Made by a program: the position numbers and the translations under genes
Part shown: positions 1-64,000 of the stretch, piece by piece
Layout: each line of letters begins with the position of its first letter
Position numbering within the stretch: position 1 is the stretch's first letter
Notes under the pieces: model-generated
Database searches by the model: none
Told to the model about the DNA's origin: nothing
The model's input: the letters and a program-made list of their open reading frames with translations, nothing else
Assembly (NCBI GenBank): GCA_902791025.1
Contig: CADATZ010000002.1
Location: forward strand, 124,001 to 188,000
DNA: 64,000 nt
Direction of reading: 5' to 3'
DNA from: an uncultured Chloroflexota bacterium
Lineage (GTDB): Bacteria > Chloroflexota > Anaerolineae > Anaerolineales > Anaerolineaceae

Positions 1-94
1 TTAGTTTATTACTACTAACTATTTTTGTCAAGTCGTGATTTAAAAAAGGTGAAAGAATAAAGGAAAAAAGGAAACAGAAATATTGGTCCGGTGT

Positions 95-100
95 TATAAT
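95..100 (+). promoter_or_regulatory. Candidate -10 box of the TlpA-like lipoprotein gene
   Basis: A TATAAT hexamer preceded by TGT (an extended -10 form) lies about 150 bases before the lipoprotein start. No convincing -35 box is visible. The transcript would carry a leader of roughly 145 bases, in which I see no recognisable riboswitch. The first 90 bases of the window hold only AT-rich sequence without a gene. Confidence 0.45.
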
Positions 101-251
101 ATGGATGATTTGTTCAAAACCAGTCTGCACATCATGATTACTTTTATTTTTATAAAGGCAATGCTGCTGCAAAATAAAAGCTTTTCCTTGTCTATCTCGG
201 TCCGAACAAATACAATAAAAACACAGCAAGAATAAAGAAAGGAAAAAATGA

Positions 252-1589
252 ATGAAGAAGTTTTTTGCAGTATTGATTATTGTTGTTTTTATGTTGAGTC
301 TCAGCGCCTGCGGTTCCAAACCACAGCCCACACCGACCGCCGCACCGACAGCAGTTCCTACTGAAGAACCCGCAGAACCTACAGCTGAACCAACGACAGC
401 TCCGGCAGAACCGGCAAGTGAACCGGAAGAAAAATCAGAAACTACTGCTGATTATGACCCAAATGATATGCAGTCTGTTTTTGACTATTATGACAACCGG
501 GGTGAGAGAATGTTTGACAGCTACGCCTTCTCTCAGTTGGATACGACAGGGAAAAAGGTGTGGGCAGCACCCTTTGTCGGTATTGAAGAATTCCAGGTTC
601 CTGATGCCTTTTTGAACGCGAAAGGCGGTGTCCGCGCTTCCGGCGGTATGGAAGAGGACAAAGGCATGGTGACGATGAGTGTCAAATATCTTGCCGAAAC
701 CGAAGAAGATTACAATAAATATATCGATCAGCTCGGGGCAGTCATCCAGGATATCCAGGAAAACGGACAAAATGATGAGAACACTAAGAAATACATGGAC
801 GCAGTAGAAGAATATAACAGCCATGCTACAACACTGTTTGTTGTCCTGGGTATGCCCAATGGTTCCGGTGAAGCTGAAGATAAAGCTGCCTATCAGAAGT
901 ATTTTGAGGACCACGCCGAATGGTATGACTTCTCCGAAGAGGAAATGAAGGAATTCTATGATAAGATGGTTTTCTACCCGGCCGGCAGTGTGGATAACTA
1001 CAACTTCTACCTTGTCCAGGGAAATCTGCCCGATGACCACAGCATCGAAGAAGATGAAGATGTCTACAAAGAAGAGTATAAAGCCCTGTATGATAATATC
1101 GGTGAATACATTTCCCTCTTCAAATTTATGAAACCACTTGGTCTTGCCAAAGCCATTGAAGCCGGTACCGGTTTCAATTTCGAAACCACTGACGTCTTCG
1201 GCAATCCTGTGAAAAGTACCGACCTCTTCAGTGGTCACAAATTGACCATGCTCAACATCTGGGAAACCACCTGCGGAGCCTGTATTTCTGAAATGCCGGA
1301 ACTGATCAACCTCAGCAAGGAATTCGAAGAAAAAGGTGTACAGATCGTCGGTCTCGTTTACGATGCGACAACGGAAGACCTGATTGCGGAAGCGAAGGAT
1401 ATTGTAGAAGATCTCTCAATTCCTTACACCAATCTGGTCCCGACAGAAGAAATGCTTGAAACAGTCAAAGTTCAGGCATTCCCGACAACCTACTTTCTCA
1501 ACGATAAGGGTGAATTCGTCGGTGAACCGATTTCCGGAGCACTCTTCAAGCTCTACCGTCAACAAGCCGAACAACTGTTAGGCGAGTAA
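252..1589 (+). CDS. Secreted lipoprotein with C-terminal TlpA/thioredoxin-like domain
   Basis: The protein has a lipoprotein signal peptide with lipobox L-S-A-C (Cys20), then a low-complexity Thr/Pro/Ala/Glu linker at about residues 23-70, a middle region that I cannot assign (about 75-310), and a thioredoxin-like domain at about 315-445. The redox motif is C-G-A-C at Cys341 and Cys344, followed further on by the cis-proline region F-P-T-T-Y. It should be anchored on the outer face of the membrane and act as a thiol-disulfide reductase or carrier; the partner is unknown. The start at 252 is preferred over the ATG at 248, which is out of frame; an AGAAAGG stretch just upstream can serve as ribosome-binding site. 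It appears to be a single-gene unit. Confidence 0.85.
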   Translation: MKKFFAVLIIVVFMLSLSACGSKPQPTPTAAPTAVPTEEPAEPTAEPTTAPAEPASEPEEKSETTADYDPNDMQSVFDYYDNRGERMFDSYAFSQLDTTGKKVWAAPFVGIEEFQVPDAFLNAKGGVRASGGMEEDKGMVTMSVKYLAETEEDYNKYIDQLGAVIQDIQENGQNDENTKKYMDAVEEYNSHATTLFVVLGMPNGSGEAEDKAAYQKYFEDHAEWYDFSEEEMKEFYDKMVFYPAGSVDNYNFYLVQGNLPDDHSIEEDEDVYKEEYKALYDNIGEYISLFKFMKPLGLAKAIEAGTGFNFETTDVFGNPVKSTDLFSGHKLTMLNIWETTCGACISEMPELINLSKEFEEKGVQIVGLVYDATTEDLIAEAKDIVEDLSIPYTNLVPTEEMLETVKVQAFPTTYFLNDKGEFVGEPISGALFKLYRQQAEQLLGE

Positions 1590-1600
1590 AAATTTTCAAT

Positions 1601-1656
1601 CAGCAGTTAGAGCCTGGAATGTTAAGTTATCTGTAATTATGGGTCCTAACTGCTGA
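1601..1656. repeat. 11-bp inverted repeat after the lipoprotein gene (TTAG family)
   Basis: TCAGCAGTTAG at 1601-1611 is the exact reverse complement of CTAACTGCTGA at 1646-1656, with a 34-base loop. It starts just after the lipoprotein stop. Its arms share the GTTAG/CTAAC core of the degenerate arrays found at other gene ends in this window, so it may be a short member of that family. There is no T-run, so it is not a standard terminator. Confidence 0.6.
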
Positions 1657-1728
1657 CTTCCATCTCACAAAGGAGAAATCAGGAAAAAATCAATTTCCAA
1701 TATTCTAAAGTACTTTTGACAAAATAAT

Positions 1729-1979
1729 TTATTTCAACACCTGCCAATACCCTCCCCATGCAGCCCCTTCCTCAGCAGGAATCCATCTTCATGCAGCTGT
1801 AAAATATTCTTTTCTACAGCTCTGGAGTTCTGAGACAATTTTTCCGCAATTAATGCAGCAGAAATATGATTATCCGAACGAATCTGACGAAGAATGTTCT
1901 TTTTTGTCTCACTTAGTTCATCATATTCCGGACTAATCTCCGAACTTTCTCCGTATTTTATTACTTTTTTACTGATTTA
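1729..1979 (-). pseudogene. Remnant of a winged-helix C-terminal domain (AAA_4/AlbA_2-type ATP-binding regulator)
   Basis: On the minus strand a reading frame without a start codon encodes a helix-turn-helix resembling the C-terminal end of AlbA_2-domain ATP-binding proteins, with I-A-E-K-L-S followed by S-R-A-V-E-K-N-I. Near the end the frame shifts inside a G-run: the next frame continues with G-G-Y-W-Q-V-L-K and a stop, which is the usual ending of that family. An in-frame stop lies immediately upstream (about 1977-1979). It is therefore a 3' fragment of a lost gene with at least one frameshift. The surrounding 470-base gap (1590-2059) holds otherwise only the inverted repeat above and the next gene's promoter area. 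Confidence 0.6.
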
Positions 1980-2059
1980 AAATTTACTCCGAACTTTTTG
2001 TTTTCAACCTACGGCGCATGGAAAAATGATATACTTAATCAATAAACAAGGAGATTTTT

Positions 2060-5000
2060 ATGAAAAAATATGCTTTGCTTCTGATATGTTTGTTTTTATT
2101 GATTTCAACCGCACTCTGCTCTGCGGAGGATAGTACTTTCGATTATCGGTTTGCGGATGCGGAAGAGGCGGCAGAACTGCTGCTCTCCAACCGGAATTAT
2201 TATGACAATCTCAGTCAAAATGATCTGAACTTCCGTATGCAGAAACTGGACGCCACACTCACGGAATTGGAAACGTTCACTGCTCAGCAGACACTGAACT
2301 GGACCGATGAGGAAAAGGCTGCCGTTGATACAGCTATGGCAGCTATTGAAAAGGTTTGTTCCGAACGCGGTTATACGCTTCCCGTCACGGATGGCATCGT
2401 ATTTGCAAAGACAACCATGCACGAAGAATGTGATGCCGGTGCCTACACCCACGGAACGCAGATCTATTTGGGAGAGAGGCTCCTTCGGACAGGCCTTTCG
2501 GAGGAACCTGAGGCCTTGACTTTTTTTCAGGAAACCGTTGCACATGAACTTTTCCACTGTCTGACCCGCAATCATCCGGATTTCCGCGCAGACATGTACA
2601 GCATTTTAGGATTCACCGTGGTGGAAGAGGATTATAACTTTGCACCGGAGATCAAAGATATCATCATCTCCAATCCGGATGTCGGACACCACAACTCTTT
2701 TGCGTCCTTTGAGATCAACGGAGATATGAAGGACTGTACAGTGATTTTCACTACTCCAAAGCTATTCGAACAACCCGGTGACAATTTCTTTACAGGGATG
2801 GTGACAGGTCTTGTCCCGATTGATGACCTTTCCGTAATGTACACAGCTGAAGAGGCTGCTAATTTCTGGGATGTCTTTGGCAAAAACACCGGTTACGTGA
2901 TCGATCCGGAAGAAACCATGGCAGATAACTTCGCTTACACGATCATCTACGGGATGGAGAGAGAATATGAAACACCGGAAATCATTGAAGCCATTGATAC
3001 ATACCTGAAGGGAGAGACAACACAAGACAGCAACTTCAGTGAGACTGGAAAAACCGCGCTGAATTATCTCAGCAATGAACTGGAAAAGACAGCCGATCAT
3101 CTGATGCGAAACGGTGAAGATGTGGATGACATTTACACCACTTTGGAATGGGACTCCATCGCAGACACCTTCCCGGAAAAATTTGATTTGCGTGATCGCG
3201 GTACCGTCACCCCGGTAAAGAATCAATCACCCTGGGGAACCTGCTGGAGCTTTGCCACGATCGCTGCCAGTGAAACCAGTATTCTGAATTCACTTGGCAT
3301 GACGCTCGATTCATACCAGGAAACCTTTGGTGAGGAAATGGATCTCTCCGAAAAACACCTCGCCTGGTTCACAGCCAACGCACTGCCGAATCTGGATGCC
3401 TATCCGGAAGGAGAATATCCCTATGATCCTGCACAGGCAGGTGAAGGTCTGTACCCGTTCGAGAATTCCAATGTTGACATATTCAATTACGGCGGCAATT
3501 ATTTTCTTTCTACAGCCAGTCTTGCCTCCGGCATCGGCATTCTGAAAGAAAAGTACGCCCCTTATGTCAACAGTGAAGGTCTCCCGGAAAAAAACGGTGA
3601 TTGGTCTCTCCCGGAAGAAGAACGTTTTTCCGTAAGTTTTGAACTGAAGAATGCCAATATTCTGCCTTCTCCGGCTGTTTTTGATGAAGAAGGAAATTAC
3701 GTCTACCGCCCTGCCGCCACAGAGGTAATCAAAAAGGAATTGCTGGCAGGACATGCAGTCGCCATATCCTTCAAAGCAGATCATTCCATGCCGGAAAAAT
3801 CTAAAGAAGAGCGCCGCGCTTTACTTGAAGAGAACCTTAAAGCCAACAACACTGTCACCGAAGAAGAAAAGGAATTCTACATTGACGTACGTGTCGGTGA
3901 AATCGACACGGCAGATCTCTCCGCAGACGAGTTGAAGGATTTGATTTTGATCCGTTTACGTCTCAATGATCTGCCGTCAGACATCTACGATCTGGACTCC
4001 TTCGATCATGATCAGCTGGCAATGATTTTGATGGCACAGTATTTCGGAAACTCCTATGAAGAAATTGTCTCAAGCGAATCTAAGCCTGTCTATATGACTT
4101 TCATCGGAACGGATCCGGTGATCTTCGCCCAATACACAGACGATAACCTCCCGTCCAATCATGGGGTAACGGTTGTCGGCTGGGATGACACATTTTCCGC
4201 TGAAAACTGGCCCGAAGGTCACCGGCCTCCTGCTGATGGCGTCTGGATCGTCAAGAACAGCTGGGGAACCAGTTGGGGGAATGAAGGATACTTCCTGCTT
4301 TCTTATTATGACAAAACCCTGAATGCTATAGGGTCTTTCGAATACGTCGTTTCGGATGATGTGCAGCAAATGGATCATATCACACTCCTTGAGCATGATT
4401 ATATGCCTGCCGAAATCACAAGCTCAACGTTGTTTGATACACCGGTTTATGCTGCAAACATTTTTGACGTGACAGAAGACAGTGTACTGCAGTATGTCTC
4501 CGCCATGACCGGCGATTTGAACACAACAGTTACCGTCTCTGTTTATCTGCTGAATCAGGATGCAGTCCTGCCCACCGACGGGCTGCTGCTGGACAGTATT
4601 ACGGAGACATTTCCCTACGCGGGCTATCATCGGATGAGCCTGAGCAGCAATCTTCTGCTGAGAGAGGGTGCCAAAATAGGCGTTGTGGTCCTCGAACGTG
4701 TCACCGGGAAGGACGGAATTCAATATTCGCTGGTCAACAACAGCAGTCTCAGTCAGGATGGTGCGGAAGCATTTAACGCGGCTCATGAAGAGGAAGGCCG
4801 CAGCGTCATGCGCTATGCGAAAGGCGTGATCAATCCGGGAGAAAGCTTCGTGAGCTTTGAATCAGACAGCTGGATCGATTGGGCTGACGCTGTGGACGAA
4901 ATTGACAACAACGGAGCCAATGTCTATATGGCTTACGATAATCTGCCTATCAAAGCCCATGTTTATCCGTTGGACCAGGTTGAACAGGTTCATGCCCTCT

Positions 5001-5080
5001 CTCATCGAATCCCCGTTGCAGGCGGTGAAGCAGCGATCTGTCCGGAAGACGGATATATGCTTGTAGACGTTGGACGTTAG
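2060..5080 (+). CDS. Large secreted protein with HExxH zincin-like and papain-like (C1A) protease domains
   Basis: This 1006-residue protein has a signal peptide (cleavage near A-L-C-S-A, residue 22). A zinc-protease-like motif H-E-L-F-H is at residues 162-166, and a possible third ligand lies in the D-P-E-E-T-M-A-D-N-F segment (Glu284/Glu285), a pattern seen in gluzincin-type enzymes. From about residue 370 it is a C1A cysteine protease: Gln in K-N-Q-S-P-W-G, catalytic Cys395 (G-T-C-W-S-F), His701 (N-H-G-V) and Asn733 (K-N-S-W-G-T-S-W-G), with a roughly 200-residue insertion between Cys and His. The tail (about 770-1006) resembles the beta-rich lectin-like regions that follow C1 domains in gut bacteria. 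A strong AAGGAG site precedes the ATG. No cell-wall anchor is seen. The stop codon lies in a TTAG repeat. Confidence 0.85.
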   Translation: MKKYALLLICLFLLISTALCSAEDSTFDYRFADAEEAAELLLSNRNYYDNLSQNDLNFRMQKLDATLTELETFTAQQTLNWTDEEKAAVDTAMAAIEKVCSERGYTLPVTDGIVFAKTTMHEECDAGAYTHGTQIYLGERLLRTGLSEEPEALTFFQETVAHELFHCLTRNHPDFRADMYSILGFTVVEEDYNFAPEIKDIIISNPDVGHHNSFASFEINGDMKDCTVIFTTPKLFEQPGDNFFTGMVTGLVPIDDLSVMYTAEEAANFWDVFGKNTGYVIDPEETMADNFAYTIIYGMEREYETPEIIEAIDTYLKGETTQDSNFSETGKTALNYLSNELEKTADHLMRNGEDVDDIYTTLEWDSIADTFPEKFDLRDRGTVTPVKNQSPWGTCWSFATIAASETSILNSLGMTLDSYQETFGEEMDLSEKHLAWFTANALPNLDAYPEGEYPYDPAQAGEGLYPFENSNVDIFNYGGNYFLSTASLASGIGILKEKYAPYVNSEGLPEKNGDWSLPEEERFSVSFELKNANILPSPAVFDEEGNYVYRPAATEVIKKELLAGHAVAISFKADHSMPEKSKEERRALLEENLKANNTVTEEEKEFYIDVRVGEIDTADLSADELKDLILIRLRLNDLPSDIYDLDSFDHDQLAMILMAQYFGNSYEEIVSSESKPVYMTFIGTDPVIFAQYTDDNLPSNHGVTVVGWDDTFSAENWPEGHRPPADGVWIVKNSWGTSWGNEGYFLLSYYDKTLNAIGSFEYVVSDDVQQMDHITLLEHDYMPAEITSSTLFDTPVYAANIFDVTEDSVLQYVSAMTGDLNTTVTVSVYLLNQDAVLPTDGLLLDSITETFPYAGYHRMSLSSNLLLREGAKIGVVVLERVTGKDGIQYSLVNNSSLSQDGAEAFNAAHEEEGRSVMRYAKGVINPGESFVSFESDSWIDWADAVDEIDNNGANVYMAYDNLPIKAHVYPLDQVEQVHALSHRIPVAGGEAAICPEDGYMLVDVGR

Positions 5081-5216
5081 ATCGGAGATGGGAGATGTTA
5101 GACGGTAGATATTAGACAATAGAAGATAGATTCAAGATGTTTATAGTTAGAAACAGTATGATAATTCAATTTCAAACATTAAACTACCAACTGCCAACTT
5201 CTAACTTCCAACTTTA
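5081..5216. repeat. Paired degenerate TTAG / CTAAC array
   Basis: Directly from the TAG stop of the protease gene the sequence is built of purine-rich units (GGAGATG, GTTAGACGG, TAGATATTAGAC) to about 5135. After a short spacer, complementary pyrimidine-rich units follow (CTACCAACTGCC, CTTCTAACTTCC) to about 5216. The two halves could pair imperfectly. It is one of several such arrays in this window. Confidence 0.6.
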
Positions 5217-5234
5217 AAATTGTCACTTCCGGAG

Positions 5235-5262
5235 TTGACATTTTCACGAAATTGGAGATAAT
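5235..5262 (+). promoter_or_regulatory. rpsT promoter
   Basis: TTGACA at 5235-5240 and GATAAT at 5257-5262 are separated by 16 bases, close to a consensus vegetative promoter. The roughly 105-base leader before rpsT contains the perfect palindrome ACCCTCGAGGGT at 5289-5300, which could be part of a regulatory leader structure; no function can be assigned. Confidence 0.7.
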
Positions 5263-5377
5263 TAGAGACGTTCTTGAGTTCCATGTATACCCTCGAGGGT
5301 TTCAAACGGAGCGGAAAAAGGTCATAAAAAGGCCTGCAACGGGAGAGACTCAGTATACCTTTGGAGGAAAATAAACA

Positions 5378-5644
5378 ATGGCAAACATTAAATCACAGAA
5401 GAAGCGCAATCGTCAGAATGAAGCTCGCAGACTGCGCAATCGTGCCGTCCGCGGCGTCACCCGTTCCGCTTTGAAGAACGCCCGCCTGGCGATCGAATCC
5501 GGCGCAGACAACCAGGAAGAACTGGTCTACGCTGCCGTGAAAGCGCTCGACAAGGCTGCTCAGAAGGGTGTTATTCACAAGAATAACGTCGCCCGTCACA
5601 AGAGCCGCCTGATGCATAAACTGGCCGATGCCCAGAATGCATAA
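5378..5644 (+). CDS. rpsT: 30S ribosomal protein S20
   Basis: The 88-residue product is the usual length for S20 and very rich in Lys and Arg. It opens with the family's typical N-terminus (M-A-N-I-K-S-Q-K-K-R) and contains the alpha-helical basic pattern ending in a K-S-R-L-M-H-K-L region. S20 binds 16S rRNA early in small-subunit assembly. A TTTGGAGG ribosome-binding site precedes the ATG. It is a single-gene unit with its own promoter and a strong terminator. Confidence 0.97.
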   Translation: MANIKSQKKRNRQNEARRLRNRAVRGVTRSALKNARLAIESGADNQEELVYAAVKALDKAAQKGVIHKNNVARHKSRLMHKLADAQNA

Positions 5645-5655
5645 TTGATTGCCGT

Positions 5656-5687
5656 AAAAAGCCCGCTGCATGCAGCGGGCTTTTTTG
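5656..5687 (+). terminator. Rho-independent terminator of rpsT
   Basis: The perfect palindrome made of GCCCGCTGCA (5661-5670) and TGCAGCGGGC (5671-5680) is followed by six T's and preceded by five A's. It would work for rpsT and may also work on the minus strand for the converging LysM gene. Confidence 0.92.
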
Positions 5688-5770
5688 TTTTATATCATTT
5701 TCCAAAGATCAGGACAGGTTACCTGCCATCACAGAGACAACAGAGGAAGACCGGAAATGTACACCTCATT

Positions 5771-6802
5771 CTACGGCTGAAGTGTTGCAGGTATCGGCGT
5801 TGCCGTGACTTCCGGTAACGGCGTTGGCGTCACAAGGTTTACTTCGATTTGCAGAACCTGTCCGTATTGTGGGAATGTTGTATAAACATTCACATTGTTC
5901 AACCGCTGGATCGATTCAAGCGTGGTACCGAACTTCGCGGCGATGTCGTTATAGGAATCATTCATCTCAACAATATAGGAAACCACCTGACCGGTCGAGT
6001 ACTGATCCAACGGGATTGGAGTAGAAGTCGCGACCTGCTGTTCAGCTCCCGGGATAATCACCTCATCACCGATACCAATGTTGCAGTCCACCATACCATT
6101 GACCTGCATGAAAAGCTCAAAGTTCACTCCAAAACGGTCCACAGCAATTCCCCAGCAGGTATCTCCATCCTGGACCGTATAAGTCGTCGGACCGCTGGGC
6201 TGAGCCGTCGGAACCATGGTATTCACGATCATGGCATCCTGAGGAACATTCGCATTGCGGATGTAAGTTCCCGCTGCCAGAATCAGATAGCGGATAGCAG
6301 CCTCATAATCCTCATTTTGGATCGCTTCATACCCGCGCTCCACCATATAAGGAGCATCCACCGGGCCGCTGTTCTCGCCATTCAATGAAAATCCCATGCT
6401 CACAGGAACCATCAACAACACATATCCCTGATAATCATAAAAAAGCATTGCCGCAGGTACGGGATTTCCGTTAGCGGTAATTCTCAGAATGCTGAACCCG
6501 CCTTCCATATCTGCTGCAGCTGTATATCCGGCAGATGCCGCTGCCGCAGTATAAGCTTCAACAAACGGTTGGGTCTGTTCAGGTTTCGGATAAAGATATG
6601 TATCATAAAGTGTATCATAATAAGCATAATCTTTTTGATACAGACTGCCGATCGTCCCAAGTGTCACAGCAGGATCCGGAAGGCTGCTCTGCAATTGCGG
6701 CAGCATGTTGTTGCTTCCGCCAATGAGCATTTCCTGCGCCAAGGCAGTACCGGTTATCACCAATAACAGCGTTACAATAATTAGACAAATACTTTTTTTC
6801 AT
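5771..6802 (-). CDS. Secreted protein with two LysM domains
   Basis: The 343-residue protein begins M-K-K-S with a signal peptide ending near A-L-A-Q. An N-terminal region of about 180 residues without a clear family is followed by two LysM repeats at about residues 205-250 (T-Y-T-V-Q-D-G-D-T-C-W-G-I) and 271-318 (V-S-Y-I-V-E-M-N-D-S), then a short Thr/Pro tail. LysM modules bind peptidoglycan or chitin-like glycans, so it is probably held at the cell wall. The ATG at 6802 is chosen because GGAAGGAG lies 9 bases before it; an in-frame ATG 27 bases upstream lacks such a site. It converges on rpsT. Confidence 0.85.
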   Translation of the reverse strand: MKKSICLIIVTLLLVITGTALAQEMLIGGSNNMLPQLQSSLPDPAVTLGTIGSLYQKDYAYYDTLYDTYLYPKPEQTQPFVEAYTAAAASAGYTAAADMEGGFSILRITANGNPVPAAMLFYDYQGYVLLMVPVSMGFSLNGENSGPVDAPYMVERGYEAIQNEDYEAAIRYLILAAGTYIRNANVPQDAMIVNTMVPTAQPSGPTTYTVQDGDTCWGIAVDRFGVNFELFMQVNGMVDCNIGIGDEVIIPGAEQQVATSTPIPLDQYSTGQVVSYIVEMNDSYNDIAAKFGTTLESIQRLNNVNVYTTFPQYGQVLQIEVNLVTPTPLPEVTATPIPATLQP

Positions 6803-6914
6803 AGCCGACTGCTCCTTCCGGAATACCAATATATTTATAAATTATATCATATAACATTAAAGAAAACCGATATTTTTTCTTTTCCGTCAAAAGCAAAAGA
6901 AATTTACTCCGGAC

Positions 6915-6943
6915 TTGTTTTTGTACATTTTTTAGCATATAAT
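6915..6943 (+). promoter_or_regulatory. Promoter of the permease-GGDEF gene
   Basis: TTGTTT at 6915-6920 and TATAAT at 6938-6943 are 17 bases apart. The leader is about 50 bases. Just before and overlapping the -35 box is the motif AATTTACTCCGGACTT, which closely matches AATTTACTCCGAACTT upstream of the protease gene (about 1981). Confidence 0.65.
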
Positions 6944-6999
6944 AAAGAGGTGTTTTTTATAAAATAAATAATAAAACAACGAGAATCAAGAGAAAACAC

Positions 7000-9222
7000 A
7001 TGAACCGAAAAACAGAAAAACAATTGCAGCCATATTTCACGCCCCTGGGAACCTGGGCATTTTCTATCGGCACCAGTATCGGATGGGGTTCATTTGTCGT
7101 AACCTGCAACGCTTATCTCGCTAAGGCAGGTGTTCTGGGAACGGCACTTGGTCTGATTCTCGGCATGCTGGTGATTCTTGTCGTAACACACAACCTGATT
7201 TACATGATTCAGCAAAGTCAGGACGCGGGAGGCATATATACCTTTTCAAAGAAAATCTGCGGAAATGACCATGGATTTCTTACCGCATGGTTCCTGCTGC
7301 TCACTTATCTGGCTGTACTCTGGGCAAACATTACCTCACTGCCGCTCTTCGCGCGCTATTTTCTTGGTGACATTTTCCATTTTGGGTTCCATTATCACAT
7401 ATTCGGCTATGAAGTATGGTTTGGAGAGGCATTACTCTCCATCACTGCCATCATCCTGATCACGCTGTTATGCTCCAGGAGCCGGAAGACCACACAAAAA
7501 ATTGAAATCATATCTGCACTGGCATTTGTTATCGGGTTCACCGTCTTTGCAATTACGGCCTTGATACGGCATAAGGGCAGTTCCTTCAGCTTTGAACCGT
7601 TTTATCTGCCGGATTCACCTGCGTTCGGTCAAATCATCCATATTGCGGCTATTTCACCCTGGGCCTTCATCGGCTTTGAAAATATCACGCACTTTTCCGG
7701 CGAATTTGCCTTTCCTGTGAAGAAGACCCGCTCTATTCTGGTCACATCTGTTGTCATCACCACACTGCTTTACATTTTTGTCACACTTCTTTCTGTCAGT
7801 GCGTATCCGCCGGAATACAACTCCTGGCTGGAATATCTGCAGGATATGGGAAATCTGCAGGGTATCAAGGGTGTTCCTGCTTTCTACGCCGCATACCATT
7901 ACTGGGGGAATACCGGTGTAGCTGTATTACTCGTTGCACTATTCGGAGTGATCCTTACCAGTCTGATCGGCAATACAACTGCATTAAGCCGGCTGCTTTT
8001 CGCAATGGGCCGGGATGGCGATATTATGCCAAATTTTGCCAATCTGAACAGCAACCATATACCGGCTAACGCGGTTTTTGCCATTGGCGCAATCTCCATA
8101 TTAATTCCTTTCCTCGGACGTACTGCTATCGGCTGGATCGTGGATGTCACAACACTCGGATCAACCATCATTTACGGATTCGCCTCCTATACTGTTTATC
8201 AGGCAGCTCGTGAAAGAGGAGATAATAGAGAAATAATTACCGGAATCGCCGGAGCCGTTTTGATGACAATATTTGCGGCACTGCTGCTGATTCCCAGCCT
8301 GATCACTGCCAACGCTATGGCATCTGAATCCTACATACTTTTCACCTTGTGGGCGGTTCTGGGACTGATATATTTTCGCTCCATGGTACTGAAAGATCGG
8401 GATCAAAGGTACGGCCAGTCCATCATCGTCTGGGTCATTCTTCTGCTGCTGGTTCTATTTGCCTCCATGATGTGGGTTTCCAGAGCGACACAGCGTACAA
8501 CTGACGCAGCTATGACCGAGATCCATAAGTATTATCAGGAAAATATAAAAGATGGCAAGATTCCGGAAGATGACATGGAATTTCTGAACATGCAATCTAC
8601 CCGCATTGACAGACAGAATGCTATGTATACGATTGCTTCTTTTGTAATTTTTATCGTCTCCACCACCATCATGCTGACGAATTACAATCTTATGAACAAA
8701 CGGGAAAAGGAGCATCAGGAAAAACTCAGAGCCGCAGAATCCAAAGCCGCAACCGACCCGCTCACCGGCATTAAGAACAGGCTTGCGTATGAGCACTACG
8801 AAAGGAACCTGAATGAACAGATACGAACGGATCATAATATTAATTTTGCCATTGCAATCGCCGATGTCAATGATCTGAAATCAGTTAACGACAACATCGG
8901 ACACAGCGCCGGAGATGAATGTATACGCAATGCCTGCAAACGGATCTGTCAAACATTCAAGCACAGTCCTGTGTTCCGTATCGGCGGAGATGAATTTGCT
9001 GTGCTTCTGCAGGGAGCAGATTACGAAGATCGCGAGCATCTGCTCAGCGAGATAAGAGAGAATCCAACACCAGAAGTACCCGGGTCTTCTCTGGCTGTCG
9101 GAATGGCTGAATTTATTCCGGGTAAGGATGAATCCGTCCTTGCCGTCTTCACACACGCCGACCGCCTGATGTACCAGCAAAAATCAAAAATGAAGCAGGA
9201 GATAGGAGATAGGAGTCAGTAG
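7000..9222 (+). CDS. APC-family amino-acid permease fused to a GGDEF diguanylate cyclase
   Basis: Residues about 15-510 form a multi-spanning transporter of the amino acid-polyamine-organocation superfamily (glycine-rich first helix with G-T-S-I-G-W-G-S). After a juxtamembrane helical stretch (about 560-585) comes a full GGDEF domain: D-P-L-T-G-I-K-N-R-L start, D-V-N-D-L-K metal-binding segment and the exact G-G-D-E-F at residues 662-666. The product-inhibition site (RxxD a few residues upstream) is absent, so feedback by cyclic di-GMP may be missing. The likely role is to couple uptake or sensing of an amino acid or amine to c-di-GMP synthesis. The substrate is unknown. No good ribosome-binding site is seen. 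The last seven codons and the stop lie in a TTAG repeat. Confidence 0.88.
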   Translation: MNRKTEKQLQPYFTPLGTWAFSIGTSIGWGSFVVTCNAYLAKAGVLGTALGLILGMLVILVVTHNLIYMIQQSQDAGGIYTFSKKICGNDHGFLTAWFLLLTYLAVLWANITSLPLFARYFLGDIFHFGFHYHIFGYEVWFGEALLSITAIILITLLCSRSRKTTQKIEIISALAFVIGFTVFAITALIRHKGSSFSFEPFYLPDSPAFGQIIHIAAISPWAFIGFENITHFSGEFAFPVKKTRSILVTSVVITTLLYIFVTLLSVSAYPPEYNSWLEYLQDMGNLQGIKGVPAFYAAYHYWGNTGVAVLLVALFGVILTSLIGNTTALSRLLFAMGRDGDIMPNFANLNSNHIPANAVFAIGAISILIPFLGRTAIGWIVDVTTLGSTIIYGFASYTVYQAARERGDNREIITGIAGAVLMTIFAALLLIPSLITANAMASESYILFTLWAVLGLIYFRSMVLKDRDQRYGQSIIVWVILLLLVLFASMMWVSRATQRTTDAAMTEIHKYYQENIKDGKIPEDDMEFLNMQSTRIDRQNAMYTIASFVIFIVSTTIMLTNYNLMNKREKEHQEKLRAAESKAATDPLTGIKNRLAYEHYERNLNEQIRTDHNINFAIAIADVNDLKSVNDNIGHSAGDECIRNACKRICQTFKHSPVFRIGGDEFAVLLQGADYEDREHLLSEIRENPTPEVPGSSLAVGMAEFIPGKDESVLAVFTHADRLMYQQKSKMKQEIGDRSQ

Positions 9223-9420
9223 TTCGTAGTCAGTAGTTAGTAGTTAGTAGACATTAGACATTAGACTTTTGGAAACACCTAACGCCTAACCTATAATTTC
9301 ATATTTCTAATACCCTATTTCTAACACCCAATTCCTAACCCACAGCCCCTAACACCTAACACCCAATTCCTAACACCTAATTCCCAGTCCCCAATCCCTA
9401 ATCCCTAACACCCGACATCT
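9200..9420. repeat. Long paired degenerate TTAG / CCTAA array
   Basis: The array begins inside the 3' end of the permease-GGDEF gene (GGAGATAGGAGATAGGAG) and runs through GTAGTTAGTAGTTAG units to about 9266. From about 9275 it switches to complementary units such as CACCTAACGCCTAACC, CCTAACACCTAACACC and CCAATTCCTAACACC up to about 9415. It fills the gap before the methyltransferase. Units vary in spacing and sequence, so it is not a CRISPR and not a perfect tandem repeat. Confidence 0.7.
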
Positions 9421-9431
9421 CAATTCCGTTG

Positions 9432-9437
9432 TATAAT
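9432..9437 (+). promoter_or_regulatory. -10 box of a likely leaderless methyltransferase mRNA
   Basis: TATAAT lies exactly 7 bases before the ATG at 9445, so the expected transcription start is at or next to the start codon. No ribosome-binding site is present. The alternative ATG at 9436 overlaps this box and is less likely. Confidence 0.6.
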
Positions 9438-9444
9438 GAATCTC

Positions 9445-10338
9445 ATGATAAATGTCGATGAAAAACCGGTTGTGAATTTATTAACTTCCCCCGGATGGGA
9501 AGATTATCGTCTGCTCGACAGTGGTAACGGCAGAAAGCTGGAACAGTTCGGGCCATACCGGCTGATCCGTCCGGAAGCGGAAGCTGTCTGGTCTCCCATG
9601 ATGAACACAGAGGAGTGGGAAAAGGCTGCTGCCGAATTTATTCCATCCGCGGAAGAAAACGGGGGACACTGGAAACTGTTGAAAAAACTTCCCGACAGTT
9701 GGAAACTCCGCTATCGGAATCTGACACTGAAAGCTATGCTCTCCAATTCCAAACAGCTCGGCGTCTTTCCGGAACAGGCCTGTCACTGGGACTGGGTAAC
9801 AGAACGTATTCGCAGCGCGAATCAAACAATGAAAGTTCTGAATCTCTTTGGCTACACCGGCGCCATCAGTATGGCTTGTGCCGCAGCCGGCGCAAAAGTG
9901 ACCCACCTCGATGCATCCAAAAAAGCAGTAGCCTGGGCGAAAGAGAATCAAGAACTCAGCAAAGTACCACTTGACCGCATCCGCTGGATTCTCGATGATG
10001 CTCTGAAATTCGTTCAGCGGGAATCCCGACGGGGATCGCTTTATGAGGGAGTGATCCTTGACCCGCCGAAATTCGGACGGGGACCGAAGGGAGAAGTATG
10101 GGAGTTTTACAAAGGCTTCCCGGCACTCCTCGAAGCATGTGCAAACGTACTTTCCGACCGGGCTGATTTTATGCTCGTCACAGCTTATGCAGTTAAAGCC
10201 TCATCCGTTACCCTTTACAACGCGCTCAGCGAGGTCAATCGCAGACGAGGTGGGACCGTTTCTGTCGGTGAAGTCTGTAACTGTGATAACGCGGGGCGGC
10301 TTTTGTCGATGGCAGTATACGGTCGTTGGATGGCATAA
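9445..10338 (+). CDS. Class I SAM-dependent methyltransferase (RlmI/RlmK-like)
   Basis: The protein (297 residues from this start) has a Rossmann methyltransferase core: motif I L-N-L-F-G-Y-T-G, the acidic end of strand 2 at H-L-D-A-S, and the catalytic-type D-P-P-K-F-G-R-G that is characteristic of the RlmI/RlmK group of rRNA base methyltransferases. An N-terminal beta-rich part of about 100 residues precedes it, but the PUA domain of E. coli RlmI is not evident. The target base is unknown; 23S rRNA is the family's usual substrate. It seems to be transcribed alone from a leaderless promoter. Confidence 0.8.
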   Translation: MINVDEKPVVNLLTSPGWEDYRLLDSGNGRKLEQFGPYRLIRPEAEAVWSPMMNTEEWEKAAAEFIPSAEENGGHWKLLKKLPDSWKLRYRNLTLKAMLSNSKQLGVFPEQACHWDWVTERIRSANQTMKVLNLFGYTGAISMACAAAGAKVTHLDASKKAVAWAKENQELSKVPLDRIRWILDDALKFVQRESRRGSLYEGVILDPPKFGRGPKGEVWEFYKGFPALLEACANVLSDRADFMLVTAYAVKASSVTLYNALSEVNRRRGGTVSVGEVCNCDNAGRLLSMAVYGRWMA

Positions 10339-10429
10339 CAGGACAAGAATTCAGAGTATAAAGTTCAAAGTTCAAGCAAAAGAAGTCTCTTTTCACCGTA
10401 TATCATAAAAATAAAAAGCAACACAGAAG

Positions 10430-11905
10430 ATGAAACGTTTTTTTTCAATTGGAATCCCGATAAAAGTATTTGCCGTTTTGGCTATTCTGGCATTACTGGC
10501 GCTGCTTGCTCCAATGCTCAAAGCTGCGCAGTATGATGTTCCCAGCGCAGATGATTACGAGAACGGTTATGATACATATGTTGCCTGGCGGGATACGGGG
10601 TCGATACTCGAAGTGATCAAAGCAGCCTTTGCAAGGATCTACGAACTGTATTACACCTGGCAGGGGACATTCACCGCGATTTTTCTTTTCACGCTCAATC
10701 CAATGATTTTTGGAGAACAATATTACCAAATCGGGCCCTGGGTCGTCATCGGTACACTGCTGCTCGGTATCTTCTATTTGACGTTCACCATTTGGGGCAG
10801 GCTATATAAGGCATCAAAATCAGAATGTTGTATCATTGCTGTAATTTGGGCGGTAACAAGCACGCAATTTCTCCCCCGCGCGAGTCAGGGAATTTACTGG
10901 TACACCGGGGCAATTTATTACACATTTTTCTTTGGCCTTTCTGCAATTGCATATGCTCTTCTCATCCGCTTTATTGATCGAGACGAAAATGATCGCGGCA
11001 TAGGGAAACTGATTATCGCAAGCCTGCTTCTGTTTTTCATTGGCGGAGGAAATCTGGTGACCGGATTGACCACAACTGTCGTACTTCTCAGCATCGAGGC
11101 CTGGTTGATTTTCCGGAAAAATTCCGATTGGAAGATTCTGATAATTCCGCTGCTGTGTTTTGCAGTTTCATTTGGAATCAACGTTGCGGCTCCGGGGAAC
11201 TCTGTTCGTCAAACATTCTTCGGACAGCCCGGACTGGTCAAATCTGTTTTTCTTTCTTTCAAAGAAACCTTCCGTTCCCTGTGGAAATGGTTTTCTGTTC
11301 CGGTACTTTCGTTGATCCTGCTTCTCATCCCGGTATTCAGGAATATTTGTATCAGGACTGACAAGCGTTTCCCGCTGCCGGGATTGGTCAGTCTTTACTC
11401 ACTATGTTTGTCCGCGGTCATGTTTTACGCTCCTATTTACGCCATGACAGAAAAAACGCTCGATCATCTGGGACGCATCACCAACATCATCTTTTTCGGG
11501 ATGCTTTTCCTTGTGATATTCAATTTATTTTACTGGATCGGTTATTTGGCACAAAAGGGAGCACTCAAAAAAGAACTCTTCCCCGCAGCCGCAAAAAACC
11601 GTTTCAGTCTCGTTTTTCTGATTGTCATGCTGCTCATTTTTGCTATCGGAATGACACAGATCAAATGGTATGACACGACCAGTATCAGCGCATTCCGTTC
11701 CTACCGCAGCACACAAATGGGAAATTATTGGCATACATATCAGCAGCGGCTCGCAATATTAAAAAATCCGGAGATAAAAGATGCCGTTTTGAAACGCTTC
11801 CCATACCGGCCTTATGTTTTATTCTTCCAGGAATTGTCACCCAAAATCGGTGACAATACTACAGTCGCACTTTGGTACGGAAAAGATTCCGTCATTATTC
11901 ATTAA
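10430..11905 (+). CDS. Polytopic membrane protein, DUF6056-like
   Basis: This 491-residue protein has about ten to twelve hydrophobic segments. Near the N-terminus, after the first membrane helix, is an extracytoplasmic loop with P-S-A-D-D-Y-E and, later, Y-T-W-Q-G-T-F, a layout like that of DUF6056 proteins and of GT-C glycosyltransferases, where an acidic pair in the first loop is catalytic. A role in cell-envelope glycan transfer is possible but not shown. The 91-base gap upstream has AAAGTTCAAAGTTCAAG repeats and no clear promoter. Confidence 0.55.
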   Translation: MKRFFSIGIPIKVFAVLAILALLALLAPMLKAAQYDVPSADDYENGYDTYVAWRDTGSILEVIKAAFARIYELYYTWQGTFTAIFLFTLNPMIFGEQYYQIGPWVVIGTLLLGIFYLTFTIWGRLYKASKSECCIIAVIWAVTSTQFLPRASQGIYWYTGAIYYTFFFGLSAIAYALLIRFIDRDENDRGIGKLIIASLLLFFIGGGNLVTGLTTTVVLLSIEAWLIFRKNSDWKILIIPLLCFAVSFGINVAAPGNSVRQTFFGQPGLVKSVFLSFKETFRSLWKWFSVPVLSLILLLIPVFRNICIRTDKRFPLPGLVSLYSLCLSAVMFYAPIYAMTEKTLDHLGRITNIIFFGMLFLVIFNLFYWIGYLAQKGALKKELFPAAAKNRFSLVFLIVMLLIFAIGMTQIKWYDTTSISAFRSYRSTQMGNYWHTYQQRLAILKNPEIKDAVLKRFPYRPYVLFFQELSPKIGDNTTVALWYGKDSVIIH

Positions 11906-11919
11906 TTCAGGAGGCTATT

Positions 11920-12726
11920 ATGACAAAACTGGCTGTGATCGGCGCTGGAATGATGGGCAGCGCTATCATAAAAGGGATCATCCATAATAAAATACTCACA
12001 CCGCAGGAAGTTTTCATCAGCGATCCTGACACTGAAAAAACAGAACGCCTCCACGAGACGCTTGGAGTGAATACAGTGCAAACCAATGAAACAGCGGTAA
12101 AAAATGCCGACATTGTTTTAGTTGCCGTCAAGCCTCAGTTTCTGGAGGGAGCTTTGGCGTCCATCAGGGAACTGATTCCTTCAGAGGCAATGATCATGAC
12201 CATCGTAGCCGGTGTTCCGGTCAGTTATTACCTGCACAAATTAGGCGTCAAGCGCGTGGTCCGTATTATGCCCAATACGCCGGCTCAGGTCGGTGAAGGC
12301 GTATGCGGGTGGTACGCGACAGAAGCCGTTACTCCGGAACAAAAGGAAATGGCTGAAAATATTCTCACAGCCCTTGGGATGCAGTTCGAAGTAAAGCGGG
12401 AATCCGATCTGGATCTGGTGACGGCAGTCTCCGGTTCCGGTCCGGCTTATGTTTATCTCTTCATTGAATCCATGGTGGATGCAGCTGTCCAGATGGGACT
12501 TCCGCGTCCGCTTTCCCAAAAGATCGTACTGCAGACCGTACTCGGTTCTGCTGCATATATGAAAGCAGAAGGAAAGCATCCGGTCATTCTGAAAAATGAG
12601 GTTACATCCCCGGGCGGAACAACAGCTGCTGCACTGGCTGCCATGGAAAAGGAAGGGCTCCGCACCGCTGTTACAGAGGGGATGCTTGCTTGTCTCGCAA
12701 AAACCATTGAGTTGGGTAAGAAATAG
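11920..12726 (+). CDS. proC: Pyrroline-5-carboxylate reductase
   Basis: The 268-residue enzyme makes the last step of proline synthesis, reducing pyrroline-5-carboxylate with NAD(P)H. The N-terminal Rossmann motif is G-A-G-M-M-G-S-A-I; the conserved R-I-M-P-N-T-P and the C-terminal signature T-S-P-G-G-T-T-A-A-A are present. The ATG at 11920 is preceded by AGGAGG and gives the usual N-terminus; an in-frame ATG 48 bases upstream lies within the preceding gene. The stop codon overlaps the GTG start of mtaB by one base. Confidence 0.95.
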   Translation: MTKLAVIGAGMMGSAIIKGIIHNKILTPQEVFISDPDTEKTERLHETLGVNTVQTNETAVKNADIVLVAVKPQFLEGALASIRELIPSEAMIMTIVAGVPVSYYLHKLGVKRVVRIMPNTPAQVGEGVCGWYATEAVTPEQKEMAENILTALGMQFEVKRESDLDLVTAVSGSGPAYVYLFIESMVDAAVQMGLPRPLSQKIVLQTVLGSAAYMKAEGKHPVILKNEVTSPGGTTAAALAAMEKEGLRTAVTEGMLACLAKTIELGKK

Positions 12727-13997
12727 TGAAAGTATTTTTCGATACCATCGGCTGCCGGCTGAATCAGGCTGAAATAGAACGCTACGCGGCACAATTCACC
12801 GCGCAGGGTCACGAACTAGTCCCGGATGCGGAATCCGCGGATATGGTGGTGGTCAACACCTGCGCTGTGACCGCTGCTGCCGCATCAGATTCACGCGGCA
12901 AGATTCGCAGCGCAGCCAAAAACGGAGCACAGGTAGTTGTCACCGGCTGCTGGAGCACGATGGAACCGGAAGCCGCGGCTGCTATGGATGGTGTAAGCCA
13001 TGTGATACCTAATTCGGAAAAGGATCACCTGCCTTCAACTGTATTGGGTGGCGAAGCAGAGGTTTTTGATGAAGAGCCGCTGAAGCGCATTATCCTGCCG
13101 GGAATCCATGCGCGCACCAGAGCCTTCATCAAGATACAGGATGGCTGTGACAATCACTGCACTTTCTGCGTTACTCATCTGGTACGGGGAAAATCACGCA
13201 GCGTCACAAAAGAACGCGTGCTGAAAGATGTTCAAGCAGCAATCAACGCCGGAGGGAAGGAAATCGTTCTCACAGGCGTCAATCTCGGCGCCTGGGGGCT
13301 GGACTTTGAACCTTCTGTCGAACTTGCGGACCTGATCGAATTTCTCCTGAAAGAAACGGATATTCCGCGTATCCGACTCTCTTCACTGGAATCATGGAAT
13401 CTTTCTGACCGCTTTCTGCACCTTTGGGAGAACCCGCGCATGTGTCCGCATTTTCATCTGCCGCTGCAGTCCGGTTCTGATTCTGTGCTCAAACGTATGG
13501 CACGCCGCACCACACTGGCTGAATTTCGCACCCTTGTGGAAACTGCCATCTCTATTGCGCCGGATTTTGCCATTACAACTGATGTGATCGCGGGATTTCC
13601 GGGAGAAACAGATGCGGAATTCACGGAAACGCTGAATTTTATCGAGTCGATCCCTTTTGCCGGCGGACATGTCTTTCCCTACTCTCCCCGTCCCGGCACA
13701 CCTGCAGCCCGTATGAAGGATCAAGTGCCTAAGACGATCCAAAAGGAACGCGCAAAAATACTGCGGGACCTGTTTGAACAAAAAACAGAGCAGTTTGAAA
13801 CTTCATTTATCGGTTCTACCCGCGATGTTCTCTGGGAATCTTCGCTCCTGAGGGAAGATGGTATGTTTGAGACGCATGGGCTTTCCGGTAACTATCTGAC
13901 AATAACAACTGAATTTCCCAGACCTGTCCGCAACCGCATTGATACGGTTCGCATCACCGAAAGGAAAGAGGGAAAACTGATTGGGGAAGTTCTCTGA
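12726..13997 (+). CDS. mtaB: tRNA t6A37 methylthiotransferase (MiaB-like, MtaB type)
   Basis: The 423-residue protein has the MTTase layout: an N-terminal domain with three cysteines (in I-G-C-R, V-N-T-C-A-V-T and T-G-C-W) for one Fe-S cluster, then the radical-SAM triad Cys141-x3-Cys145-x2-Cys148 and a C-terminal TRAM-like region. MtaB enzymes add a methylthio group to threonylcarbamoyladenosine at position 37 of tRNAs that read ANN codons. The T-I-G-C-R-L-N-Q-A-E opening favours MtaB over MiaB or RimO. It starts with GTG overlapping the proC stop, so the two are translationally coupled. Confidence 0.9.
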   Translation: MKVFFDTIGCRLNQAEIERYAAQFTAQGHELVPDAESADMVVVNTCAVTAAAASDSRGKIRSAAKNGAQVVVTGCWSTMEPEAAAAMDGVSHVIPNSEKDHLPSTVLGGEAEVFDEEPLKRIILPGIHARTRAFIKIQDGCDNHCTFCVTHLVRGKSRSVTKERVLKDVQAAINAGGKEIVLTGVNLGAWGLDFEPSVELADLIEFLLKETDIPRIRLSSLESWNLSDRFLHLWENPRMCPHFHLPLQSGSDSVLKRMARRTTLAEFRTLVETAISIAPDFAITTDVIAGFPGETDAEFTETLNFIESIPFAGGHVFPYSPRPGTPAARMKDQVPKTIQKERAKILRDLFEQKTEQFETSFIGSTRDVLWESSLLREDGMFETHGLSGNYLTITTEFPRPVRNRIDTVRITERKEGKLIGEVL

Positions 13998-14015
13998 TCA
14001 CACTATGAGGAGGGT

Positions 14016-15728
14016 ATGATGAGCGATTTTAAATTTTCGGAACCTTCTGCCATGATCCAGATCGAGCTGCCGGACGGCCGCCTGATCGAGGGTCCCCGCG
14101 GCAGTACCCTGGAAGATTTTTTGAGTATTCTGAAACCGGAGCTGGAAGCTGAACTTGTCGGCGCAGTTGTCAATGGGGAGCTGAGAGAACTCCAGTATCA
14201 CTTAAATTCAAACGCCAATGTTACACCATTCACAATGGCAGAGACAGGTGGATTGATCATCTATAAACGTTCTCTGGTCTATATGATGGCAGCCTGTTTT
14301 GAGAAGCTCTTTCCCGGCTTTGATCTGGAAGTGAAACACTCCATCAAGGGCGGCGGGATCCTTTGCAGCGTCACAGGACCTAAGAATTTTACCGGTAAAG
14401 ATAGACAAAGACTGGAAAGGGGTATGCGCAGACTGGTCGCTGCCGACCATAAGATTCTCAAAGAGGAAATCAGTCTGGAAGCAGCAAAAGAACTCTTTGA
14501 ACAAAAAGGTCAGGCCGATAAGCTCGACCTGCTGAAATACCGCCGAAAATCATACCTGACGACCTACGTGCTGGATGATTTCCGGGATTATTTCTACGGA
14601 TACATGGTACCCTCTACCGGTTATCTGAAGTATTTCCGTCTCGAAAAAGCCGGGCAGAAAAATGAATTCATCCTCCGTCACCCTACTGACGGGAAAGACA
14701 AGCAAATCGGGGAACTGGAAAAATATGAACGGATGCGCCCGATATTCGAGGAATACAGCAGCTGGCAGAAAAATCTCAATGTACATATGCTTTCCTCCAT
14801 CAACCGTGCTATCGATGAAGACCTCATCGAAGACGTGATCCTTGTTTCAGAATCCCTGCAGGGCCGTCAGTTCACCAAAGCGGCGGAAGCAATCGCCAAT
14901 CGCTCCGGGCAGATCAAAATGGTCGTTATCGCCGGTCCTTCTTCATCCGGAAAAACGACCTCATCCAAACGGCTCTCCATCGAGCTATTGGCTCGAGGAA
15001 TTTCTCCGATTCCTATCGAGATGGACAATTTCTTCCTGGATCGTGAACTGACACCGCGTGATGAAAACGGAGAATATGATTTTGAGACCGTCAATGCACT
15101 CAATATTCCGGTCTTTCAGGACTGTATGAAGCGGCTGATGGATGGTGAAACTGTTCAGATTCCGCGCTTTGATTTCGTCTCAGGAAAATCGCTCCCCGGT
15201 CAGGTACTGACCTTACATGAAAATCAGATCCTGATTGTCGAGGGCATCCATGGACTGAATCCCATCATGCAGGAGAATCTGCCCGCAGAAAACATCTACC
15301 GTATTTTTGTCGCTCCCATGACCCAGGTCAATATGGATCGCTACAACCGCGTTTCAACGATCGATGTTCGGCTGCTGCGCCGGATCGTCAGGGATTTCCG
15401 TGACCGCGGTTACAGTGCTCAGGAGACCATCGCCCGCTGGAAATCGGTCCGCGCCGGTGAACATAAATATATTTCACCCTTCCAAAATCTGGCAGATATC
15501 TTCATCAACACCTCACTGGTCTATGAAGTTTCAGCACTGAAGGAACTGGCCGATATCGCCCTGCGCATGGTACCCTTCGGCACACCGGAGCACATCGAAG
15601 CCAAACGTCTGCTGGCTTTCCTGGAATGGGTAACGCCATTGGACCGCAGCCTGATTCCCAACAATTCAATTCTTGCAGAATTCGTCGGCGGCTCCAACCT
15701 CAAAGACTTCATTACCTGGAGAAACTGA
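14016..15728 (+). CDS. Nucleoside kinase with N-terminal TGS and tRNA-synthetase-like domains (uridine kinase family)
   Basis: The 570-residue protein has an N-terminal TGS-type ubiquitin fold (about 12-75), a threonyl/alanyl-tRNA synthetase second-additional-domain-like segment (about 80-230) and a uridine-kinase-type P-loop domain from about 300 with G-P-S-S-S-G-K-T and the D-N-F-F-L-D segment. This composite is known from Thermotogae, Clostridia and Chloroflexi as a nucleoside kinase; the native substrate here is not known. AGGAGG lies a few bases before the tandem ATGs; either could start. It sits 18 bases after mtaB and directly abuts the next gene. Confidence 0.85.
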   Translation: MMSDFKFSEPSAMIQIELPDGRLIEGPRGSTLEDFLSILKPELEAELVGAVVNGELRELQYHLNSNANVTPFTMAETGGLIIYKRSLVYMMAACFEKLFPGFDLEVKHSIKGGGILCSVTGPKNFTGKDRQRLERGMRRLVAADHKILKEEISLEAAKELFEQKGQADKLDLLKYRRKSYLTTYVLDDFRDYFYGYMVPSTGYLKYFRLEKAGQKNEFILRHPTDGKDKQIGELEKYERMRPIFEEYSSWQKNLNVHMLSSINRAIDEDLIEDVILVSESLQGRQFTKAAEAIANRSGQIKMVVIAGPSSSGKTTSSKRLSIELLARGISPIPIEMDNFFLDRELTPRDENGEYDFETVNALNIPVFQDCMKRLMDGETVQIPRFDFVSGKSLPGQVLTLHENQILIVEGIHGLNPIMQENLPAENIYRIFVAPMTQVNMDRYNRVSTIDVRLLRRIVRDFRDRGYSAQETIARWKSVRAGEHKYISPFQNLADIFINTSLVYEVSALKELADIALRMVPFGTPEHIEAKRLLAFLEWVTPLDRSLIPNNSILAEFVGGSNLKDFITWRN

Positions 15729-17990
15729 GTGCCGCGCCCATTGCAATATACAACACAGCAGAAGGATCTGATCGAAGCAGATCCTTCTGCACGTATATTT
15801 CTCAGCGGAAAGGCGGGATGCGGAAAAAGCACCGCGGCAGCTGAACGAGTGCGTTTCCTGATGGAACACACGGATGCCTGGCCGCAGATACTTATCTTTA
15901 CGCCGGGAAGAAATTTCAACACACCTTATCAGGAACTCCTTTCCCGGGAAGGAATCCGTCCGCAAATCACATCCTATAACAGCTACGTTCAAAACAGTCT
16001 GCGGCTTTTCTGGCCGCTGATCGCAGGTGAAACGGAAATGGGAAGGAAAAGAAATTATCCCATGTTCCTGACCATTGAGGCAGCCCAGATCATCATGTCC
16101 AGGCTGATCCGCGGCAAACGGGAGGAAGGCTATTTCAATGGTCTCACCGCCTCACCATCCCGGGTGTTCAATCAGGTGATGCTGGCAATGCACAAATGTG
16201 CCGCGGCAGAGATCCCATTTGATGACTATACGCAAATTATGCAGGAGAGCTGGGGCGGGGACGGCGCATTGCTGCCAATTTTTGAGCAGACTCAGGAATG
16301 CGGAAAACTCTATCGGGATTTCTGCCTGAAAAACAACCTGCTTGACTATTCTCTGCAGCTGGAAATATTCACAAAATACCTGCTTCCGAACCCGACATAT
16401 CGGGATTGGCTGAAAAATCAACGGCTGCATTTTATTTTTGACAATCTGGAAGAAGAAGTTCCGGCAGCCCATCATTTTGTGCGCGAGGCTGCGCCATTGT
16501 GCAATTCTCTTTTGCTGATCACCGACAAAGACGGCGGTTACCGTTCTTTTATGGGCTGTGACCCGCTTTCAGCTGAAACCCTTCGCGAAATCTGTCCCAT
16601 GCAGGTCAATTTTGAAGAATCCTTCGTCAGCAGTCCCGCTATCCAATCCATGGAACGTGTGATCGTTGACCCGAGTCTGAGCAATAAAGACCTGCCGGTC
16701 AGTCCGCGCTCAGCCTTCAGTTTTGCATCAGGGCATCATTACCCGGAGATGATCAAAAAGGCCGTCAATGACGTCGCCAACCTGGTCTGGGTTCAGGGAG
16801 TTGCTCCGAAAGACATTGTGATCATCGCTCCGCTGGTTACAGATGTACTTTACACGGAAATGGAACGGGGACTTTGGGAGCAGGGCATCAAAGTCTACCT
16901 GCACCGTCCTTCCCGTCCGCTGTTGAATGAACGTGTGACACGCTCGCTGCTGACGCTTTGCGAGATCGTTAAACCCATACCGGGAACACAGGTACGTCTG
17001 CTGGACATTGTGCAGATGGCGCAGTGTTTCATCGAAGGTCTGGATCCGATGCGTGGTCAGCTCATCGTGGGCGGTATGTTCCGGGAGCGGAAACATGATG
17101 ATCCGGATCCGATCGAATACGACATCAAACCCTTTGCCTCTCTGTCGGAAGAAAAACGCAGCCGCATTCCGGCACCGATTGCCGAACGGTTTGAAATTCT
17201 GCGAAATTGGATCGAACAGCAGCGGAAAAACAAAGCCCTTTCCCCGGACAGGATCGTCTCTCAATTTTTCACCGACATCCTGATCCGTGAAGGCTTCATC
17301 ACCGATGAAGAAACCAACCTTGGCATCCGCAAGGTCGCGGACTCCATGACAAAATATAAAGCCGTCCTGAATTATCTGGAAGGTCATGCAGATCCGGAGA
17401 GCTTCCGCCCTGACTGGACAGACTACTTTGAGCTTGTCGGACTGGGAATGATCAACGCCAAATATTATGAAGAACTTTATGCACAGCCGGAGAATACCGT
17501 TTTGATTTCCCTGACCTCAGCATATCTTTCCATGAACCGCAGCGCGGATTACCAGATCTGGCTGAATGTCGGCGCACCACGCTGGTGGGAACGTTTTTAC
17601 GGCGAACTGACGAATGACGCTGTTCTCAGCCGTTTTTGGCCGCCCGAGAAAAAATGGGACGCACTGACTGCCGCAGCCTACAACGATTCCCACATGACAA
17701 GGCAGATCTGCGGACTGCTCCGGCGCTGCCGTGTTCAGGTCAAAGCCTACGCCAGTGAATTGAGCGAATCCGGGATGGAGCAGAAATCCAAACTGCTCTA
17801 CCTTTTCTCCACCCTCACCCGTCGTTTCAAGTTTGACAAACCCACCGAACCATACCCTGAAATCGAATTTATTCAGGTGCTCAGGGAAGAGGAAGCCGTC
17901 TATCCCGGTGTTACGGATGCACCACCGATCGAAAAACAGCTGCGTGAATCCGGCGCCATACCGTTTGCAGAAATAGGAGGAGATGACTGA
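15729..17990 (+). CDS. Superfamily-1-helicase-like P-loop ATPase, AddB-like subunit candidate
   Basis: This 753-residue protein has a good Walker A (G-K-A-G-C-G-K-S-T, residues 27-35) after a T-T-Q-Q-K Q-motif-like start, and a Walker-B-like strand ending in F-D-N-L-E-E-E (Asp238), which departs from the D-E-x-Q-D of active UvrD helicases. I cannot see standard motifs V-VI, and there is no nuclease domain or cysteine cluster at the C-terminus. It starts with GTG directly after the nucleoside kinase stop and ends by overlapping the ATG of the UvrD-like helicase (TGATG). The placement suggests a partner subunit in a recombination or repair complex, comparable with AddB, which is helicase-like but not a working motor. 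Confidence 0.6.
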   Translation: MPRPLQYTTQQKDLIEADPSARIFLSGKAGCGKSTAAAERVRFLMEHTDAWPQILIFTPGRNFNTPYQELLSREGIRPQITSYNSYVQNSLRLFWPLIAGETEMGRKRNYPMFLTIEAAQIIMSRLIRGKREEGYFNGLTASPSRVFNQVMLAMHKCAAAEIPFDDYTQIMQESWGGDGALLPIFEQTQECGKLYRDFCLKNNLLDYSLQLEIFTKYLLPNPTYRDWLKNQRLHFIFDNLEEEVPAAHHFVREAAPLCNSLLLITDKDGGYRSFMGCDPLSAETLREICPMQVNFEESFVSSPAIQSMERVIVDPSLSNKDLPVSPRSAFSFASGHHYPEMIKKAVNDVANLVWVQGVAPKDIVIIAPLVTDVLYTEMERGLWEQGIKVYLHRPSRPLLNERVTRSLLTLCEIVKPIPGTQVRLLDIVQMAQCFIEGLDPMRGQLIVGGMFRERKHDDPDPIEYDIKPFASLSEEKRSRIPAPIAERFEILRNWIEQQRKNKALSPDRIVSQFFTDILIREGFITDEETNLGIRKVADSMTKYKAVLNYLEGHADPESFRPDWTDYFELVGLGMINAKYYEELYAQPENTVLISLTSAYLSMNRSADYQIWLNVGAPRWWERFYGELTNDAVLSRFWPPEKKWDALTAAAYNDSHMTRQICGLLRRCRVQVKAYASELSESGMEQKSKLLYLFSTLTRRFKFDKPTEPYPEIEFIQVLREEEAVYPGVTDAPPIEKQLRESGAIPFAEIGGDD

Positions 17991-20251
17991 TGCCCTTTAC
18001 ACCCCGTGAAGAACAACAGCAGGTTCTCTCTTACACCGGCGGCACGATGGGAATTTCAGCCGTTCCCGGAAGCGGCAAGACCTTTACGCTTTCCGCTCTG
18101 GCTGCTGATCTCGTTGAGAAGCTCGTCCGTAATTCTGCTGACCGGGAGCCGGATCAGGAGATCCTGATCGTCACATTCTCCAATGCCGCAGCGCTGAACT
18201 TTTCCGCCCGCATCGCTGCCTTTCTGGCTGAACGGGGACTGCTGCCGGGGATCGGTTATAAAGTCTGCACCCTGCACAGCATGGCACTGGATATCATCCG
18301 CGGACACACACAACAGCTGGGCATTCAGGATGATTTTACGGTTCTCGATGAAGTCGGTTCTGATGCATTGCTTCGCCGTGCCGTGGATCTGTGGCTGGCA
18401 GCTGATCAACGGGAAACCTTTGACCGCGTTATCGAACCAAGATTGAAACCGGAAACACAGGATGAAAAATATCGTGAGAAATGGCGCGATGACGTGACGG
18501 ATATCGTCCGCAATGTAATTTCTCAGGCAAAGGATTATCACGTCACACCGGAAGATCTGCGGAAAAACATGGCTGTCACGGATGACCGGTTCGTCCGTCC
18601 GCTGCTGGAAATGGTCTGTGATATCTATGGTTTCTATCAGACGCAGCTGCGCAATTATCCGGCCATGGATTTTGCGGATCTGATGTTTTACGCTTATCAG
18701 CTGCTGACAACTGACAGCGGTTATCTTGCCTGGCTTCAGCACCGTTGGCCCTACATTTTAGAGGACGAAGCACAGGACAGCTCACTGATTCAGGAAGAAG
18801 TGCTGCGGATGCTAACGGCAAAAAGCGGGAACTGGGTACGCGTAGGCGACCCGAACCAGGCGATCAATGAAACCTTCACCACCGCGAATCCAAAATATCT
18901 GCGCAGCTTTATCGAAAAAGCTGACAGCAATGTTCCCATGGAAACGGCCGGACGATCCCAGCGCAGCGTACTGGCACAGGCAAACCGCCTTGTCAATTAC
19001 GTCGTCACATCTCATCCAAACCCGGAATGCAGGAACGGTCTGGCACCGACATACGTGCGGCTCACGCGGCCGGACGATAAACAGGGCAACCCGCCGGATG
19101 ATCCTTCCCGAATCATTTATGATCCGGTGCTTTATTCCACCCGGGAGGAAGTCGATGTCATCAGCCGTCTTGCGGTAAAGCACGCACAGGAACATCCAAA
19201 TAAGACGATCGCCATTCTCGCACCGAGCAATGAATACGGAAAGGAATTTGTAAACCGGCTTGAAGACTTCCCGATTGAAGTCGTGGAAGTACTCAAAAGC
19301 ACGAAAAAAGCCCGGGCATCCGCCGATGTGATCGCAGCGGTATTGGATTGGCTCTCCGTTCCGCTGAACCGAAAATACTGCCTGGCTTTATTCCAAATGC
19401 TGTACAGTGAACGGGAAAAGGGAGAATTCTATCTCACGGAAGCAGATCAGAAAAAAGCTGCGGATATTCTCGAAAATATGGAACATCCGGAAGATTTCTT
19501 TTATCCGATTTCTGAAGACAACCTGCACGAATTGCTGGAAAGCTGGGGACTCGACGAACTGATGACGCAAACCATGTTCCGTTTCCGCTATTTCCTGAAA
19601 CGCTGGCTGGATGCTCGGTTTCTGCCGATCGATCAGCTCATTCTGCTCATCGGTCAGGATCTTTTCAGCACGTCAGAGGATCTCTGCTGCGCTGGACAGA
19701 TCGGCATCCTGCTCGCTCAGGTTATACGCATGAACCCGGAACTGAAACTCAGCTCCATGGCGGCAGAAGTACGCAAAATCGCCTCCAACGCAAATCTATA
19801 CGCAGGATTAAGAGGGTCTGATTCACAATTCGATCCCAATGATTACCCGGGCAAGATCGTCGTCACCACCTATCATAAAGCCAAAGGTCTCGAATGGGAT
19901 CAGGTTTTCCTGACGAGCTGCAACAATTACGACTTTCCGGACGGGAGCGAGGCTCAATATGTAAACCGCCGTTACAAACCGCGTTATGTGAGGGATAACC
20001 TGGACCTCCAGGCTGAAATCCTGCAGGCGCTGAAGGTGGTTTCCTTCCCGCATCTGGGGATGCAGTATCGCCGCGGGGATGGCAGCCGAAATGCCTGGCT
20101 GGACAGTGTGAAAGAACGGCTGCGTCTCCTCTATGTCGGCATCACCAGAGCAAAAAAGGGCTTATACATTTCCTTCAACAGCGGACGCTACGGAAAAACC
20201 ACTGAGGCCAATGTGATCATGAAGCTGAGAATGATGTGGAACCATAGATAG
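17990..20251 (+). CDS. UvrD/PcrA/AddA-type ATP-dependent DNA helicase
   Basis: The 753-residue protein has a full set of superfamily 1A motifs: Q-motif region R-E-E-Q-Q, Walker A A-V-P-G-S-G-K-T (24-31), motif Ia with T-F-S-N-A-A-A, Walker B D-E-A-Q-D, motif III G-D-P-N-Q-A-I, motif V T-T-Y-H-K-A-K-G-L-E-W-D, and motif VI R-L-L-Y-V-G-I-T-R-A-K. It should be an active 3'-5' translocase. It lacks a nuclease domain of its own; that activity is likely given by the gene 41 bases downstream. An AGGAGG site precedes the ATG, which overlaps the previous stop. The end of the gene runs into a short GTGAATGGTGAATGG repeat. Confidence 0.9.
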   Translation: MPFTPREEQQQVLSYTGGTMGISAVPGSGKTFTLSALAADLVEKLVRNSADREPDQEILIVTFSNAAALNFSARIAAFLAERGLLPGIGYKVCTLHSMALDIIRGHTQQLGIQDDFTVLDEVGSDALLRRAVDLWLAADQRETFDRVIEPRLKPETQDEKYREKWRDDVTDIVRNVISQAKDYHVTPEDLRKNMAVTDDRFVRPLLEMVCDIYGFYQTQLRNYPAMDFADLMFYAYQLLTTDSGYLAWLQHRWPYILEDEAQDSSLIQEEVLRMLTAKSGNWVRVGDPNQAINETFTTANPKYLRSFIEKADSNVPMETAGRSQRSVLAQANRLVNYVVTSHPNPECRNGLAPTYVRLTRPDDKQGNPPDDPSRIIYDPVLYSTREEVDVISRLAVKHAQEHPNKTIAILAPSNEYGKEFVNRLEDFPIEVVEVLKSTKKARASADVIAAVLDWLSVPLNRKYCLALFQMLYSEREKGEFYLTEADQKKAADILENMEHPEDFFYPISEDNLHELLESWGLDELMTQTMFRFRYFLKRWLDARFLPIDQLILLIGQDLFSTSEDLCCAGQIGILLAQVIRMNPELKLSSMAAEVRKIASNANLYAGLRGSDSQFDPNDYPGKIVVTTYHKAKGLEWDQVFLTSCNNYDFPDGSEAQYVNRRYKPRYVRDNLDLQAEILQALKVVSFPHLGMQYRRGDGSRNAWLDSVKERLRLLYVGITRAKKGLYISFNSGRYGKTTEANVIMKLRMMWNHR

Positions 20252-20280
20252 TGAATGGTGAATGGTGAATAATAAATAGA
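20252..20280 (+). repeat. Short GTGAATG repeat at a gene end
   Basis: Right after the TAG stop of the helicase are units GTGAATGGTGAATGGTGAAT followed by AATAAATAG. It resembles the degenerate arrays at other gene ends here but has no complementary half. Confidence 0.45.
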
Positions 20281-20292
20281 AACAGGTAGCAG

Positions 20293-21120
20293 ATGGCAGG
20301 AATAAATATAATCACGCAGACACAGATTTCGGCTTTTGAACGCTGCAGGCGGTTTTATTATCTCAAAAATATCCGCAGGCTGGTTTGGCCGGTAGAAACA
20401 GAAGGAAACCATAACCGTCAGCAGGGAGATGATTTCCATCTGCTCATCCGCCAGCTGATCCTGGGACTTTCTGCGGATAGCCTGATTATCCCGGAAGGGG
20501 CAGAGGACGTCAAACGCTGGCTTGATGTTTATCTTGCGAAAAGACCGCTTGGAACCCCGCAGATCGTTTTTGCGGAAAAAGATGTTTCCGCCCTTTATGC
20601 TGATGTCCTTTGGACCGGTAAATTTGACGCGCTGACAATCAATGATGATCAATTGACCATTTATGATTGGAAAACAGGTTCTGCCAAACCGGATCCCGAA
20701 CATTACCGCACCGCTCCTCAAACTCGTCTGTACCGCTTTCTTGCCAAAAGCTGTGCCGCACGTCTGTTAGGTGCCGGTCTGCATGCTGTTCCGGCTGAAA
20801 ACATCGAAATGGTTTACTGGTTTCCGGAACATCCGGAGAAAACCATCCGATTGCCATATTCGGAAGAAGCCTATCAGCAGGACATGACCTGGCTGAAAAC
20901 GCTCGCGGCTGAGATGGCTTCACAAAACCAGGATGATTACCCGAAAACCACAAAGACCAGACAATGTGAACATTGCAGCTATCGGACGTACTGCTCACCG
21001 GAAACCTTCTTTCCGGATTCATTCCCGGATGAAGCGGATGATCCCGATGAAATCTTCCAGACCGAACTATTCCCACCCGAAGCCTTTTCTGAAACAGACC
21101 GGGAAGATATCACATTCTAA
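20293..21120 (+). CDS. RecB-type PD-(D/E)XK nuclease with Fe-S cluster motif
   Basis: The 275-residue protein is a stand-alone Cas4/RecB/AddB-type nuclease domain. The catalytic core is Asp112 (G-K-F-D-A) and Asp125-Trp-Lys127 (Y-D-W-K-T-G). One cysteine near the N-terminus (Cys18, in E-R-C-R-R-F-Y-Y) and three near the C-terminus (Cys225-x2-Cys228-x5-Cys234) match the iron-staple arrangement of AddB, AdnB and Cas4 enzymes. It follows the helicase in the same direction, so the three genes probably form one helicase-nuclease machine for double-strand break processing. An acidic tail of about 35 residues has no assigned role. Confidence 0.85.
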   Translation: MAGINIITQTQISAFERCRRFYYLKNIRRLVWPVETEGNHNRQQGDDFHLLIRQLILGLSADSLIIPEGAEDVKRWLDVYLAKRPLGTPQIVFAEKDVSALYADVLWTGKFDALTINDDQLTIYDWKTGSAKPDPEHYRTAPQTRLYRFLAKSCAARLLGAGLHAVPAENIEMVYWFPEHPEKTIRLPYSEEAYQQDMTWLKTLAAEMASQNQDDYPKTTKTRQCEHCSYRTYCSPETFFPDSFPDEADDPDEIFQTELFPPEAFSETDREDITF

Positions 21121-21143
21121 AAAAAGCCCGCGAAATGCGGGCT
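21119..21143 (-). terminator. Rho-independent terminator, read on the minus strand
   Basis: AGCCCGC (21125-21131) pairs with GCGGGCT (21137-21143) around a GAAAT loop. The A-run at 21119-21125 becomes a T-run on the minus strand, so it would end transcription of the cation exchanger operon; it may also slow + strand transcripts of the nuclease gene. Confidence 0.75.
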
Positions 21144-21176
21144 CAATTATCTTAACTCAACGTAATTATTCAGAAT

Positions 21177-21264
21177 GGAGCACGTGGGGACTGGCATCTT
21201 GTGCGGCGCAGCCCGCACAAGTGTGCCTGTCCCCATGTGCGTCGCTGCGGATCCTAAACAGTTA
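21177..21264. repeat. Nested-palindrome repeat, copy 1
   Basis: Outer arms GCACGTGGGGACTGGCA (21180-21196) and TGCCTGTCCCCATGTGC (21224-21240) are nearly complementary. Inside them CTTGTGCG (21198-21205) pairs exactly with CGCACAAG (21214-21221). A conserved flank (CGCTGCGG to CAGTTAC) follows. The same unit recurs at 31948 and, degenerate, at 54558. It resembles REP-type palindromes spread by REP-associated transposases, but no such gene is in the window. Confidence 0.8.
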
Positions 21265-21299
21265 CAACTCGATTCTCTTATCTCTAAAAGCTATCCGGA

Positions 21300-22343
21300 T
21301 CACATTCCGTTGCTCATGACATAAAGGATATACATACCGCCAAAATACATGATGGTTGTAATGACGGAATCGACATCCATGATTTTTCCGACACGCTTGA
21401 AGCGTACGATGTTGCCAAGCAAGCCCCAGGCAGTCATCAGCACGCCGAGCATACCGACAACAATAAATGAGTTATCTACAGTACCAAGGAAACGGCCTTT
21501 TGTGTAGAAGATATCAGCAATACCGATGCCGAACATATTGAACATGTTGGAACCAAAAAGATTGCCCAGTGCCATATCAGCTGCACCGATGGAAATGGCG
21601 GAGATGGAGGTGACCATTTCCGGCAGAGAGGTAACCAGAGCAACAAGGGTAGAACCGACGAAGCTGGCACCCAAACCGGTGATTTCGGAAATCTGTTCCG
21701 CAGCACGAACCATGAAAGGACATACCAGACCCAGAACGAGCGCTGCCGCAGCAAAACCGATCAAACCAACCTTCAAACTCGGTACATCCGCCAATTCTTC
21801 CTCACTCATTTCGGTAGAAACCGCATCCTGTTCGCTCTGTTGGATTATATAAATCGCAAAGACATAAGCCGCCATGATGATGATCGAATCGATCCCAACC
21901 CAGCCAATGTTGAAATTCATCCGCGTAAGAATGGGATTTGCGACAAGGAAGAAAAGCACCAGCGTACACATGAACACAGCGAACCCACCGGAAACCAGAT
22001 GACGGCCCTGTGAGGTGCGCAGGATGCGCTGGTTGCGTCCGAGAACATCCAGGATCGCCAGAATGAACATATTGAAAGCACTGGAACCGAAGAAGTTCCC
22101 TGCGGAAAGCTCCGGCGACCCCATATTGATGGAGTTGATGGAGGTCAAAAGTTCAGGCAGGCTTGTTGCCCCGGCGAGGAGCAAAACCCCGATGAACATT
22201 CCTCCGAGCTTGGTCCGGGCAGCGATAACGTCGCCATATTTGGCGAGCTGCATCGCTGAGACGACGATAAGAGCTGCTGCAACAACAAAAGTAACCCAGA
22301 CCCAGCCGCCTGTGGTTGCTGCGATTTGTATTGATTCAAACAT
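21300..22343 (-). CDS. Sodium/calcium (CaCA family) cation exchanger
   Basis: The 347-residue protein has about ten membrane segments and the two inverted alpha-repeats of the CaCA family: T-S-L-P-E-L with G-N-F-F-G-S-S-A-F-N in the first half and S-L-P-E-M with G-N-L-F-G-S-N-M-F-N in the second. The glutamates in the two S-L-P-E segments are the usual ion ligands. It is similar to bacterial YrbG-type Na+/Ca2+ antiporters. It is 24 bases downstream of a small PII-like gene, which suggests that the latter controls it. Confidence 0.9.
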   Translation of the reverse strand: MFESIQIAATTGGWVWVTFVVAAALIVVSAMQLAKYGDVIAARTKLGGMFIGVLLLAGATSLPELLTSINSINMGSPELSAGNFFGSSAFNMFILAILDVLGRNQRILRTSQGRHLVSGGFAVFMCTLVLFFLVANPILTRMNFNIGWVGIDSIIIMAAYVFAIYIIQQSEQDAVSTEMSEEELADVPSLKVGLIGFAAAALVLGLVCPFMVRAAEQISEITGLGASFVGSTLVALVTSLPEMVTSISAISIGAADMALGNLFGSNMFNMFGIGIADIFYTKGRFLGTVDNSFIVVGMLGVLMTAWGLLGNIVRFKRVGKIMDVDSVITTIMYFGGMYILYVMSNGM

Positions 22344-22367
22344 GATATTTAGTTTTAGCCTTTATTT

Positions 22368-22703
22368 TTACTTATTGTAATTCTTGTGGATCCCCTTGAT
22401 TTCGGTGACCGGCCAGTAGGTGAAAATCCCCGTATTCGGACCCGACAGATCGCCAATCAGACGTTCCGTCTCCGCGAGGCAATCTTTCACAACTTTCTCT
22501 TCTTCGACCATTGCCATCAGTGTTTTACTGGTTTCATCAGAATTGGCAGTGGTGAAAGCAAAACGCCCGGGTATACGCTTCCGGACCCGATAGGCACCGA
22601 TACTTTCCAGGATCGTGACGCCGCGAACTCCAATTTTATTCCAGCCGTCAATGATCATATCAAGCTTCTTAGAATCATTAAGAACGAACATTATGATATA
22701 CAT
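22368..22703 (-). CDS. PII-like small signalling protein next to a cation exchanger
   Basis: The 111-residue protein starts M-Y-I-I-M-F-V-L-N-D and continues with the PII-type G-V-R-G-V-T-I-L-E-S segment at the end of the first beta-alpha-beta unit, a short basic T-loop-like part, and a second unit with a G-I-F-T-Y-W-P-V ending. PII and PII-like proteins are trimers that sense nucleotides and act on transporters or enzymes. The ATG at 22703 is chosen because GAGGAGG lies 11 bases upstream; an upstream in-frame ATG at 22736 has no such site. It heads an operon with the CaCA exchanger. Confidence 0.65.
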   Translation of the reverse strand: MYIIMFVLNDSKKLDMIIDGWNKIGVRGVTILESIGAYRVRKRIPGRFAFTTANSDETSKTLMAMVEEEKVVKDCLAETERLIGDLSGPNTGIFTYWPVTEIKGIHKNYNK

Positions 22704-22785
22704 GGCTGTAAAATCCTCCTCACAATATTTTGCCATGAAACCGATAAAAACCGATTCCGGTCATGACATTTTTTTATTACTTTCC

Positions 22786-22791
22786 ATTATA
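22786..22791 (-). promoter_or_regulatory. -10 box of the PII-like/exchanger operon
   Basis: TATAAT on the minus strand, preceded by GTGT, lies about 83 bases before the PII-like start. It is back to back with the alr promoter. Confidence 0.5.
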
Positions 22792-22820
22792 ACACCCAAC
22801 ACCTAACACCCAACACCTAA
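22790..22820 (+). repeat. CCTAACACC repeat between divergent promoters
   Basis: Units AACACCCAACACCTAACACC and CCAACACCTAAAA fill the space between the -10 boxes of the PII-like gene and alr. This is the CTAAC-type half of the degenerate array family, without a TTAG-type half. Confidence 0.55.
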
Positions 22821-22828
22821 AATTAAGG

Positions 22829-22834
22829 TACAAT
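22829..22834 (+). promoter_or_regulatory. -10 box of a likely leaderless alr mRNA
   Basis: TACAAT is exactly 7 bases before the alr ATG at 22842, and no ribosome-binding site is present. This predicts transcription starting at the start codon. Confidence 0.6.
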
Positions 22835-22841
22835 AGAGTTT

Positions 22842-23957
22842 ATGGCTAATAAAACTTACGAAACCTGGCTGGAAATTGATCTCCAGGCCATTGAAAATAA
22901 TCTGAGGCAGATCAGAAATATCTCCGGTCTGCCGGTCGCGGCTGTATTGAAAGCCGACGCCTATGGTCATGGGGTCCTTCCTGTGTCACGGGCCGCCGTC
23001 AAAGCCGGTGCCGTTTTCCTGGCTGTCGCCCGTTTTTCGGAAGCACGGGAATTGCGAAATGCCGGTTTCACTGAACCGATCCTGGTTCTGGGGATGATTC
23101 CACCGGAAAACGTCATTGAGGCATCGATCCTCAAGGTCCGGGGAATCCTTTTCAACCTGGAACAGATCGCCCTTTATGAAAAGATCCTGCGCGGAACCGG
23201 GCACACCCTGAGCGTTCACGTCAAAATTGACAGTGGCATGGGACGGCTTGGTTTCCCCGCTGAGGAAGGTCTGCAGCTGCTGCAGGCAGTAAAGGACTCC
23301 ACCTATCTGGAAGCTGAAGGACTGTGCACCCACCTTGCCCGTGCGGATGAACCGGAAGCCGAAACAACCGACTGGCAGCTGGACCGCTTTGATCGTCTGG
23401 TCGCGGAAGCGGAAGCCAACGGACTGCGCCCGCAGCTGGTCCATACCGGTAATTCCGCCGGAGCATTGTTTCATCCCCGCTGTGGGAAATATGATATGGT
23501 CCGTGCCGGTGAAGCCATGTACGGCATGCATCCCTCCCCCGAGGCATTGCTGCCGGAAGGTTTCCGCCATGCACTTACCTGGAAAGCCGGGATCACCTCT
23601 GTGAAAATGATTCCCGGCGGCAGAGGCATCAGCTACGGACACCGCTATCATACGCACGGTACAGAACAACGTGTCGGCGTCATCCCGGTCGGCTATGCGG
23701 ACGGATACCGCCGCGTACAGGGGAACAAAGTTTTGGTTCATGGGCAGATTGTGCCGGTTATCGGAAATGTCTGCATGGATCAGTGCATGATCGACCTGAA
23801 CGACATCCCGGACGCCATGATTGGCGATGAAGCCGTTTTGATTGGCCGACAGGGTGATGCAGCTATCACCGTAGAAGAAGTGGCAGACTCCTGGGGCACC
23901 ATCAATTATGAAGTCACCTGCGGTATTGCACACCGTGTGAACCGCTTTTATTCGTAA
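22842..23957 (+). CDS. alr: Alanine racemase
   Basis: The 371-residue PLP enzyme converts L-alanine to D-alanine for peptidoglycan. The PLP lysine is Lys37 in K-A-D-A-Y-G-H-G, and the C-terminal beta-domain carries the Y-G-H-R region and the M-D-Q-C-M motif with P-V-I-G-N-V-C before it. Length and start are typical. recJ follows after 10 bases. Confidence 0.96.
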   Translation: MANKTYETWLEIDLQAIENNLRQIRNISGLPVAAVLKADAYGHGVLPVSRAAVKAGAVFLAVARFSEARELRNAGFTEPILVLGMIPPENVIEASILKVRGILFNLEQIALYEKILRGTGHTLSVHVKIDSGMGRLGFPAEEGLQLLQAVKDSTYLEAEGLCTHLARADEPEAETTDWQLDRFDRLVAEAEANGLRPQLVHTGNSAGALFHPRCGKYDMVRAGEAMYGMHPSPEALLPEGFRHALTWKAGITSVKMIPGGRGISYGHRYHTHGTEQRVGVIPVGYADGYRRVQGNKVLVHGQIVPVIGNVCMDQCMIDLNDIPDAMIGDEAVLIGRQGDAAITVEEVADSWGTINYEVTCGIAHRVNRFYS

Positions 23958-23967
23958 AGGCTTTGTT

Positions 23968-25716
23968 TTGATCTCAGCACCCGCTTCACTTTACCGCTGG
24001 ATCCCGTATCCCACCATGCCTGCTGAAGCTCTCAGTGAGCTTGCAGCCTATCCGCGCGTTCTGCAAAAGCTGTTATGGATCCGCGGAATCACCACACGCC
24101 GGGAAGCCGAGATATTTCTCACACAAAATGGCAGTCTGTACGATCCGCTGGATCAGGTGAAGGGCATGAAAAACATGCCGAAAGCGGTGAAAATGATCTG
24201 GGAGGCGGTAGACCGTGGGCAGAAAATCGCGGTTTATGGTGACTACGATGTAGATGGCATCACCGCCAGCACGATCCTGGTGCAATTGCTGCAGAAAATC
24301 GGTGCACCTGATCCGGTGAGCTATATTCCCGATCGCTTTGAAGAAGGATACGGTTTGAACAAAGAGGCATTAAAGACACTCTTTGATGCCGGGACCGATC
24401 TTGTTATCACGGTAGACTGCGGGATCCGTTCCACGGAAGAAGCACTTTATGCACAGCAGCTGGGACTCAAGCTGATCATATCCGATCACCATGAACCGGG
24501 TGAAGAGATCCCGGCCGCGGATGTGGTGATCTGTGCCAAACAACCGGGTGATCCATATCCGGAAAAAAATCTTGCAGGAGTCGGTGTGGCTTATAAAATT
24601 GCGGAGGCGGTTTTGGAAGCCCGTCCACAGGTCGGTTTTGAAGCCCGTGATTGGGTGGATATCGCGGCAATCGGCACGGTTGCTGATATCGTTCCCATGA
24701 GCGAAGAAAACCGGGCTATTGTCAAGGATGGACTGAGAAAGCTGCGAAACCAGCCGCGCTCCGCGATCCAGGCATTGGCGGAAGTCGGCGGATTCCGAAC
24801 CGCGGAAATTTCCAATCAAACCATCGGTTTCGGCATTGCTCCGCGGCTGAACGCGCCCGGACGGCTGGACAAAGCAAGTCTCTCCTTTGACCTGATGATG
24901 AGTGAAAAGCTTTCCGAAGCACGCCGGTTAGCGGAAGAAGTAAATCAGAAAAACACAGAGCGCAAGGATCTTACCGCACTGATCCAGAAAAAAGCCGCTG
25001 ACAGTATTCCAAAAGACAAAGTTCCCGCCGTCGTGTGCTGTCGGGACAAAGAATTCAATATGGGAATCGTCGGATTGGGAGCCGCCCGCCTTTCCGACAC
25101 GTTTTACCGTCCAACCATTATCGGCGCGGAAGGTGAAACGGAAACTCGCGCATCCTGCCGCTCCATCGAAGAATTCAGCATGATCGAAGCACTGGATGAG
25201 ATCAACGCGGCATATCCGGGATTGCTGAAAAAGTACGGTGGACACTGGAAGGCCGCCGGGCTGACAGTTGACAACGATAAATGGGATGAATTTGTGTCCC
25301 GCATCAATGAACTCGCTGAGAAAAAATTAGACTGGAAACAGCTGACCCCGGCAAAGAAATACGATATGGAGCTGACAACAGCTTATGCAGATCTGGCCCT
25401 TGTCGAACTGCTGGAGCAGCTGGAACCATTAGGCGAAGGGAACCCGGAACCGCTGTTTGTCTTCCGCAATCTGAAAGTTCAGTGGGTGAAACGAATCGGG
25501 AAAGACCAGACACACCTCAAAGTCACCTTTGCCGATGAGAACGGCCGGGTGATCGACGCGGTCGGTTTTGGTCTTGCGGATTGGTGCGACTGGCTCAAGT
25601 CCCACGACCGAATCGACGTGCTCTGCAAGCTCGAGAAAAACACCTATCAAAACGAAACCAAGCTGCAATTGCAGGTCATTGATTTCAGAATTCCGGAAGG
25701 AGACGTTAGGAGATAG
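23968..25716 (+). CDS. recJ: Single-stranded-DNA-specific exonuclease RecJ
   Basis: The 582-residue protein has the DHH phosphoesterase motifs (Y-G-D-Y-D-V-D-G near residue 90, S-D-H-H-E-P-G near 170) and the DHHA1 domain with G-G-H-x-x-A-A-G, followed by an OB-type C-terminal part. RecJ degrades ssDNA 5'-3' in recombination and repair. A TTG start at 23968 with AAAGG upstream is assumed; an internal ATG about 48 bases later is an alternative. The last codons and the TAG stop are made of repeat sequence (GTTAGGAGATAG). Confidence 0.93.
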   Translation: MISAPASLYRWIPYPTMPAEALSELAAYPRVLQKLLWIRGITTRREAEIFLTQNGSLYDPLDQVKGMKNMPKAVKMIWEAVDRGQKIAVYGDYDVDGITASTILVQLLQKIGAPDPVSYIPDRFEEGYGLNKEALKTLFDAGTDLVITVDCGIRSTEEALYAQQLGLKLIISDHHEPGEEIPAADVVICAKQPGDPYPEKNLAGVGVAYKIAEAVLEARPQVGFEARDWVDIAAIGTVADIVPMSEENRAIVKDGLRKLRNQPRSAIQALAEVGGFRTAEISNQTIGFGIAPRLNAPGRLDKASLSFDLMMSEKLSEARRLAEEVNQKNTERKDLTALIQKKAADSIPKDKVPAVVCCRDKEFNMGIVGLGAARLSDTFYRPTIIGAEGETETRASCRSIEEFSMIEALDEINAAYPGLLKKYGGHWKAAGLTVDNDKWDEFVSRINELAEKKLDWKQLTPAKKYDMELTTAYADLALVELLEQLEPLGEGNPEPLFVFRNLKVQWVKRIGKDQTHLKVTFADENGRVIDAVGFGLADWCDWLKSHDRIDVLCKLEKNTYQNETKLQLQVIDFRIPEGDVRR

Positions 25717-25728
25717 GAGTTAGTGGTC
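25700..25728 (+). repeat. TTAG-type repeat at the recJ/cobU junction
   Basis: GGAGACGTTAGGAGATAGGAGTTAGTGG forms the end of recJ and runs to the converging cobU stop. No other terminator is visible between these converging genes. Confidence 0.5.
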
Positions 25729-26292
25729 GTCTTTAATTTTCATCGGGATGCCGGCGATCATGAAAATCACTTCTCCTGCGCGGGCAGCAGCGGCCTGATT
25801 GGCACGTCCAAGAAGATCGCGGTAGGTTCTGCCCATTTTATATGCCGGGACGATGCCCATTCCCACTTCATTGGAAACAAGCAGCCAATGCGTTTCCGGA
25901 TGAGAAGCGATAAGTTCAAACAGGCTGTCCAATTCCCTTTCACACAAGATCTCAAACGCTTTCGCTTCGCCTATGTTTTCATTCAGTGTCAGCAAAAGAT
26001 TTGAAGTCAGGATGGAAAGGCAGTCAAATAAAACACAGTCGGCGGCTTTTTCCTTCAAAGCTTTTTCGAGTTTCTCCGCTGCACGTGAAGGAGCTTCAAC
26101 CGTGCGCCAGGCATGCGGTCTTCGCTGCTGATGGCGGGCTACACGGTCACGCATCTCATCATCAAGAACTTGTGCAGAAGCGCAATAGATCACATCATCG
26201 CCAAATTCCCGCGCACGCTCCTCAGCCAGTGCTGATTTTCCGCTGCGTGCCCCGCCGAGAATAAAGGTTAAATTGGATAAAGTTTGCGTCAT
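25720..26292 (-). CDS. cobU: Adenosylcobinamide kinase / adenosylcobinamide-phosphate guanylyltransferase
   Basis: The 190-residue enzyme activates cobinamide to adenosylcobinamide-GDP in the nucleotide-loop assembly of B12. It has the family P-loop G-G-A-R-S-G-K-S, the D-C-L-S-I-L strand and the S-N-E-V-G-M-G-I-V-P signature. The ATG at 26292 overlaps the cbiR stop as ATGA, which supports this start over the ATG six bases upstream. It is the last gene of cobS-cbiR-cobU. Confidence 0.93.
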   Translation of the reverse strand: MTQTLSNLTFILGGARSGKSALAEERAREFGDDVIYCASAQVLDDEMRDRVARHQQRRPHAWRTVEAPSRAAEKLEKALKEKAADCVLFDCLSILTSNLLLTLNENIGEAKAFEILCERELDSLFELIASHPETHWLLVSNEVGMGIVPAYKMGRTYRDLLGRANQAAAARAGEVIFMIAGIPMKIKDDH

Positions 26293-27065
26293 ATGCATCC
26301 TTTCACTACTTCCATAGAGGATTCAAAATCTGATTGATTGAAAATTTCCAGGGTAACCACACCGCTGTAAGAGGCAAGAAAGAGTTCATCGATTACACTT
26401 TTGATAAGCCCTTTGTCCATATGAGAAAGGGACTGGTGATCGCGCGTTCCAACACCATGCAGATGGATGACCGAGGTAAGCGGGAGCCATTTCCGCATTA
26501 CCGGCACCGGATCGATCTTCTGCAGGAACAAATGACCGATATCCAGGCAGACATGCGTACCGCAGGCATGAACAACGGGGCCGTTCCATTCAATCGGATA
26601 GGTCTCCAGGTTTTCAACAGCAAGCTCCGACCGGATCCCGGAACGTTCGGACAGCATATTCACCGCCCGGATGCGCTGCTGCTGCCATTCTGACAAATCC
26701 GGTCCTTCTGCGAATGGGATATCCTTACATTCCAGATGGCAAACGTAAGCAAACGGATCCAAATCCCGTGTCCCGTTGATGACCTTCAAAGCCTTTTCAA
26801 TAGAGATATCGCACGCATCCGCTGAAAAATTGAGGTTTAATGGCAAATGAACGGTGTAACTCAGTCCGTTTTCCGCCGCAAGGCGGTTCAGTTTCTCAAC
26901 TTGTTTTTCATCGGGAATATTGCAGTATTCATCGATATCAAAAAGCACCAGTTCAATATCCTTCACCTTATCCGCAAGAAAACGGACATTCGGAAGAATA
27001 TCATCAGGAATAATATAGGAACTGGTCCCGATGCGGAAGGGAAGTTTGTCGATCCAACGGTTCAC
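26289..27065 (-). CDS. cbiR: Cobamide remodelling phosphodiesterase CbiR
   Basis: The 258-residue protein is a TIM-barrel of the xylose-isomerase/AP-endonuclease-2 superfamily. Its opening F-R-I-G-T-S-S-Y-I-I-P followed by I-L-P-N-V-R-F-L and D-I-E-L-V-L-F matches CbiR as I know it. CbiR, described in Akkermansia, cuts the nucleotide loop of incoming cobamides so that the corrinoid can be rebuilt with another lower ligand. Metal-binding candidates are seen in V-H-L-P, C-H-L-E, A-V-E-N and L-D-I-G-H. Its place between cobS and cobU, with GTGA and ATGA overlaps on either side, strongly supports the role. It starts with GTG. Confidence 0.82.
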   Translation of the reverse strand: MNRWIDKLPFRIGTSSYIIPDDILPNVRFLADKVKDIELVLFDIDEYCNIPDEKQVEKLNRLAAENGLSYTVHLPLNLNFSADACDISIEKALKVINGTRDLDPFAYVCHLECKDIPFAEGPDLSEWQQQRIRAVNMLSERSGIRSELAVENLETYPIEWNGPVVHACGTHVCLDIGHLFLQKIDPVPVMRKWLPLTSVIHLHGVGTRDHQSLSHMDKGLIKSVIDELFLASYSGVVTLEIFNQSDFESSMEVVKGCI

Positions 27066-27805
27066 GGGAGCACCTGTGCTGCGAGCAGGATAATGATTTC
27101 TCCGAGTTCTATGCTGAATCCCAGCACGTCACCATTGATCCCGCCGATCTTCTTTTTTGCTGTCCAACCCAGCAAAAAGACAAATAGAACATTGACCGGC
27201 AGATAAAGCAGTCCCCATGGAATTCCGTAAAGAATCGCAAGGAGAATCGGAAGCGGAGAGGCAAACAAAACGATCTGCTCCGGGCAATACTTTCGCAGCA
27301 TCGCGGCCAACCCGTTGGGATTCACCAACGGCAGCCGGATCAACATCAGCATTGCCCACCGGGCAGATGCACCTGTCAGTGCAAAGAAAATCAGGAACTT
27401 ATTTGCCGGAAGATTCCAGATGCAGAGCCATTTCAAAGTCAGCGCGCAGAAAACTCCCAGCGCACCATAGGTACCCAGACGGGAATCCTTCATGATCTCC
27501 AGCCGCCGTTCCGGTGCCGCAGAGCACCAGAATCCATCCATGCAGTCAGCAAGCCCATCCCAGTGCAATCCCCCGCTGAGGAGGATCCAGACGATCAGAC
27601 AAAGAAACGCGGCAATCGGCTTTACAAAAAAGGCAGAAAAAAGCCTGTAAGAACCTCCCGCGCATAAACCGATCAAGGCACCGACCAACGGGTAAAATAC
27701 CGCTGACCAGCCAAAATCGAGATCACTCCATTCTTTCCGCTGTGGTACAGGCAGAACAGTAAGAAATCCCAAAGCCATGCGAAATGCATTAATAAAATCC
27801 GGCAT
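27062..27805 (-). CDS. cobS: Adenosylcobinamide-GDP ribazoletransferase (cobalamin synthase)
   Basis: The 247-residue membrane enzyme joins adenosylcobinamide-GDP with alpha-ribazole. It opens with the usual F-L-T-V-L-P-V-P and has the catalytic G-G-L-H-W-D-G-L-A-D-C-M-D-G-F motif and about six membrane segments. It heads the operon cobS-cbiR-cobU. A TAGAAT box lies 9 bases before its ATG and no ribosome-binding site is seen, so its mRNA may be nearly leaderless. Confidence 0.95.
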   Translation of the reverse strand: MPDFINAFRMALGFLTVLPVPQRKEWSDLDFGWSAVFYPLVGALIGLCAGGSYRLFSAFFVKPIAAFLCLIVWILLSGGLHWDGLADCMDGFWCSAAPERRLEIMKDSRLGTYGALGVFCALTLKWLCIWNLPANKFLIFFALTGASARWAMLMLIRLPLVNPNGLAAMLRKYCPEQIVLFASPLPILLAILYGIPWGLLYLPVNVLFVFLLGWTAKKKIGGINGDVLGFSIELGEIIILLAAQVLP

Positions 27806-27819
27806 CGTTTAAAAATTCT

Positions 27820-27962
27820 AAATCAGGATGTAGAAGGTAGGATGTAGAAGGTAGAAGGTAGGATGTAGGATGTAGGATGCAGGATGTAGAAGATAAACAT
27901 TATCGCTTTATCTCTACCACCTACCACCTACCAACACCTAACACCCAACACCTAACACCTTT
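27820..27962. repeat. Paired degenerate array between galK and cobS
   Basis: On the + strand, units such as AGGATGTAGAAGGTAGAAGG and TAGGATGTAGGATGCAGG run to about 27893. A short spacer with AAACATTATCGC is followed by CTACCACCTACCACC and CACCTAACACCCAACACC units that end at the galK stop. The two halves are broadly complementary, so a long imperfect hairpin can form. On the minus strand the array begins at the galK stop codon. Confidence 0.7.
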
Positions 27963-29244
27963 AAAATACCTGCGCACAGCCGATCGGGCGGATGGACATC
28001 AGCGTGCAGGCGCCCGGGAAGAGCTGCGCTTCCACATCCTGTTTGAAGCTTTCCACCATATCGACCGGAACAATAGCCAGAATAGTACCGGCAAAACCGC
28101 CGCCATGTACACGGAAAGCGCCCTTTCCCTTCAGAGCACGTTCAGCCACAGCGAGTGCATACGCCACATCCTGATGCTCAGTTTGTCCGCTGATGATAAC
28201 ATTCTGCAGGTGGATATAGGAAGAGATACCGGATTCTTTGACGATCCTGAGGAAACCATCAATATCATTTTTCTCCAGAGCTTCGGCCTCATCAACCGCG
28301 CGCTTGTTTTCCTCAAAGAAATGGATGGCACGCAGAACTGCTCTGTCGCCGGTTTGCTTCCGAACCTTACCGATTTCGGCCCAAAATTCGTTTTCATCCA
28401 CTTCGCGGAGAACTTCCTTTCCGAAAGCAGCGGCAACCTTGCGCATTTCGATCGGGATCCCGGCATAGACATTGGAAAGATCCGCATGGGCACTGCCGGT
28501 ATCAATGACGAAAATGGAATACTGTTTTCCCAGCACTTCGGTTGAAATCGGCCGGATAACAGGTGCGGAAGTATCCTTGAAATCAATCGCGACAAAACCG
28601 CCGACTGCTGAAGCTGTTTGATCCATCAAACCACTGGGCTTGCCAAAATAATGCTGTTCGGCATATTGCCCAATTTTCGCGAGTGTCACCGGAGAATGCT
28701 GACCGCCGCAGAATAAGCCGTTCAATACTTCACCATACAGCACTTCAAAGGCAGCGGAAGATGAGATGCCGGAGCCGCCGGGGACATCAGAAGTGATACA
28801 TACATTAAAGCCCTGAACATCAAAGCCGGCTTTTTTGATCTCAGCGGTAACCCCGCGCACCAGAGAAGCGGTCGTCTCGTGTTCATCAGCATGCGGTTCC
28901 AGGTCATTCAGGTCAATTTCAAGTCCGCCGTAGCCAACGGAAAAAACGTTGATTTTGTCAGTCCCGTTCAGTCCGGCAGCAGCGATCATATCGCGGTCAA
29001 TGGCTGCGGCAAGGACACAGCCGTGCTGATGGTCGGTATGATTACCGCCGACTTCAATACGTCCGGGAGCGCTGAAAAGATGAATATCCTGCGGCTCCGG
29101 GAAATGCTCCTTATAAGCACTCAGAAGTGTGAAAATTCGGTTTTGATACTTCTCCCGGTCGGAATCGTAGCGGGGATAGAGTTTCTTCAGTGTTTCGTCA
29201 TAGGTACCCTGACGAACAGCTTCGACAGCCTGGGTAATATTCAT
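27961..29244 (-). CDS. galK: Galactokinase
   Basis: The 427-residue GHMP kinase phosphorylates galactose at C1 (Leloir pathway). The galactokinase signature reads A-P-G-R-I-E-V-G-G-N-H-T-D-H-Q-H-G (59-75), with G-G-N-H in place of the common I-G-E-H; the ATP loop is P-G-G-S-G-I-S-S-S-A-A, and the C-terminus has V-H-G-G-G-F-A-G-T. A roughly 50-residue N-terminal extension is present compared with E. coli GalK. AGGAG precedes the ATG. It is four bases downstream of a membrane glycosyltransferase gene, so the two are co-transcribed. Confidence 0.92.
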   Translation of the reverse strand: MNITQAVEAVRQGTYDETLKKLYPRYDSDREKYQNRIFTLLSAYKEHFPEPQDIHLFSAPGRIEVGGNHTDHQHGCVLAAAIDRDMIAAAGLNGTDKINVFSVGYGGLEIDLNDLEPHADEHETTASLVRGVTAEIKKAGFDVQGFNVCITSDVPGGSGISSSAAFEVLYGEVLNGLFCGGQHSPVTLAKIGQYAEQHYFGKPSGLMDQTASAVGGFVAIDFKDTSAPVIRPISTEVLGKQYSIFVIDTGSAHADLSNVYAGIPIEMRKVAAAFGKEVLREVDENEFWAEIGKVRKQTGDRAVLRAIHFFEENKRAVDEAEALEKNDIDGFLRIVKESGISSYIHLQNVIISGQTEHQDVAYALAVAERALKGKGAFRVHGGGFAGTILAIVPVDMVESFKQDVEAQLFPGACTLMSIRPIGCAQVF

Positions 29245-29248
29245 AGCT

Positions 29249-31771
29249 TTACTCCTGTGTTTTTGTTGTCAGGATACGCGGTGCGGCATCCTGCCCATTT
29301 GATGGAATTATAACAGCATCCGCACGGAAAAAGCCCTGTTCATCGTCTGTTCCGATAACGTAAACATCAGCGGCATTGGGAATGAAAGCGGGAACTTTTT
29401 CCATCGGCAGGATCACGTCATGATTCTCCTCGTTTAATAAAACAAATCCAAGCCGGGCAAAATCGCGGATCCTGTAAGCGATCCAGGGATGTCCGCTTGC
29501 CAGACCATGGTTCTCTTCAAAATAACGTGGGTAAATAATACGTCCGTTCAGGATCGTTCTGTCCGGTTGCTCAAGAATGGTATTCAGCAGCTTTTCCTGT
29601 TCCGGATAAGCAGAAACCAAAGAGCGGACAGCACTAAGGTTCTCATCGGAGGTCTGTACAAAGACCTGCTGCGGTATCAGTTTTCCGCTCAGTGCGGGGG
29701 CGCAGCCGAGAATGAGGAACAGTACAAATATACACGCAAGTGCAGCAGGATATACCTTCTGACGGGAAACATCAAGCGCAGGAACTGACAACATCCGATC
29801 TCTTTTAAAACCGAAAGATGCTGAAACCTGCCAGGCGATTTCCGCAAACCCAAGGGCAAAATAAAAATAATAAAACCAGTCTCCGGGCAGAGCGAACCGC
29901 CATCCGGAATAGCGCGCCGCGCCGGTGCTGCCAAGGTAAAGCGAGCACATCAAAAACGGCAGCAGCCCCGCCAGACCGGCACGTTTCCATGCAGCAGCCA
30001 TTCCAAGCGAAATAATGGCAAGGAACAACAGGAGTACCGGTATATTTTTCGGTGCAAGCAGACGTCCCTCCACATCATGAAAATCCGTATTGGTCACATC
30101 TCGAACGGTGAGATTCGGATCCGTTCCAAAGGGCAGCGCCGTCAGAGCAACGATCTCATTGGCGGTAAAGTGAGAAGCGATAAAACGAATCACATACAGC
30201 GGTTTTTCAAAGAAGAAATCAACCATATGCCGCTGATTTCGTGCCGCGTAATCCGCATCGCTCTCACCGGGTTCACGGGTAACAACATTATTTACATCAT
30301 CAGACCAGCGGCGGGCAAGCTCTGTGCTGTGCACCCCGGGTTCATCCAGAATAAAATCACCGGTAATGATCTTGGAGCGGATAAACCACGGCGCGATCAC
30401 AAAAAGCGCAGCCAGACCAAAACCAATCGCGGGAAGGATCCGCTTGCGGAACGGCAATCCCTTTCGCATCAGGAAAAACAATGGCGGGAAAGGAATCAGC
30501 GCGATAAACTGAGAACGAACCGTAACACACAGCCCCATCAAACAACCTGCGAGCATCATACGCCAAACCGAACGGGGCTTTTGGAACCAGTCTGCAATTA
30601 CACAAATTGCCGCCAGCAGGCAGAGCATGGCAGGCAGATCAGAAAGCCACATTTTCGCGCTTGAAACCATAAAATATGGGCCAAGCTGAATGGTATTATA
30701 TTCCCGCAGCGCAGCCAGTCCTGCCGCGAGAACTCCGGCTCCATGGGAATGCAGCCTTCTGCCCAGCAGGTACATACAGGCAGGGATCAATGCCAGCAGA
30801 ATTGTCAGGCAATCGATCGTTTTCAGAATATCCCGGTTCGTGAGTGTTTCAAAGAAGGCGATAACCGTTATCAGGAATTGACGGTAAGCGATCGTGGTTT
30901 TGAAACCAAAGCCTGCGAGGATGCTTTCCGCCCAGAGGCCGAAATTCGCCGCATCTGACGCCGGATAGGGCAGGTAATTCGGAGCTGTTATTTCATGAAA
31001 ATAACTGTGATCCAGCACCTCTTCTGTCGGGATCGAAACCCAAAGGACGCAAGTTCCGATCCATACAGCAAAAAACAATATCCAGGTGGTCAGCCGGTGA
31101 TTCCGGTATGCATGACACAGATACAAAATAAATGCAACTGTCAGAGCGATCCATATCGAAAGATAGATTTCCCAATATTGGATAGCCATTCCTGTCGGCT
31201 GCCAGTCCATTTCATCTGGTACGATCCCGATTCCGGTGATTCGAATAAAGAGATAAATTCCTAAGCTGACAAGAAAATAAAGAAAGGCGACGGAGCGAAT
31301 GGAGATTTGTTCCGAACCAACTGAAAGGCTGGATGTATTCAGATGATAGAGAAGCAGTACTCCGGTGCCACAAAAAACACAGAAGAGGATCAAGAGCGGT
31401 TCAACACGAATAAAGAAGGGGATAAAGCTTTCATCGGATAGAAACTTACCTGCTATCCATCCCAGAGAAAAGATGAGAAAAAGAATTGTGAAAAGTCTTT
31501 TCCAGAAATGAGATTTCGACGCTCTGCAAAGGAACGAAAAGCATTTTCCACCGGGATCGATCAATCCGAAAATTCCCAGCAGCACAAAAAGCAGTGCAGC
31601 TGCCATCATCATCAATCGGGATGCAGAATAACCGAGAAATACGCTGTTGAGGGAATTATCCCCGATAACAGCCAGTCGATACAGAGAAAACCCGGCTGTG
31701 AGGATCACCATGAAAAACCAGAGTCGGATCAGCACTCCGGAGCTGCTTTGACGTTTATTATTCGTTGCCAT
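29249..31771 (-). CDS. Large membrane glycosyltransferase-like protein (GT-C/PMT superfamily)
   Basis: From the ATG at 31771 the protein is about 840 residues, with some fifteen hydrophobic segments in the first 650 and an extracytoplasmic C-terminal region. An acidic loop after early membrane helices (Y-L-P-Y-P-A-S-D-A-A-N-F-G) and the following L-G-R-R-L pattern resemble ArnT/PMT-type polyprenyl-phosphate-sugar glycosyltransferases. The donor and acceptor are unknown. The start at 31771 is preferred because a TATAAT box lies exactly 7 bases upstream; a start 99 bases earlier would place the promoter inside the gene. Confidence 0.7.
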   Translation of the reverse strand: MATNNKRQSSSGVLIRLWFFMVILTAGFSLYRLAVIGDNSLNSVFLGYSASRLMMMAAALLFVLLGIFGLIDPGGKCFSFLCRASKSHFWKRLFTILFLIFSLGWIAGKFLSDESFIPFFIRVEPLLILFCVFCGTGVLLLYHLNTSSLSVGSEQISIRSVAFLYFLVSLGIYLFIRITGIGIVPDEMDWQPTGMAIQYWEIYLSIWIALTVAFILYLCHAYRNHRLTTWILFFAVWIGTCVLWVSIPTEEVLDHSYFHEITAPNYLPYPASDAANFGLWAESILAGFGFKTTIAYRQFLITVIAFFETLTNRDILKTIDCLTILLALIPACMYLLGRRLHSHGAGVLAAGLAALREYNTIQLGPYFMVSSAKMWLSDLPAMLCLLAAICVIADWFQKPRSVWRMMLAGCLMGLCVTVRSQFIALIPFPPLFFLMRKGLPFRKRILPAIGFGLAALFVIAPWFIRSKIITGDFILDEPGVHSTELARRWSDDVNNVVTREPGESDADYAARNQRHMVDFFFEKPLYVIRFIASHFTANEIVALTALPFGTDPNLTVRDVTNTDFHDVEGRLLAPKNIPVLLLFLAIISLGMAAAWKRAGLAGLLPFLMCSLYLGSTGAARYSGWRFALPGDWFYYFYFALGFAEIAWQVSASFGFKRDRMLSVPALDVSRQKVYPAALACIFVLFLILGCAPALSGKLIPQQVFVQTSDENLSAVRSLVSAYPEQEKLLNTILEQPDRTILNGRIIYPRYFEENHGLASGHPWIAYRIRDFARLGFVLLNEENHDVILPMEKVPAFIPNAADVYVIGTDDEQGFFRADAVIIPSNGQDAAPRILTTKTQE

Positions 31772-31778
31772 GTCTCTA

Positions 31779-31784
31779 ATTATA
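31779..31784 (-). promoter_or_regulatory. -10 box of a likely leaderless glycosyltransferase-galK mRNA
   Basis: On the minus strand TATAAT is followed by 7 bases and the ATG at 31771. No ribosome-binding site is present. Confidence 0.6.
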
Positions 31785-31839
31785 ACGGCGGATTTAGGAA
31801 ACAGCTGGTAAAGAAGTTCTTTGTCTGATCCGGTATTCT

Positions 31840-31851
31840 GTTCACGTGAAC
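31840..31851. promoter_or_regulatory. Palindrome GTTCACGTGAAC upstream of the glycosyltransferase promoter
   Basis: This perfect 12-base palindrome lies about 56 bases upstream of the -10 box at 31784. It could be an operator for a dimeric regulator. No other copy was noticed in the window. Confidence 0.35.
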
Positions 31852-31947
31852 CCGAACTGGCCCAGGACATCAGACAAGAATTATTGTACTATCAAACAGA
31901 GTGATTAAAAAATCTGCATATTGCGGTTTTGAGTAGATATTTTAATT

Positions 31948-32037
31948 CGGAGCACATGGGGACTGGCATCTTGTGCGGCGCAGCACGCACAAGTGTGCCT
32001 GTCCTCATGTGCTCCGCTGCGGGTTCTGAACAGTTAC
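31948..32037. repeat. Nested-palindrome repeat, copy 2
   Basis: The outer arms CGGAGCACATG (31948-31958) and CATGTGCTCCG (32006-32016) are perfectly complementary and continue inwards as GGGACTGGCA / TGCCTGTCC with few mismatches. The inner stem is CTTGTGCG (31970-31977) with CGCACAAG (31986-31993). The flank CGCTGCGG to CAGTTAC is shared with copy 1. It lies just 3' of the membrane protein gene at 32041, as copy 1 lies 3' of the exchanger gene. Confidence 0.85.
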
Positions 32038-32040
32038 TTT

Positions 32041-33081
32041 TTATTTAATTTCATCGATCAGCAGGGTGTTGCGCTGTCCGTCATCAATAATAAGGGCCGT
32101 CAGCACGCTGCTGCTCATTGTCCCATCCCGATTATAGCTGGTCAATGTATAGCGAACTTCAGCCGGATTCACATTTTCCGCCTGCAGATATGCCTGGGAA
32201 ACATCATATCTGCTGACATTGCCCAGAAGCGCCCGATAATTTTCGATTGGGGTCCCGCTTCCGTTATAACAGCAGCTCACCTGCATATCTTCCGAGAGCA
32301 TCCACCAGGCCTGGTCAAAATTTCTGTCATTCAGATAGGTGTAATAGGTAATGATAAATTGCTGGGGCGTTGGGTATTTTCCGCTGGGCCAGGGCGTATT
32401 GGTCGGCTGGCTGCCGGACGAAATGTTCAGGATCAATGATTCACCATATGCAGCTGCAGTGGCATTAAAAGCGAGATAATCCGAGACACCGAAAAGCGGT
32501 GTTTCCGTCGGCGCCATCGCCGTTTCATTCGCGTTCATTGTTTCAACGACCTGTGTATGACCCAGGGCTGCCTGCTGCGTTTGTAAGACAAAATTCTCCC
32601 GCTGTAAAAAAAGTCTGGATCCGATCACGAAGCCAAGAACCAGAAGAAAAATTGCGCCGAGGATGTAAAATGTATTTTTGAGAATAGGATGAGCGACTGC
32701 CTGCTTTCGGGTCTCTTCCAGTGGAGAAAAATAATACCCTCCCACAGTTCCGGAACCGCCGTTACTGGTGATCAGCGCAATAAAGTCCGATCCCAGTTGA
32801 TGCGTCGTCCAGACCGTGGGAGATAATTTTATGATAGAAAAAACATGAACCGAACTTTCGCCCGGGTTTAATCGAAAGTTTTTCGGGTTAACATCGATCC
32901 AGCCAACCTGAACATTGATCTGACCGGATAAAACACGGTCACCCTCATTCGTAATGGTAAGAACTGCCTGTCCCCGCTTTTTGATTTCCCGGGCATTATT
33001 CAATTCACCGAAATCCAGCATATCCGGCTCAAAACTGAGCCTTGCTGCCGGAATTTTTTCTGTCTCGATTTTATCGGCCAA
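32041..33081 (-). CDS. Single-pass membrane protein with Ig-like N-terminal and NTF2-like C-terminal region
   Basis: I do not recognise the family. The start is uncertain: the open frame extends 126 bases into the ROK kinase gene, and the TTG at 33081, just after the kinase stop, is taken here (346 residues). The N-terminal about 110 residues form a beta-sandwich-like region with F-E-P-D-M-L-D-F-G-E-L, similar to ASPM/SPD-2/Hydin-type domains. One membrane helix follows (F-Y-I-L-G-A-I-F-L-L-V-L-G-F), then an Ala/Thr-rich linker and a C-terminal domain (P-T-P-Q-Q-F-I-I-T-Y-Y-T-Y-L) that looks like the NTF2-like folds common in lipoproteins of this group. Confidence 0.5.
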   Translation of the reverse strand: MADKIETEKIPAARLSFEPDMLDFGELNNAREIKKRGQAVLTITNEGDRVLSGQINVQVGWIDVNPKNFRLNPGESSVHVFSIIKLSPTVWTTHQLGSDFIALITSNGGSGTVGGYYFSPLEETRKQAVAHPILKNTFYILGAIFLLVLGFVIGSRLFLQRENFVLQTQQAALGHTQVVETMNANETAMAPTETPLFGVSDYLAFNATAAAYGESLILNISSGSQPTNTPWPSGKYPTPQQFIITYYTYLNDRNFDQAWWMLSEDMQVSCCYNGSGTPIENYRALLGNVSRYDVSQAYLQAENVNPAEVRYTLTSYNRDGTMSSSVLTALIIDDGQRNTLLIDEIK

Positions 33082-33088
33082 AAACAGC

Positions 33089-33982
33089 TCACTTGTTTTC
33101 CGCTGACTGAGCCAATGCGACAGCGCCGCAGGCACCGGCTCGGTCGCCAAGCACAGGCGGAGTGATGTAACTGTCAATATGTTCAGTAATCGCGGGAGCC
33201 TGCACATAATCGTTCAGAAGCCGCAGGACTTCCTTGCGGATCTTCGGGAAAACGTGCAGCTGGTGCATCACACCACCGCCAAGCACGATCTTTTCCGGAG
33301 AAAGCATCAGAATCTGAGCGACACAGGTCTGGGCGAGGTAATTTGCGAACACATCCCAGAACGGGTGATCCTCACCGAGCTGGTCCGCCGGAATACCAAA
33401 GCGGTCTTTGATCGCAGGTCCCGCACACAAGCCTTCCAGACAATCGCCATGGAACGGGCAATGGCCCTGATAAGGATCCTTTTCGGGATCTCTGCGGAGA
33501 AGGACATGTCCGGCTTCCGGATGAAGCAGTCCATGGAGCGGCTTCCCATCGATCACCGCACCGGCACCGACCCCGGTCCCAATCGTGTAATAAACAAGAG
33601 ATTTGCGGTTTTCCGGATTTCCCCACCGGTATTCTGCCAATGCAGCTCCGTTGACATCCGTATCAAAGGCACAGGGCAAACCAAGCTCTTTTTCCAGCGG
33701 ACCGATCAGATCGGTATTTTTCCATCCGGGTTTCGGTGTGCTGGTAATATAGCCGTATGTCGGTGATTCGGGATGCAGATCAATCGGTCCGAAGGAGGCC
33801 ACACCAATGGATTGCAGCGTATATTTTTTCATTTGTTCTTTGAAAAAATCAATCGTTCTGCCAATGGTTTCCTCCGGTGCCGTAGTGGGGAAACGCACTT
33901 CCTCGACATAATGGTCCGGGTCTGAGGCAATAGAACACACGAATTTCGTCCCGCCGGCTTCAATAGCTCCGTAATATTTCAT
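33089..33982 (-). CDS. ROK-family sugar kinase, fructokinase type
   Basis: The 297-residue kinase has the ROK phosphate motif (E-A-G-G-T-K-F near residue 8), the D-T-D-V-N-G-A-A sugar-binding segment, G-T-G-V-G-A-G-A and the zinc motif H-C-P-F-H-G-D-C at about 170-178 preceded by G-H. The sequence fits bacterial fructokinases (fructose to fructose-6-phosphate), though mannose or glucose cannot be excluded. GGAGG lies 4 bases before the ATG. Its end overlaps the possible extended frame of the next gene. Confidence 0.85.
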   Translation of the reverse strand: MKYYGAIEAGGTKFVCSIASDPDHYVEEVRFPTTAPEETIGRTIDFFKEQMKKYTLQSIGVASFGPIDLHPESPTYGYITSTPKPGWKNTDLIGPLEKELGLPCAFDTDVNGAALAEYRWGNPENRKSLVYYTIGTGVGAGAVIDGKPLHGLLHPEAGHVLLRRDPEKDPYQGHCPFHGDCLEGLCAGPAIKDRFGIPADQLGEDHPFWDVFANYLAQTCVAQILMLSPEKIVLGGGVMHQLHVFPKIRKEVLRLLNDYVQAPAITEHIDSYITPPVLGDRAGACGAVALAQSAENK

Positions 33983-33994
33983 AAAACCTCCGAT

Positions 33995-34118
33995 AATAGG
34001 TGTTAGGTGTTATGGGGTGGGGGTTAGTTTGTTGTGTGAATGGGGATAGAGTTTTGAATCCACTACCTCATAACTCCTAACTACCAACTTTCAACTTACA
34101 ACTTCTAACTTCTATTAT
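33995..34118. repeat. Paired degenerate array between the ROK kinase and clpC
   Basis: TAGGTGTTAGGTGTTATGGGG and GGGGGTTAG units (about 33998-34030) are followed, after a spacer, by CTACCTCATAACTCC, CTAACTACCAAC and CTTACAACTTCTAAC units to about 34115. The pattern is TTAG-type first, CTAAC-type second, as in the other arrays. The gap separates divergent genes; the clpC promoter must lie after it, in the AT-rich stretch at about 34120-34200. Confidence 0.65.
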
Positions 34119-34242
34119 ATACGATTGGCGTGAAGATTGCACAAATAATCATTGAAAATTTTAACAGTATTCTAATATGTGTCAGGTAAAATCATTTTAA
34201 TTATGAACCTGAGGTATGAGATATACAGGATGGAAAAAGCTT

Positions 34243-36792
34243 ATGATGCGATTTGACAGATTTACAGACAGCGCGCAGGAAGCTGCGCAGCGTGCCATTG
34301 AGATTTTACAGCGATATGAACAGAATCAGGTCGATACTGAACACATACTGTTAGGATTGCTTGAAAAGCCGGAAGGAATGATTGAACAGATTTTAGACGA
34401 ACTGGATGTTTCAAGCAAAATACTATGCGACCGCTTAGACTACTTCCTTCGCACAACCACCAAAGCCAATATTTACGGCGGTGGTGCGGGACAGATTTTT
34501 ATTACCCCAAATGTCCGCCGCATTCTTGACCAGGCCTATGCGGAATCCAAGCGGCTCGGGGAAGACTTGATCGGAACAGAGCATTTGTTTTTGGCGATCC
34601 TCAATGAGAAGGGGACAGCGGTTGCCTCTCTGCTTGCGGAATATGGCATCACCCGTGTGAAGGTTTTGGAAATCATCATGAAAAACCGCAACACCAAAGG
34701 CAATGTGGGATCAACCATAAAGCAAAAACAAAAAAATAATTCCAGCCGCAAAGCACTGGATAAATTTTCAAGAGATTTGACCCAGATCGCCCGCGATGGA
34801 AAACTTGACCCTGTAATTGGCAGGGACAGTGAGATCACCCGCATGATGCAGGTTTTGTGCCGCAGAACAAAGAACAATCCTGTTCTGATCGGTGAAGCCG
34901 GCGTCGGGAAAACCGCTATTGTTGAAGGGTTGGCACAGCGCATTGCCAACAATGATGTACCGGAAATCCTGAGCGGGAAATCTGTACTCTCACTGGATAT
35001 GGGTGCGATGGTTGCCGGTTCCAAGTTCCGCGGTGAATTTGAAGAGCGCATGAAGGCTGTGATCGACGAAGTGCGGAAGTCAGAAGGTTCCGTGATCCTT
35101 TTTATTGACGAACTTCACACAGTGATCGGCGCGGGAAATTCCCAGGGGGCTATCGATGCGTCCAACATGCTCAAACCGGCATTGGCCCGGGGAGAACTGC
35201 AGTGCATCGGCGCGACAACTTTGGATGAATACCATAAATATATCGAAAAAGATGCCGCGCTGGAACGGCGTTTCGCCTCGATCTACGTTGAAGAACCTTC
35301 CGAAGAAACCACCGTTGAAATGCTCAAAGGTCTCCGTACCCGATATGAAGAGCACCACAAAATCATTTTCTCAGATGAAGCACTGGAAGCAGCGGTCCGC
35401 CTTTCCTCCCGCTACGTTACCGACCGCAAATTACCGGACAAGGCAATTGACCTGATGGATGAAGCTGCCGCCAGTCTGCGCGTGAAACTCTTCTCACTCC
35501 CTCCTGAACTGAAGGAGATGAAAACCAACCTGGACAAGATGATGGAAGAGGAAGAAAACGCGGGGAATGAACGGAATTATGAAAAGGCGGCAGAATTGAA
35601 GGCAGAACGCCTTCGCGCCCAGGAAGCTTATGAAAAAATGAAAACCGAATGGGAAACATCGCAGAAGCTCGACGAAGTGGTCGATGTGGATGATGTTGCC
35701 CAAATCGTTGGACAATGGACCGGCATCCCGGTCAGCCAGATGCTCCAGAATGAAGCCGAACGTCTGCTGCACATGGAAGAAAATCTCCATAAGCGCATTA
35801 TTGGACAGGATGAAGCGATCCATGCCATTTCCGATGCGATCCGCAGGTCCCGCACCGGCTTGAAGGATCCCAAACGCCCGATCGGTTCCTTTATCTTTAT
35901 CGGGCCATCCGGTGTCGGGAAAACCGAACTGGCAAAAGCTTTGGCAGAATTCATGTTTGACGATGAAGACGCGCTGATCCGTCTGGACATGAGCGAATAC
36001 CGCGAACAGCATACGGTGTCCCGTCTGTTTGGAGCGCCTCCGGGATATGTCGGGTATGAACAGGGTGGTCAGCTCACGGAAGCTGTCCGGCGGCGTCCTT
36101 ATCGGGTCGTACTCTTTGATGAGATCGAAAAAGCACACCCTGAAGTCTGGAATTCCCTTTTGCAAATTCTTGACGACGGGCGGCTGACGGATGGACAGGG
36201 TGAAGTTGTTGACTTCCGAAATACCGTTCTGATCATGACCAGTAACCTTGGAACGGAATACATCAATAAGAGCGGTTCACTGGGCTTCCTCGGCACCGAA
36301 AATGATTCGGATGACCGAGATTCCAAGATGAAAATCGACAAGGCTTTGAAATCAACATTCCGGCCTGAATTCATCAACCGTATTGATGAGATCATCATGT
36401 TCACAAAGCTCAAACTGGAAGAAATGGAGCAAATCGTCGATTTGCAGCTGAAAGAGCTTCAGGAGCGCATGCTTGAAAACGGAGTTGCGCTGGAGTTGGA
36501 TCCGGAAGCCCGCAAATGGCTGGCGTCCATCGGATATGATCCGGCATTCGGGGCCCGCCCGCTGCGCCGTGCACTGCAGAAATATATCGAAAGCCCGCTG
36601 TCCAACTTGTGGCTTTCCGATTCCGTAGTGCCGGGGGATACCGTCTACATCTCCCACGAACCGGACAGTGAAGGACTGAAGCTCGAAGTGCGAAAAGCGC
36701 TCGCTGATGCCGGTAAGGAACCGGTCGGCGCTCTGGAAGGACCGACTGATGAATCCGCTGAATCTGCCGATGAGCAGAAGCCGGCAGAATAA
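34243..36792 (+). CDS. clpC: ATP-dependent Clp protease ATP-binding subunit ClpC
   Basis: The protein (about 849 residues from the first of two tandem ATGs) is a two-ring AAA+ unfoldase. It has the double Clp N-domain (about 1-140), first AAA module with G-E-A-G-V-G-K-T, a UVR motif in the middle domain (N-Y-E-K-A-A-E-L-K), second AAA module with G-P-S-G-V-G-K-T and a C-terminal D2 small domain. It feeds proteins to ClpP or acts alone as disaggregase. The family N-terminus M-R-F-D-R-F favours a start at 34243/34246; an in-frame ATG at 34216 would add nine residues. An acidic 40-residue tail is not typical. clpP is not in the window. Confidence 0.93.
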
Positions 36793-36812
36793 ATTACCGG
36801 GTATGTCTGACA

Positions 36813-38348
36813 ATGAATGTTTCAGACCGTAATGTTGACCTGAAATCATTCTTTCCATTCACGTTATGCGAAAATGAGTTTTGCCGCAAAGCGCTGAATT
36901 TGGGGAAATGTGTAAAGTATGCTACGGGGGAGTCTGTGCTGACAAGCGGCTCCCCCGCAAAACATTGCGGTGTCATTATCGAAGGTCAGGCTGTCGCATT
37001 CAAATTTGACCAAAACGGCAAGCGGTACCAGCTTTGTCTGGATGAAGGCTGCTTTATCGGATTGGAAACGCTCACGGAAAATAACACCTACAGCGCAAAA
37101 ATCACAGCTGCAACAGACCTCGAAGTTTTTTTCTGGAATAAGGATGGCTTGATGCAGCTGCAGGATGAATCCTTTGAATTCGCTGAAGGTCTGAAAATGC
37201 TGGATGAGGGGAGAACCTATCAGGAAGAATGGCTGATTCCCGAAACTGAAATTACAGACCCGGTTCTAAGTTCCCGAAGCCCCCATTGGCTCTCCATCAT
37301 TTTTCCGGCTTTTATTATCCTGCCGGTACTTTTGATGCTGCTGTGGGCCTGCTCTTTATTGATCAGACGTTACCCAGTTGCATGGATACTGGTTTTCGGT
37401 CTGCTCATATCAGCAGGTGTTCTTCTTTACAAACAAATTATCACCCGGTCCAATGAACATCTGATCATAACAACAAAAAACACGATCCATATACCCAAAA
37501 GCGATTCGGAAGAAATGACAGTCTTTCGACTGTACCGGCTTCAATCCATTGCGTATGATCAGAATCTTATTGAGCGTCTGTTTGATGCAGGCCGCATCAA
37601 GTTCCGGACTGACGAAGTGGAGCTGGAAACGCCTTTGCTTCATGCCCCGATGCTGACAGCGGAATTGGTCAAAAACTTCTCCGAACGGTCCGCACTTGGC
37701 CGCAGTATTCCGCTCATAGCCAATGGAAATAGGCTCAAGGAAATAAAAACAGTTCTGAAAGATAAAGAAGCCCGCACCGATACAGAAGATGAAAATATTA
37801 CGCCAAAATTCCGCACCATTGAATTTCATGCGCACTGGGCTCTTCTGGTGAAAATGATATTAAAACCGCTGATACTGTTTGCTTTAACGCTTGCCGGAGT
37901 CTATTATTTCAAAAATGTTCAAAACAATGAAGGCATTTATAAAGTTCTGATCATTCTCGCGGTTTTTTCATTATTTGTGATCATTTATCAGATATCCTCA
38001 TGGCGAAATCACCGCTTTTCCATTGAAGAGGACTGTGTAAAAGACTACTCTCATCAGCCGCTCAGGCGGGAAGATCAAAACATGGCGATGAACCATAAGA
38101 TCCAAAGCGTCCGCTTCACCAAAGTCGGATTTTTCCAGAATTTGCTGAATTACGGCACTGTCTACATCCTTGCCGGCGAGGGTGAATTGAGTTTTGACTA
38201 TGTCGGGAATCCCAAACGTGTGCAGCAGCAAATCAAGGAAACCTGTTCTTTGTACGAGACAAAACGCATGAAAGAAGAGGAGATGCGCCGCAGAGAGTAT
38301 ATTGACAGCCTGATTTCCGAACTGCAGAAAGAAAAAGAGTCTCTATAA
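36813..38348 (+). CDS. Membrane protein with cyclic-nucleotide-binding-like domain and two bacterial PH-like domains
   Basis: The 511-residue protein begins with a Crp-type effector fold (about 35-120: G-E-S-V-L-T-S-G-S-P-A-K, then G-C-F-I-G-L-E). A pair of membrane helices (about 165-215) is followed by a PH-like (bPH2/YdbT-type) domain with L-I-I-T-T-K-N-T-I. The arrangement then repeats: helix pair at about 350-395, PH-like domain with Q-S-V-R-F-T-K-V-G-F-F-Q-N-L-L-N-Y-G. A charged coiled-coil tail ends it. No DNA-binding domain is seen. It may sense a nucleotide or other ligand at the inner membrane face. It lies 20 bases after clpC in the same direction. Confidence 0.75.
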   Translation: MNVSDRNVDLKSFFPFTLCENEFCRKALNLGKCVKYATGESVLTSGSPAKHCGVIIEGQAVAFKFDQNGKRYQLCLDEGCFIGLETLTENNTYSAKITAATDLEVFFWNKDGLMQLQDESFEFAEGLKMLDEGRTYQEEWLIPETEITDPVLSSRSPHWLSIIFPAFIILPVLLMLLWACSLLIRRYPVAWILVFGLLISAGVLLYKQIITRSNEHLIITTKNTIHIPKSDSEEMTVFRLYRLQSIAYDQNLIERLFDAGRIKFRTDEVELETPLLHAPMLTAELVKNFSERSALGRSIPLIANGNRLKEIKTVLKDKEARTDTEDENITPKFRTIEFHAHWALLVKMILKPLILFALTLAGVYYFKNVQNNEGIYKVLIILAVFSLFVIIYQISSWRNHRFSIEEDCVKDYSHQPLRREDQNMAMNHKIQSVRFTKVGFFQNLLNYGTVYILAGEGELSFDYVGNPKRVQQQIKETCSLYETKRMKEEEMRRREYIDSLISELQKEKESL

Positions 38349-38395
38349 GAATTACACTGTAATAAATAAAATGTACCCATTTTGCATAAAACGAT

Positions 38396-38424
38396 TTGAC
38401 AAGAACCGTTATTTCCTTTAAAAT
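38396..38424 (+). promoter_or_regulatory. Promoter of the EF-G-like gene
   Basis: TTGACA at 38396-38401 and TAAAAT at 38419-38424 are separated by 17 bases. The leader is about 70 bases and ends with an AGAGGAAT ribosome-binding site before the ATG at 38503. Confidence 0.75.
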
Positions 38425-38502
38425 AGGATAGCTTGATTTATGCGACCAAGCGGTATTTTATGCCGTATATAGCAGAATTCATATTCAGCAAGAGGAATAG
38501 TA

Positions 38503-40578
38503 ATGAAAGAGTATTCAACCGAATCCATTCGAAATGTCGCGCTTGTTTCACACAGCAGCGCCGGCAAAACAATGTTGGCAGAAACATTTCTCCACTACAC
38601 GGGTGCTATCACCCGCCTGGGTAAGATCGAAGACGGAACCACTGTCTCCGACTTTGATGATGAGGAAAAGCGCCGAACGATTTCGCTTTACAGCACTGTG
38701 ATCCCTGTCGAATATAAGGACCACAAAATCAACGTTCTGGACACCCCGGGGTACAATGACTTCGTCGGTGATGTCATCTCCGCACTGAGTGTCTCCGACG
38801 GTGCTGTCGTTTTGGTTGACTCAGTTTCCGGCCGTGAAGTCGGTACCGAAATTGCCTGGAAGCGTCTGGATCAATTCAATCTGCCTCGCATCGTTGTCAT
38901 CAACAAGATGAATCGTGAAAATTCCGATTTCAAAAAGGCGATGAACTCCATGCAGGATTATACTGACAAGCGTCTGATCCAGGTTCAGATCCCCTGGGGT
39001 GAAAAGCTGGATTACAAAGGCGTTATCGACATCCTGACCATGAAAGCCTACGCTGGTGCAGACAAAAACGGTGTGGAAATTCCTGCTGAATACAAAGCAG
39101 AAGCAGAAGAACTTCGTGCCCAGCTCACGGAAGCTGCCGCTGAAGGTGAAGAAGAATTGATGGAAAAATTCTTCGAAACCATGGAACTCACTGATGAAGA
39201 AATCGTCCGCGGCTTCTCCAAAGTTGTCAAAGAAGGCGGATTCATCCCGGTTTACTGTGCAGCTCCGACTGCTGAAATCGGTCTCACCCCGATTCTTGAT
39301 GCTCTCGTAAATCTGATGCCCAACCCCAAAGAGGCTGCTCCGAAGGCCGCTGAAAATAAAGCCGGTGAAATGATCGAACTGGAATGTTCAGATGACAAAC
39401 CGCTCGCCGCTTACGTATGGAAGACCACTGCTGACCCGTTTGTCGGAAAACAGACCTATATCCGTGTGTACTCCGGCACCATGAATGCTGATTCCCGCAT
39501 CTGGAACAGCAGCCGCGAAGTTGAAGAACGCTACGGCAACCTGTACGTTCCGTGCGGAAAAGACAACAACAGTGTCAAAACCATTCACGCGGGCGACATT
39601 TGCTGTGTTGCAAAACTCGGCGAAACCATCACCGGTGATACCTTCTCTGACAAAGCCAATCCGGTTAAAATCGTGAAACCTGAATTCCCGGGTTCCCTCT
39701 ACAGTGTCGCGATCTTCCCGAAGACCCAGGCCGACTCCACAAAGATCAGCCCGACCCTGACCCGTCTCTGCGAAGAAGACATGACCCTTTCCTGGCACAA
39801 TGATATGGATACCAACCAGACCATTCTGCAGGGTATGGGCGACCAACACATTGACGTTGCCATCCGCCGCGCGGAGACCAAATTCCAGGTCAACCTTCTC
39901 ACCGAAGTTCCGCGTGTTCCTTACAAGGAAACCATCACCAAAAAGGCTGAAGCCATGTACCGCCATAAGAAACAGACCGGTGGTTCCGGCCAGTTCGGTG
40001 AAGTCTGGCTCCGTGTGTTCCCGAACCCGGATGCTGATTTCGAAATCAAGAACGACATCTTCGGCGGCGCCATCAGTGCCTCCTACATCCCGGCAATTGA
40101 AAAGGGTATCCGCAACGTTATGCGCGAAGGTATCCTTGCCGGCTTCCCTGTCCATGGTGTGACCGTTTCCGTCTATGACGGTAAGGAACATCCGGTCGAC
40201 TCCAAACCGATCGCGTTTGAAACCGCCGGTCGTGAAGCCTTCAAACTGGCATTCAAGGATGCCGGTCCGGTCCTGGAAGAGCCGATCATGAATGTCCGCA
40301 TCATCGTTCCGGAAGAGAACATGGGTGATGTCCTTGGCGACCTCAATACCCGCCGCGCTCGCGTGATGGGTATGGAAACCGAAAAGGGCGAAAGCACTGT
40401 TTCCGCGACAGTTCCGCTTGCCGAAATGCAGCGCTACACCACCACACTGCGCTCTATGACTGCCGGCCGCGGTTACTTCGAGATGGAATTCTCCAACTAC
40501 GAAAATGTCCCGCCGCATGTCACACAGGAAGTCATTGCCCAGCATGAAAAGGACAAGGCTGCTGACGCCAACAAATAA
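38503..40578 (+). CDS. Elongation factor G-like GTPase (EF-G2 type)
   Basis: The 691-residue protein has all five EF-G domains. Its G1 motif is S-H-S-S-A-G-K-T (16-23) rather than the A-H-I-D-A-G-K-T of canonical EF-G; G3 is D-T-P-G-Y-N-D-F and G4 is N-K-M-N. The domain-IV region has G-G-S-G-Q-F-G-E-V. The G1 variant is typical of the EF-G2/FusA-like group that occurs beside a normal EF-G in many bacteria; whether it performs translocation here depends on whether another fusA exists in the genome. It is transcribed alone between its own promoter and terminator. The codon use is rich in C-ending codons, as in highly expressed genes. Confidence 0.88.
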   Translation: MKEYSTESIRNVALVSHSSAGKTMLAETFLHYTGAITRLGKIEDGTTVSDFDDEEKRRTISLYSTVIPVEYKDHKINVLDTPGYNDFVGDVISALSVSDGAVVLVDSVSGREVGTEIAWKRLDQFNLPRIVVINKMNRENSDFKKAMNSMQDYTDKRLIQVQIPWGEKLDYKGVIDILTMKAYAGADKNGVEIPAEYKAEAEELRAQLTEAAAEGEEELMEKFFETMELTDEEIVRGFSKVVKEGGFIPVYCAAPTAEIGLTPILDALVNLMPNPKEAAPKAAENKAGEMIELECSDDKPLAAYVWKTTADPFVGKQTYIRVYSGTMNADSRIWNSSREVEERYGNLYVPCGKDNNSVKTIHAGDICCVAKLGETITGDTFSDKANPVKIVKPEFPGSLYSVAIFPKTQADSTKISPTLTRLCEEDMTLSWHNDMDTNQTILQGMGDQHIDVAIRRAETKFQVNLLTEVPRVPYKETITKKAEAMYRHKKQTGGSGQFGEVWLRVFPNPDADFEIKNDIFGGAISASYIPAIEKGIRNVMREGILAGFPVHGVTVSVYDGKEHPVDSKPIAFETAGREAFKLAFKDAGPVLEEPIMNVRIIVPEENMGDVLGDLNTRRARVMGMETEKGESTVSATVPLAEMQRYTTTLRSMTAGRGYFEMEFSNYENVPPHVTQEVIAQHEKDKAADANK

Positions 40579-40601
40579 ATAATTCACTTGTGAAAGATTC
40601 C

Positions 40602-40630
40602 GAGGCGGTTCGCTTGAGCCGCCTCTTTTT
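40602..40630 (+). terminator. Rho-independent terminator of the EF-G-like gene
   Basis: GAGGCGG (40602-40608) pairs with CCGCCTC (40619-40625), followed by five T's. Confidence 0.88.
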
Positions 40631-40681
40631 CTTGAATATTTGTAAACTATTCCTTTCTGACTGAATTTTTTGTTTTCATGT

Positions 40682-40687
40682 TAGAAT
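40682..40687 (+). promoter_or_regulatory. -10 box of the acetyltransferase gene
   Basis: TAGAAT lies 10 bases before the ATG at 40698 and there is no ribosome-binding site, so the mRNA would have a leader of at most a few bases. Confidence 0.45.
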
Positions 40688-40697
40688 TTTTCTTGTT

Positions 40698-41654
40698 ATG
40701 GACTACTTTCCTTATCATATTCGCCCGATAGAACCGGAAAAGGATGCTGAACCAATCGCGAAACTGGTACTGAATTGTTTTCGTCCCTGGCTGGATAAAG
40801 AGAATATTAATTATTTACACCAGCTTCGTGATACGGGGGCAGAAGCACTGGCACATCCGGTCTGGACAAAACTCAGCGGATTTCCATACAACATTCCCGG
40901 TTTGGTCTGTACAGACAAGGATGGTTCCATCATCGGTCTGGTCAACACCTATTCATTTTTCCAAAAGGAAAGAAAATGCTGTCTGATTTCCAATGTATGT
41001 GTTGATCCTTCACACCGCAGAGAGGGGATCGCCTCCCATTTGCTTCATGAAGCTGAATCCTCACAACACACAGCAGGCGCCTATGGGTTATATCTCCAGG
41101 CTCGGATGGAAATTCCGGAAACGTACTTTTTTTATAAGCATAACGGATTCTCCGTGACCGATTTTCGTGATACATGGATCTATCCCTCTGGGAAAAAAGG
41201 TTCTGAAAATGAGCATTCAGAATTTCATACCGGTATCGTACCGTCATCTGAAAGAGAAAACTTTCAAAAACATTTTCAAAACCGCTATCCGGAAACTGTC
41301 CTATGGAATCTGAATTACACTTCAGCTATATTCAAATTCGGAAGAATCAATGATTTATATAATCGATTAACCTCTTCTGTAAATCGATTTCGAAGTGTTA
41401 TAGGGGAAAATGGTGAAACAAAAGCATGGGGCGCATATCAACAGCTGTCGGATAATTTTGATCAGTTATGGTATGTTCCCATGGACCTTTTAGATGCCGC
41501 CCGGCAGATCAGGATCCTTGCTTTGCTCTGTAAAGAATACAAAGGGAAAAAGGCACTGAAACTCGATGTTCCTGCTTCTGAATCGGATGAAATATTCAAA
41601 AAAACCGGATTTATCAAACAGCAGACACTGGCATGGATGTGGAAACGATTATAA
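40698..41654 (+). CDS. GNAT-family N-acetyltransferase
   Basis: The 318-residue protein has the acetyl-CoA-binding motif of the GNAT fold (V-C-V-D-P-S-H-R-R-E-G-I-A-S-H-L-L at about residues 100-116) in its first half. The second half (about 170-318) has no clear fold assignment and could be a second, degenerate acetyltransferase-like unit. The substrate is unknown. It probably has a leaderless mRNA. Its end overlaps the end of the converging glycosyltransferase gene by six bases. Confidence 0.8.
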   Translation: MDYFPYHIRPIEPEKDAEPIAKLVLNCFRPWLDKENINYLHQLRDTGAEALAHPVWTKLSGFPYNIPGLVCTDKDGSIIGLVNTYSFFQKERKCCLISNVCVDPSHRREGIASHLLHEAESSQHTAGAYGLYLQARMEIPETYFFYKHNGFSVTDFRDTWIYPSGKKGSENEHSEFHTGIVPSSERENFQKHFQNRYPETVLWNLNYTSAIFKFGRINDLYNRLTSSVNRFRSVIGENGETKAWGAYQQLSDNFDQLWYVPMDLLDAARQIRILALLCKEYKGKKALKLDVPASESDEIFKKTGFIKQQTLAWMWKRL

Positions 41655-42794
41655 CCCGCATCTCTTCATCGCCTTTCGGACATCTTCCGCAGCCGTTTTC
41701 CAGGTAAACAATTCACAGATTCGATCGTGCAGGTTATTACCCATGGATTTTCGCGATTCAGGTTCATCAACAAGTTCCTGTAACGCCTTCGTAAGTGCGG
41801 GAATGTCTTCAGCAGGGACGAGTTTTCCAAACCACTCATCCGGAATAATTTCTGTTGTACCGCCGCTGTTTGAAGCCACGACCGCGTTGCGGCAATAACC
41901 GGCTTCCAAAACACCGGTTGGCTTTCCCTCAACAAAATGAGAGGGAAGGCAGAAAATATCAGTATCAGCAAGCAGTGCAGGGATTTCCTGAAATGGAATT
42001 TGACCTGTGAAAAGAATATCTTTGCGTCCAAGCCATGGTTTAACCAAATTCATGTTTCCATCACCTGCAATAATAAGAAACAAATTTTCACCCTGCAACT
42101 GATCATAAGCTCGAAGAAGATCAAGGACCCCTTTTTCTTCCATGAGTCTGCCGGTGAATGTAATCATGAGCGTATCATCAGAAATATGGTGCTGCTTTTT
42201 CCACACTCCCGGTTTTGCCAATGCTTGTTCAAAATCCTTTGGATCAATTGAATTCGATATAACACCGACACCTTTTATGCCGTAATGTTCCAGCCATTTC
42301 AAACCTGCTTTTGAAACGGTATAATAGTCATGTGGAATTTTTTTTTCAAAATAATTTAAAGTGTTGTCATAAAGATTCCACAGCTTCTCAGTGAGAGGAT
42401 CAGGCATAAAAACCTTCCCCGCACCATGCTCGATTTGTATGAATGGAATGTTCCCTGCTGCAAAAAATCTGCATCCTATCAGGCTTAATAAATAAAATCG
42501 GCACTGTACAATGCCGAAATCGACCTGATTGTTTTTAAACCATTGCTGAAGGAAACGAACTGCTGAAAAGTGCGGAACCGGAAAGCGGCCTTTCAGTAAA
42601 GGGAAGCAGGGGAGAAAATAAACATCCACCGCACCTTCCTTGATATGGAAAGGCTGCTTTTCGGTATTCATACAAAAAACTGTGACTTGACTGTCCTTTG
42701 ACAGTTCAGCAGCAATCGATTGCGAATACTTTTCTACGCCGCCCAAATGAGGCATATAGAGCGCAGAAAAGATGACAATCCTCTTTTGTTCCAT
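41649..42794 (-). CDS. Glycosyltransferase family 4
   Basis: The 381-residue protein has the GT-B fold: N-terminal P-H-L-G-G-V-E-K-Y glycine-rich loop, F-T-G-R-L-M-E-E-K-G-V-L-D-L nucleotide-binding region at about 215-228 and the E-x7-E motif (P-T-G-V-L-E-A-G-Y). It should transfer a sugar from an NDP-sugar to an envelope glycan. It begins 3 bases after the lexA stop without its own visible ribosome-binding site, so it is likely transcribed and translated with lexA. Confidence 0.88.
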   Translation of the reverse strand: MEQKRIVIFSALYMPHLGGVEKYSQSIAAELSKDSQVTVFCMNTEKQPFHIKEGAVDVYFLPCFPLLKGRFPVPHFSAVRFLQQWFKNNQVDFGIVQCRFYLLSLIGCRFFAAGNIPFIQIEHGAGKVFMPDPLTEKLWNLYDNTLNYFEKKIPHDYYTVSKAGLKWLEHYGIKGVGVISNSIDPKDFEQALAKPGVWKKQHHISDDTLMITFTGRLMEEKGVLDLLRAYDQLQGENLFLIIAGDGNMNLVKPWLGRKDILFTGQIPFQEIPALLADTDIFCLPSHFVEGKPTGVLEAGYCRNAVVASNSGGTTEIIPDEWFGKLVPAEDIPALTKALQELVDEPESRKSMGNNLHDRICELFTWKTAAEDVRKAMKRCGL

Positions 42795-42797
42795 TTA

Positions 42798-43493
42798 TCA
42801 AAGGTGACGGATCACCATCACCACCTTACCCATGATATGGACCTGATCCGGATTATTAATGTAGATAGGTCCCATCGTAGGATTGGCAGGCTGTAAACGT
42901 ACGCGGTCACCCTCGTTATAATAATATTTCAGGGTCGTCTCTTCATTATCGGAAAGCCAGACAGCCACCATATCACCATTTTGCGCGTCTGAAGCCTGGC
43001 GGAAAATCACCTTGTCCCCATCATTGATCATTGCATCAATCATGGAATCACCGGAGACCTCAAGGACAAACAATTCATCAATAGGCTCATTATCCGGGAA
43101 CATTTTCCGGGGAATTTCAACAAAACTTTCCTCATCATAATAGGTCAGGTCAGAACCGGGAACCGGAATCGGGGCACTCGCGACGATCCGTCCCAACACC
43201 TGGAAACGAACCACATCACGGCGCTGATAAGAAATCGGTTTTGAATGGTCAGTCTTTGTCCGGTCATATGGTCTGATAACGCGCAGACTGCGGGAAATAT
43301 GTTCATCCCGGTCAAGATAACCCTGATGAATTAATTGACGGATATAATAATCCACCAGAGAGGTTGAGGGAACGCCAATATAATCACCAATCTCCCGAAT
43401 CGATGGTGAATAAAGGTTTTCTTCCTGATATTTTTCCAGGAATTCCATTATTTTCTCCTGGCGTTCGATTGTGTATTTTCCTTTTCGCGGCAT
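42798..43493 (-). CDS. lexA: LexA-family SOS repressor
   Basis: The 231-residue protein has the N-terminal winged helix of LexA (Y-S-P-S-I-R-E-I-G-D-Y-I-G) and the C-terminal S24 autoprotease with Ser150 (S-G-D-S-M) and Lys189 (T-L-K-Y). The cleavage region reads G-R-I-V-A-S-A-P, so the scissile bond would be Ala105-Ser106 in place of the usual Ala-Gly. A stretch of about 25 residues rich in basic residues lies between the two domains. The start at 43493 is placed after TTGGAGG with 5-base spacing; the ATG directly before it is too close. Its own promoter carries a candidate operator. The next gene is a glycosyltransferase. Confidence 0.93.
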   Translation of the reverse strand: MPRKGKYTIERQEKIMEFLEKYQEENLYSPSIREIGDYIGVPSTSLVDYYIRQLIHQGYLDRDEHISRSLRVIRPYDRTKTDHSKPISYQRRDVVRFQVLGRIVASAPIPVPGSDLTYYDEESFVEIPRKMFPDNEPIDELFVLEVSGDSMIDAMINDGDKVIFRQASDAQNGDMVAVWLSDNEETTLKYYYNEGDRVRLQPANPTMGPIYINNPDQVHIMGKVVMVIRHL

Positions 43494-43536
43494 CATAACC
43501 TCCAAGTAGCGAATATTTTTTCTACGTTGTTCTATA

Positions 43537-43572
43537 AATATATCAGACCATCGCAAGTTCGTCAAGGTCTGA
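43537..43572 (-). promoter_or_regulatory. lexA promoter with candidate autoregulatory operator
   Basis: On the minus strand TTGACG (43565-43560) and TATATT (43542-43537) are 17 bases apart. A 7-base inverted repeat TCAGACC (43543-43549) and GGTCTGA (43566-43572) frames the -35 box and abuts the -10 box. A repressor bound to both arms would cover the promoter. It differs from the GAAC-N4-GTTC and CTGT-N8-ACAG SOS boxes. Confidence 0.6.
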
Positions 43573-43597
43573 ATTTAAAAACGGGACAAATTCACAT

Positions 43598-44542
43598 TTA
43601 TTCACGAGTATTTTCTGAATTTACATTATCTTTTTCAACAATGTAATTCGGACGATTTCTGGTTGCATCGAATGTTCTCCATAAATACCCGCCAATCACA
43701 CCAAGTGTGAGCATGGTTATTCCAAAACTGAACAGCTGGAAAATAAACATCGTCGTAAAACCGGAAACAGGGATATTACCGGCAATTTTGTTGATCAAAA
43801 CCACTAACGCCCATATGACAGAAATAACAGAAGTAAGCACCCCGATAATCGTAACCATCGTAATGGGAACCGTGGAGAAACTGTAAAGGGTATCCATTAC
43901 CAGACGAATTTTTTTCTGCAGCGTCCACCTGCTTTTCCCGATTTTTCTTTCCTGCCTGACATAAGACACTTCAGCAGTCTTAAACCCACTCCACAAGATT
44001 TGTCCTGTCAATGCAGAATCCTTTTCATCCATCAAGCGCAGAACTTCAATTACTTTCCTATCGATCAGGTAAACATCAAAGCCATTTTCCGGCATCTTTT
44101 TGAGAGCAAAATTCCGTACCAGCCAATAGTAAAAATTCGCAAAAAAACGCTGAGAGAAAGATTCTTCCCTGCCTTTCCTCACAGCCAGCACAACATTGTT
44201 TCCTTCCTGCCATTTATGGAACATTTCTATGATGATTTCTGTCGGTTCCTGAAGATCAGCCGCTTTAACAACAGCACAATCCCCGGTACAATGTTCCAAT
44301 CCACAGAGAATAGCAGCATGTGAGCCGAAATTTCTGGAAAGATGGTAGATTTTTACATTTTTATCCTGAGCGGCGATTTTTTCCATCTCAGCCCAGCTGT
44401 TATCACCGGAGCCATCATCTACCATAATCAGTTCATAATCAAATAAGCCCGGAAGAATCAGTTTCTCTCGGATATCCTCATAAAGAGGCGCCAAATTCTT
44501 TTCATTGTAATAAACAGGTACAATAATACTAAGCCTGGCCAT
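43598..44542 (-). CDS. Glycosyltransferase family 2 with two C-terminal membrane helices (GtrB/DPM1-like)
   Basis: The 314-residue protein has a GT-A domain with I-I-V-P-V-Y-Y-N-E and V-D-D-G-S-G-D-N-S, then K-A-A-D-L-Q-E-P, and two membrane helices near residues 230-255 and 268-290. This layout is that of enzymes transferring a sugar to polyprenyl phosphate. The start overlaps the ketoisomerase end by 14 bases, so it belongs to the same minus-strand operon. Confidence 0.9.
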   Translation of the reverse strand: MARLSIIVPVYYNEKNLAPLYEDIREKLILPGLFDYELIMVDDGSGDNSWAEMEKIAAQDKNVKIYHLSRNFGSHAAILCGLEHCTGDCAVVKAADLQEPTEIIIEMFHKWQEGNNVVLAVRKGREESFSQRFFANFYYWLVRNFALKKMPENGFDVYLIDRKVIEVLRLMDEKDSALTGQILWSGFKTAEVSYVRQERKIGKSRWTLQKKIRLVMDTLYSFSTVPITMVTIIGVLTSVISVIWALVVLINKIAGNIPVSGFTTMFIFQLFSFGITMLTLGVIGGYLWRTFDATRNRPNYIVEKDNVNSENTRE

Positions 44543-44951
44543 TTTTAACTACACTCTGAAAATCATCAAAATCGCGAATATACTCATCAGGATCGTAATG
44601 CTCACTCGCAAGAACAAGCAGTACTGAATCAGAACTGAAATCATACATATCTTTCCACACCATGGCTGGCAGATAAATGCCGGTATGCGGACGATTCAAA
44701 CTGATAACGAGTTCATTTCCCGATGGATCTATCACGCGAACTTTACTGGATCCTGCAACATTGATCAGTACAAACTCCGAACGGCGGTTGGCATGTTTTC
44801 CACGAACAACTTCCGAATCTGACCCATAAATATAAAAAACCCGCTTGATTTCAAAAGGAATATCCAGACCGCCTTCGACAACAACCAGTCGGCCCCTTTC
44901 GTCACCATTTTCCTGAAACTGCAGCAGCTTTACTTCAGTGGTTCCCAGCAT
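44529..44951 (-). CDS. dTDP-sugar 3,4-ketoisomerase-like cupin (FdtA/WxcM family)
   Basis: The 140-residue cupin has the FdtA/QdtA pattern: D-E-R-G-R-L, F-Y-I-Y-G, R-G-K-H-A-N and a R-P-H-T-G-I-Y-L-P segment. These enzymes convert dTDP-4-keto-6-deoxyglucose to the 3-keto sugar on the way to dTDP-Fuc3NAc or dTDP-Qui3NAc. AAGGA lies 9 bases before the ATG at 44951; an ATG at 44960 is too close to it. It overlaps the acetyltransferase gene upstream. Confidence 0.85.
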   Translation of the reverse strand: MLGTTEVKLLQFQENGDERGRLVVVEGGLDIPFEIKRVFYIYGSDSEVVRGKHANRRSEFVLINVAGSSKVRVIDPSGNELVISLNRPHTGIYLPAMVWKDMYDFSSDSVLLVLASEHYDPDEYIRDFDDFQSVVKNGQA

Positions 44952-45453
44952 AAAATTCATTCCTTAGTATGGCAAACCAATCCCAATCCTGCCATTCACC
45001 ATTCAATTTCAGATGTCTGCGAAAACACCCTTCATAGCGAAATCCCGCTTTTTCATACAGACGCTTTGCTCTGATGTTGCAGGATATAACATTTAGATAT
45101 ACTCGTTCAAGATCAAGCTCGTCAAAGGCGATTTTCAGAAGTTCGCGTGTCGCTGCCAATGCAGCTCCGGTTCCCCAAACACAGCGTCTTGTGCTGATTG
45201 CATAAAGCGCATGTTTGTTTTCCGTGTCTATTTCTTCCAGGCTGATCGTTCCCAGATATTCATCGGAAGAATCAGCAATAGCGTAGTGCCGGTTTATTTC
45301 CGTAAAAGAATCAGAAATAAACTTGTGTGCACGTTCCTGTGTCATAGCCGCGGCATCGAAACGAAACCAGCGGTTCACATCCGGGTCGTGCATCCATTCG
45401 AGCATACCGGGAATATCTTTTTCTTCCAATCTGCGAAGCTTAATTTCACTCAT
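44935..45453 (-). CDS. GNAT acetyltransferase (RimJ/RimL-like), candidate amino-sugar N-acetyltransferase
   Basis: The protein has the acetyl-CoA motif region R-R-C-V-W-G-T-G-A-A-L-A-A-T and the C-terminal N-I-R-A-K-R-L-Y-E-K-A-G-F-R-Y-E-G motif common to RimJ/RimL-like enzymes. Its place between an aminotransferase and a 3,4-ketoisomerase suggests that it N-acetylates the 3-amino sugar, replacing the left-handed-beta-helix FdtC enzyme seen elsewhere. A GTG at 45465 that overlaps the upstream stop is an alternative start. Confidence 0.82.
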   Translation of the reverse strand: MSEIKLRRLEEKDIPGMLEWMHDPDVNRWFRFDAAAMTQERAHKFISDSFTEINRHYAIADSSDEYLGTISLEEIDTENKHALYAISTRRCVWGTGAALAATRELLKIAFDELDLERVYLNVISCNIRAKRLYEKAGFRYEGCFRRHLKLNGEWQDWDWFAILRNEFYAGNH

Positions 45454-45461
45454 ATTAGATT

Positions 45462-46559
45462 TCACCCGCGAAAGTCATTTAACGTCCGGATCACAAAATC
45501 CTGTTCTTCTTCTGTCATTCCATTATACATCGGAAGACTCAGTACCTCATCTGCTGCTTTTTCCGTATAAGGGAAGGAGCCTTTCGGAATACTGAGACAG
45601 GCATAAGCTTCCGAAAGATAAGGCGGAATGGGATAATGAATTATCGAGCCGATTCCATTCTGATTCAGGAACTCAATTAATGAAGATCTCTGAGCGCAGC
45701 GAATAACATATTGATGCCAGACACTGTCAGCCCCGGGCCGCACAGAAGGCGTTTTGATCAAAGGATTACTGATTTTTTGAGAATAACGGCTGGCCAAACG
45801 CTGTCTCTCAGCATTCAGCTCCTCCATATGAGACAAACGTACACGAAGAAGACCTGCCTGTATTTCGTCAAGGCGGCTGTTCGTACCGATCATACTGTTA
45901 TAATATTTTTTTTCACTGCCATAATTACGAAATACTCTGAATTTTCGCGCCAGGGATTCATCATTTGTAACGATTGCGCCTGCATCACCAAAAGCACCGC
46001 ATCCTTTTGTCGGGTAAAAACTGAAGCAGCCCACATGGCCAAAAGTCCCAACTGTTTTCCCTTGCCAGTGATTGCCGTGAGCCTGAGCACAGTCTTCTAC
46101 AACCATCAGTCCGTATTTTTCAGCAATTCTCATAATTTCGGTCATATCACAGGATTGACCAAAAAGGTGGACAGCAAGGATCGCTTTTGTACGAGGTGTT
46201 ACAGCGGCTTCTATTTTTGAGGCATCAATATTCAGATATTGATCTGATTCAACAAAAACAGGCGTTCCACCATTCATTGTTATACCCATCACACAGGCAA
46301 TATAAGCATTGGAGCTTACGATCACCTCATCACCGGGACCAATGCCAAGCAGCCGAAAACTGATCCACAGTGCATCCAGTCCGCTGCCTAATCCCACACA
46401 GTATTTCGTCCCAATCCAATCCGCAAATTCATGTTCAAAAGCAGACACTTCATCCCCGAGAACATACCAGCCTTTACGGAGAACATCAAGAGCTTTTTGT
46501 TCGAATTCCGAGGCATACAGATCGTATTGTCGTTTAAGATCATTTGCCATTATTTTCAT
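45462..46559 (-). CDS. Sugar aminotransferase, DegT/DnrJ/EryC1/StrS family (FdtB-like)
   Basis: The 365-residue PLP enzyme has the family lysine at about Lys185 (S-F-Y-P-T-K-G-C-G-A-F-G-D-A-G-A), V-E-D-C-A-Q-A-H-G and the C-terminal W-H-Q-Y-V-I-R. With the adjacent FdtA-like ketoisomerase it should add the amino group at C3 of a dTDP-keto-sugar using glutamate. The rmlA/rmlB genes for the dTDP-sugar precursor are not in the window. It heads the minus-strand operon; a TATAAT box lies exactly 7 bases before the ATG, with a second in-frame ATG 9 bases later. Confidence 0.9.
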   Translation of the reverse strand: MKIMANDLKRQYDLYASEFEQKALDVLRKGWYVLGDEVSAFEHEFADWIGTKYCVGLGSGLDALWISFRLLGIGPGDEVIVSSNAYIACVMGITMNGGTPVFVESDQYLNIDASKIEAAVTPRTKAILAVHLFGQSCDMTEIMRIAEKYGLMVVEDCAQAHGNHWQGKTVGTFGHVGCFSFYPTKGCGAFGDAGAIVTNDESLARKFRVFRNYGSEKKYYNSMIGTNSRLDEIQAGLLRVRLSHMEELNAERQRLASRYSQKISNPLIKTPSVRPGADSVWHQYVIRCAQRSSLIEFLNQNGIGSIIHYPIPPYLSEAYACLSIPKGSFPYTEKAADEVLSLPMYNGMTEEEQDFVIRTLNDFRG

Positions 46560-46566
46560 AAATCTA

Positions 46567-46572
46567 ATTATA
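46567..46572 (-). promoter_or_regulatory. -10 box of a likely leaderless aminotransferase operon mRNA
   Basis: TATAAT on the minus strand is followed by 7 bases and the ATG at 46559; no ribosome-binding site is present. Confidence 0.6.
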
Positions 46573-46635
46573 AAACAAATTTAAATATTTCTGTAAATCC
46601 TGACATACTTTCAGCTTTAAAAACTCTTTCCGTGT

Positions 46636-46641
46636 TATACT
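46636..46641 (+). promoter_or_regulatory. -10 box of the + strand glycan operon
   Basis: TATACT with an upstream TGT (extended -10) lies about 45 bases before the ATG at 46687, divergent from the aminotransferase promoter. An AAAGG ribosome-binding site precedes the ATG. Confidence 0.5.
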
Positions 46642-46686
46642 CAATGCAAACTAACCTTTGAAAATAAAAAACAACAGACAAAGGCA

Positions 46687-48726
46687 ATGAACATAAAAAT
46701 AAAGAAAATAGCATCCGAACTGCTTTGCGGGAAATTATTTCCATTACTTTTATTTGTCATTATGGCATGTACATTTGCTGTTCAATTACCACAGCTTGGT
46801 TTCTATCTGGATGACTGGGTCTCGATTGCCGCTTATGATCAGGGTGGGGAGGAAGGCCTCATAGCTTTCGGGATCAATGACAGCAGGCCGTTTGCAGCAT
46901 GGGTCACGGCAAAGTTTTTCAAGATACTCGGAACCGGTGTTTTGCAATGGCAGATAATCACACTTTTCTGGCGTTTTGCTGCAGCAATTACCTGTTTTCA
47001 TCTTTTGTCCTGCACTTGGCCGCAGAAAAAACAAGTAAATAGTTTTACCGCACTACTATTTGGCGTATTTCCATATTTCAGACATCAGGCTATTTGCATC
47101 GCCTATTTCATGATCCTGATGCAATATTTTGTCATACTTCTTTCGTTTTTATTCACAGTTAAAGCACTACAGACTGAAAAAAAATCACTGAAATATCTTC
47201 TGTTTTTTCTTTCATACATCACAAGTCTGTTCCATCTCACCTGTCTTGAATACTATCTGAGTCTGGAAGCAGCCCGCCTGATACTTATATTTATCGTAAT
47301 CAAAAAAAGAGATAAAGCAAATTTCAGCAAAACCGCAGAAAAAACTATTTTGACATATATACCATATATCATAATACTCGGATATATTCTCATATATCGG
47401 TTTATCTATATTCCCAGTCTGTCACGAGATGTCAGACAAGTTAATATGTTCACTAAATATCAAGGAATAAACATCTTATGGCATTTTCTTGGATTATTCC
47501 TGCAATATCTCACTGAAGCAGTATTGGGTATCTGGTATCGCAGTATCAACCCATCCTCTTTAGATTTGACAGTACGCAACACACAGCTTGGTTTAGGGCT
47601 TGGCATATTGTCCGCATCCATTATTTTCTTTCTGTTATCCAAAAGCTTCAGCAAAGATGGAGATGAGGACAAAGAATACAGTGAAATGCTGTTTTTAGGC
47701 GCTGCCGCGATGATACTGGGATTCCTTCCCGGTATGGCTATCGATATCTCACCGGCATCAAGTTCAAATTATCAGGATCGTTATTTGCTCCCAAGCTTCT
47801 TGGGAATCGCGATTTTCTTTGTTACAACGATTGCATATTTATTACACAACCATAACGTCCGCAATATAATTCTTTCCTCAATGATTTGTATTGCAGTTTT
47901 ATTCCAAATACGGAACTCCTACATGTATCGTTATTCCTGGAAATATCAGCAGCAATTCCAATGGCAGCTGAAATGGAGAGTTCCTGATATCGAAGAAAAT
48001 ACAGCCCTTGTCGGCGATGGCGTTATCGCATCCTTTATGGGTGACTGGGCAGACAGCAGTATGGTTTTTGAAATGTACGGAAAGCATAAAGGAGTCAGAC
48101 CAACACCCTATTGGTATTTCAATGTCGGAGAAGATAATTATCTTTCTGCTATCGGAACTGATGAACCACTTTATATTCAATCAAAAATGTATGAATTCCT
48201 CACAGACTCAGAAAATATTCTAATTATAACAAAACCTGAATATGGGAAATGTGCATGGGTCCTTGATGAAGCTGATATAGACAATCCATATCTTGAACCT
48301 CTTATTTATCAATATATTCCCTTCCAAAATAAATCAAGGATCATTCTTGACTCAAATCATCATCTGCCCAAAGATATCTTTGGTAGCGATTACATACATG
48401 ACTGGTGTTATTATTTCGAAAAAGCCGATCTTGCCTTCGACAGGCAGGATTACAGCGAAGCACTTCGTCTTTATGATGAATTAACTGCAAAAGGTATAGG
48501 CTACGGAAATCCCACGGAATTTCGTCCTTTTATCAAATCAGCAGCATACGCAGGAGAATGGGAGAAAGCTCTGGAGCTGACAGAAATCGCCAATGCCATA
48601 GCCCCGGATAAAACAACGGATTTTTTTGAAAACATCTGGCAAATTCTGGATCGTGATCTACCCGGATCCGAAGCAAAATCGACCGCAGTGTTTGCAGCTC
48701 GAGATATTCTTAAATCAACGAGATGA
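46687..48726 (+). CDS. Polytopic membrane protein with GT-C-like N-terminus and TPR-like tail
   Basis: The 679-residue protein has about ten to twelve membrane segments in its first 400 residues. After the first helix comes an acidic loop Y-L-D-D-W-V (Asp42, Asp43), a feature of GT-C glycosyltransferases in the catalytic loop. The C-terminal about 270 residues are extracytoplasmic or cytoplasmic and end in two helix-turn-helix units like tetratricopeptide repeats (K-A-D-L-A-F-D-R-Q-D-Y-S-E-A-L-R-L-Y). It is AT-richer than most of the window, suggesting lateral origin. It starts an operon that continues with the LysM gene, overlapping it by four bases. Confidence 0.6.
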   Translation: MNIKIKKIASELLCGKLFPLLLFVIMACTFAVQLPQLGFYLDDWVSIAAYDQGGEEGLIAFGINDSRPFAAWVTAKFFKILGTGVLQWQIITLFWRFAAAITCFHLLSCTWPQKKQVNSFTALLFGVFPYFRHQAICIAYFMILMQYFVILLSFLFTVKALQTEKKSLKYLLFFLSYITSLFHLTCLEYYLSLEAARLILIFIVIKKRDKANFSKTAEKTILTYIPYIIILGYILIYRFIYIPSLSRDVRQVNMFTKYQGINILWHFLGLFLQYLTEAVLGIWYRSINPSSLDLTVRNTQLGLGLGILSASIIFFLLSKSFSKDGDEDKEYSEMLFLGAAAMILGFLPGMAIDISPASSSNYQDRYLLPSFLGIAIFFVTTIAYLLHNHNVRNIILSSMICIAVLFQIRNSYMYRYSWKYQQQFQWQLKWRVPDIEENTALVGDGVIASFMGDWADSSMVFEMYGKHKGVRPTPYWYFNVGEDNYLSAIGTDEPLYIQSKMYEFLTDSENILIITKPEYGKCAWVLDEADIDNPYLEPLIYQYIPFQNKSRIILDSNHHLPKDIFGSDYIHDWCYYFEKADLAFDRQDYSEALRLYDELTAKGIGYGNPTEFRPFIKSAAYAGEWEKALELTEIANAIAPDKTTDFFENIWQILDRDLPGSEAKSTAVFAARDILKSTR

Positions 48727-49535
48727 AGAACCTGACGATTATTTTTTCGCTTCTGCTCGTTTTCTTGCTGTCCGCTTCTCCGTCTTATGCCGAAGAACAC
48801 GCCATTCAACGGGGAGAAACAGCCTTGCAAATTGCACTGGATCATAATCTCACAATGGACCAACTCACGAAGCTGAATCCGGGAATTGATTTGGAGATGA
48901 TGATGGTTGGGGATATTCTCATCGTGCCGGATGAAGGAACCTCTTTTGAAGAATATTTAAGCAAGCTTTACGGTGAAAAGATCCGTATCACTGATATAAA
49001 CTGTGATATTTTAGCCGATCAAAGTGCTCTGTGCCTGTTTCACACTGAAAATCTAACAGAACTTCCACTCTATGAAGTCGAATTCACGGCGGATATCCGC
49101 GGACAAAACGGAACCATAAGCCAAGCAGAAGGATTGATCCCATTAATGCAGATTCTTTCCGGCGAAAAAATGCCATGCAGTCTGATAATTCCAGGCCATT
49201 TTGATTCAATTGAAAATGTTGCAATCAATATAAATAATTTTACCCAATCAGAAATGCTCCAAAGTTCTTTCAGAATTCCTGAAGATTATTATTCCGTTAC
49301 AGAAAATTTTCTGCCTGATGGCGTAGCGGCCATTTCCACCATACAATTCAATGACACCGTCTACCCGAAGTTGCAAGACAAACAAATAAATATTCTTGCT
49401 GCCGCTTATGATACAGATGGTTCCCTGGCTAGCGTACGTTCTTTATTTTCCGATTTTTATCCCCGGATGGATATCACAGTGTACACAAATAATCATAAAA
49501 TTGGCAGAATAGAACTAAAGATGGAGGCATATTGA
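48723..49535 (+). CDS. Secreted LysM-domain protein
   Basis: The 270-residue protein has a signal peptide (cleavage after S-Y-A, about residue 23) and one LysM module at about 26-68 (H-A-I-Q-R-G-E-T-A-L-Q-I-A). The rest is a beta-rich region without a known family. It should bind the cell wall; its place in the glycan operon may mean that it helps to anchor or assemble the glycan. It overlaps the upstream gene as ATGA and is 1 base from the next. Confidence 0.75.
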   Translation: MKNLTIIFSLLLVFLLSASPSYAEEHAIQRGETALQIALDHNLTMDQLTKLNPGIDLEMMMVGDILIVPDEGTSFEEYLSKLYGEKIRITDINCDILADQSALCLFHTENLTELPLYEVEFTADIRGQNGTISQAEGLIPLMQILSGEKMPCSLIIPGHFDSIENVAININNFTQSEMLQSSFRIPEDYYSVTENFLPDGVAAISTIQFNDTVYPKLQDKQINILAAAYDTDGSLASVRSLFSDFYPRMDITVYTNNHKIGRIELKMEAY

Positions 49536-49536
49536 A

Positions 49537-50532
49537 ATGCGGGTCCTGGTCACCGGAGCAACAGGCTTCATAGGGTCCGCCTTGTGCAATAGACTGTGCC
49601 AGGATGGGCACAAGGTCGCAGCATTTCACAGGCTGACAAGCGCCATTAACAATATCAGTTCCCTATCCCTTACAAGACACATCGGGGATCTAACTGATGG
49701 AAATTCTGTAGCAGAAGCTGTTTCTTCGTTCCGCCCCGAAGTAATTTACCATCTCGGAGCACAGATGAACGCAGCTCCTTCATTCAACCGCATCATGCAG
49801 GTTAATGTTCTCGGAACACGCGCTGTACTCCTGGCTGCTTTGCAAAACCACGTTGATCGGGTCATTCTGATGAGTTCTGCTGTTACGATGGGACTTCCGG
49901 AACCATTGCAGAACAACAATCAGTCCCCGGCACTTATCAATGAAGCAAGAGTCCAGACACCTGAATTGCAATTATGGCCTTTCGCAAAATCAAAATATCT
50001 CGCGGAAATGGAAGCACAATCTGCAGCAACAGGTGGATTAGATGTCGTAACTGTCAATCCATTTATGGTCATCGGACCGGGAGACTGGTATCGCAGAAAA
50101 AGTTCAATATTGCTTCGCATAAAAGAGGAAGTACCCAGGGTCATGGTTCGCGGAGGAATCAATATCATTTCTATCAAAGACGCAGTAACCGGGTTGATCA
50201 ACGCCTGCCGATATGGGAAAAGCGGTGAACGGTATCTTCTTTGCGGAGAAAACCTGACATATGAACAATTCTTTCAAATCTGCGGAACAAACGCAGGATT
50301 TGAGGCTCCGCGGTTGTTTTATGAAAATGAGACGATATCAAGAATCATGAATAAATTTGGAGTGGGCCAAAACCTGCACATCGAATGTCTTGAAGGCAGC
50401 ATATTCAATTATCCAAACCGCTATTTCTATTACAACCCGAAAAAATCACGTGTAGGACTGCATTTACCTCCACCGGAAGATCCGGATACAGTGATTCGGG
50501 ATACCTATCGTTGGTTTGAGGAACACTTATGA
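49537..50532 (+). CDS. NAD-dependent epimerase/dehydratase-like protein with Phe in place of the catalytic Tyr
   Basis: The 331-residue extended SDR has the cofactor motif V-T-G-A-T-G-F-I-G-S near the N-terminus, N-V-L-G-T-R and M-S-S-A-V-T-M. The catalytic Y-x3-K position reads Phe149-Ala-Lys-Ser-Lys153, so the tyrosine that acts as acid/base is replaced by phenylalanine while the lysine is kept. It may be inactive as an oxidoreductase, use another residue, or be a binding protein. It lies in the glycan operon, and its end overlaps the following glycosyltransferase gene as ATGA. Confidence 0.8.
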   Translation: MRVLVTGATGFIGSALCNRLCQDGHKVAAFHRLTSAINNISSLSLTRHIGDLTDGNSVAEAVSSFRPEVIYHLGAQMNAAPSFNRIMQVNVLGTRAVLLAALQNHVDRVILMSSAVTMGLPEPLQNNNQSPALINEARVQTPELQLWPFAKSKYLAEMEAQSAATGGLDVVTVNPFMVIGPGDWYRRKSSILLRIKEEVPRVMVRGGINIISIKDAVTGLINACRYGKSGERYLLCGENLTYEQFFQICGTNAGFEAPRLFYENETISRIMNKFGVGQNLHIECLEGSIFNYPNRYFYYNPKKSRVGLHLPPPEDPDTVIRDTYRWFEEHL

Positions 50533-51569
50533 AAAAACAATCCATATGTCTCGTGCCTGAAGCTAAATCGCTTGGCGGTCCCCGCACCTTTCAGCAGAAT
50601 TTGGTTCAATGGGCATCCACAACAGGAAAGGCTGATATTCATTTCGATGCAGATCGGGATGATATCGATGCGTTTCTGGTGATTGGTGGTCCCAAAAAAT
50701 ACCTGAAGCGGCTGATGCAGGCTCGTGCGGCAGGGATCCCTGTTGTTCACCGACTGAATGGCATGAACTGGATCCACAGACAGCAAAATTGCGGACTGAA
50801 ATATTACATTCATTCAGAAACTGCCAATCTTGCAATCGCCTGTTACCGCCGCTTCGTATGTAATAAGATCATATACCAGAGCCCATTCTGCGAAAGGCGC
50901 TGGAATCAGGTTTACGGGAAAACCAATAAGCCATCTCAGGTTATTTTCAACGGCACGGATACAGAACTTTTTAGTCCCGGAGAGCACATTCCAGATTTCA
51001 GCAAACGGATAGATTTTCTGCTTGCGGAAGGCAGTTTTCGATATGGCATGGATTTTGGTCTGGATACTGCCGCAGAACTGATTACAGGGCTTGCGGAAAG
51101 GTTCTCCCAGCCAATCGTCATGCATGTGGCAGGAAAAGTGAATGAGGAGACATGCACCCGTATTCGGGACATACTAAATACATCCGGCAAGGCGGTTGAA
51201 GTAATTTTTGAAGGCGTCATCAGCAAAGAATCCCTGATAGCTCTGGAGCGTAAAGCGGCATTCTTTTTTTCATCCGAGATCCATGCTGCCTGTCCGAATG
51301 CCGTCATTGAAGCATTATCCTGCGGTCTGCCTGTCATTGGCTTTGACACCGGAGCACTCAAAGACGTGACTGGCGAAGCGGGAATCATTGTACCCTACGG
51401 AACAGACCCGTGGAAACTGGAAAAGCCGAATTGTCAGCCATTGGTTGATGCTGCCGAAAAGGTTATCAGAGAGAATAATACATTCCGTCAAACCGCCCGC
51501 AAACGCGCTGTAGAGAATTTCACCCTTGAACTGATGGCGTCAAAATATATTGAATTCTGCTTATCATAA
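50529..51569 (+). CDS. Glycosyltransferase (GT-B fold, family 4-like)
   Basis: The 346-residue protein has the C-terminal GT-B signature: G-V-I-S-K-E-S-L, S-S-E-I-H-A-A-C-P-N-A-V-I-E-A-L-S-C-G-L-P-type E-x7-E region and the following G-F-D-T-G-A-L. The N-terminal half is shorter than usual, with P-E-A-K-S-L-G-G-P-R as the first loop. The product likely adds a sugar to the envelope glycan made by this operon. It ends the operon. Confidence 0.85.
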   Translation: MKKQSICLVPEAKSLGGPRTFQQNLVQWASTTGKADIHFDADRDDIDAFLVIGGPKKYLKRLMQARAAGIPVVHRLNGMNWIHRQQNCGLKYYIHSETANLAIACYRRFVCNKIIYQSPFCERRWNQVYGKTNKPSQVIFNGTDTELFSPGEHIPDFSKRIDFLLAEGSFRYGMDFGLDTAAELITGLAERFSQPIVMHVAGKVNEETCTRIRDILNTSGKAVEVIFEGVISKESLIALERKAAFFFSSEIHAACPNAVIEALSCGLPVIGFDTGALKDVTGEAGIIVPYGTDPWKLEKPNCQPLVDAAEKVIRENNTFRQTARKRAVENFTLELMASKYIEFCLS

Positions 51570-51580
51570 AATTCAGTTAC

Positions 51581-51597
51581 AATATAATTGTTATATT
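51581..51597. promoter_or_regulatory. AATATAA-N3-TTATATT inverted repeat upstream of the XdhC-like gene
   Basis: The 7-base arms with a 3-base spacer lie 22 bases before the ATG at 51620 and overlap possible -10 sequences. It may be an operator for the XdhC-like gene, but AT-rich palindromes arise easily by chance. Confidence 0.3.
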
Positions 51598-51619
51598 TGC
51601 AGCAAAGGAGAGAATTAGA

Positions 51620-52645
51620 ATGAATATATACAGAGAAATTCTTGGAAAAACAAGATCCAATCAAGGTGCTGCAATTCAAACTGTCATTCAAGGAAATGAG
51701 GGGTGTATTTCGGAAAGTTTATCACGTTCAGTTACCCACGCAGAACCAATCACAGATGATAAGGGACGCCGCTCAGCCAAAGTTACTGCTGTTACCGAGG
51801 ATGGCAAACTTTTTATCACCGAACCGGTACTGCCGCAGGAACGGCTTATCATTCTGGGCGGCGGCCATATCGCCCTTCCCTTATGCCAATTTGCGGCAAG
51901 GTGCGGGTTTAGCGTCTGTGTAATCGATGACAGAGCGGAATTTGCCAATTATCAGCGCTTCCCGGAAGCAAAGGCTGTCATCTGTAACAGCTTTGAAGGG
52001 GCGATCCGTGATCTTTCCATCACACCCTTCGATTACGTCATCATCATCACACGCGGCCACCGGAGCGACGCAGATTGCCTCCGGCAAATCCTTCCGGGTG
52101 TTCAGCCGGCTTATCTGGGTATGATCGGTTCCCGCAGAAGAGTGAAAGCTCAGTTGGAATTGCTTGCTGAAGAAGGATACGACGAAGAAAAGCTGAAACA
52201 GATATGCACGCCCATCGGGTTGAAGATCGGTGCAGTAACTCCGGAAGAGATCGCCATCTCCATCATGGCAGAAGTCATTTCATACCGGAGACTACCTGAA
52301 TTCGGCAAAAAAGATCGCTTTTGCAATGACTCCGATGTAGAGCTTTCCGTGCTGGAATACCTGGCAGAAAACACCGAACCAAAAGCGGTCGTGACAGTTA
52401 TCGAAACCAAAGGCTCCTCACCGCGCGGAGCAGGAGCGAAAATGGCGGTCAGTCCGCTGGGCAAAGTAACCGGAAGCATTGGAGGCGGATGCAGTGAAGC
52501 CGCTGTCATCCGTGATGCCGTTTCGATCATCGGAACCGGACGTTATAAAATCAAAGAAATCGATATGACCGGTGATGTTGCCGAAAATGACGGGATGGTC
52601 TGCGGCGGGATCATGCGGGTTTTGATTGAGGATTGGATTCAATAA
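51620..52645 (+). CDS. XdhC/CoxI-family molybdoenzyme maturation factor with inverted domain order
   Basis: The 341-residue protein carries a Rossmann XdhC_C domain first (I-L-G-G-G-H-I-A at about 75-82, V-I-D-D-R-A-E-F) and the XdhC_CoxI domain last (about 240-341: E-T-K-G-S-S-P-R-G-A-G-A-K-M, G-S-I-G-G-G-C-S-E-A). In the usual XdhC the CoxI part is N-terminal. A short N-terminal stretch (1-70) may be a reduced copy of the missing part. XdhC proteins bring the sulfurated molybdenum cofactor to xanthine dehydrogenase or CO dehydrogenase-type enzymes. No molybdoenzyme is encoded near it. AAGGAGAG precedes the ATG. Confidence 0.82.
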   Translation: MNIYREILGKTRSNQGAAIQTVIQGNEGCISESLSRSVTHAEPITDDKGRRSAKVTAVTEDGKLFITEPVLPQERLIILGGGHIALPLCQFAARCGFSVCVIDDRAEFANYQRFPEAKAVICNSFEGAIRDLSITPFDYVIIITRGHRSDADCLRQILPGVQPAYLGMIGSRRRVKAQLELLAEEGYDEEKLKQICTPIGLKIGAVTPEEIAISIMAEVISYRRLPEFGKKDRFCNDSDVELSVLEYLAENTEPKAVVTVIETKGSSPRGAGAKMAVSPLGKVTGSIGGGCSEAAVIRDAVSIIGTGRYKIKEIDMTGDVAENDGMVCGGIMRVLIEDWIQ

Positions 52646-52650
52646 AAACA

Positions 52651-52691
52651 AAGGGCTGCAAAACCTCAAGATGATTTTGCAGCCCTTTTTG
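52651..52691. terminator. Bidirectional terminator between the XdhC-like gene and glnS
   Basis: AAGGGCTGCAAAA (52651-52663) is the exact complement of TTTTGCAGCCCTT (52675-52687); T's follow on the + strand and A-rich sequence precedes it, so it can stop both converging genes. Confidence 0.88.
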
Positions 52692-52711
52692 TCTATACGA
52701 TAGAATCGTTT

Positions 52712-54451
52712 TTATTTCTTGAATCCGTCTTTCAGTGACACCGAGCGGTTGAAAACCAGATGATCCGGCGTGCTGTCCCGGTTATCCATCGCAAAGAAAC
52801 CTACGCGCATAAATTGAAAAGTTGGGGCATTGGAGCCATGTTTGTTCTCACGGGATTCAAATTCCTTCGCAACATCCACCAGACCCTTTTCAACTTTACA
52901 GCCATTCAGAATCGTCAGGCTGTCGGGATTCAGGCAGTCGAGGAAGTTTTCTGCGGCATCCGGCTGAGGATCGGAGAACAGGTTATCGTAAAGGCGAACT
53001 TCCGCGTCCACACAGTTTTCAGAGTCGACCCAATGCAGCGTAGCACCCTTGACCTTGCGGCCGTCAGCAGGATCACCACCGCGGGAATCCGGATCATATT
53101 CACAGAGCACTTCAATCACATTGCCGTCATCATCCTTCACACAGCCGGTGCACTTCACCAGATAGGCTCCCTTCAAACGAACCTCATTGCCGGGGAACAT
53201 GCGCTTGTACTTCGGGATCGGGTTTTCCATAAAGTCATCCGCTTCCAGCCACAGATGTTTACTGAAGGTGATCTCGCGGGTACCCTGATCCGGGTTCATC
53301 GGATTGTTTTCAACTGTGAAGGTCTCGGACTGACCTTCCGGATAATTGGTAATAGTCAGTTTCACCGGATGCAGAACCGCCATTGTTCTTTCAGCAATTG
53401 CGTTCAAGTCATCACGCAGGCAGCGTTCCAGGTCAGCGAATTCGATGACATTCGTGCGTTTGCCGACGCCGATGAAATCGCAGAAATTACGGATGGAAGC
53501 AGCAGTATAGCCGCGGCGGCGCAAACCGCAAAGCGTTGGCATTCGCGGATCGTCCCAGCCGGAAACATATCCTTCCTCCACCAGTTTGCGCAGCTTACGT
53601 TTGGACATTACCGTGTGATCGATTCCCAGACGGGCAAATTCGATCTGACGCGGTTTGTGGTAAGGGATGGATACATTGTTCACCACCCAGTCATAAAGCG
53701 GGCGATGGTCTTCGTATTCCAAGGAACAGAGGGAATGGGTGATGCCTTCCAGTGCATCCTGGATCGGGTGAGCAAAGTCATACATCGGGAAGATGCACCA
53801 CTTGGTTCCCTGACGGTGATGGTCAATATAGCGGATGCGGTAGAACACTGGGTCACGCATATTGAAGTTGCCGGAAGCCGGATCGATCTTCGCGCGGAGT
53901 GTCATGGCCCCTTCCGGGAATTCACCGTTCTTCATGCGCTCAAAAAGGTCCAGACTTTCCTCGATTGGACGATCACGGTACGGACAGGTTGCCGGGGTAT
54001 TGGTATCGCCGCGGTTGGCTTTAAACTCTTCCGGTGATTGTTCGTCCACATAAGCTAGGCCTTTTTTGATCAGCTCAATAGCGTATTCATAATCCTTTTC
54101 AAAATAATCGGACCCGTAAAAGAAGCGGTCTCCCCAGTCAAAGCCCAGCCAGTGAATGTCTTCCTGGATGGCTTCCACATATTCGGTATCTTCCTTGGCG
54201 GGATTGGTGTCATCCATACGCAGATTGCACAGACCGTTGAACTTCTCTGCCATGCCGAAGTCAATGCAAAGCGCCTTGCAGTGACCGATGTGCAGGTAAC
54301 CGTTCGGTTCCGGTGGGAAACGCGTGTGAACCGTCATACCTTCAAACTGTCCGCCCGGGGCAATATCTTCTTCGATGAAATTGTAAATAAAATTACGATT
54401 TTCCGCATTTTCAGCGGTTTCTTCATTGATGATCTTATCGTTCTCGCTCAT
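52712..54451 (-). CDS. glnS: Glutaminyl-tRNA synthetase
   Basis: The 579-residue class I synthetase has the HIGH motif at residues 54-57 (Y-L-H-I-G-H-C-K), the R-F-P-P-E-P-N-G opening typical of GlnRS and the K-M-S-K-S-type loop V-M-S-K-R-K-L near residue 280, followed by the two beta-barrel anticodon-binding domains. It charges tRNA-Gln directly. The ATG at 54451 is chosen because TTGGAGG lies about 8 bases upstream; an in-frame ATG 24 bases earlier lies before that site. Confidence 0.95.
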   Translation of the reverse strand: MSENDKIINEETAENAENRNFIYNFIEEDIAPGGQFEGMTVHTRFPPEPNGYLHIGHCKALCIDFGMAEKFNGLCNLRMDDTNPAKEDTEYVEAIQEDIHWLGFDWGDRFFYGSDYFEKDYEYAIELIKKGLAYVDEQSPEEFKANRGDTNTPATCPYRDRPIEESLDLFERMKNGEFPEGAMTLRAKIDPASGNFNMRDPVFYRIRYIDHHRQGTKWCIFPMYDFAHPIQDALEGITHSLCSLEYEDHRPLYDWVVNNVSIPYHKPRQIEFARLGIDHTVMSKRKLRKLVEEGYVSGWDDPRMPTLCGLRRRGYTAASIRNFCDFIGVGKRTNVIEFADLERCLRDDLNAIAERTMAVLHPVKLTITNYPEGQSETFTVENNPMNPDQGTREITFSKHLWLEADDFMENPIPKYKRMFPGNEVRLKGAYLVKCTGCVKDDDGNVIEVLCEYDPDSRGGDPADGRKVKGATLHWVDSENCVDAEVRLYDNLFSDPQPDAAENFLDCLNPDSLTILNGCKVEKGLVDVAKEFESRENKHGSNAPTFQFMRVGFFAMDNRDSTPDHLVFNRSVSLKDGFKK

Positions 54452-54506
54452 TCGCGTTTCCTCCAATATCAACATTTAGTCAAAAGGTTAGTATAACATG
54501 AAATGG

Positions 54507-54540
54507 ATTCAGGATTCAGGATTCAGGATTCAGGTTTTTA
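54507..54540 (+). repeat. GGATTCA tandem repeat upstream of glnS
   Basis: Four to five consecutive copies of the heptamer GGATTCA (GATTCAGGATTCAGGATTCA and so on) lie between glnS and carA, next to a copy of the nested palindrome. It resembles the other degenerate low-complexity arrays but is closer to a perfect tandem repeat. Confidence 0.7.
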
Positions 54541-54557
54541 TAGCTACTACTCACGAA

Positions 54558-54625
54558 CCACATCAGGAACTGGAACCTTGCTGTCGTGAAGCCGACACAA
54601 GCGTGCCTGTCCTCATGTGCGTCAC
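54558..54625. repeat. Nested-palindrome repeat, copy 3 (degenerate)
   Basis: CACATCAGGAACTGGAACC and ACACAAGCGTGCCTG then TCCTCATGTGCGTC match copies 1 and 2 in order and spacing, but the left arm has several changes and the inner stem is weak (TTGCTGTCG against CGACACAA). The 3' flank is also lost. It is an older or decaying copy. It lies between the divergent glnS and carA genes. Confidence 0.65.
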
Positions 54626-54700
54626 ATCAAAATTTGCCGGTACGTGAATCATAACGTCTTAATTTTCTGCTAATTGTCTAAACAAATCCAGATAATACGC

Positions 54701-54706
54701 TATAAT
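54701..54706 (+). promoter_or_regulatory. -10 box upstream of carA
   Basis: TATAAT lies about 100 bases before carA; there is no well-spaced -35 box. The roughly 95-base leader could hold pyrimidine-dependent control, but I see no PyrR-type anti-terminator or hairpin with a T-run. Confidence 0.4.
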
Positions 54707-54807
54707 ATTCAAAATTCATGAATAAGATTTTTACATGACTTTTGACATATTTCTAACCGGATATAAATCAGGGCGATAAGGATAATTGTAACAATTGGAG
54801 GCAAAGC

Positions 54808-55866
54808 ATGGCGTATCTTGTGCTGGGAAATGGTTCCGTTTTTGAAGGGAAACGGATTGGTTATCGAACATCGGCAACGATTGGGGAACTGGTGTTCACC
54901 ACAGGGATGGTGGGATATCTGGAAACACTCACCGACCCGAGTTATGCCGGGCAGATCGTCACGCAGACCTTTCCACTCATCGGCAACTACGGCGTGATCC
55001 CAGCAGATTTTGAAGGGAAACCGGCTCTCACCGCTTACGTCGTCCGTGACCTTTGTGATACACCATCCAATTTCCGCTCTGAAGGAAATCTGGACGCCTG
55101 GCTGCGCCAAAACCACATTCCGGGACTCTGCGGTGTCGATACCCGCGAGATCACCCGGCAAATCCGCGAACAGGGCGTCATGAATGCTGCGATTTGTGAT
55201 GAAATTCCTTCTGATCTCTCCGAAGTCAATGCCTACCTGGTTCAAAATGTTGTGCAGCAAGTCACCTGCGAAAGTCCCGAAACATATCCTGCACAAGGGA
55301 CAAAGCGCTTTGCTGTGACACTCATCGATTATGGCGCTAAACGCAACATCATCCGCTCTCTCCAGCAGCGGGGATGTGAAGTAACAGTCGTACCCGCCTC
55401 CACCAAAGCAGATACAATTCTCGAAAGTGATCCCGATGGCGTCATGCTCTCCAACGGTCCTGGAGACCCAGCGGAAAACACCGGATGTATTGCGGAAATT
55501 GCCAAACTGATCGGACAGCTCCCCGTCTTCGGCATCTGTCTCGGACATCAGATGGCTGCTCTTGCCATGGGCGGAACAACCTTCAAACTCAAATATGGTC
55601 ACCGCGGCGGCAACCAACCGGCGACAGACCTGGAAAGCGGACGAACCTTCATCACCAGCCAGAATCACGGCTACGCGGTAGATGCCGACAGCCTGAAGGA
55701 CATCGGCATTCAGACCTTTGTCAACGCCAATGACGGCAGCTGCGAAGGGATCCGTTACCCCGGCAAACAGTGTTTCACCGTACAGTTCCATCCGGAAGCT
55801 CATTCCGGTCCGCAGGACACTTCATTTTTATTTGACAGATTCACACAGATGATGGGAGGAAAATAA
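54808..55866 (+). CDS. carA: Carbamoyl-phosphate synthase small (glutaminase) subunit
   Basis: The 352-residue protein has the N-terminal CPSase_sm domain and a class I glutamine amidotransferase domain with nucleophile Cys244 (G-I-C-L-G-H-Q), the N-G-P-G-D-P loop and the H-P-E-A-H catalytic His/Glu. It supplies ammonia to CarB for arginine and pyrimidine synthesis. A TTGGAGG site precedes the ATG; carB follows after 1 base. Confidence 0.95.
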   Translation: MAYLVLGNGSVFEGKRIGYRTSATIGELVFTTGMVGYLETLTDPSYAGQIVTQTFPLIGNYGVIPADFEGKPALTAYVVRDLCDTPSNFRSEGNLDAWLRQNHIPGLCGVDTREITRQIREQGVMNAAICDEIPSDLSEVNAYLVQNVVQQVTCESPETYPAQGTKRFAVTLIDYGAKRNIIRSLQQRGCEVTVVPASTKADTILESDPDGVMLSNGPGDPAENTGCIAEIAKLIGQLPVFGICLGHQMAALAMGGTTFKLKYGHRGGNQPATDLESGRTFITSQNHGYAVDADSLKDIGIQTFVNANDGSCEGIRYPGKQCFTVQFHPEAHSGPQDTSFLFDRFTQMMGGK

Positions 55867-55867
55867 G

Positions 55868-58800
55868 ATGGGACGGGATCAATCGATTAAAAAAGTTCTT
55901 GTAATCGGTTCCGGACCGATCGTCATTGGGCAGGCGGCTGAATTTGATTACGCCGGGGCACAAGCCTGCCGGGTACTGCGTCAGGAAGGCGTGAACGTCG
56001 TGCTGGTGAACTCCAACCCGGCCACGATCATGACCGACAAACACCTGGCGGATGAGATCTACCTCGAACCACTCAATGAAGCCACCCTCCGCCGCATCAT
56101 CGAAAAAGAACGTCCGGACGGCCTCCTCGCGGGTCTCGGCGGACAGACCGCACTCACCCTTGCCATGCAGCTCAGCCGTGACGGCACATTAGCGCAATAC
56201 GGTGTCCGCCTGCTGGGTTCTGACATTGACGCCATTGAAAAAGCGGAAGACCGGGAACGCTTCCGCGAAACAATGCAGGCCATCGGACAGCCAATCGTCG
56301 CTTCACAAATCGCATTGACGCTTGAAGAGGCCCTGACAGCGGCGGAGAAAATCAGCTACCCTGTCATCGTCCGTCCTGCATATACCCTCGCCGGGAGCGG
56401 CGGCGGAATCGCGAATAACCCGGAAGAGCTCCGCCAGATAGCCGATAACGGGCTTGATCTTTCCCCGATCCACCAGGTTCTGATCGAACGCTGCATTTCC
56501 GGTTGGAAGGAAATTGAATTTGAAACCATGCGGGACGCGGAAGGCAACGTGATCGCGGTCTGCTCCATGGAAAACGTCGACCCTGTCGGTATTCACACCG
56601 GTGACTCTATCGTTGTCGCTCCGGCACTGACTCTTTCCGACCGGGAATATCAGATGCTGCGAACAGCCTCGCTGGAAATGATCTCCGCCATCGGCATCGT
56701 CGGCGGCTGCAACTGCCAATTCGCGCTCAACCCCGACAGCTTCGAATACTCGGTGATCGAAGTCAATCCGCGCGTTTCGCGGTCCTCTGCTCTTGCATCC
56801 AAAGCGACCGGCTATCCTATCGCGAAAATCACCACCCGTATTGCCTTGGGCTACACCCTTCCGGAAATCATCAACGAAGTCACCGGACGCACCTGCGCCT
56901 GCTTCGAACCGACATTGGACTACGTTGTTGTTAAATTTCCCAAATGGCCGTTTGATAAATTTGCCGGCTCCAGCCGTACCCTCGGGACGCAAATGAAAGC
57001 CACCGGTGAGGTGATGTCCATTGCACAGAATTTTGAATCCGCACTCATGAAAGCTATCCGCGGCGCGGAAATCTCACTGGACACACTCAATGCCCCACCC
57101 TTAACCGACAAACCGGTTCGCGAACGTCTCTATGAAGCCAATGACCGCAGACTCTTCACCGTATTCGAAGCACTTAAATCCGGAATCAGTGTGGATGAGA
57201 TCCATGCAATCACCAAAATCGACCGCTGGTTCCTCTATCGGCTGGCGGGTATGGCTGAATTTGAAAAACGTATCGAATCAGCAGGCCTTTCCGATGAGGA
57301 TTATAAGCTCGGCAAACGTCTGGGTTATCCCGACAATGCCTTAAAACGGCTGAGCGGACGCACCAACCTGCCGAAATTCACTATGAGCTACAAGATGGTT
57401 GACACCTGCGGCGCTGAATTTGACGCGGCAACGCCTTATTTTTACTCCACCTGCGATCAGGTCTGTGAATCCCGTCAGCTGAAACGCAGCGGAAAACCGG
57501 TGATCGTCGTTCTCGGGTCCGGACCGATCCGCATCGGTCAGGGCATCGAATTTGACTACAGCTCAGTCCATTGCGTCTGGACACTGCGGGAATTAGGATA
57601 CGATGTCGTCATTATCAACAACAACCCGGAGACGGTTTCGACCGATTACGACACCGCCGACCGCCTTTATTTTGAACCGCTGTACGATGAAGATGTCGAG
57701 CAGATCCTTCAGGCAGAGCAGCCCGAAGGCGTTGTGGTCGCATTCGGGGGACAGACAGCTATCAAACTCACAAAATATCTGGACAGCCGCGGCATGCGCA
57801 TCCTCGGTACCTCCGCGGACGGGATCGACCTTGCGGAAGACCGTATCCGCTTTGACGCCCTGTTGGAACAATTCGGCATCAAACGGCCTCGGGGACTTTC
57901 CGCACTCACTGTTGAAGAAGCCCTTTCCGCGGCCAATACGCTGGGATACCCGGTCCTGCTGCGTCCTTCCTACGTCATCGGCGGACAGAATATGACCATT
58001 GCCCGCTCGGATGAAGCAGTTCAAACGTACATGGCAAGGATCCTTGAACATGAAATCGAAAATCCGGTTCTGATCGACCAGTATCTGCCGGGCACCGAAC
58101 TCGAAGTGGACGTTATTTCCGACGGCGCAGATGTCCTAATTCCCGGAGTTATGGAGCATGTGGAACGAGCCGGAGTCCATTCCGGTGACTCAATTGCCGT
58201 TTACCCGCCGTACAACCTGAATGACCGGATGCTGGATGTGATCTGCGACTGCTCCACCAAACTCGCGCTTGCTTTGGGAACGCAGGGACTGGTCAACATC
58301 CAATACCTGATCCATGAAGGGGAACTGTATGTGATCGAGGTCAATCCGCGCGCCTCCCGCACCGTCCCCTACATCAGCAAAGTCACTGGTGTCCCGATGG
58401 TCGATATCGCCACCCGCGTGATGCTGGGCGAACGTCTTGCGGATATCGGTTGCGGAACCGGTCTTTACCGCACACCACCTTATGTCGCGGTCAAGGTTCC
58501 GGTCTTTTCCTTTGAAAAACTGGCAGAAGCCAATTCCATGCTGGGACCGGAAATGAAGTCCACCGGCGAGGTGCTTGGCATCGGCAAGACCCGGGCAGAG
58601 GCACTGTTCAAAGGGTTGAACGCCGCAGGTTTCAGGCTGCCGGATCGGCACGATTCTGCGGGTATCCTCATTTCAGTAGAGGAGAGCGATTATCAGGAAA
58701 TCATCTCTCTCGCCAAACACTTTTACGACCTTCATATCAATCTATACGCAACAACCGGCACAGCTGAGGCGATCCGGCAGTTGGGCATCCCCGTGACCGC

Positions 58801-59893
58801 TGTACCGAATGCCACCGAAAGTGATGAGCTGATGAACCTGCTTGAGGAGCGGAAAATCAACTATATTGTCTACACTGGCGCCGTCAAAGACACCACAGTC
58901 GGCGACTATATCCTGCTCCACAGACGCGCCATGCAGCTGGGGATTCCCTGCCTGACCAGCATCGATACCGCGGGAGCCCTGGCGGAGATCATCGAAAGCC
59001 GCTTCACCAATGAAAACACGGAGCTGGTGGATATCACCCATATGCGCCCATGGCGGCAGAAAGTTCATTTCACCAAGATGCAGTCCTGTGGAAATGATTA
59101 CATCTTCATCGAGAATTTTGACGGAGCCGTTTCCTGTCCGGAATCCCTATGTATTTCCCTGTGCACCCCGCATTACGGGATCGGCGGGGACGGAGTTGTC
59201 CTGATCGAACGCTCTCAGTCCGCGGATGCAAAAATGCGCACCTTCAACCGTGATGGCAGCGAGGGACGCATGGCTGGCAACAATATTCGCTCAGTCGCGA
59301 AATATCTTTATGACAAGGGTTACATTCACGCCACCGCCATGACCATCGAGACCCTGAGCGGGATCCATCGCGTGCATCTTTATCTGCGTGATGGAAAAGT
59401 CAGCTCAGTTTCGGTTGATATGGGCAAGCCTTCTTTCGACCCGGCAGTGATCCCGGTAAAAAGCGATTTGGATAAAATCATCAAAGAACCAATCACTGCA
59501 GCCGGACAGACCTGGGAAATGACCTGTGTTTCTGTCGGGAACCCTCACTGCGTTCTCTTCCTGGATGCCATTGACGCATTAAACCTCGAGGAAATCGGCC
59601 CCTGTTTTGAGGAACATCCGCTCTTCCCGGAACGGATCAATACCGAATTCGTCCGCATCGTGAACCGCACGACCCTGCGTGTCCGCGTCTGGGAACGGGG
59701 CAATGGAGAAACCCTCTCCTGCGGCACCGGTGCCTGCGCCGCTGTCGCGGCAGCCGTCCGCAATGGGTACTGCGATGCCAATACGGATATTACAGTGAAG
59801 CTTCTGGGCGGGGATATGACTGTCAATTACGGAGAAAAGATCTATCTAACAGGTACTACAACACAGGTATTTGAAGGCGAGTTTGAATTATAG
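55868..59893 (+). CDS. carB: Fusion of carbamoyl-phosphate synthase large subunit and a DapF-like diaminopimelate epimerase
   Basis: Residues 1 to about 1060 are a complete CarB: two ATP-grasp halves (each opening with G-S-G-P-I, the second at about residue 545) and a C-terminal MGS-like allosteric domain. Without a linker the chain continues as a diaminopimelate epimerase-like domain (about 1068-1341): K-M-Q-S-C-G-N-D-Y, G-I-G-G-D-G, V-G-N-P-H-C and L-S-C-G-T-G-A-C with Cys1285. The first catalytic cysteine position reads M-A-G-N-N (Ala1136) instead of C-G-N-G, so only one of the two catalytic cysteines is kept. The epimerase part may be altered or inactive. The stop codon is at the start of a TTAG-type repeat. 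Confidence 0.9.
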   Translation: MGRDQSIKKVLVIGSGPIVIGQAAEFDYAGAQACRVLRQEGVNVVLVNSNPATIMTDKHLADEIYLEPLNEATLRRIIEKERPDGLLAGLGGQTALTLAMQLSRDGTLAQYGVRLLGSDIDAIEKAEDRERFRETMQAIGQPIVASQIALTLEEALTAAEKISYPVIVRPAYTLAGSGGGIANNPEELRQIADNGLDLSPIHQVLIERCISGWKEIEFETMRDAEGNVIAVCSMENVDPVGIHTGDSIVVAPALTLSDREYQMLRTASLEMISAIGIVGGCNCQFALNPDSFEYSVIEVNPRVSRSSALASKATGYPIAKITTRIALGYTLPEIINEVTGRTCACFEPTLDYVVVKFPKWPFDKFAGSSRTLGTQMKATGEVMSIAQNFESALMKAIRGAEISLDTLNAPPLTDKPVRERLYEANDRRLFTVFEALKSGISVDEIHAITKIDRWFLYRLAGMAEFEKRIESAGLSDEDYKLGKRLGYPDNALKRLSGRTNLPKFTMSYKMVDTCGAEFDAATPYFYSTCDQVCESRQLKRSGKPVIVVLGSGPIRIGQGIEFDYSSVHCVWTLRELGYDVVIINNNPETVSTDYDTADRLYFEPLYDEDVEQILQAEQPEGVVVAFGGQTAIKLTKYLDSRGMRILGTSADGIDLAEDRIRFDALLEQFGIKRPRGLSALTVEEALSAANTLGYPVLLRPSYVIGGQNMTIARSDEAVQTYMARILEHEIENPVLIDQYLPGTELEVDVISDGADVLIPGVMEHVERAGVHSGDSIAVYPPYNLNDRMLDVICDCSTKLALALGTQGLVNIQYLIHEGELYVIEVNPRASRTVPYISKVTGVPMVDIATRVMLGERLADIGCGTGLYRTPPYVAVKVPVFSFEKLAEANSMLGPEMKSTGEVLGIGKTRAEALFKGLNAAGFRLPDRHDSAGILISVEESDYQEIISLAKHFYDLHINLYATTGTAEAIRQLGIPVTAVPNATESDELMNLLEERKINYIVYTGAVKDTTVGDYILLHRRAMQLGIPCLTSIDTAGALAEIIESRFTNENTELVDITHMRPWRQKVHFTKMQSCGNDYIFIENFDGAVSCPESLCISLCTPHYGIGGDGVVLIERSQSADAKMRTFNRDGSEGRMAGNNIRSVAKYLYDKGYIHATAMTIETLSGIHRVHLYLRDGKVSSVSVDMGKPSFDPAVIPVKSDLDKIIKEPITAAGQTWEMTCVSVGNPHCVLFLDAIDALNLEEIGPCFEEHPLFPERINTEFVRIVNRTTLRVRVWERGNGETLSCGTGACAAVAAAVRNGYCDANTDITVKLLGGDMTVNYGEKIYLTGTTTQVFEGEFEL

Positions 59894-59916
59894 GTGTCAG
59901 GTATTAGGTGTTAGGT
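59891..59916 (+). repeat. TTAGG-type repeat at the carB-dapF/FGGY kinase junction
   Basis: TAGGTGTCAGGTATTAGGTGTTAGG starts with the TAG stop codon of the fusion gene and reaches to three bases before the end of the converging kinase gene. No hairpin terminator is present between these genes. Confidence 0.6.
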
Positions 59917-59918
59917 TT

Positions 59919-61205
59919 TCATAACAATCTTGCGGCACCGAAAGCGGCGGCTTCGGGTTTTGGGCGGGCTTCGGTCGGGATGCCGCCGAGAGCTTCGGAT
60001 TTCCGGCGGGTCAGTTCCGGCAGGAGGGAATGTCCGCCGGTGATCACGAGACGTTCAGGTGCCTGCGTAAATTTCATAATCTGCTCTGCCCGCTGTGTGA
60101 AATTGGAAACAATCAGGTCATAAACCGCAGAAACCTTTTGCTCGTTTGACAATCCGGGAAGAAAACTGACTTTCGCGATACGCGCAGGAGTCAGTTCTGC
60201 GGATATGGATTCTTCGGGGTGCGAGGCTCTGATCTTTGCCTTTTCATCGATCTGCTCAAAATCAAGACCGGTCTGTTTCCGCAATTCCGCGAGCAAGGAG
60301 CCGCTGGTGCCGACACCCGCGATCAATGCCCATTGGCACTCTTCATACCAGGGAGCGATACTCATGCGGTTCCGCACCGTCTGCCGTGCATCCGGCAGCG
60401 GCGATGTCAGTGCCACCAGACCTTCCGCGGTCCCGGTAGAGTCCACCCATACACGGTTTGAAAGCCCTGCGCCATAAGCAGCAGCCAGGTCATCGTGTCC
60501 TGCAACAGCCACCCTTACCGTTTCTGGAACGCCCAGCCAGGCGGCAACCTCCGGAGAAATCGGAACATTTTGCTGTTTTGCGGGGATAATTTGCGGAAAA
60601 ATATCCGGATCAATCCCGATAATGCCACAGACCTCCGGACTCCAGTCATTGGTTTTCAAGGAATATGCTCCGGTTCGCACCGCAAGCGTCCGGTCTGTAT
60701 AATGCTCCCCGGTCAGCAGCCAGGCCGCCCACTCCGGCACACCGAACCATTTTATGGGACACCGGGGACGTATCTCAGTGTCCCACTTTTTCAGGTAAGC
60801 GAGCTTGTAAATTGTAGCAACATTGCTCATGCGGATACCGGAAATTGACGTCAGGGCATCCTCATATTCCGCCCGAAACTCTTCCGCCTCTTCAGCTCCG
60901 CGGCGGTCATACCAGAGCAGGATCGGCGTTACCGGCTCACCTTTATCATCCACAAAGCATCCGACTTCAGCCATACCGGTCAGTCCGATCCCGGTAATAG
61001 GCTCATCGGATAGATGCCGAACTTCACTTACGACATGCTGCAGCAGGTGAAGCAAATCAACACCGAGCTGCTTCGCATCCATCTCCCCACCCGTTGGTAC
61101 ATGATTCACCACGGTGGGATGAGAGCATTCATACACCACATCACCCACAGCATTCAAAGCAATCGCTTTTGTATTTGTAGTCCCCAGATCGATTCCAATA
61201 TTCAT
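59919..61205 (-). CDS. FGGY-family carbohydrate kinase
   Basis: The 428-residue protein has the actin-like ATPase fold: I-G-I-D-L-G-T-T-N-T-K, L-L-W-Y-D-R-R and G-H-D-D-L-A-A-A-Y-G, with I-T-G-G-H-S in the second half. It is about 60-80 residues shorter than xylulokinase and glycerol kinase. The sugar is unknown; a pentulose or erythritol-type substrate is usual for the family. No other sugar genes adjoin it. A TATAGT or TATGTA box lies 8-15 bases before the ATG without a ribosome-binding site. Confidence 0.85.
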   Translation of the reverse strand: MNIGIDLGTTNTKAIALNAVGDVVYECSHPTVVNHVPTGGEMDAKQLGVDLLHLLQHVVSEVRHLSDEPITGIGLTGMAEVGCFVDDKGEPVTPILLWYDRRGAEEAEEFRAEYEDALTSISGIRMSNVATIYKLAYLKKWDTEIRPRCPIKWFGVPEWAAWLLTGEHYTDRTLAVRTGAYSLKTNDWSPEVCGIIGIDPDIFPQIIPAKQQNVPISPEVAAWLGVPETVRVAVAGHDDLAAAYGAGLSNRVWVDSTGTAEGLVALTSPLPDARQTVRNRMSIAPWYEECQWALIAGVGTSGSLLAELRKQTGLDFEQIDEKAKIRASHPEESISAELTPARIAKVSFLPGLSNEQKVSAVYDLIVSNFTQRAEQIMKFTQAPERLVITGGHSLLPELTRRKSEALGGIPTEARPKPEAAAFGAARLL

Positions 61206-61393
61206 AATGACATTACATAGACTATAAAAATAACGACAGAAACACTCGCTCTCGACAGCCCTATGTCTTACGGCCAGTCCTAACCAGTATTCCTCTTGAT
61301 CTTATTTTTAACCTATCATAAAATGGATGATATGTCAAGAATTACTGGAACTATACGCTGAACTCTAAATTTCTCATTCTTTTTCAAATATGA

Positions 61394-61399
61394 TATAAT
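61394..61399 (+). promoter_or_regulatory. -10 box of a likely leaderless dipeptidase mRNA
   Basis: TATAAT is exactly 7 bases before the ATG at 61407; an ATG at 61398 overlaps the box itself. The 190-base gap upstream holds no gene. Confidence 0.6.
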
Positions 61400-61406
61400 G
61401 GAGAAC

Positions 61407-62504
61407 ATGAAAATGCCATTTATAATTGACTCACATGAAGATCTGGCTTATGAAAGCCTGTATGGAAAGTTTGATTACACCCGCTCCTGTATGGATAACC
61501 GGAAATATTACAGCGGGCCGGAAAAATTCGGCTGTACAATCGGCTGGCCGGAACTGCAGGAAGGCCGCATCGGTATCATCTTCGGTACCATCTTCATGGA
61601 ACCTCCAGCCTTCAGTAATCCGACAAATAAAAACAGAGAAACAACTTATGTGACAAATGAAGATTTTCATGCCGCTGCCTGTGCACAGCTGGATTTTTAC
61701 GACCGTCTGACAGATGAACATCCGACTATGTTTCGAAGGATTTTCACCCGTGCGGACTATGAAGATACTATCCGGAGTTGGACAGAGCAGCCTGACAGTG
61801 AACACCCTGTTGGGCTTGTCGGACTGATGGAAGGCTGTGAATATCTGCGCAGCTTTGACGACCTTGAACTGTATTACGAACGCGGCATCCGGCTGATCGG
61901 TCCAGTATGGGCCGGCGGACGTTGGTGTGCCGGTACGAAAAGCACAGATTTCAAAGACGCACTGACTGATGATGGCAGAGCACTTCTGAAGAAAATGTCC
62001 GCAAATGGATTTGTGCTCGATATTTCTCATATGAAAAATCACAGTGCCATGGATGCACTGGATTATTACGACGGTACCGCGGCAGCCTCTCATGCTAACT
62101 GCAATGCACTGCTTGGCGATGATTTTCCTATCGAGAGACATTTCAATGATGAAACGATCAAAGCACTGATTGAACATGACGGTGTTATGGGCGTTGTTCC
62201 CTTCAATTTCTTTCTGAAAGCCGGATGGAAAAACGGAGAGACACCACGGGAAACGATAACGCTGAACACATTGGCTGACCACATTGATCATATTTGTCAG
62301 CTTGCCGGGCACTCCCACACTGCTGCCATCGGGACAGACTTTGATGGTGGTTTCGGTTATCCGGAAATTCCTTACGAAATGAATGATATTTCCGATCTGC
62401 AAAAGATCACCGGTATCCTGGAAAAGCGCGGATATGGGGAGGAAGATATACAGAACATTTTCCATAAAAACTGGCAGCGAATTCTGGAAAGGGTATTGAA
62501 ATGA
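61407..62504 (+). CDS. Membrane dipeptidase (peptidase family M19)
   Basis: The 365-residue protein has the M19 metal-binding residues: His10-x-Asp12 (D-S-H-E-D), the bridging Glu in M-E-G-C-E, and later histidines in D-I-S-H-M and S-H-A-N, plus G-T-D-F-D-G. M19 enzymes cleave dipeptides, including those with D-amino acids. No signal peptide is seen, so it likely acts in the cytoplasm. It ends with an ATGA overlap with the next gene. Confidence 0.9.
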   Translation: MKMPFIIDSHEDLAYESLYGKFDYTRSCMDNRKYYSGPEKFGCTIGWPELQEGRIGIIFGTIFMEPPAFSNPTNKNRETTYVTNEDFHAAACAQLDFYDRLTDEHPTMFRRIFTRADYEDTIRSWTEQPDSEHPVGLVGLMEGCEYLRSFDDLELYYERGIRLIGPVWAGGRWCAGTKSTDFKDALTDDGRALLKKMSANGFVLDISHMKNHSAMDALDYYDGTAAASHANCNALLGDDFPIERHFNDETIKALIEHDGVMGVVPFNFFLKAGWKNGETPRETITLNTLADHIDHICQLAGHSHTAAIGTDFDGGFGYPEIPYEMNDISDLQKITGILEKRGYGEEDIQNIFHKNWQRILERVLK

Positions 62505-63028
62505 GCAGCAAAAAAACAGTTACAAAAAATGAAGAATATGAAAAAGCTCCTGTACTTTACCCGCGAAGGCGTCTGAAATTTGGTTTGTTAGCCACCTTCG
62601 CCGGTTTTCTGCTGGTGGTATTAGGAGCAAAACCGGAGTTTTTTGGGATGGACCGCAGCCCGGTCATCGGCTTTATGCAGACGGCTACTTTTCTGGTCGG
62701 GATCGGTGTAATCGGCCTTAGCGGATACATCTGTCTGATGAGCTTCTGGCCAAAAGGATACACAACCATTACCGCTGATTTCGGAATCCGATTAGTCGCC
62801 ACAGGCTGGTTGATTTCAGTTTTTTCCGGAATGGCAGACGTTTTTGGATTTGGCTCTCATCCCGTCACAGGTCTGGTTTTTTTCGGAAGGCTTCAGTCTA
62901 TGGGTGTAGAGATCGGTGAAATGATCATGGGCATCGGACTGGTAATGATGATTATGCCGCCGCACAGCAGTCTCCGCATCAAGCCTGAAGACAGCATCAA
63001 CCGGATCGATATGACGGAGGAGAGTTAA
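62501..63028 (+). CDS. Small membrane protein of unknown function
   Basis: The 175-residue protein has a charged N-terminus of about 28 residues and four membrane segments (about 29-47, 58-80, 93-113 and 128-150). I do not recognise the family. D-V-F-G-F-G-S-H-P is a striking segment between helices 3 and 4. It overlaps the dipeptidase gene by four bases, so they are co-translated. Confidence 0.65.
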   Translation: MSSKKTVTKNEEYEKAPVLYPRRRLKFGLLATFAGFLLVVLGAKPEFFGMDRSPVIGFMQTATFLVGIGVIGLSGYICLMSFWPKGYTTITADFGIRLVATGWLISVFSGMADVFGFGSHPVTGLVFFGRLQSMGVEIGEMIMGIGLVMMIMPPHSSLRIKPEDSINRIDMTEES

Positions 63029-63255
63029 CGGCCTGCAGCCAGTGATTAGTGGTTGACAGCTTTCCACATTCTCTGTCCTGAATAGATACACAAGTTCTTT
63101 TTATTAACCAAAGCGGTTTCTTTGTCGGGGAAAACGAAGTAATTCATCGTATTCCTTACTAATTCTTTAAACTTCAGTACAAATCTAAACCTTAAAATAT
63201 CTTTTTTCCTCATGAAACACAGTTTGATAATTAAAATTCTTTAAGGAACCAATTT
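63029..63255. other. Gene-free stretch before the response regulator
   Basis: There is no reading frame of note. The first bases carry a short AGTGATTAGTGG motif related to the gene-end arrays. The rest is AT-rich and could contain activator sites for the sigma-54-type promoter that follows, but I see no clear pair of inverted repeats. Confidence 0.4.
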
Positions 63256-63272
63256 TTGGCACGTTTATTGCA
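63256..63272 (+). promoter_or_regulatory. Candidate sigma-54 (-24/-12) promoter
   Basis: TTGGCACGTTTATTGCA matches the sigma-54 consensus TTGGCACG-N4-TTGCA; the invariant GG (63258-63259) and GC (63270-63271) have 10 bases between them, as required. The predicted transcript starts near 63283, about 75 bases before the response regulator. Confidence 0.6.
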
Positions 63273-63356
63273 TCTAATAAAAACAGGCGAAAATATTATG
63301 TTTTTTGTCCGGGTATCTTAATAAAATTTAAAATAAAGCATTTACGGAGTTGAAAA

Positions 63357-64000
63357 TTGGCAGCCACAAAAAAACGCATCATTCTGATTGAAGGTAAGCA
63401 GACAGAGCATCCTTCATTTTTCTTCAGTCTTCAAAGTAAAGGTTATGAAGTCGATCTTGCAAGAAACGGCGTAAATGCGGTTGCCAAGATGACAGAGCAT
63501 CCAGCTGATATTGCCGTACTGGATGCCGCATCACTGCACACCAGTGGAAAACAAATCATCAGTTCGCTCAAGAAAAAATTTCCTAAGCTTCACATCATTC
63601 TGATTGTTGACGAGAGCTATGACAAAAGCAAACTCTCCACGGAAGCTGATATCGTGTTAACACACCCATTCACGCTGCACAAGTTAATGAACCGTATCAA
63701 CGTCATTCTCGCAGACAGTGAAAGGGATAGCATTGTTGATGCCGGATCTCTTAAATTTGATCCTGAACTGCAGATCGTTTTCTCTCACGGGAATTCCTTC
63801 GCGCTCACTCCAAGAGTTTCTGCCCTTTTGGAAATGCTCATTGATAATCAGGGAAATATCGTTCCACGTGAAGATCTGTATCGTGAAGTCTGGAAAACAG
63901 ACAATGTCGATGATATGAGGACATTGGATGTCCATATCCGATGGCTTCGGGAAGCCATTGAAGAAGATCCAAAGCACCCCAAACTGCTGCAGACCATAAG
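63357..64000 (+). CDS. OmpR-type response regulator with degenerate receiver, truncated by the window end
   Basis: The reading frame starts with TTG, 7 bases after ACGGAG, and continues to the window edge (214 codons). The N-terminal domain has the receiver fold: the phospho-acceptor-like Asp is kept (A-V-L-D-A), but the acidic pair near the N-terminus is lost (I-L-I-E-G-K) and the conserved Lys is His (T-H-P-F). The C-terminal winged helix of the OmpR/PhoB class is clear: T-P-R-V-S-A-L-L-E-M-L, V-P-R-E-D-L-Y-R-E-V-W and D-V-H-I-R-W-L-R. It may work without phosphorylation. The gene's 3' end lies outside the window. Confidence 0.85.
   Translation, partial: MAATKKRIILIEGKQTEHPSFFFSLQSKGYEVDLARNGVNAVAKMTEHPADIAVLDAASLHTSGKQIISSLKKKFPKLHIILIVDESYDKSKLSTEADIVLTHPFTLHKLMNRINVILADSERDSIVDAGSLKFDPELQIVFSHGNSFALTPRVSALLEMLIDNQGNIVPREDLYREVWKTDNVDDMRTLDVHIRWLREAIEEDPKHPKLLQTI

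What the first reader, a model, noticed from the sequence alone, without database searches (positions are those of the whole stretch)
5081..34118. Paired degenerate TTAGG-like / CCTAA-like arrays fill many gene boundaries
At 5081-5216, 9200-9420, 27820-27962 and 33995-34118 the same plan recurs: on the + strand a block of purine-rich degenerate units with GTTAG/GGTGTTAG cores, a spacer, then a block of units with CTAAC/CACCTAAC cores. Half arrays occur at 20252, 22790, 25700 and 59891, and an 11-bp inverted repeat of the same core at 1601-1656. The order (TTAG first on the + strand, CTAAC second) holds for all four full arrays whatever the direction of the flanking genes, so each can fold into a long imperfect hairpin. 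They often replace terminators, for instance between galK and cobS. A role as terminator, mRNA 3'-end stabiliser or nucleoid-protein site is inferred. I do not know a named element of this kind.
Basis: partly seen in the sequence, partly recalled or inferred. Interest (0 to 1): 0.75.

Follow-up and report, generated by a model that had tools for sequence, protein, structure and literature searches.

The report
Heptamer repeat arrays at stop codons
Many gene ends in this bacterium carry degenerate 7-base repeats that start at the gene's stop codon and often face a second, opposite repeat block; they belong to a little-studied class of bacterial 7-base repeats, and the fixed facing orientation, seen here in many phyla, is a clue to how such repeats arise.

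Summary
The arrays are strictly period-7 tandem repeats (G-rich strand NNNN-Y-A-G). In 1.67 Mb of the same genome there are 163 clusters. In 54 of 54 paired clusters the G-rich block comes first; the opposite order never occurs. G-rich arrays sit on the sense strand at stop codons (108 genes; antisense 6), usually in phase with a TAG stop (76% of these genes versus 20% genome-wide). Four array-bearing congeners show the same rules. In 117 stretches of named genomes and 30 whole genomes from many phyla, facing pairs are G-first with no C-first pair found; viral contigs hold a few.

The terminator reading is weak. Ordinary terminators are as common at array ends as elsewhere, arrays lie inside tight gene pairs and between divergent promoters, and one of the four window elements folds no better than shuffled sequence. 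Sites turn over between congeners.

The class is known: cyanobacterial STRRs, Xanthomonas GGGAATC and Nostoc GGGGAYT arrays, Beggiatoaceae TAACTGA. New here are the TAG phase lock and the breadth of the polarity rule. My best explanation is in-situ 7-base repeat expansion seeded at gene ends, with the second arm made by fold-back copying. The mechanism is inferred.

The parts
1600..1656 (.). minimal inverted repeat TCAGCAGTTAG...CTAACTGCTGA, about 1-2 units per arm, G-first; possible incipient or decayed element 3' of the gene ending at 1589
   Evidence: sequence read; folds to an 11-bp stem, z -3.1; HMM calls a short C array at 1645-1665
5063..5152 (+). G arm of a paired element; starts in the last codons of gene 2060-5080 and is in phase with its TAG stop
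   Evidence: HMM, units listed
5174..5213 (-). [quoted passage not shown]
   Evidence: HMM
9193..9253 (+). G arm overlapping the 3' end (TAG at 9222) of gene 7000-9222; the G012 ortholog ends in TGA and has no array
   Evidence: HMM, ortholog comparison
9274..9426 (-). C arm, about 21 units, reaching to 10 bp before gene 9436-10338
   Evidence: HMM, tandem repeats
20248..20303 (+). single G array at the TAG stop of 17990-20251; different short arrays at the orthologous site in G012 and G005
   Evidence: orthologs
22790..22821 (-). single C array between divergent genes 22368-22736 (-) and 22842-23957 (+); G005, G006 and G013 have full G-C elements with other units at this site
   Evidence: orthologs
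25682..25727 (+). single G array overlapping the ends of convergent recJ (24016-25716, TAG) and 25720-26292
   Evidence: orthologs
27821..27895 (+). G arm of the element between 27062-27805 (-) and galK 27961-29244 (-)
   Evidence: folding z -3.8/-3.7
27914..27960 (-). C arm abutting the TAA stop of galK (minus-strand gene), so G-rich on galK's sense strand
33994..34036 (+). G arm of a paired element between divergent genes 33089-33982 (-) and 34243-36792 (+)
34060..34116 (-). C arm of the same element; folding z -3.5 on +, -1.1 on -
59888..59918 (+). single G array at the TAG stop of 55868-59893, filling the 25 bp to convergent gene 59919-61205

Best explanation
These are heptanucleotide tandem-repeat arrays (STRR / heptameric SSR class) that arise and expand in place at gene ends. 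SHOWN: period 7; G-rich unit NNNN-Y-A-G; G-rich strand on the sense strand at stop codons, in phase with TAG stops; facing pairs G-first; fast turnover between congeners; net gain in spacing between genes. INFERRED: a YAG at or near the gene end, most often the TAG stop itself, seeds slipped-strand expansion in 7-nt steps. Growth is tolerated because this DNA is not translated; a sense-strand array closes all three reading frames, so it cannot run more than about three units into the gene. The second arm is made when the G-rich strand of sense polarity folds back on itself and is copied; this gives G-spacer-C and not C-spacer-G, after which the two arms drift apart. Why the sense strand is favoured is not known; one candidate is R-loops forming on G-rich RNA once the ribosome has left at the stop codon. 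Any effect on termination or mRNA stability would be secondary.
For: Period 7 only. Unit model. 54:0 G-first pairs in 1.67 Mb; four congeners 23:0; 49 G-first pairs plus one five-array run (GCGGC), and no C-first pair, in 117 stretches of named genomes. G-first pattern: 35 hits in a 21-genome set and 31 hits in a 292-genome cyanobacterial set; C-first pattern: 0 in 30 genomes that include the hit-bearing ones. Sense-G at stop 108 genes v 6 antisense; 82/108 TAG v 272/1388 (Fisher p 1e-40). AG at +7/+14/+21 after the TAG stop .73/.71/.62 v control .08. Relatives without arrays at the same genes also use TAG more often (12/43 v 25/187, p 0.035), and gene C4_9 keeps the same TAG in five species while two of them grew different arrays behind it; this fits seeding at existing TAG stops. 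Arms of one element pair better than arms swapped between elements (-37.3 v -30.8 kcal/mol, none of 20000 permutations), as common origin plus drift predicts. Orthologous sites are shared more than chance (15 v about 7 expected, p 8e-4) but with different units. Published: indels in 7-nt steps between two Cyanothece strains (PMC4679880).
Against: Many elements have clearly different units in the two arms, which direct fold-back copying does not predict without later turnover. Twelve clusters lie between divergent genes, where no stop codon can seed. C-first pairs do exist in viral contigs (5 stretches, three of them one element, v 13 G-first), so the order is a strong bias, not a physical law. 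No transcription or strain-level mutation data were available. The TAG enrichment in relatives could be a fossil of an ancestral array instead of a seed.
Confidence: 0.45

Rival explanations
1. RNA-level element: the G-C pair forms a 3'-UTR hairpin that terminates transcription or protects the mRNA 3' end.
For: Arrays start at stop codons; own arms pair better than swapped arms and elements fold better than shuffles; transcripts start or stop more often at G4-forming Xanthomonas repeats than at control repeats (PMC4692102).
Against: About two thirds of the clusters have no facing partner; terminators are not depleted at array ends and no U-tract follows; arrays in divergent regions and in operon-tight gaps; 9193-9426 does not fold; sites turn over between congeners; hairpin formation alone does not explain G-first order.
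Confidence: 0.2
2. DNA-end scar: a double-strand break in the intergenic region is resected to the gene edges, both 3' ends are extended with G-rich heptamers, and the ends are joined, giving head-to-head arrays as in a telomere fusion.
For: One rule (the G-strand 3' end points away from the gene) covers both gene ends in pairs: stop edges 59 inward v 0 outward, start edges 52 v 3. Arms often have independent units. Non-array spacing is smaller than in relatives in 27 of 28 tandem comparisons, though array overlap with coding sequence explains part of this.
Against: Single arrays lie almost only at stop codons in sense orientation (59 v 3 within 10 nt), which a break has no reason to prefer; own arms are correlated; no enzyme for G-rich heptamer addition is known to me.
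Confidence: 0.12
3. Mobile element of the REPIN/RAYT type: a stand-alone Y1 transposase copies G-C elements into intergenic DNA, which fixes the polarity.
For: Y1_Tnp proteins of RAYT-like size occur in all five array-bearing congeners (2-7 matches) and are absent from seven of nine others, with one partial-domain hit in each of the other two. REP dimers mostly have GTAG termini outside (PMC3733652).
Against: The one such gene in fetched DNA (C9:60228-60953) is flanked by a different, palindromic, high-copy repeat and by no heptamer arrays; arrays share no sequence beyond the loose heptamer; the five array-bearing genomes may be one clade, so the correlation may be a single event; many single arrays.
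Confidence: 0.08
4. Selected translation or RNA context: purine-rich arrays after stops (TAG in all three frames, strong stop context) and C-rich arrays before starts (no spurious Shine-Dalgarno sites) survive selection, while the opposite orientations are purged; the order G-C is a by-product.
For: Sense-G at stops and antisense-G upstream of starts; MacGregor also finds TAAC-type arrays just upstream of starts and notes the stop-codon limit on overlap (PMC4679880).
Against: Xanthomonas GGGAATC and Nostoc GGGGATT arrays lie at stops in the same orientation (PMC4692102), and by my own translation of those units they contain no stop codons in the sense frames; purging would have to be nearly complete for 0 C-first pairs.
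Confidence: 0.12

Closest known systems
GGGAATC / GGGGA(C/T)T heptameric repeats of Xanthomonas and Nostoc (Rehm et al. 2015, PMC4692102)
   Same: 7-bp degenerate units; mainly intergenic; G-rich strand on the coding strand within 50 bp of or overlapping the stop, and on the non-coding strand upstream of starts; rarer between divergent ORFs; 70-75 convergent pairs in each Xanthomonas genome; length and sequence turnover between species
   Different: Unit here is NNNNYAG, not GGG-based; only 10 of 225 arrays fit a three-tetrad G4 pattern; phase lock to TAG stops is not described there; polarity is extended here to other phyla
TAACTGA direct repeats of Beggiatoaceae, Cyanobacteria and Bacteroidetes (MacGregor 2015, PMC4679880)
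   Same: 7-bp unit whose complement TCAGTTA contains the YAG core; intergenic; TAAC strand in sense just upstream of start codons
   Different: That set is near-invariant and lies mostly before starts; here units are degenerate and arrays lie mostly at stops, often with an opposing arm
STRR, short tandemly repeated repetitive sequences of heterocystous cyanobacteria (Mazel et al. 1990; from own knowledge and citations in PMC4692102)
   Same: Heptanucleotide tandem arrays dispersed in many copies
   Different: Specific unit families; polarity and stop-codon relation not described in what I could read
REP / BIME / REPIN elements
   Same: Dispersed intergenic inverted repeats, often 3' of genes
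   Different: Defined 20-40 bp palindromes with a GTAG or CGTC tag; tail-to-tail dimers are frequent in some families; here no fixed palindrome
Integron attC sites
   Same: GTTAGGY / RYYYAAC-like cores (own knowledge)
   Different: attC has the C-type core first and no 7-bp tandem array; the order here is the reverse

Membership tests
Heptanucleotide tandem repeats (STRR / heptameric SSR class) | tandem units of exactly 7 bp in many dispersed, mainly non-coding copies | tested here: met
   lag-7 runs 57 v 0-2 at most other lags and 0 in shuffles; 910 of 5095 array bases fall in called genes
Rehm-type G-rich heptamers | G-rich strand in sense within 50 bp of the stop codon, convergent pairing | tested here: met
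   108 sense v 6 antisense at stops; 54:0 convergent pairs
Rehm-type G-rich heptamers | G3 tracts able to form a G-quadruplex | tested here: not met
   3-tetrad pattern in 10/225 arrays, 2-tetrad in 123/225
TAACTGA repeats | invariant TAACTGA unit just upstream of start codons | tested here: not met
   units degenerate; anchored at stops
Intrinsic terminator | G+C-rich hairpin followed by a U-tract | tested here: not met
   T content after elements 5.2/18, below the 5.7 expected; terminators not depleted at array ends
REP / REPIN | conserved short palindrome with GTAG-like tag, flanking its RAYT gene | tested here: not met
   no common palindrome; the RAYT-like gene examined is flanked by a different repeat
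Integron attC | inverse core (RYYYAAC) before core (GTTRRRY) | tested here: not met
   order is G core first in all pairs
mRNA 3'-end stabiliser | changes half-life of the upstream mRNA | not testable with these tools
   no expression data

The most novel reading that the evidence does not exclude
A general bacterial mutational process, active in many phyla, builds 7-nt repeats at stop codons from the sense strand only and adds the opposing arm by fold-back copying, so that G-rich 3' ends nearly always face each other; it would be a directional, translation-boundary-guided source of new intergenic DNA (for instance R-loop primed).
Probability: 0.2. Interest if true: 0.85.

Novelty: new variant of a known kind. 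Interest (0 to 1): 0.55.

Why it matters
Heptamer repeats have been reported piecemeal under different names. The polarity rule (no C-first pair in the bacterial genomes searched with the pattern) and the phase lock to TAG stops give a simple, testable signature that any explanation must meet. They also explain an odd stop-codon usage: 30% of TAG-ending genes in the sampled DNA end in an array. The same repeats change protein C-termini and intergenic spacing within a genus, so they are a visible source of gene-boundary evolution.

Tried and rejected
Reversed-genome control for the HMM was uninformative, because period-7 repeats survive reversal. G-quadruplex as the common principle: rejected, few arrays qualify. 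Terminator replacement: rejected. RAYT/Y1 transposase as the maker: correlated across congeners, but the gene examined is flanked by a different palindromic repeat. Integron attC resemblance: opposite order. TAG arrays as fail-safe stops: not general, since GGGAATC and GGGGATT units have no stops in the sense frames (own translation).

C-terminal comparison with the array-less congener G004 gave too few orthologs and was replaced by four closer congeners; C-terminal lengths differed little, and stop codons shifted to TAG. Rfam found nothing in the window. Exact GGGAATC pairs in viral contigs: none in either order. The host organism could not be named: genome handles are anonymous and the named scan leaves the own genome out.
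Full report
CHECK OF THE OBSERVATION. Tandem Repeats Finder gives period 7 and its multiples throughout. In 868 kb of the same genome, runs with at least 80% identity at a fixed lag number 57 at lag 7, 47 at 14 and 25 at 21, and 0-2 at nearly every other lag (4 at lag 24); shuffled sequence gives none. The whole genome (G000, 4.22 Mb, 75 contigs) holds 737 matches to CTAACNNCTAACNNCTAAC with up to 2 mismatches, and 19 to the reversed control.

ANATOMY. I wrote a gene caller and a cyclic 7-state HMM trained on intergenic DNA and applied them to 1.67 Mb (1388 genes). On the G-rich strand the unit is NNNN-Y-A-G; the G is the most constant base both between neighbouring units and between arrays. 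The unit varies freely elsewhere, also within one array. There are 163 clusters: 53 GC, one GCC, 46 G, 56 C, 5 CC, 2 GG. No cluster has C before G. Clusters lie in 18% of convergent, 16% of tandem and 8% of divergent intergenic regions of 20 bp or more.

GENE ENDS. Sense-strand G arrays lie at -45 to +10 of the stop codon in 108 genes, antisense arrays in 6. Of the 108, 82 end in TAG (76%), against 272 of 1388 genes overall (Fisher p about 1e-40). The array is in phase with that TAG: AG recurs 7, 14 and 21 nt later in 73, 71 and 62% of cases, against about 8% after TAG stops without arrays, and 42% and 22% one and two units upstream. Eighty of 106 tandem clusters start within 10 nt of the upstream stop (34 expected), while 21 end within 10 nt of the next start. 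For single arrays whose nearest gene edge is a stop, 59 within 10 nt point G-rich into the intergenic region and 3 point the other way. C arms of pairs often end 11-30 nt before the next start.

RELATIVES. Of 13 congeners, four (G005, G006, G012, G013) have clear excesses and nine have none. In fetched DNA the four show 23 G-first pairs and no C-first pair, the same unit core, and the same stop association (21 of 34 TAG). At orthologous gene ends arrays are shared more than chance (15 of 253 comparisons v about 7 expected, p 8e-4), yet most arrays present in G000 are absent in the relative (49 of 64). Comparisons count one G000 gene up to four times. At the divergent site 22736/22842 G000, G005, G006 and G013 carry arrays with four different units, and G012 a remnant. 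Gene C4_9 ends in the same TAG in five species; G000 and G006 have different arrays behind it. Where only G000 has an element between tandem genes, 11 of 28 relative gaps are 34 bp or less, so arrays enter operon-like spacing.

OTHER PHYLA. In 117 such stretches (up to 8 kb) there are 49 G-first pairs, one five-array run (GCGGC) and no C-first pair; sense arrays at stops 83, antisense 5; TAG 46 of 83 v 151 of 588. The exact pattern GTTAGNNGTTAG-N5-35-CTAACNNCTAAC has 31 hits in a 292-genome cyanobacterial set and 35 hits in a 21-genome set; the C-first pattern has none in 30 genomes, which include those with G-first hits. Overlapping repeats inflate the hit counts. Viral contigs give 13 G-first stretches and 5 C-first, three of the latter being one short palindrome. 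So the order is a very strong bias, with rare exceptions.

FOLDING AND TERMINATION. Window elements: z -1.6, -0.5, -3.8/-3.7, -3.5/-1.1. For all 54 pairs the median is -3.2 on one strand and -4.2 on the other; control 3' regions give -1.9 and the same arms in swapped order -2.6. Arms of the same element pair better than swapped arms (mean -37.3 v -30.8 kcal/mol, 0 of 20000 permutations). Terminator-like sites: convergent ends 38% with arrays, 43% without; tandem 16% v 19%; divergent control 6%. So there is real but modest hairpin potential, and no sign that arrays stand in for terminators.

HOW IT MOST LIKELY WORKS. Shown: period, unit, polarity, stop anchoring, turnover. Inferred: in-situ slipped-strand expansion seeded by YAG at gene ends, with the stop TAG as the commonest seed and an overlap limit set by the array's own stop codons; the second arm by fold-back copying of a sense-polarity G-rich strand, which yields only G-first pairs. 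The two main rivals are an RNA hairpin role and break-end scars with G-rich extension at both ends. The break-end model explains the edge rule in pairs well but not the stop preference of single arrays.

COMPARISON WITH THE KNOWN. The kind is known: Rehm et al. 2015 (PMC4692102) describe GGGAATC and GGGGAYT heptamers with the same strand rule at stops and starts and 70-75 convergent pairs per Xanthomonas genome, and found no leading/lagging-strand preference; MacGregor 2015 (PMC4679880) describes TAACTGA arrays, 7-nt indels between Cyanothece strains, and the stop-codon limit; cyanobacterial STRRs are older (own knowledge). I found no description of the TAG phase lock or of the polarity rule beyond Xanthomonas in the papers I could search; subscription papers were mostly not searchable. 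Not members of REP/REPIN, attC, intrinsic terminators or G4 repeats by the tests in the membership table.

LIMITS.

Noticed in passing
window 21177-21247, 31948-32037, 54553-54623; G000:C9:59828-61350: A dispersed palindromic repeat of about 65-105 bp (core CACATGGGGACAGGCACGCC / CCCCATGTG) gives well over 100 BLAST hits in 1.67 Mb. It flanks a Y1_Tnp (RAYT-like) gene at C9:60228-60953, so it looks like a REPIN-RAYT system separate from the heptamers.
   Followed up: partly
window 55868-59893: One 1341-aa open reading frame joins a full carbamoyl-phosphate synthase large subunit (1-1046) to diaminopimelate epimerase DapF (1067-1339): an unusual pyrimidine/lysine gene fusion.
   Followed up: no
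window 7000-9222: 740-aa protein with an amino-acid permease domain (about 4-470) followed by a GGDEF diguanylate cyclase domain (about 565-733).
   Followed up: no
genus comparison: All five array-bearing congeners have genomes of 4.0 Mb or more; the nine without arrays are 2.0-3.5 Mb. Array gain, Y1 transposase gain and genome growth may share one branch.
   Followed up: no
L284:1044-1098 and 2367-2424 (viral contig): Two G-C heptamer elements of one viral contig enclose different G+C-rich hairpins followed by TTCTTATT/CTCTTATT, like a terminator set between the two arms.
   Followed up: no
L291, L294, L295, L292, L293: Rare C-first pairs in viral contigs; L291/L294/L295 share one short palindrome, L292 and L293 look like true C-first heptamer hairpins. 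They are the only exceptions to the polarity rule found.
   Followed up: partly
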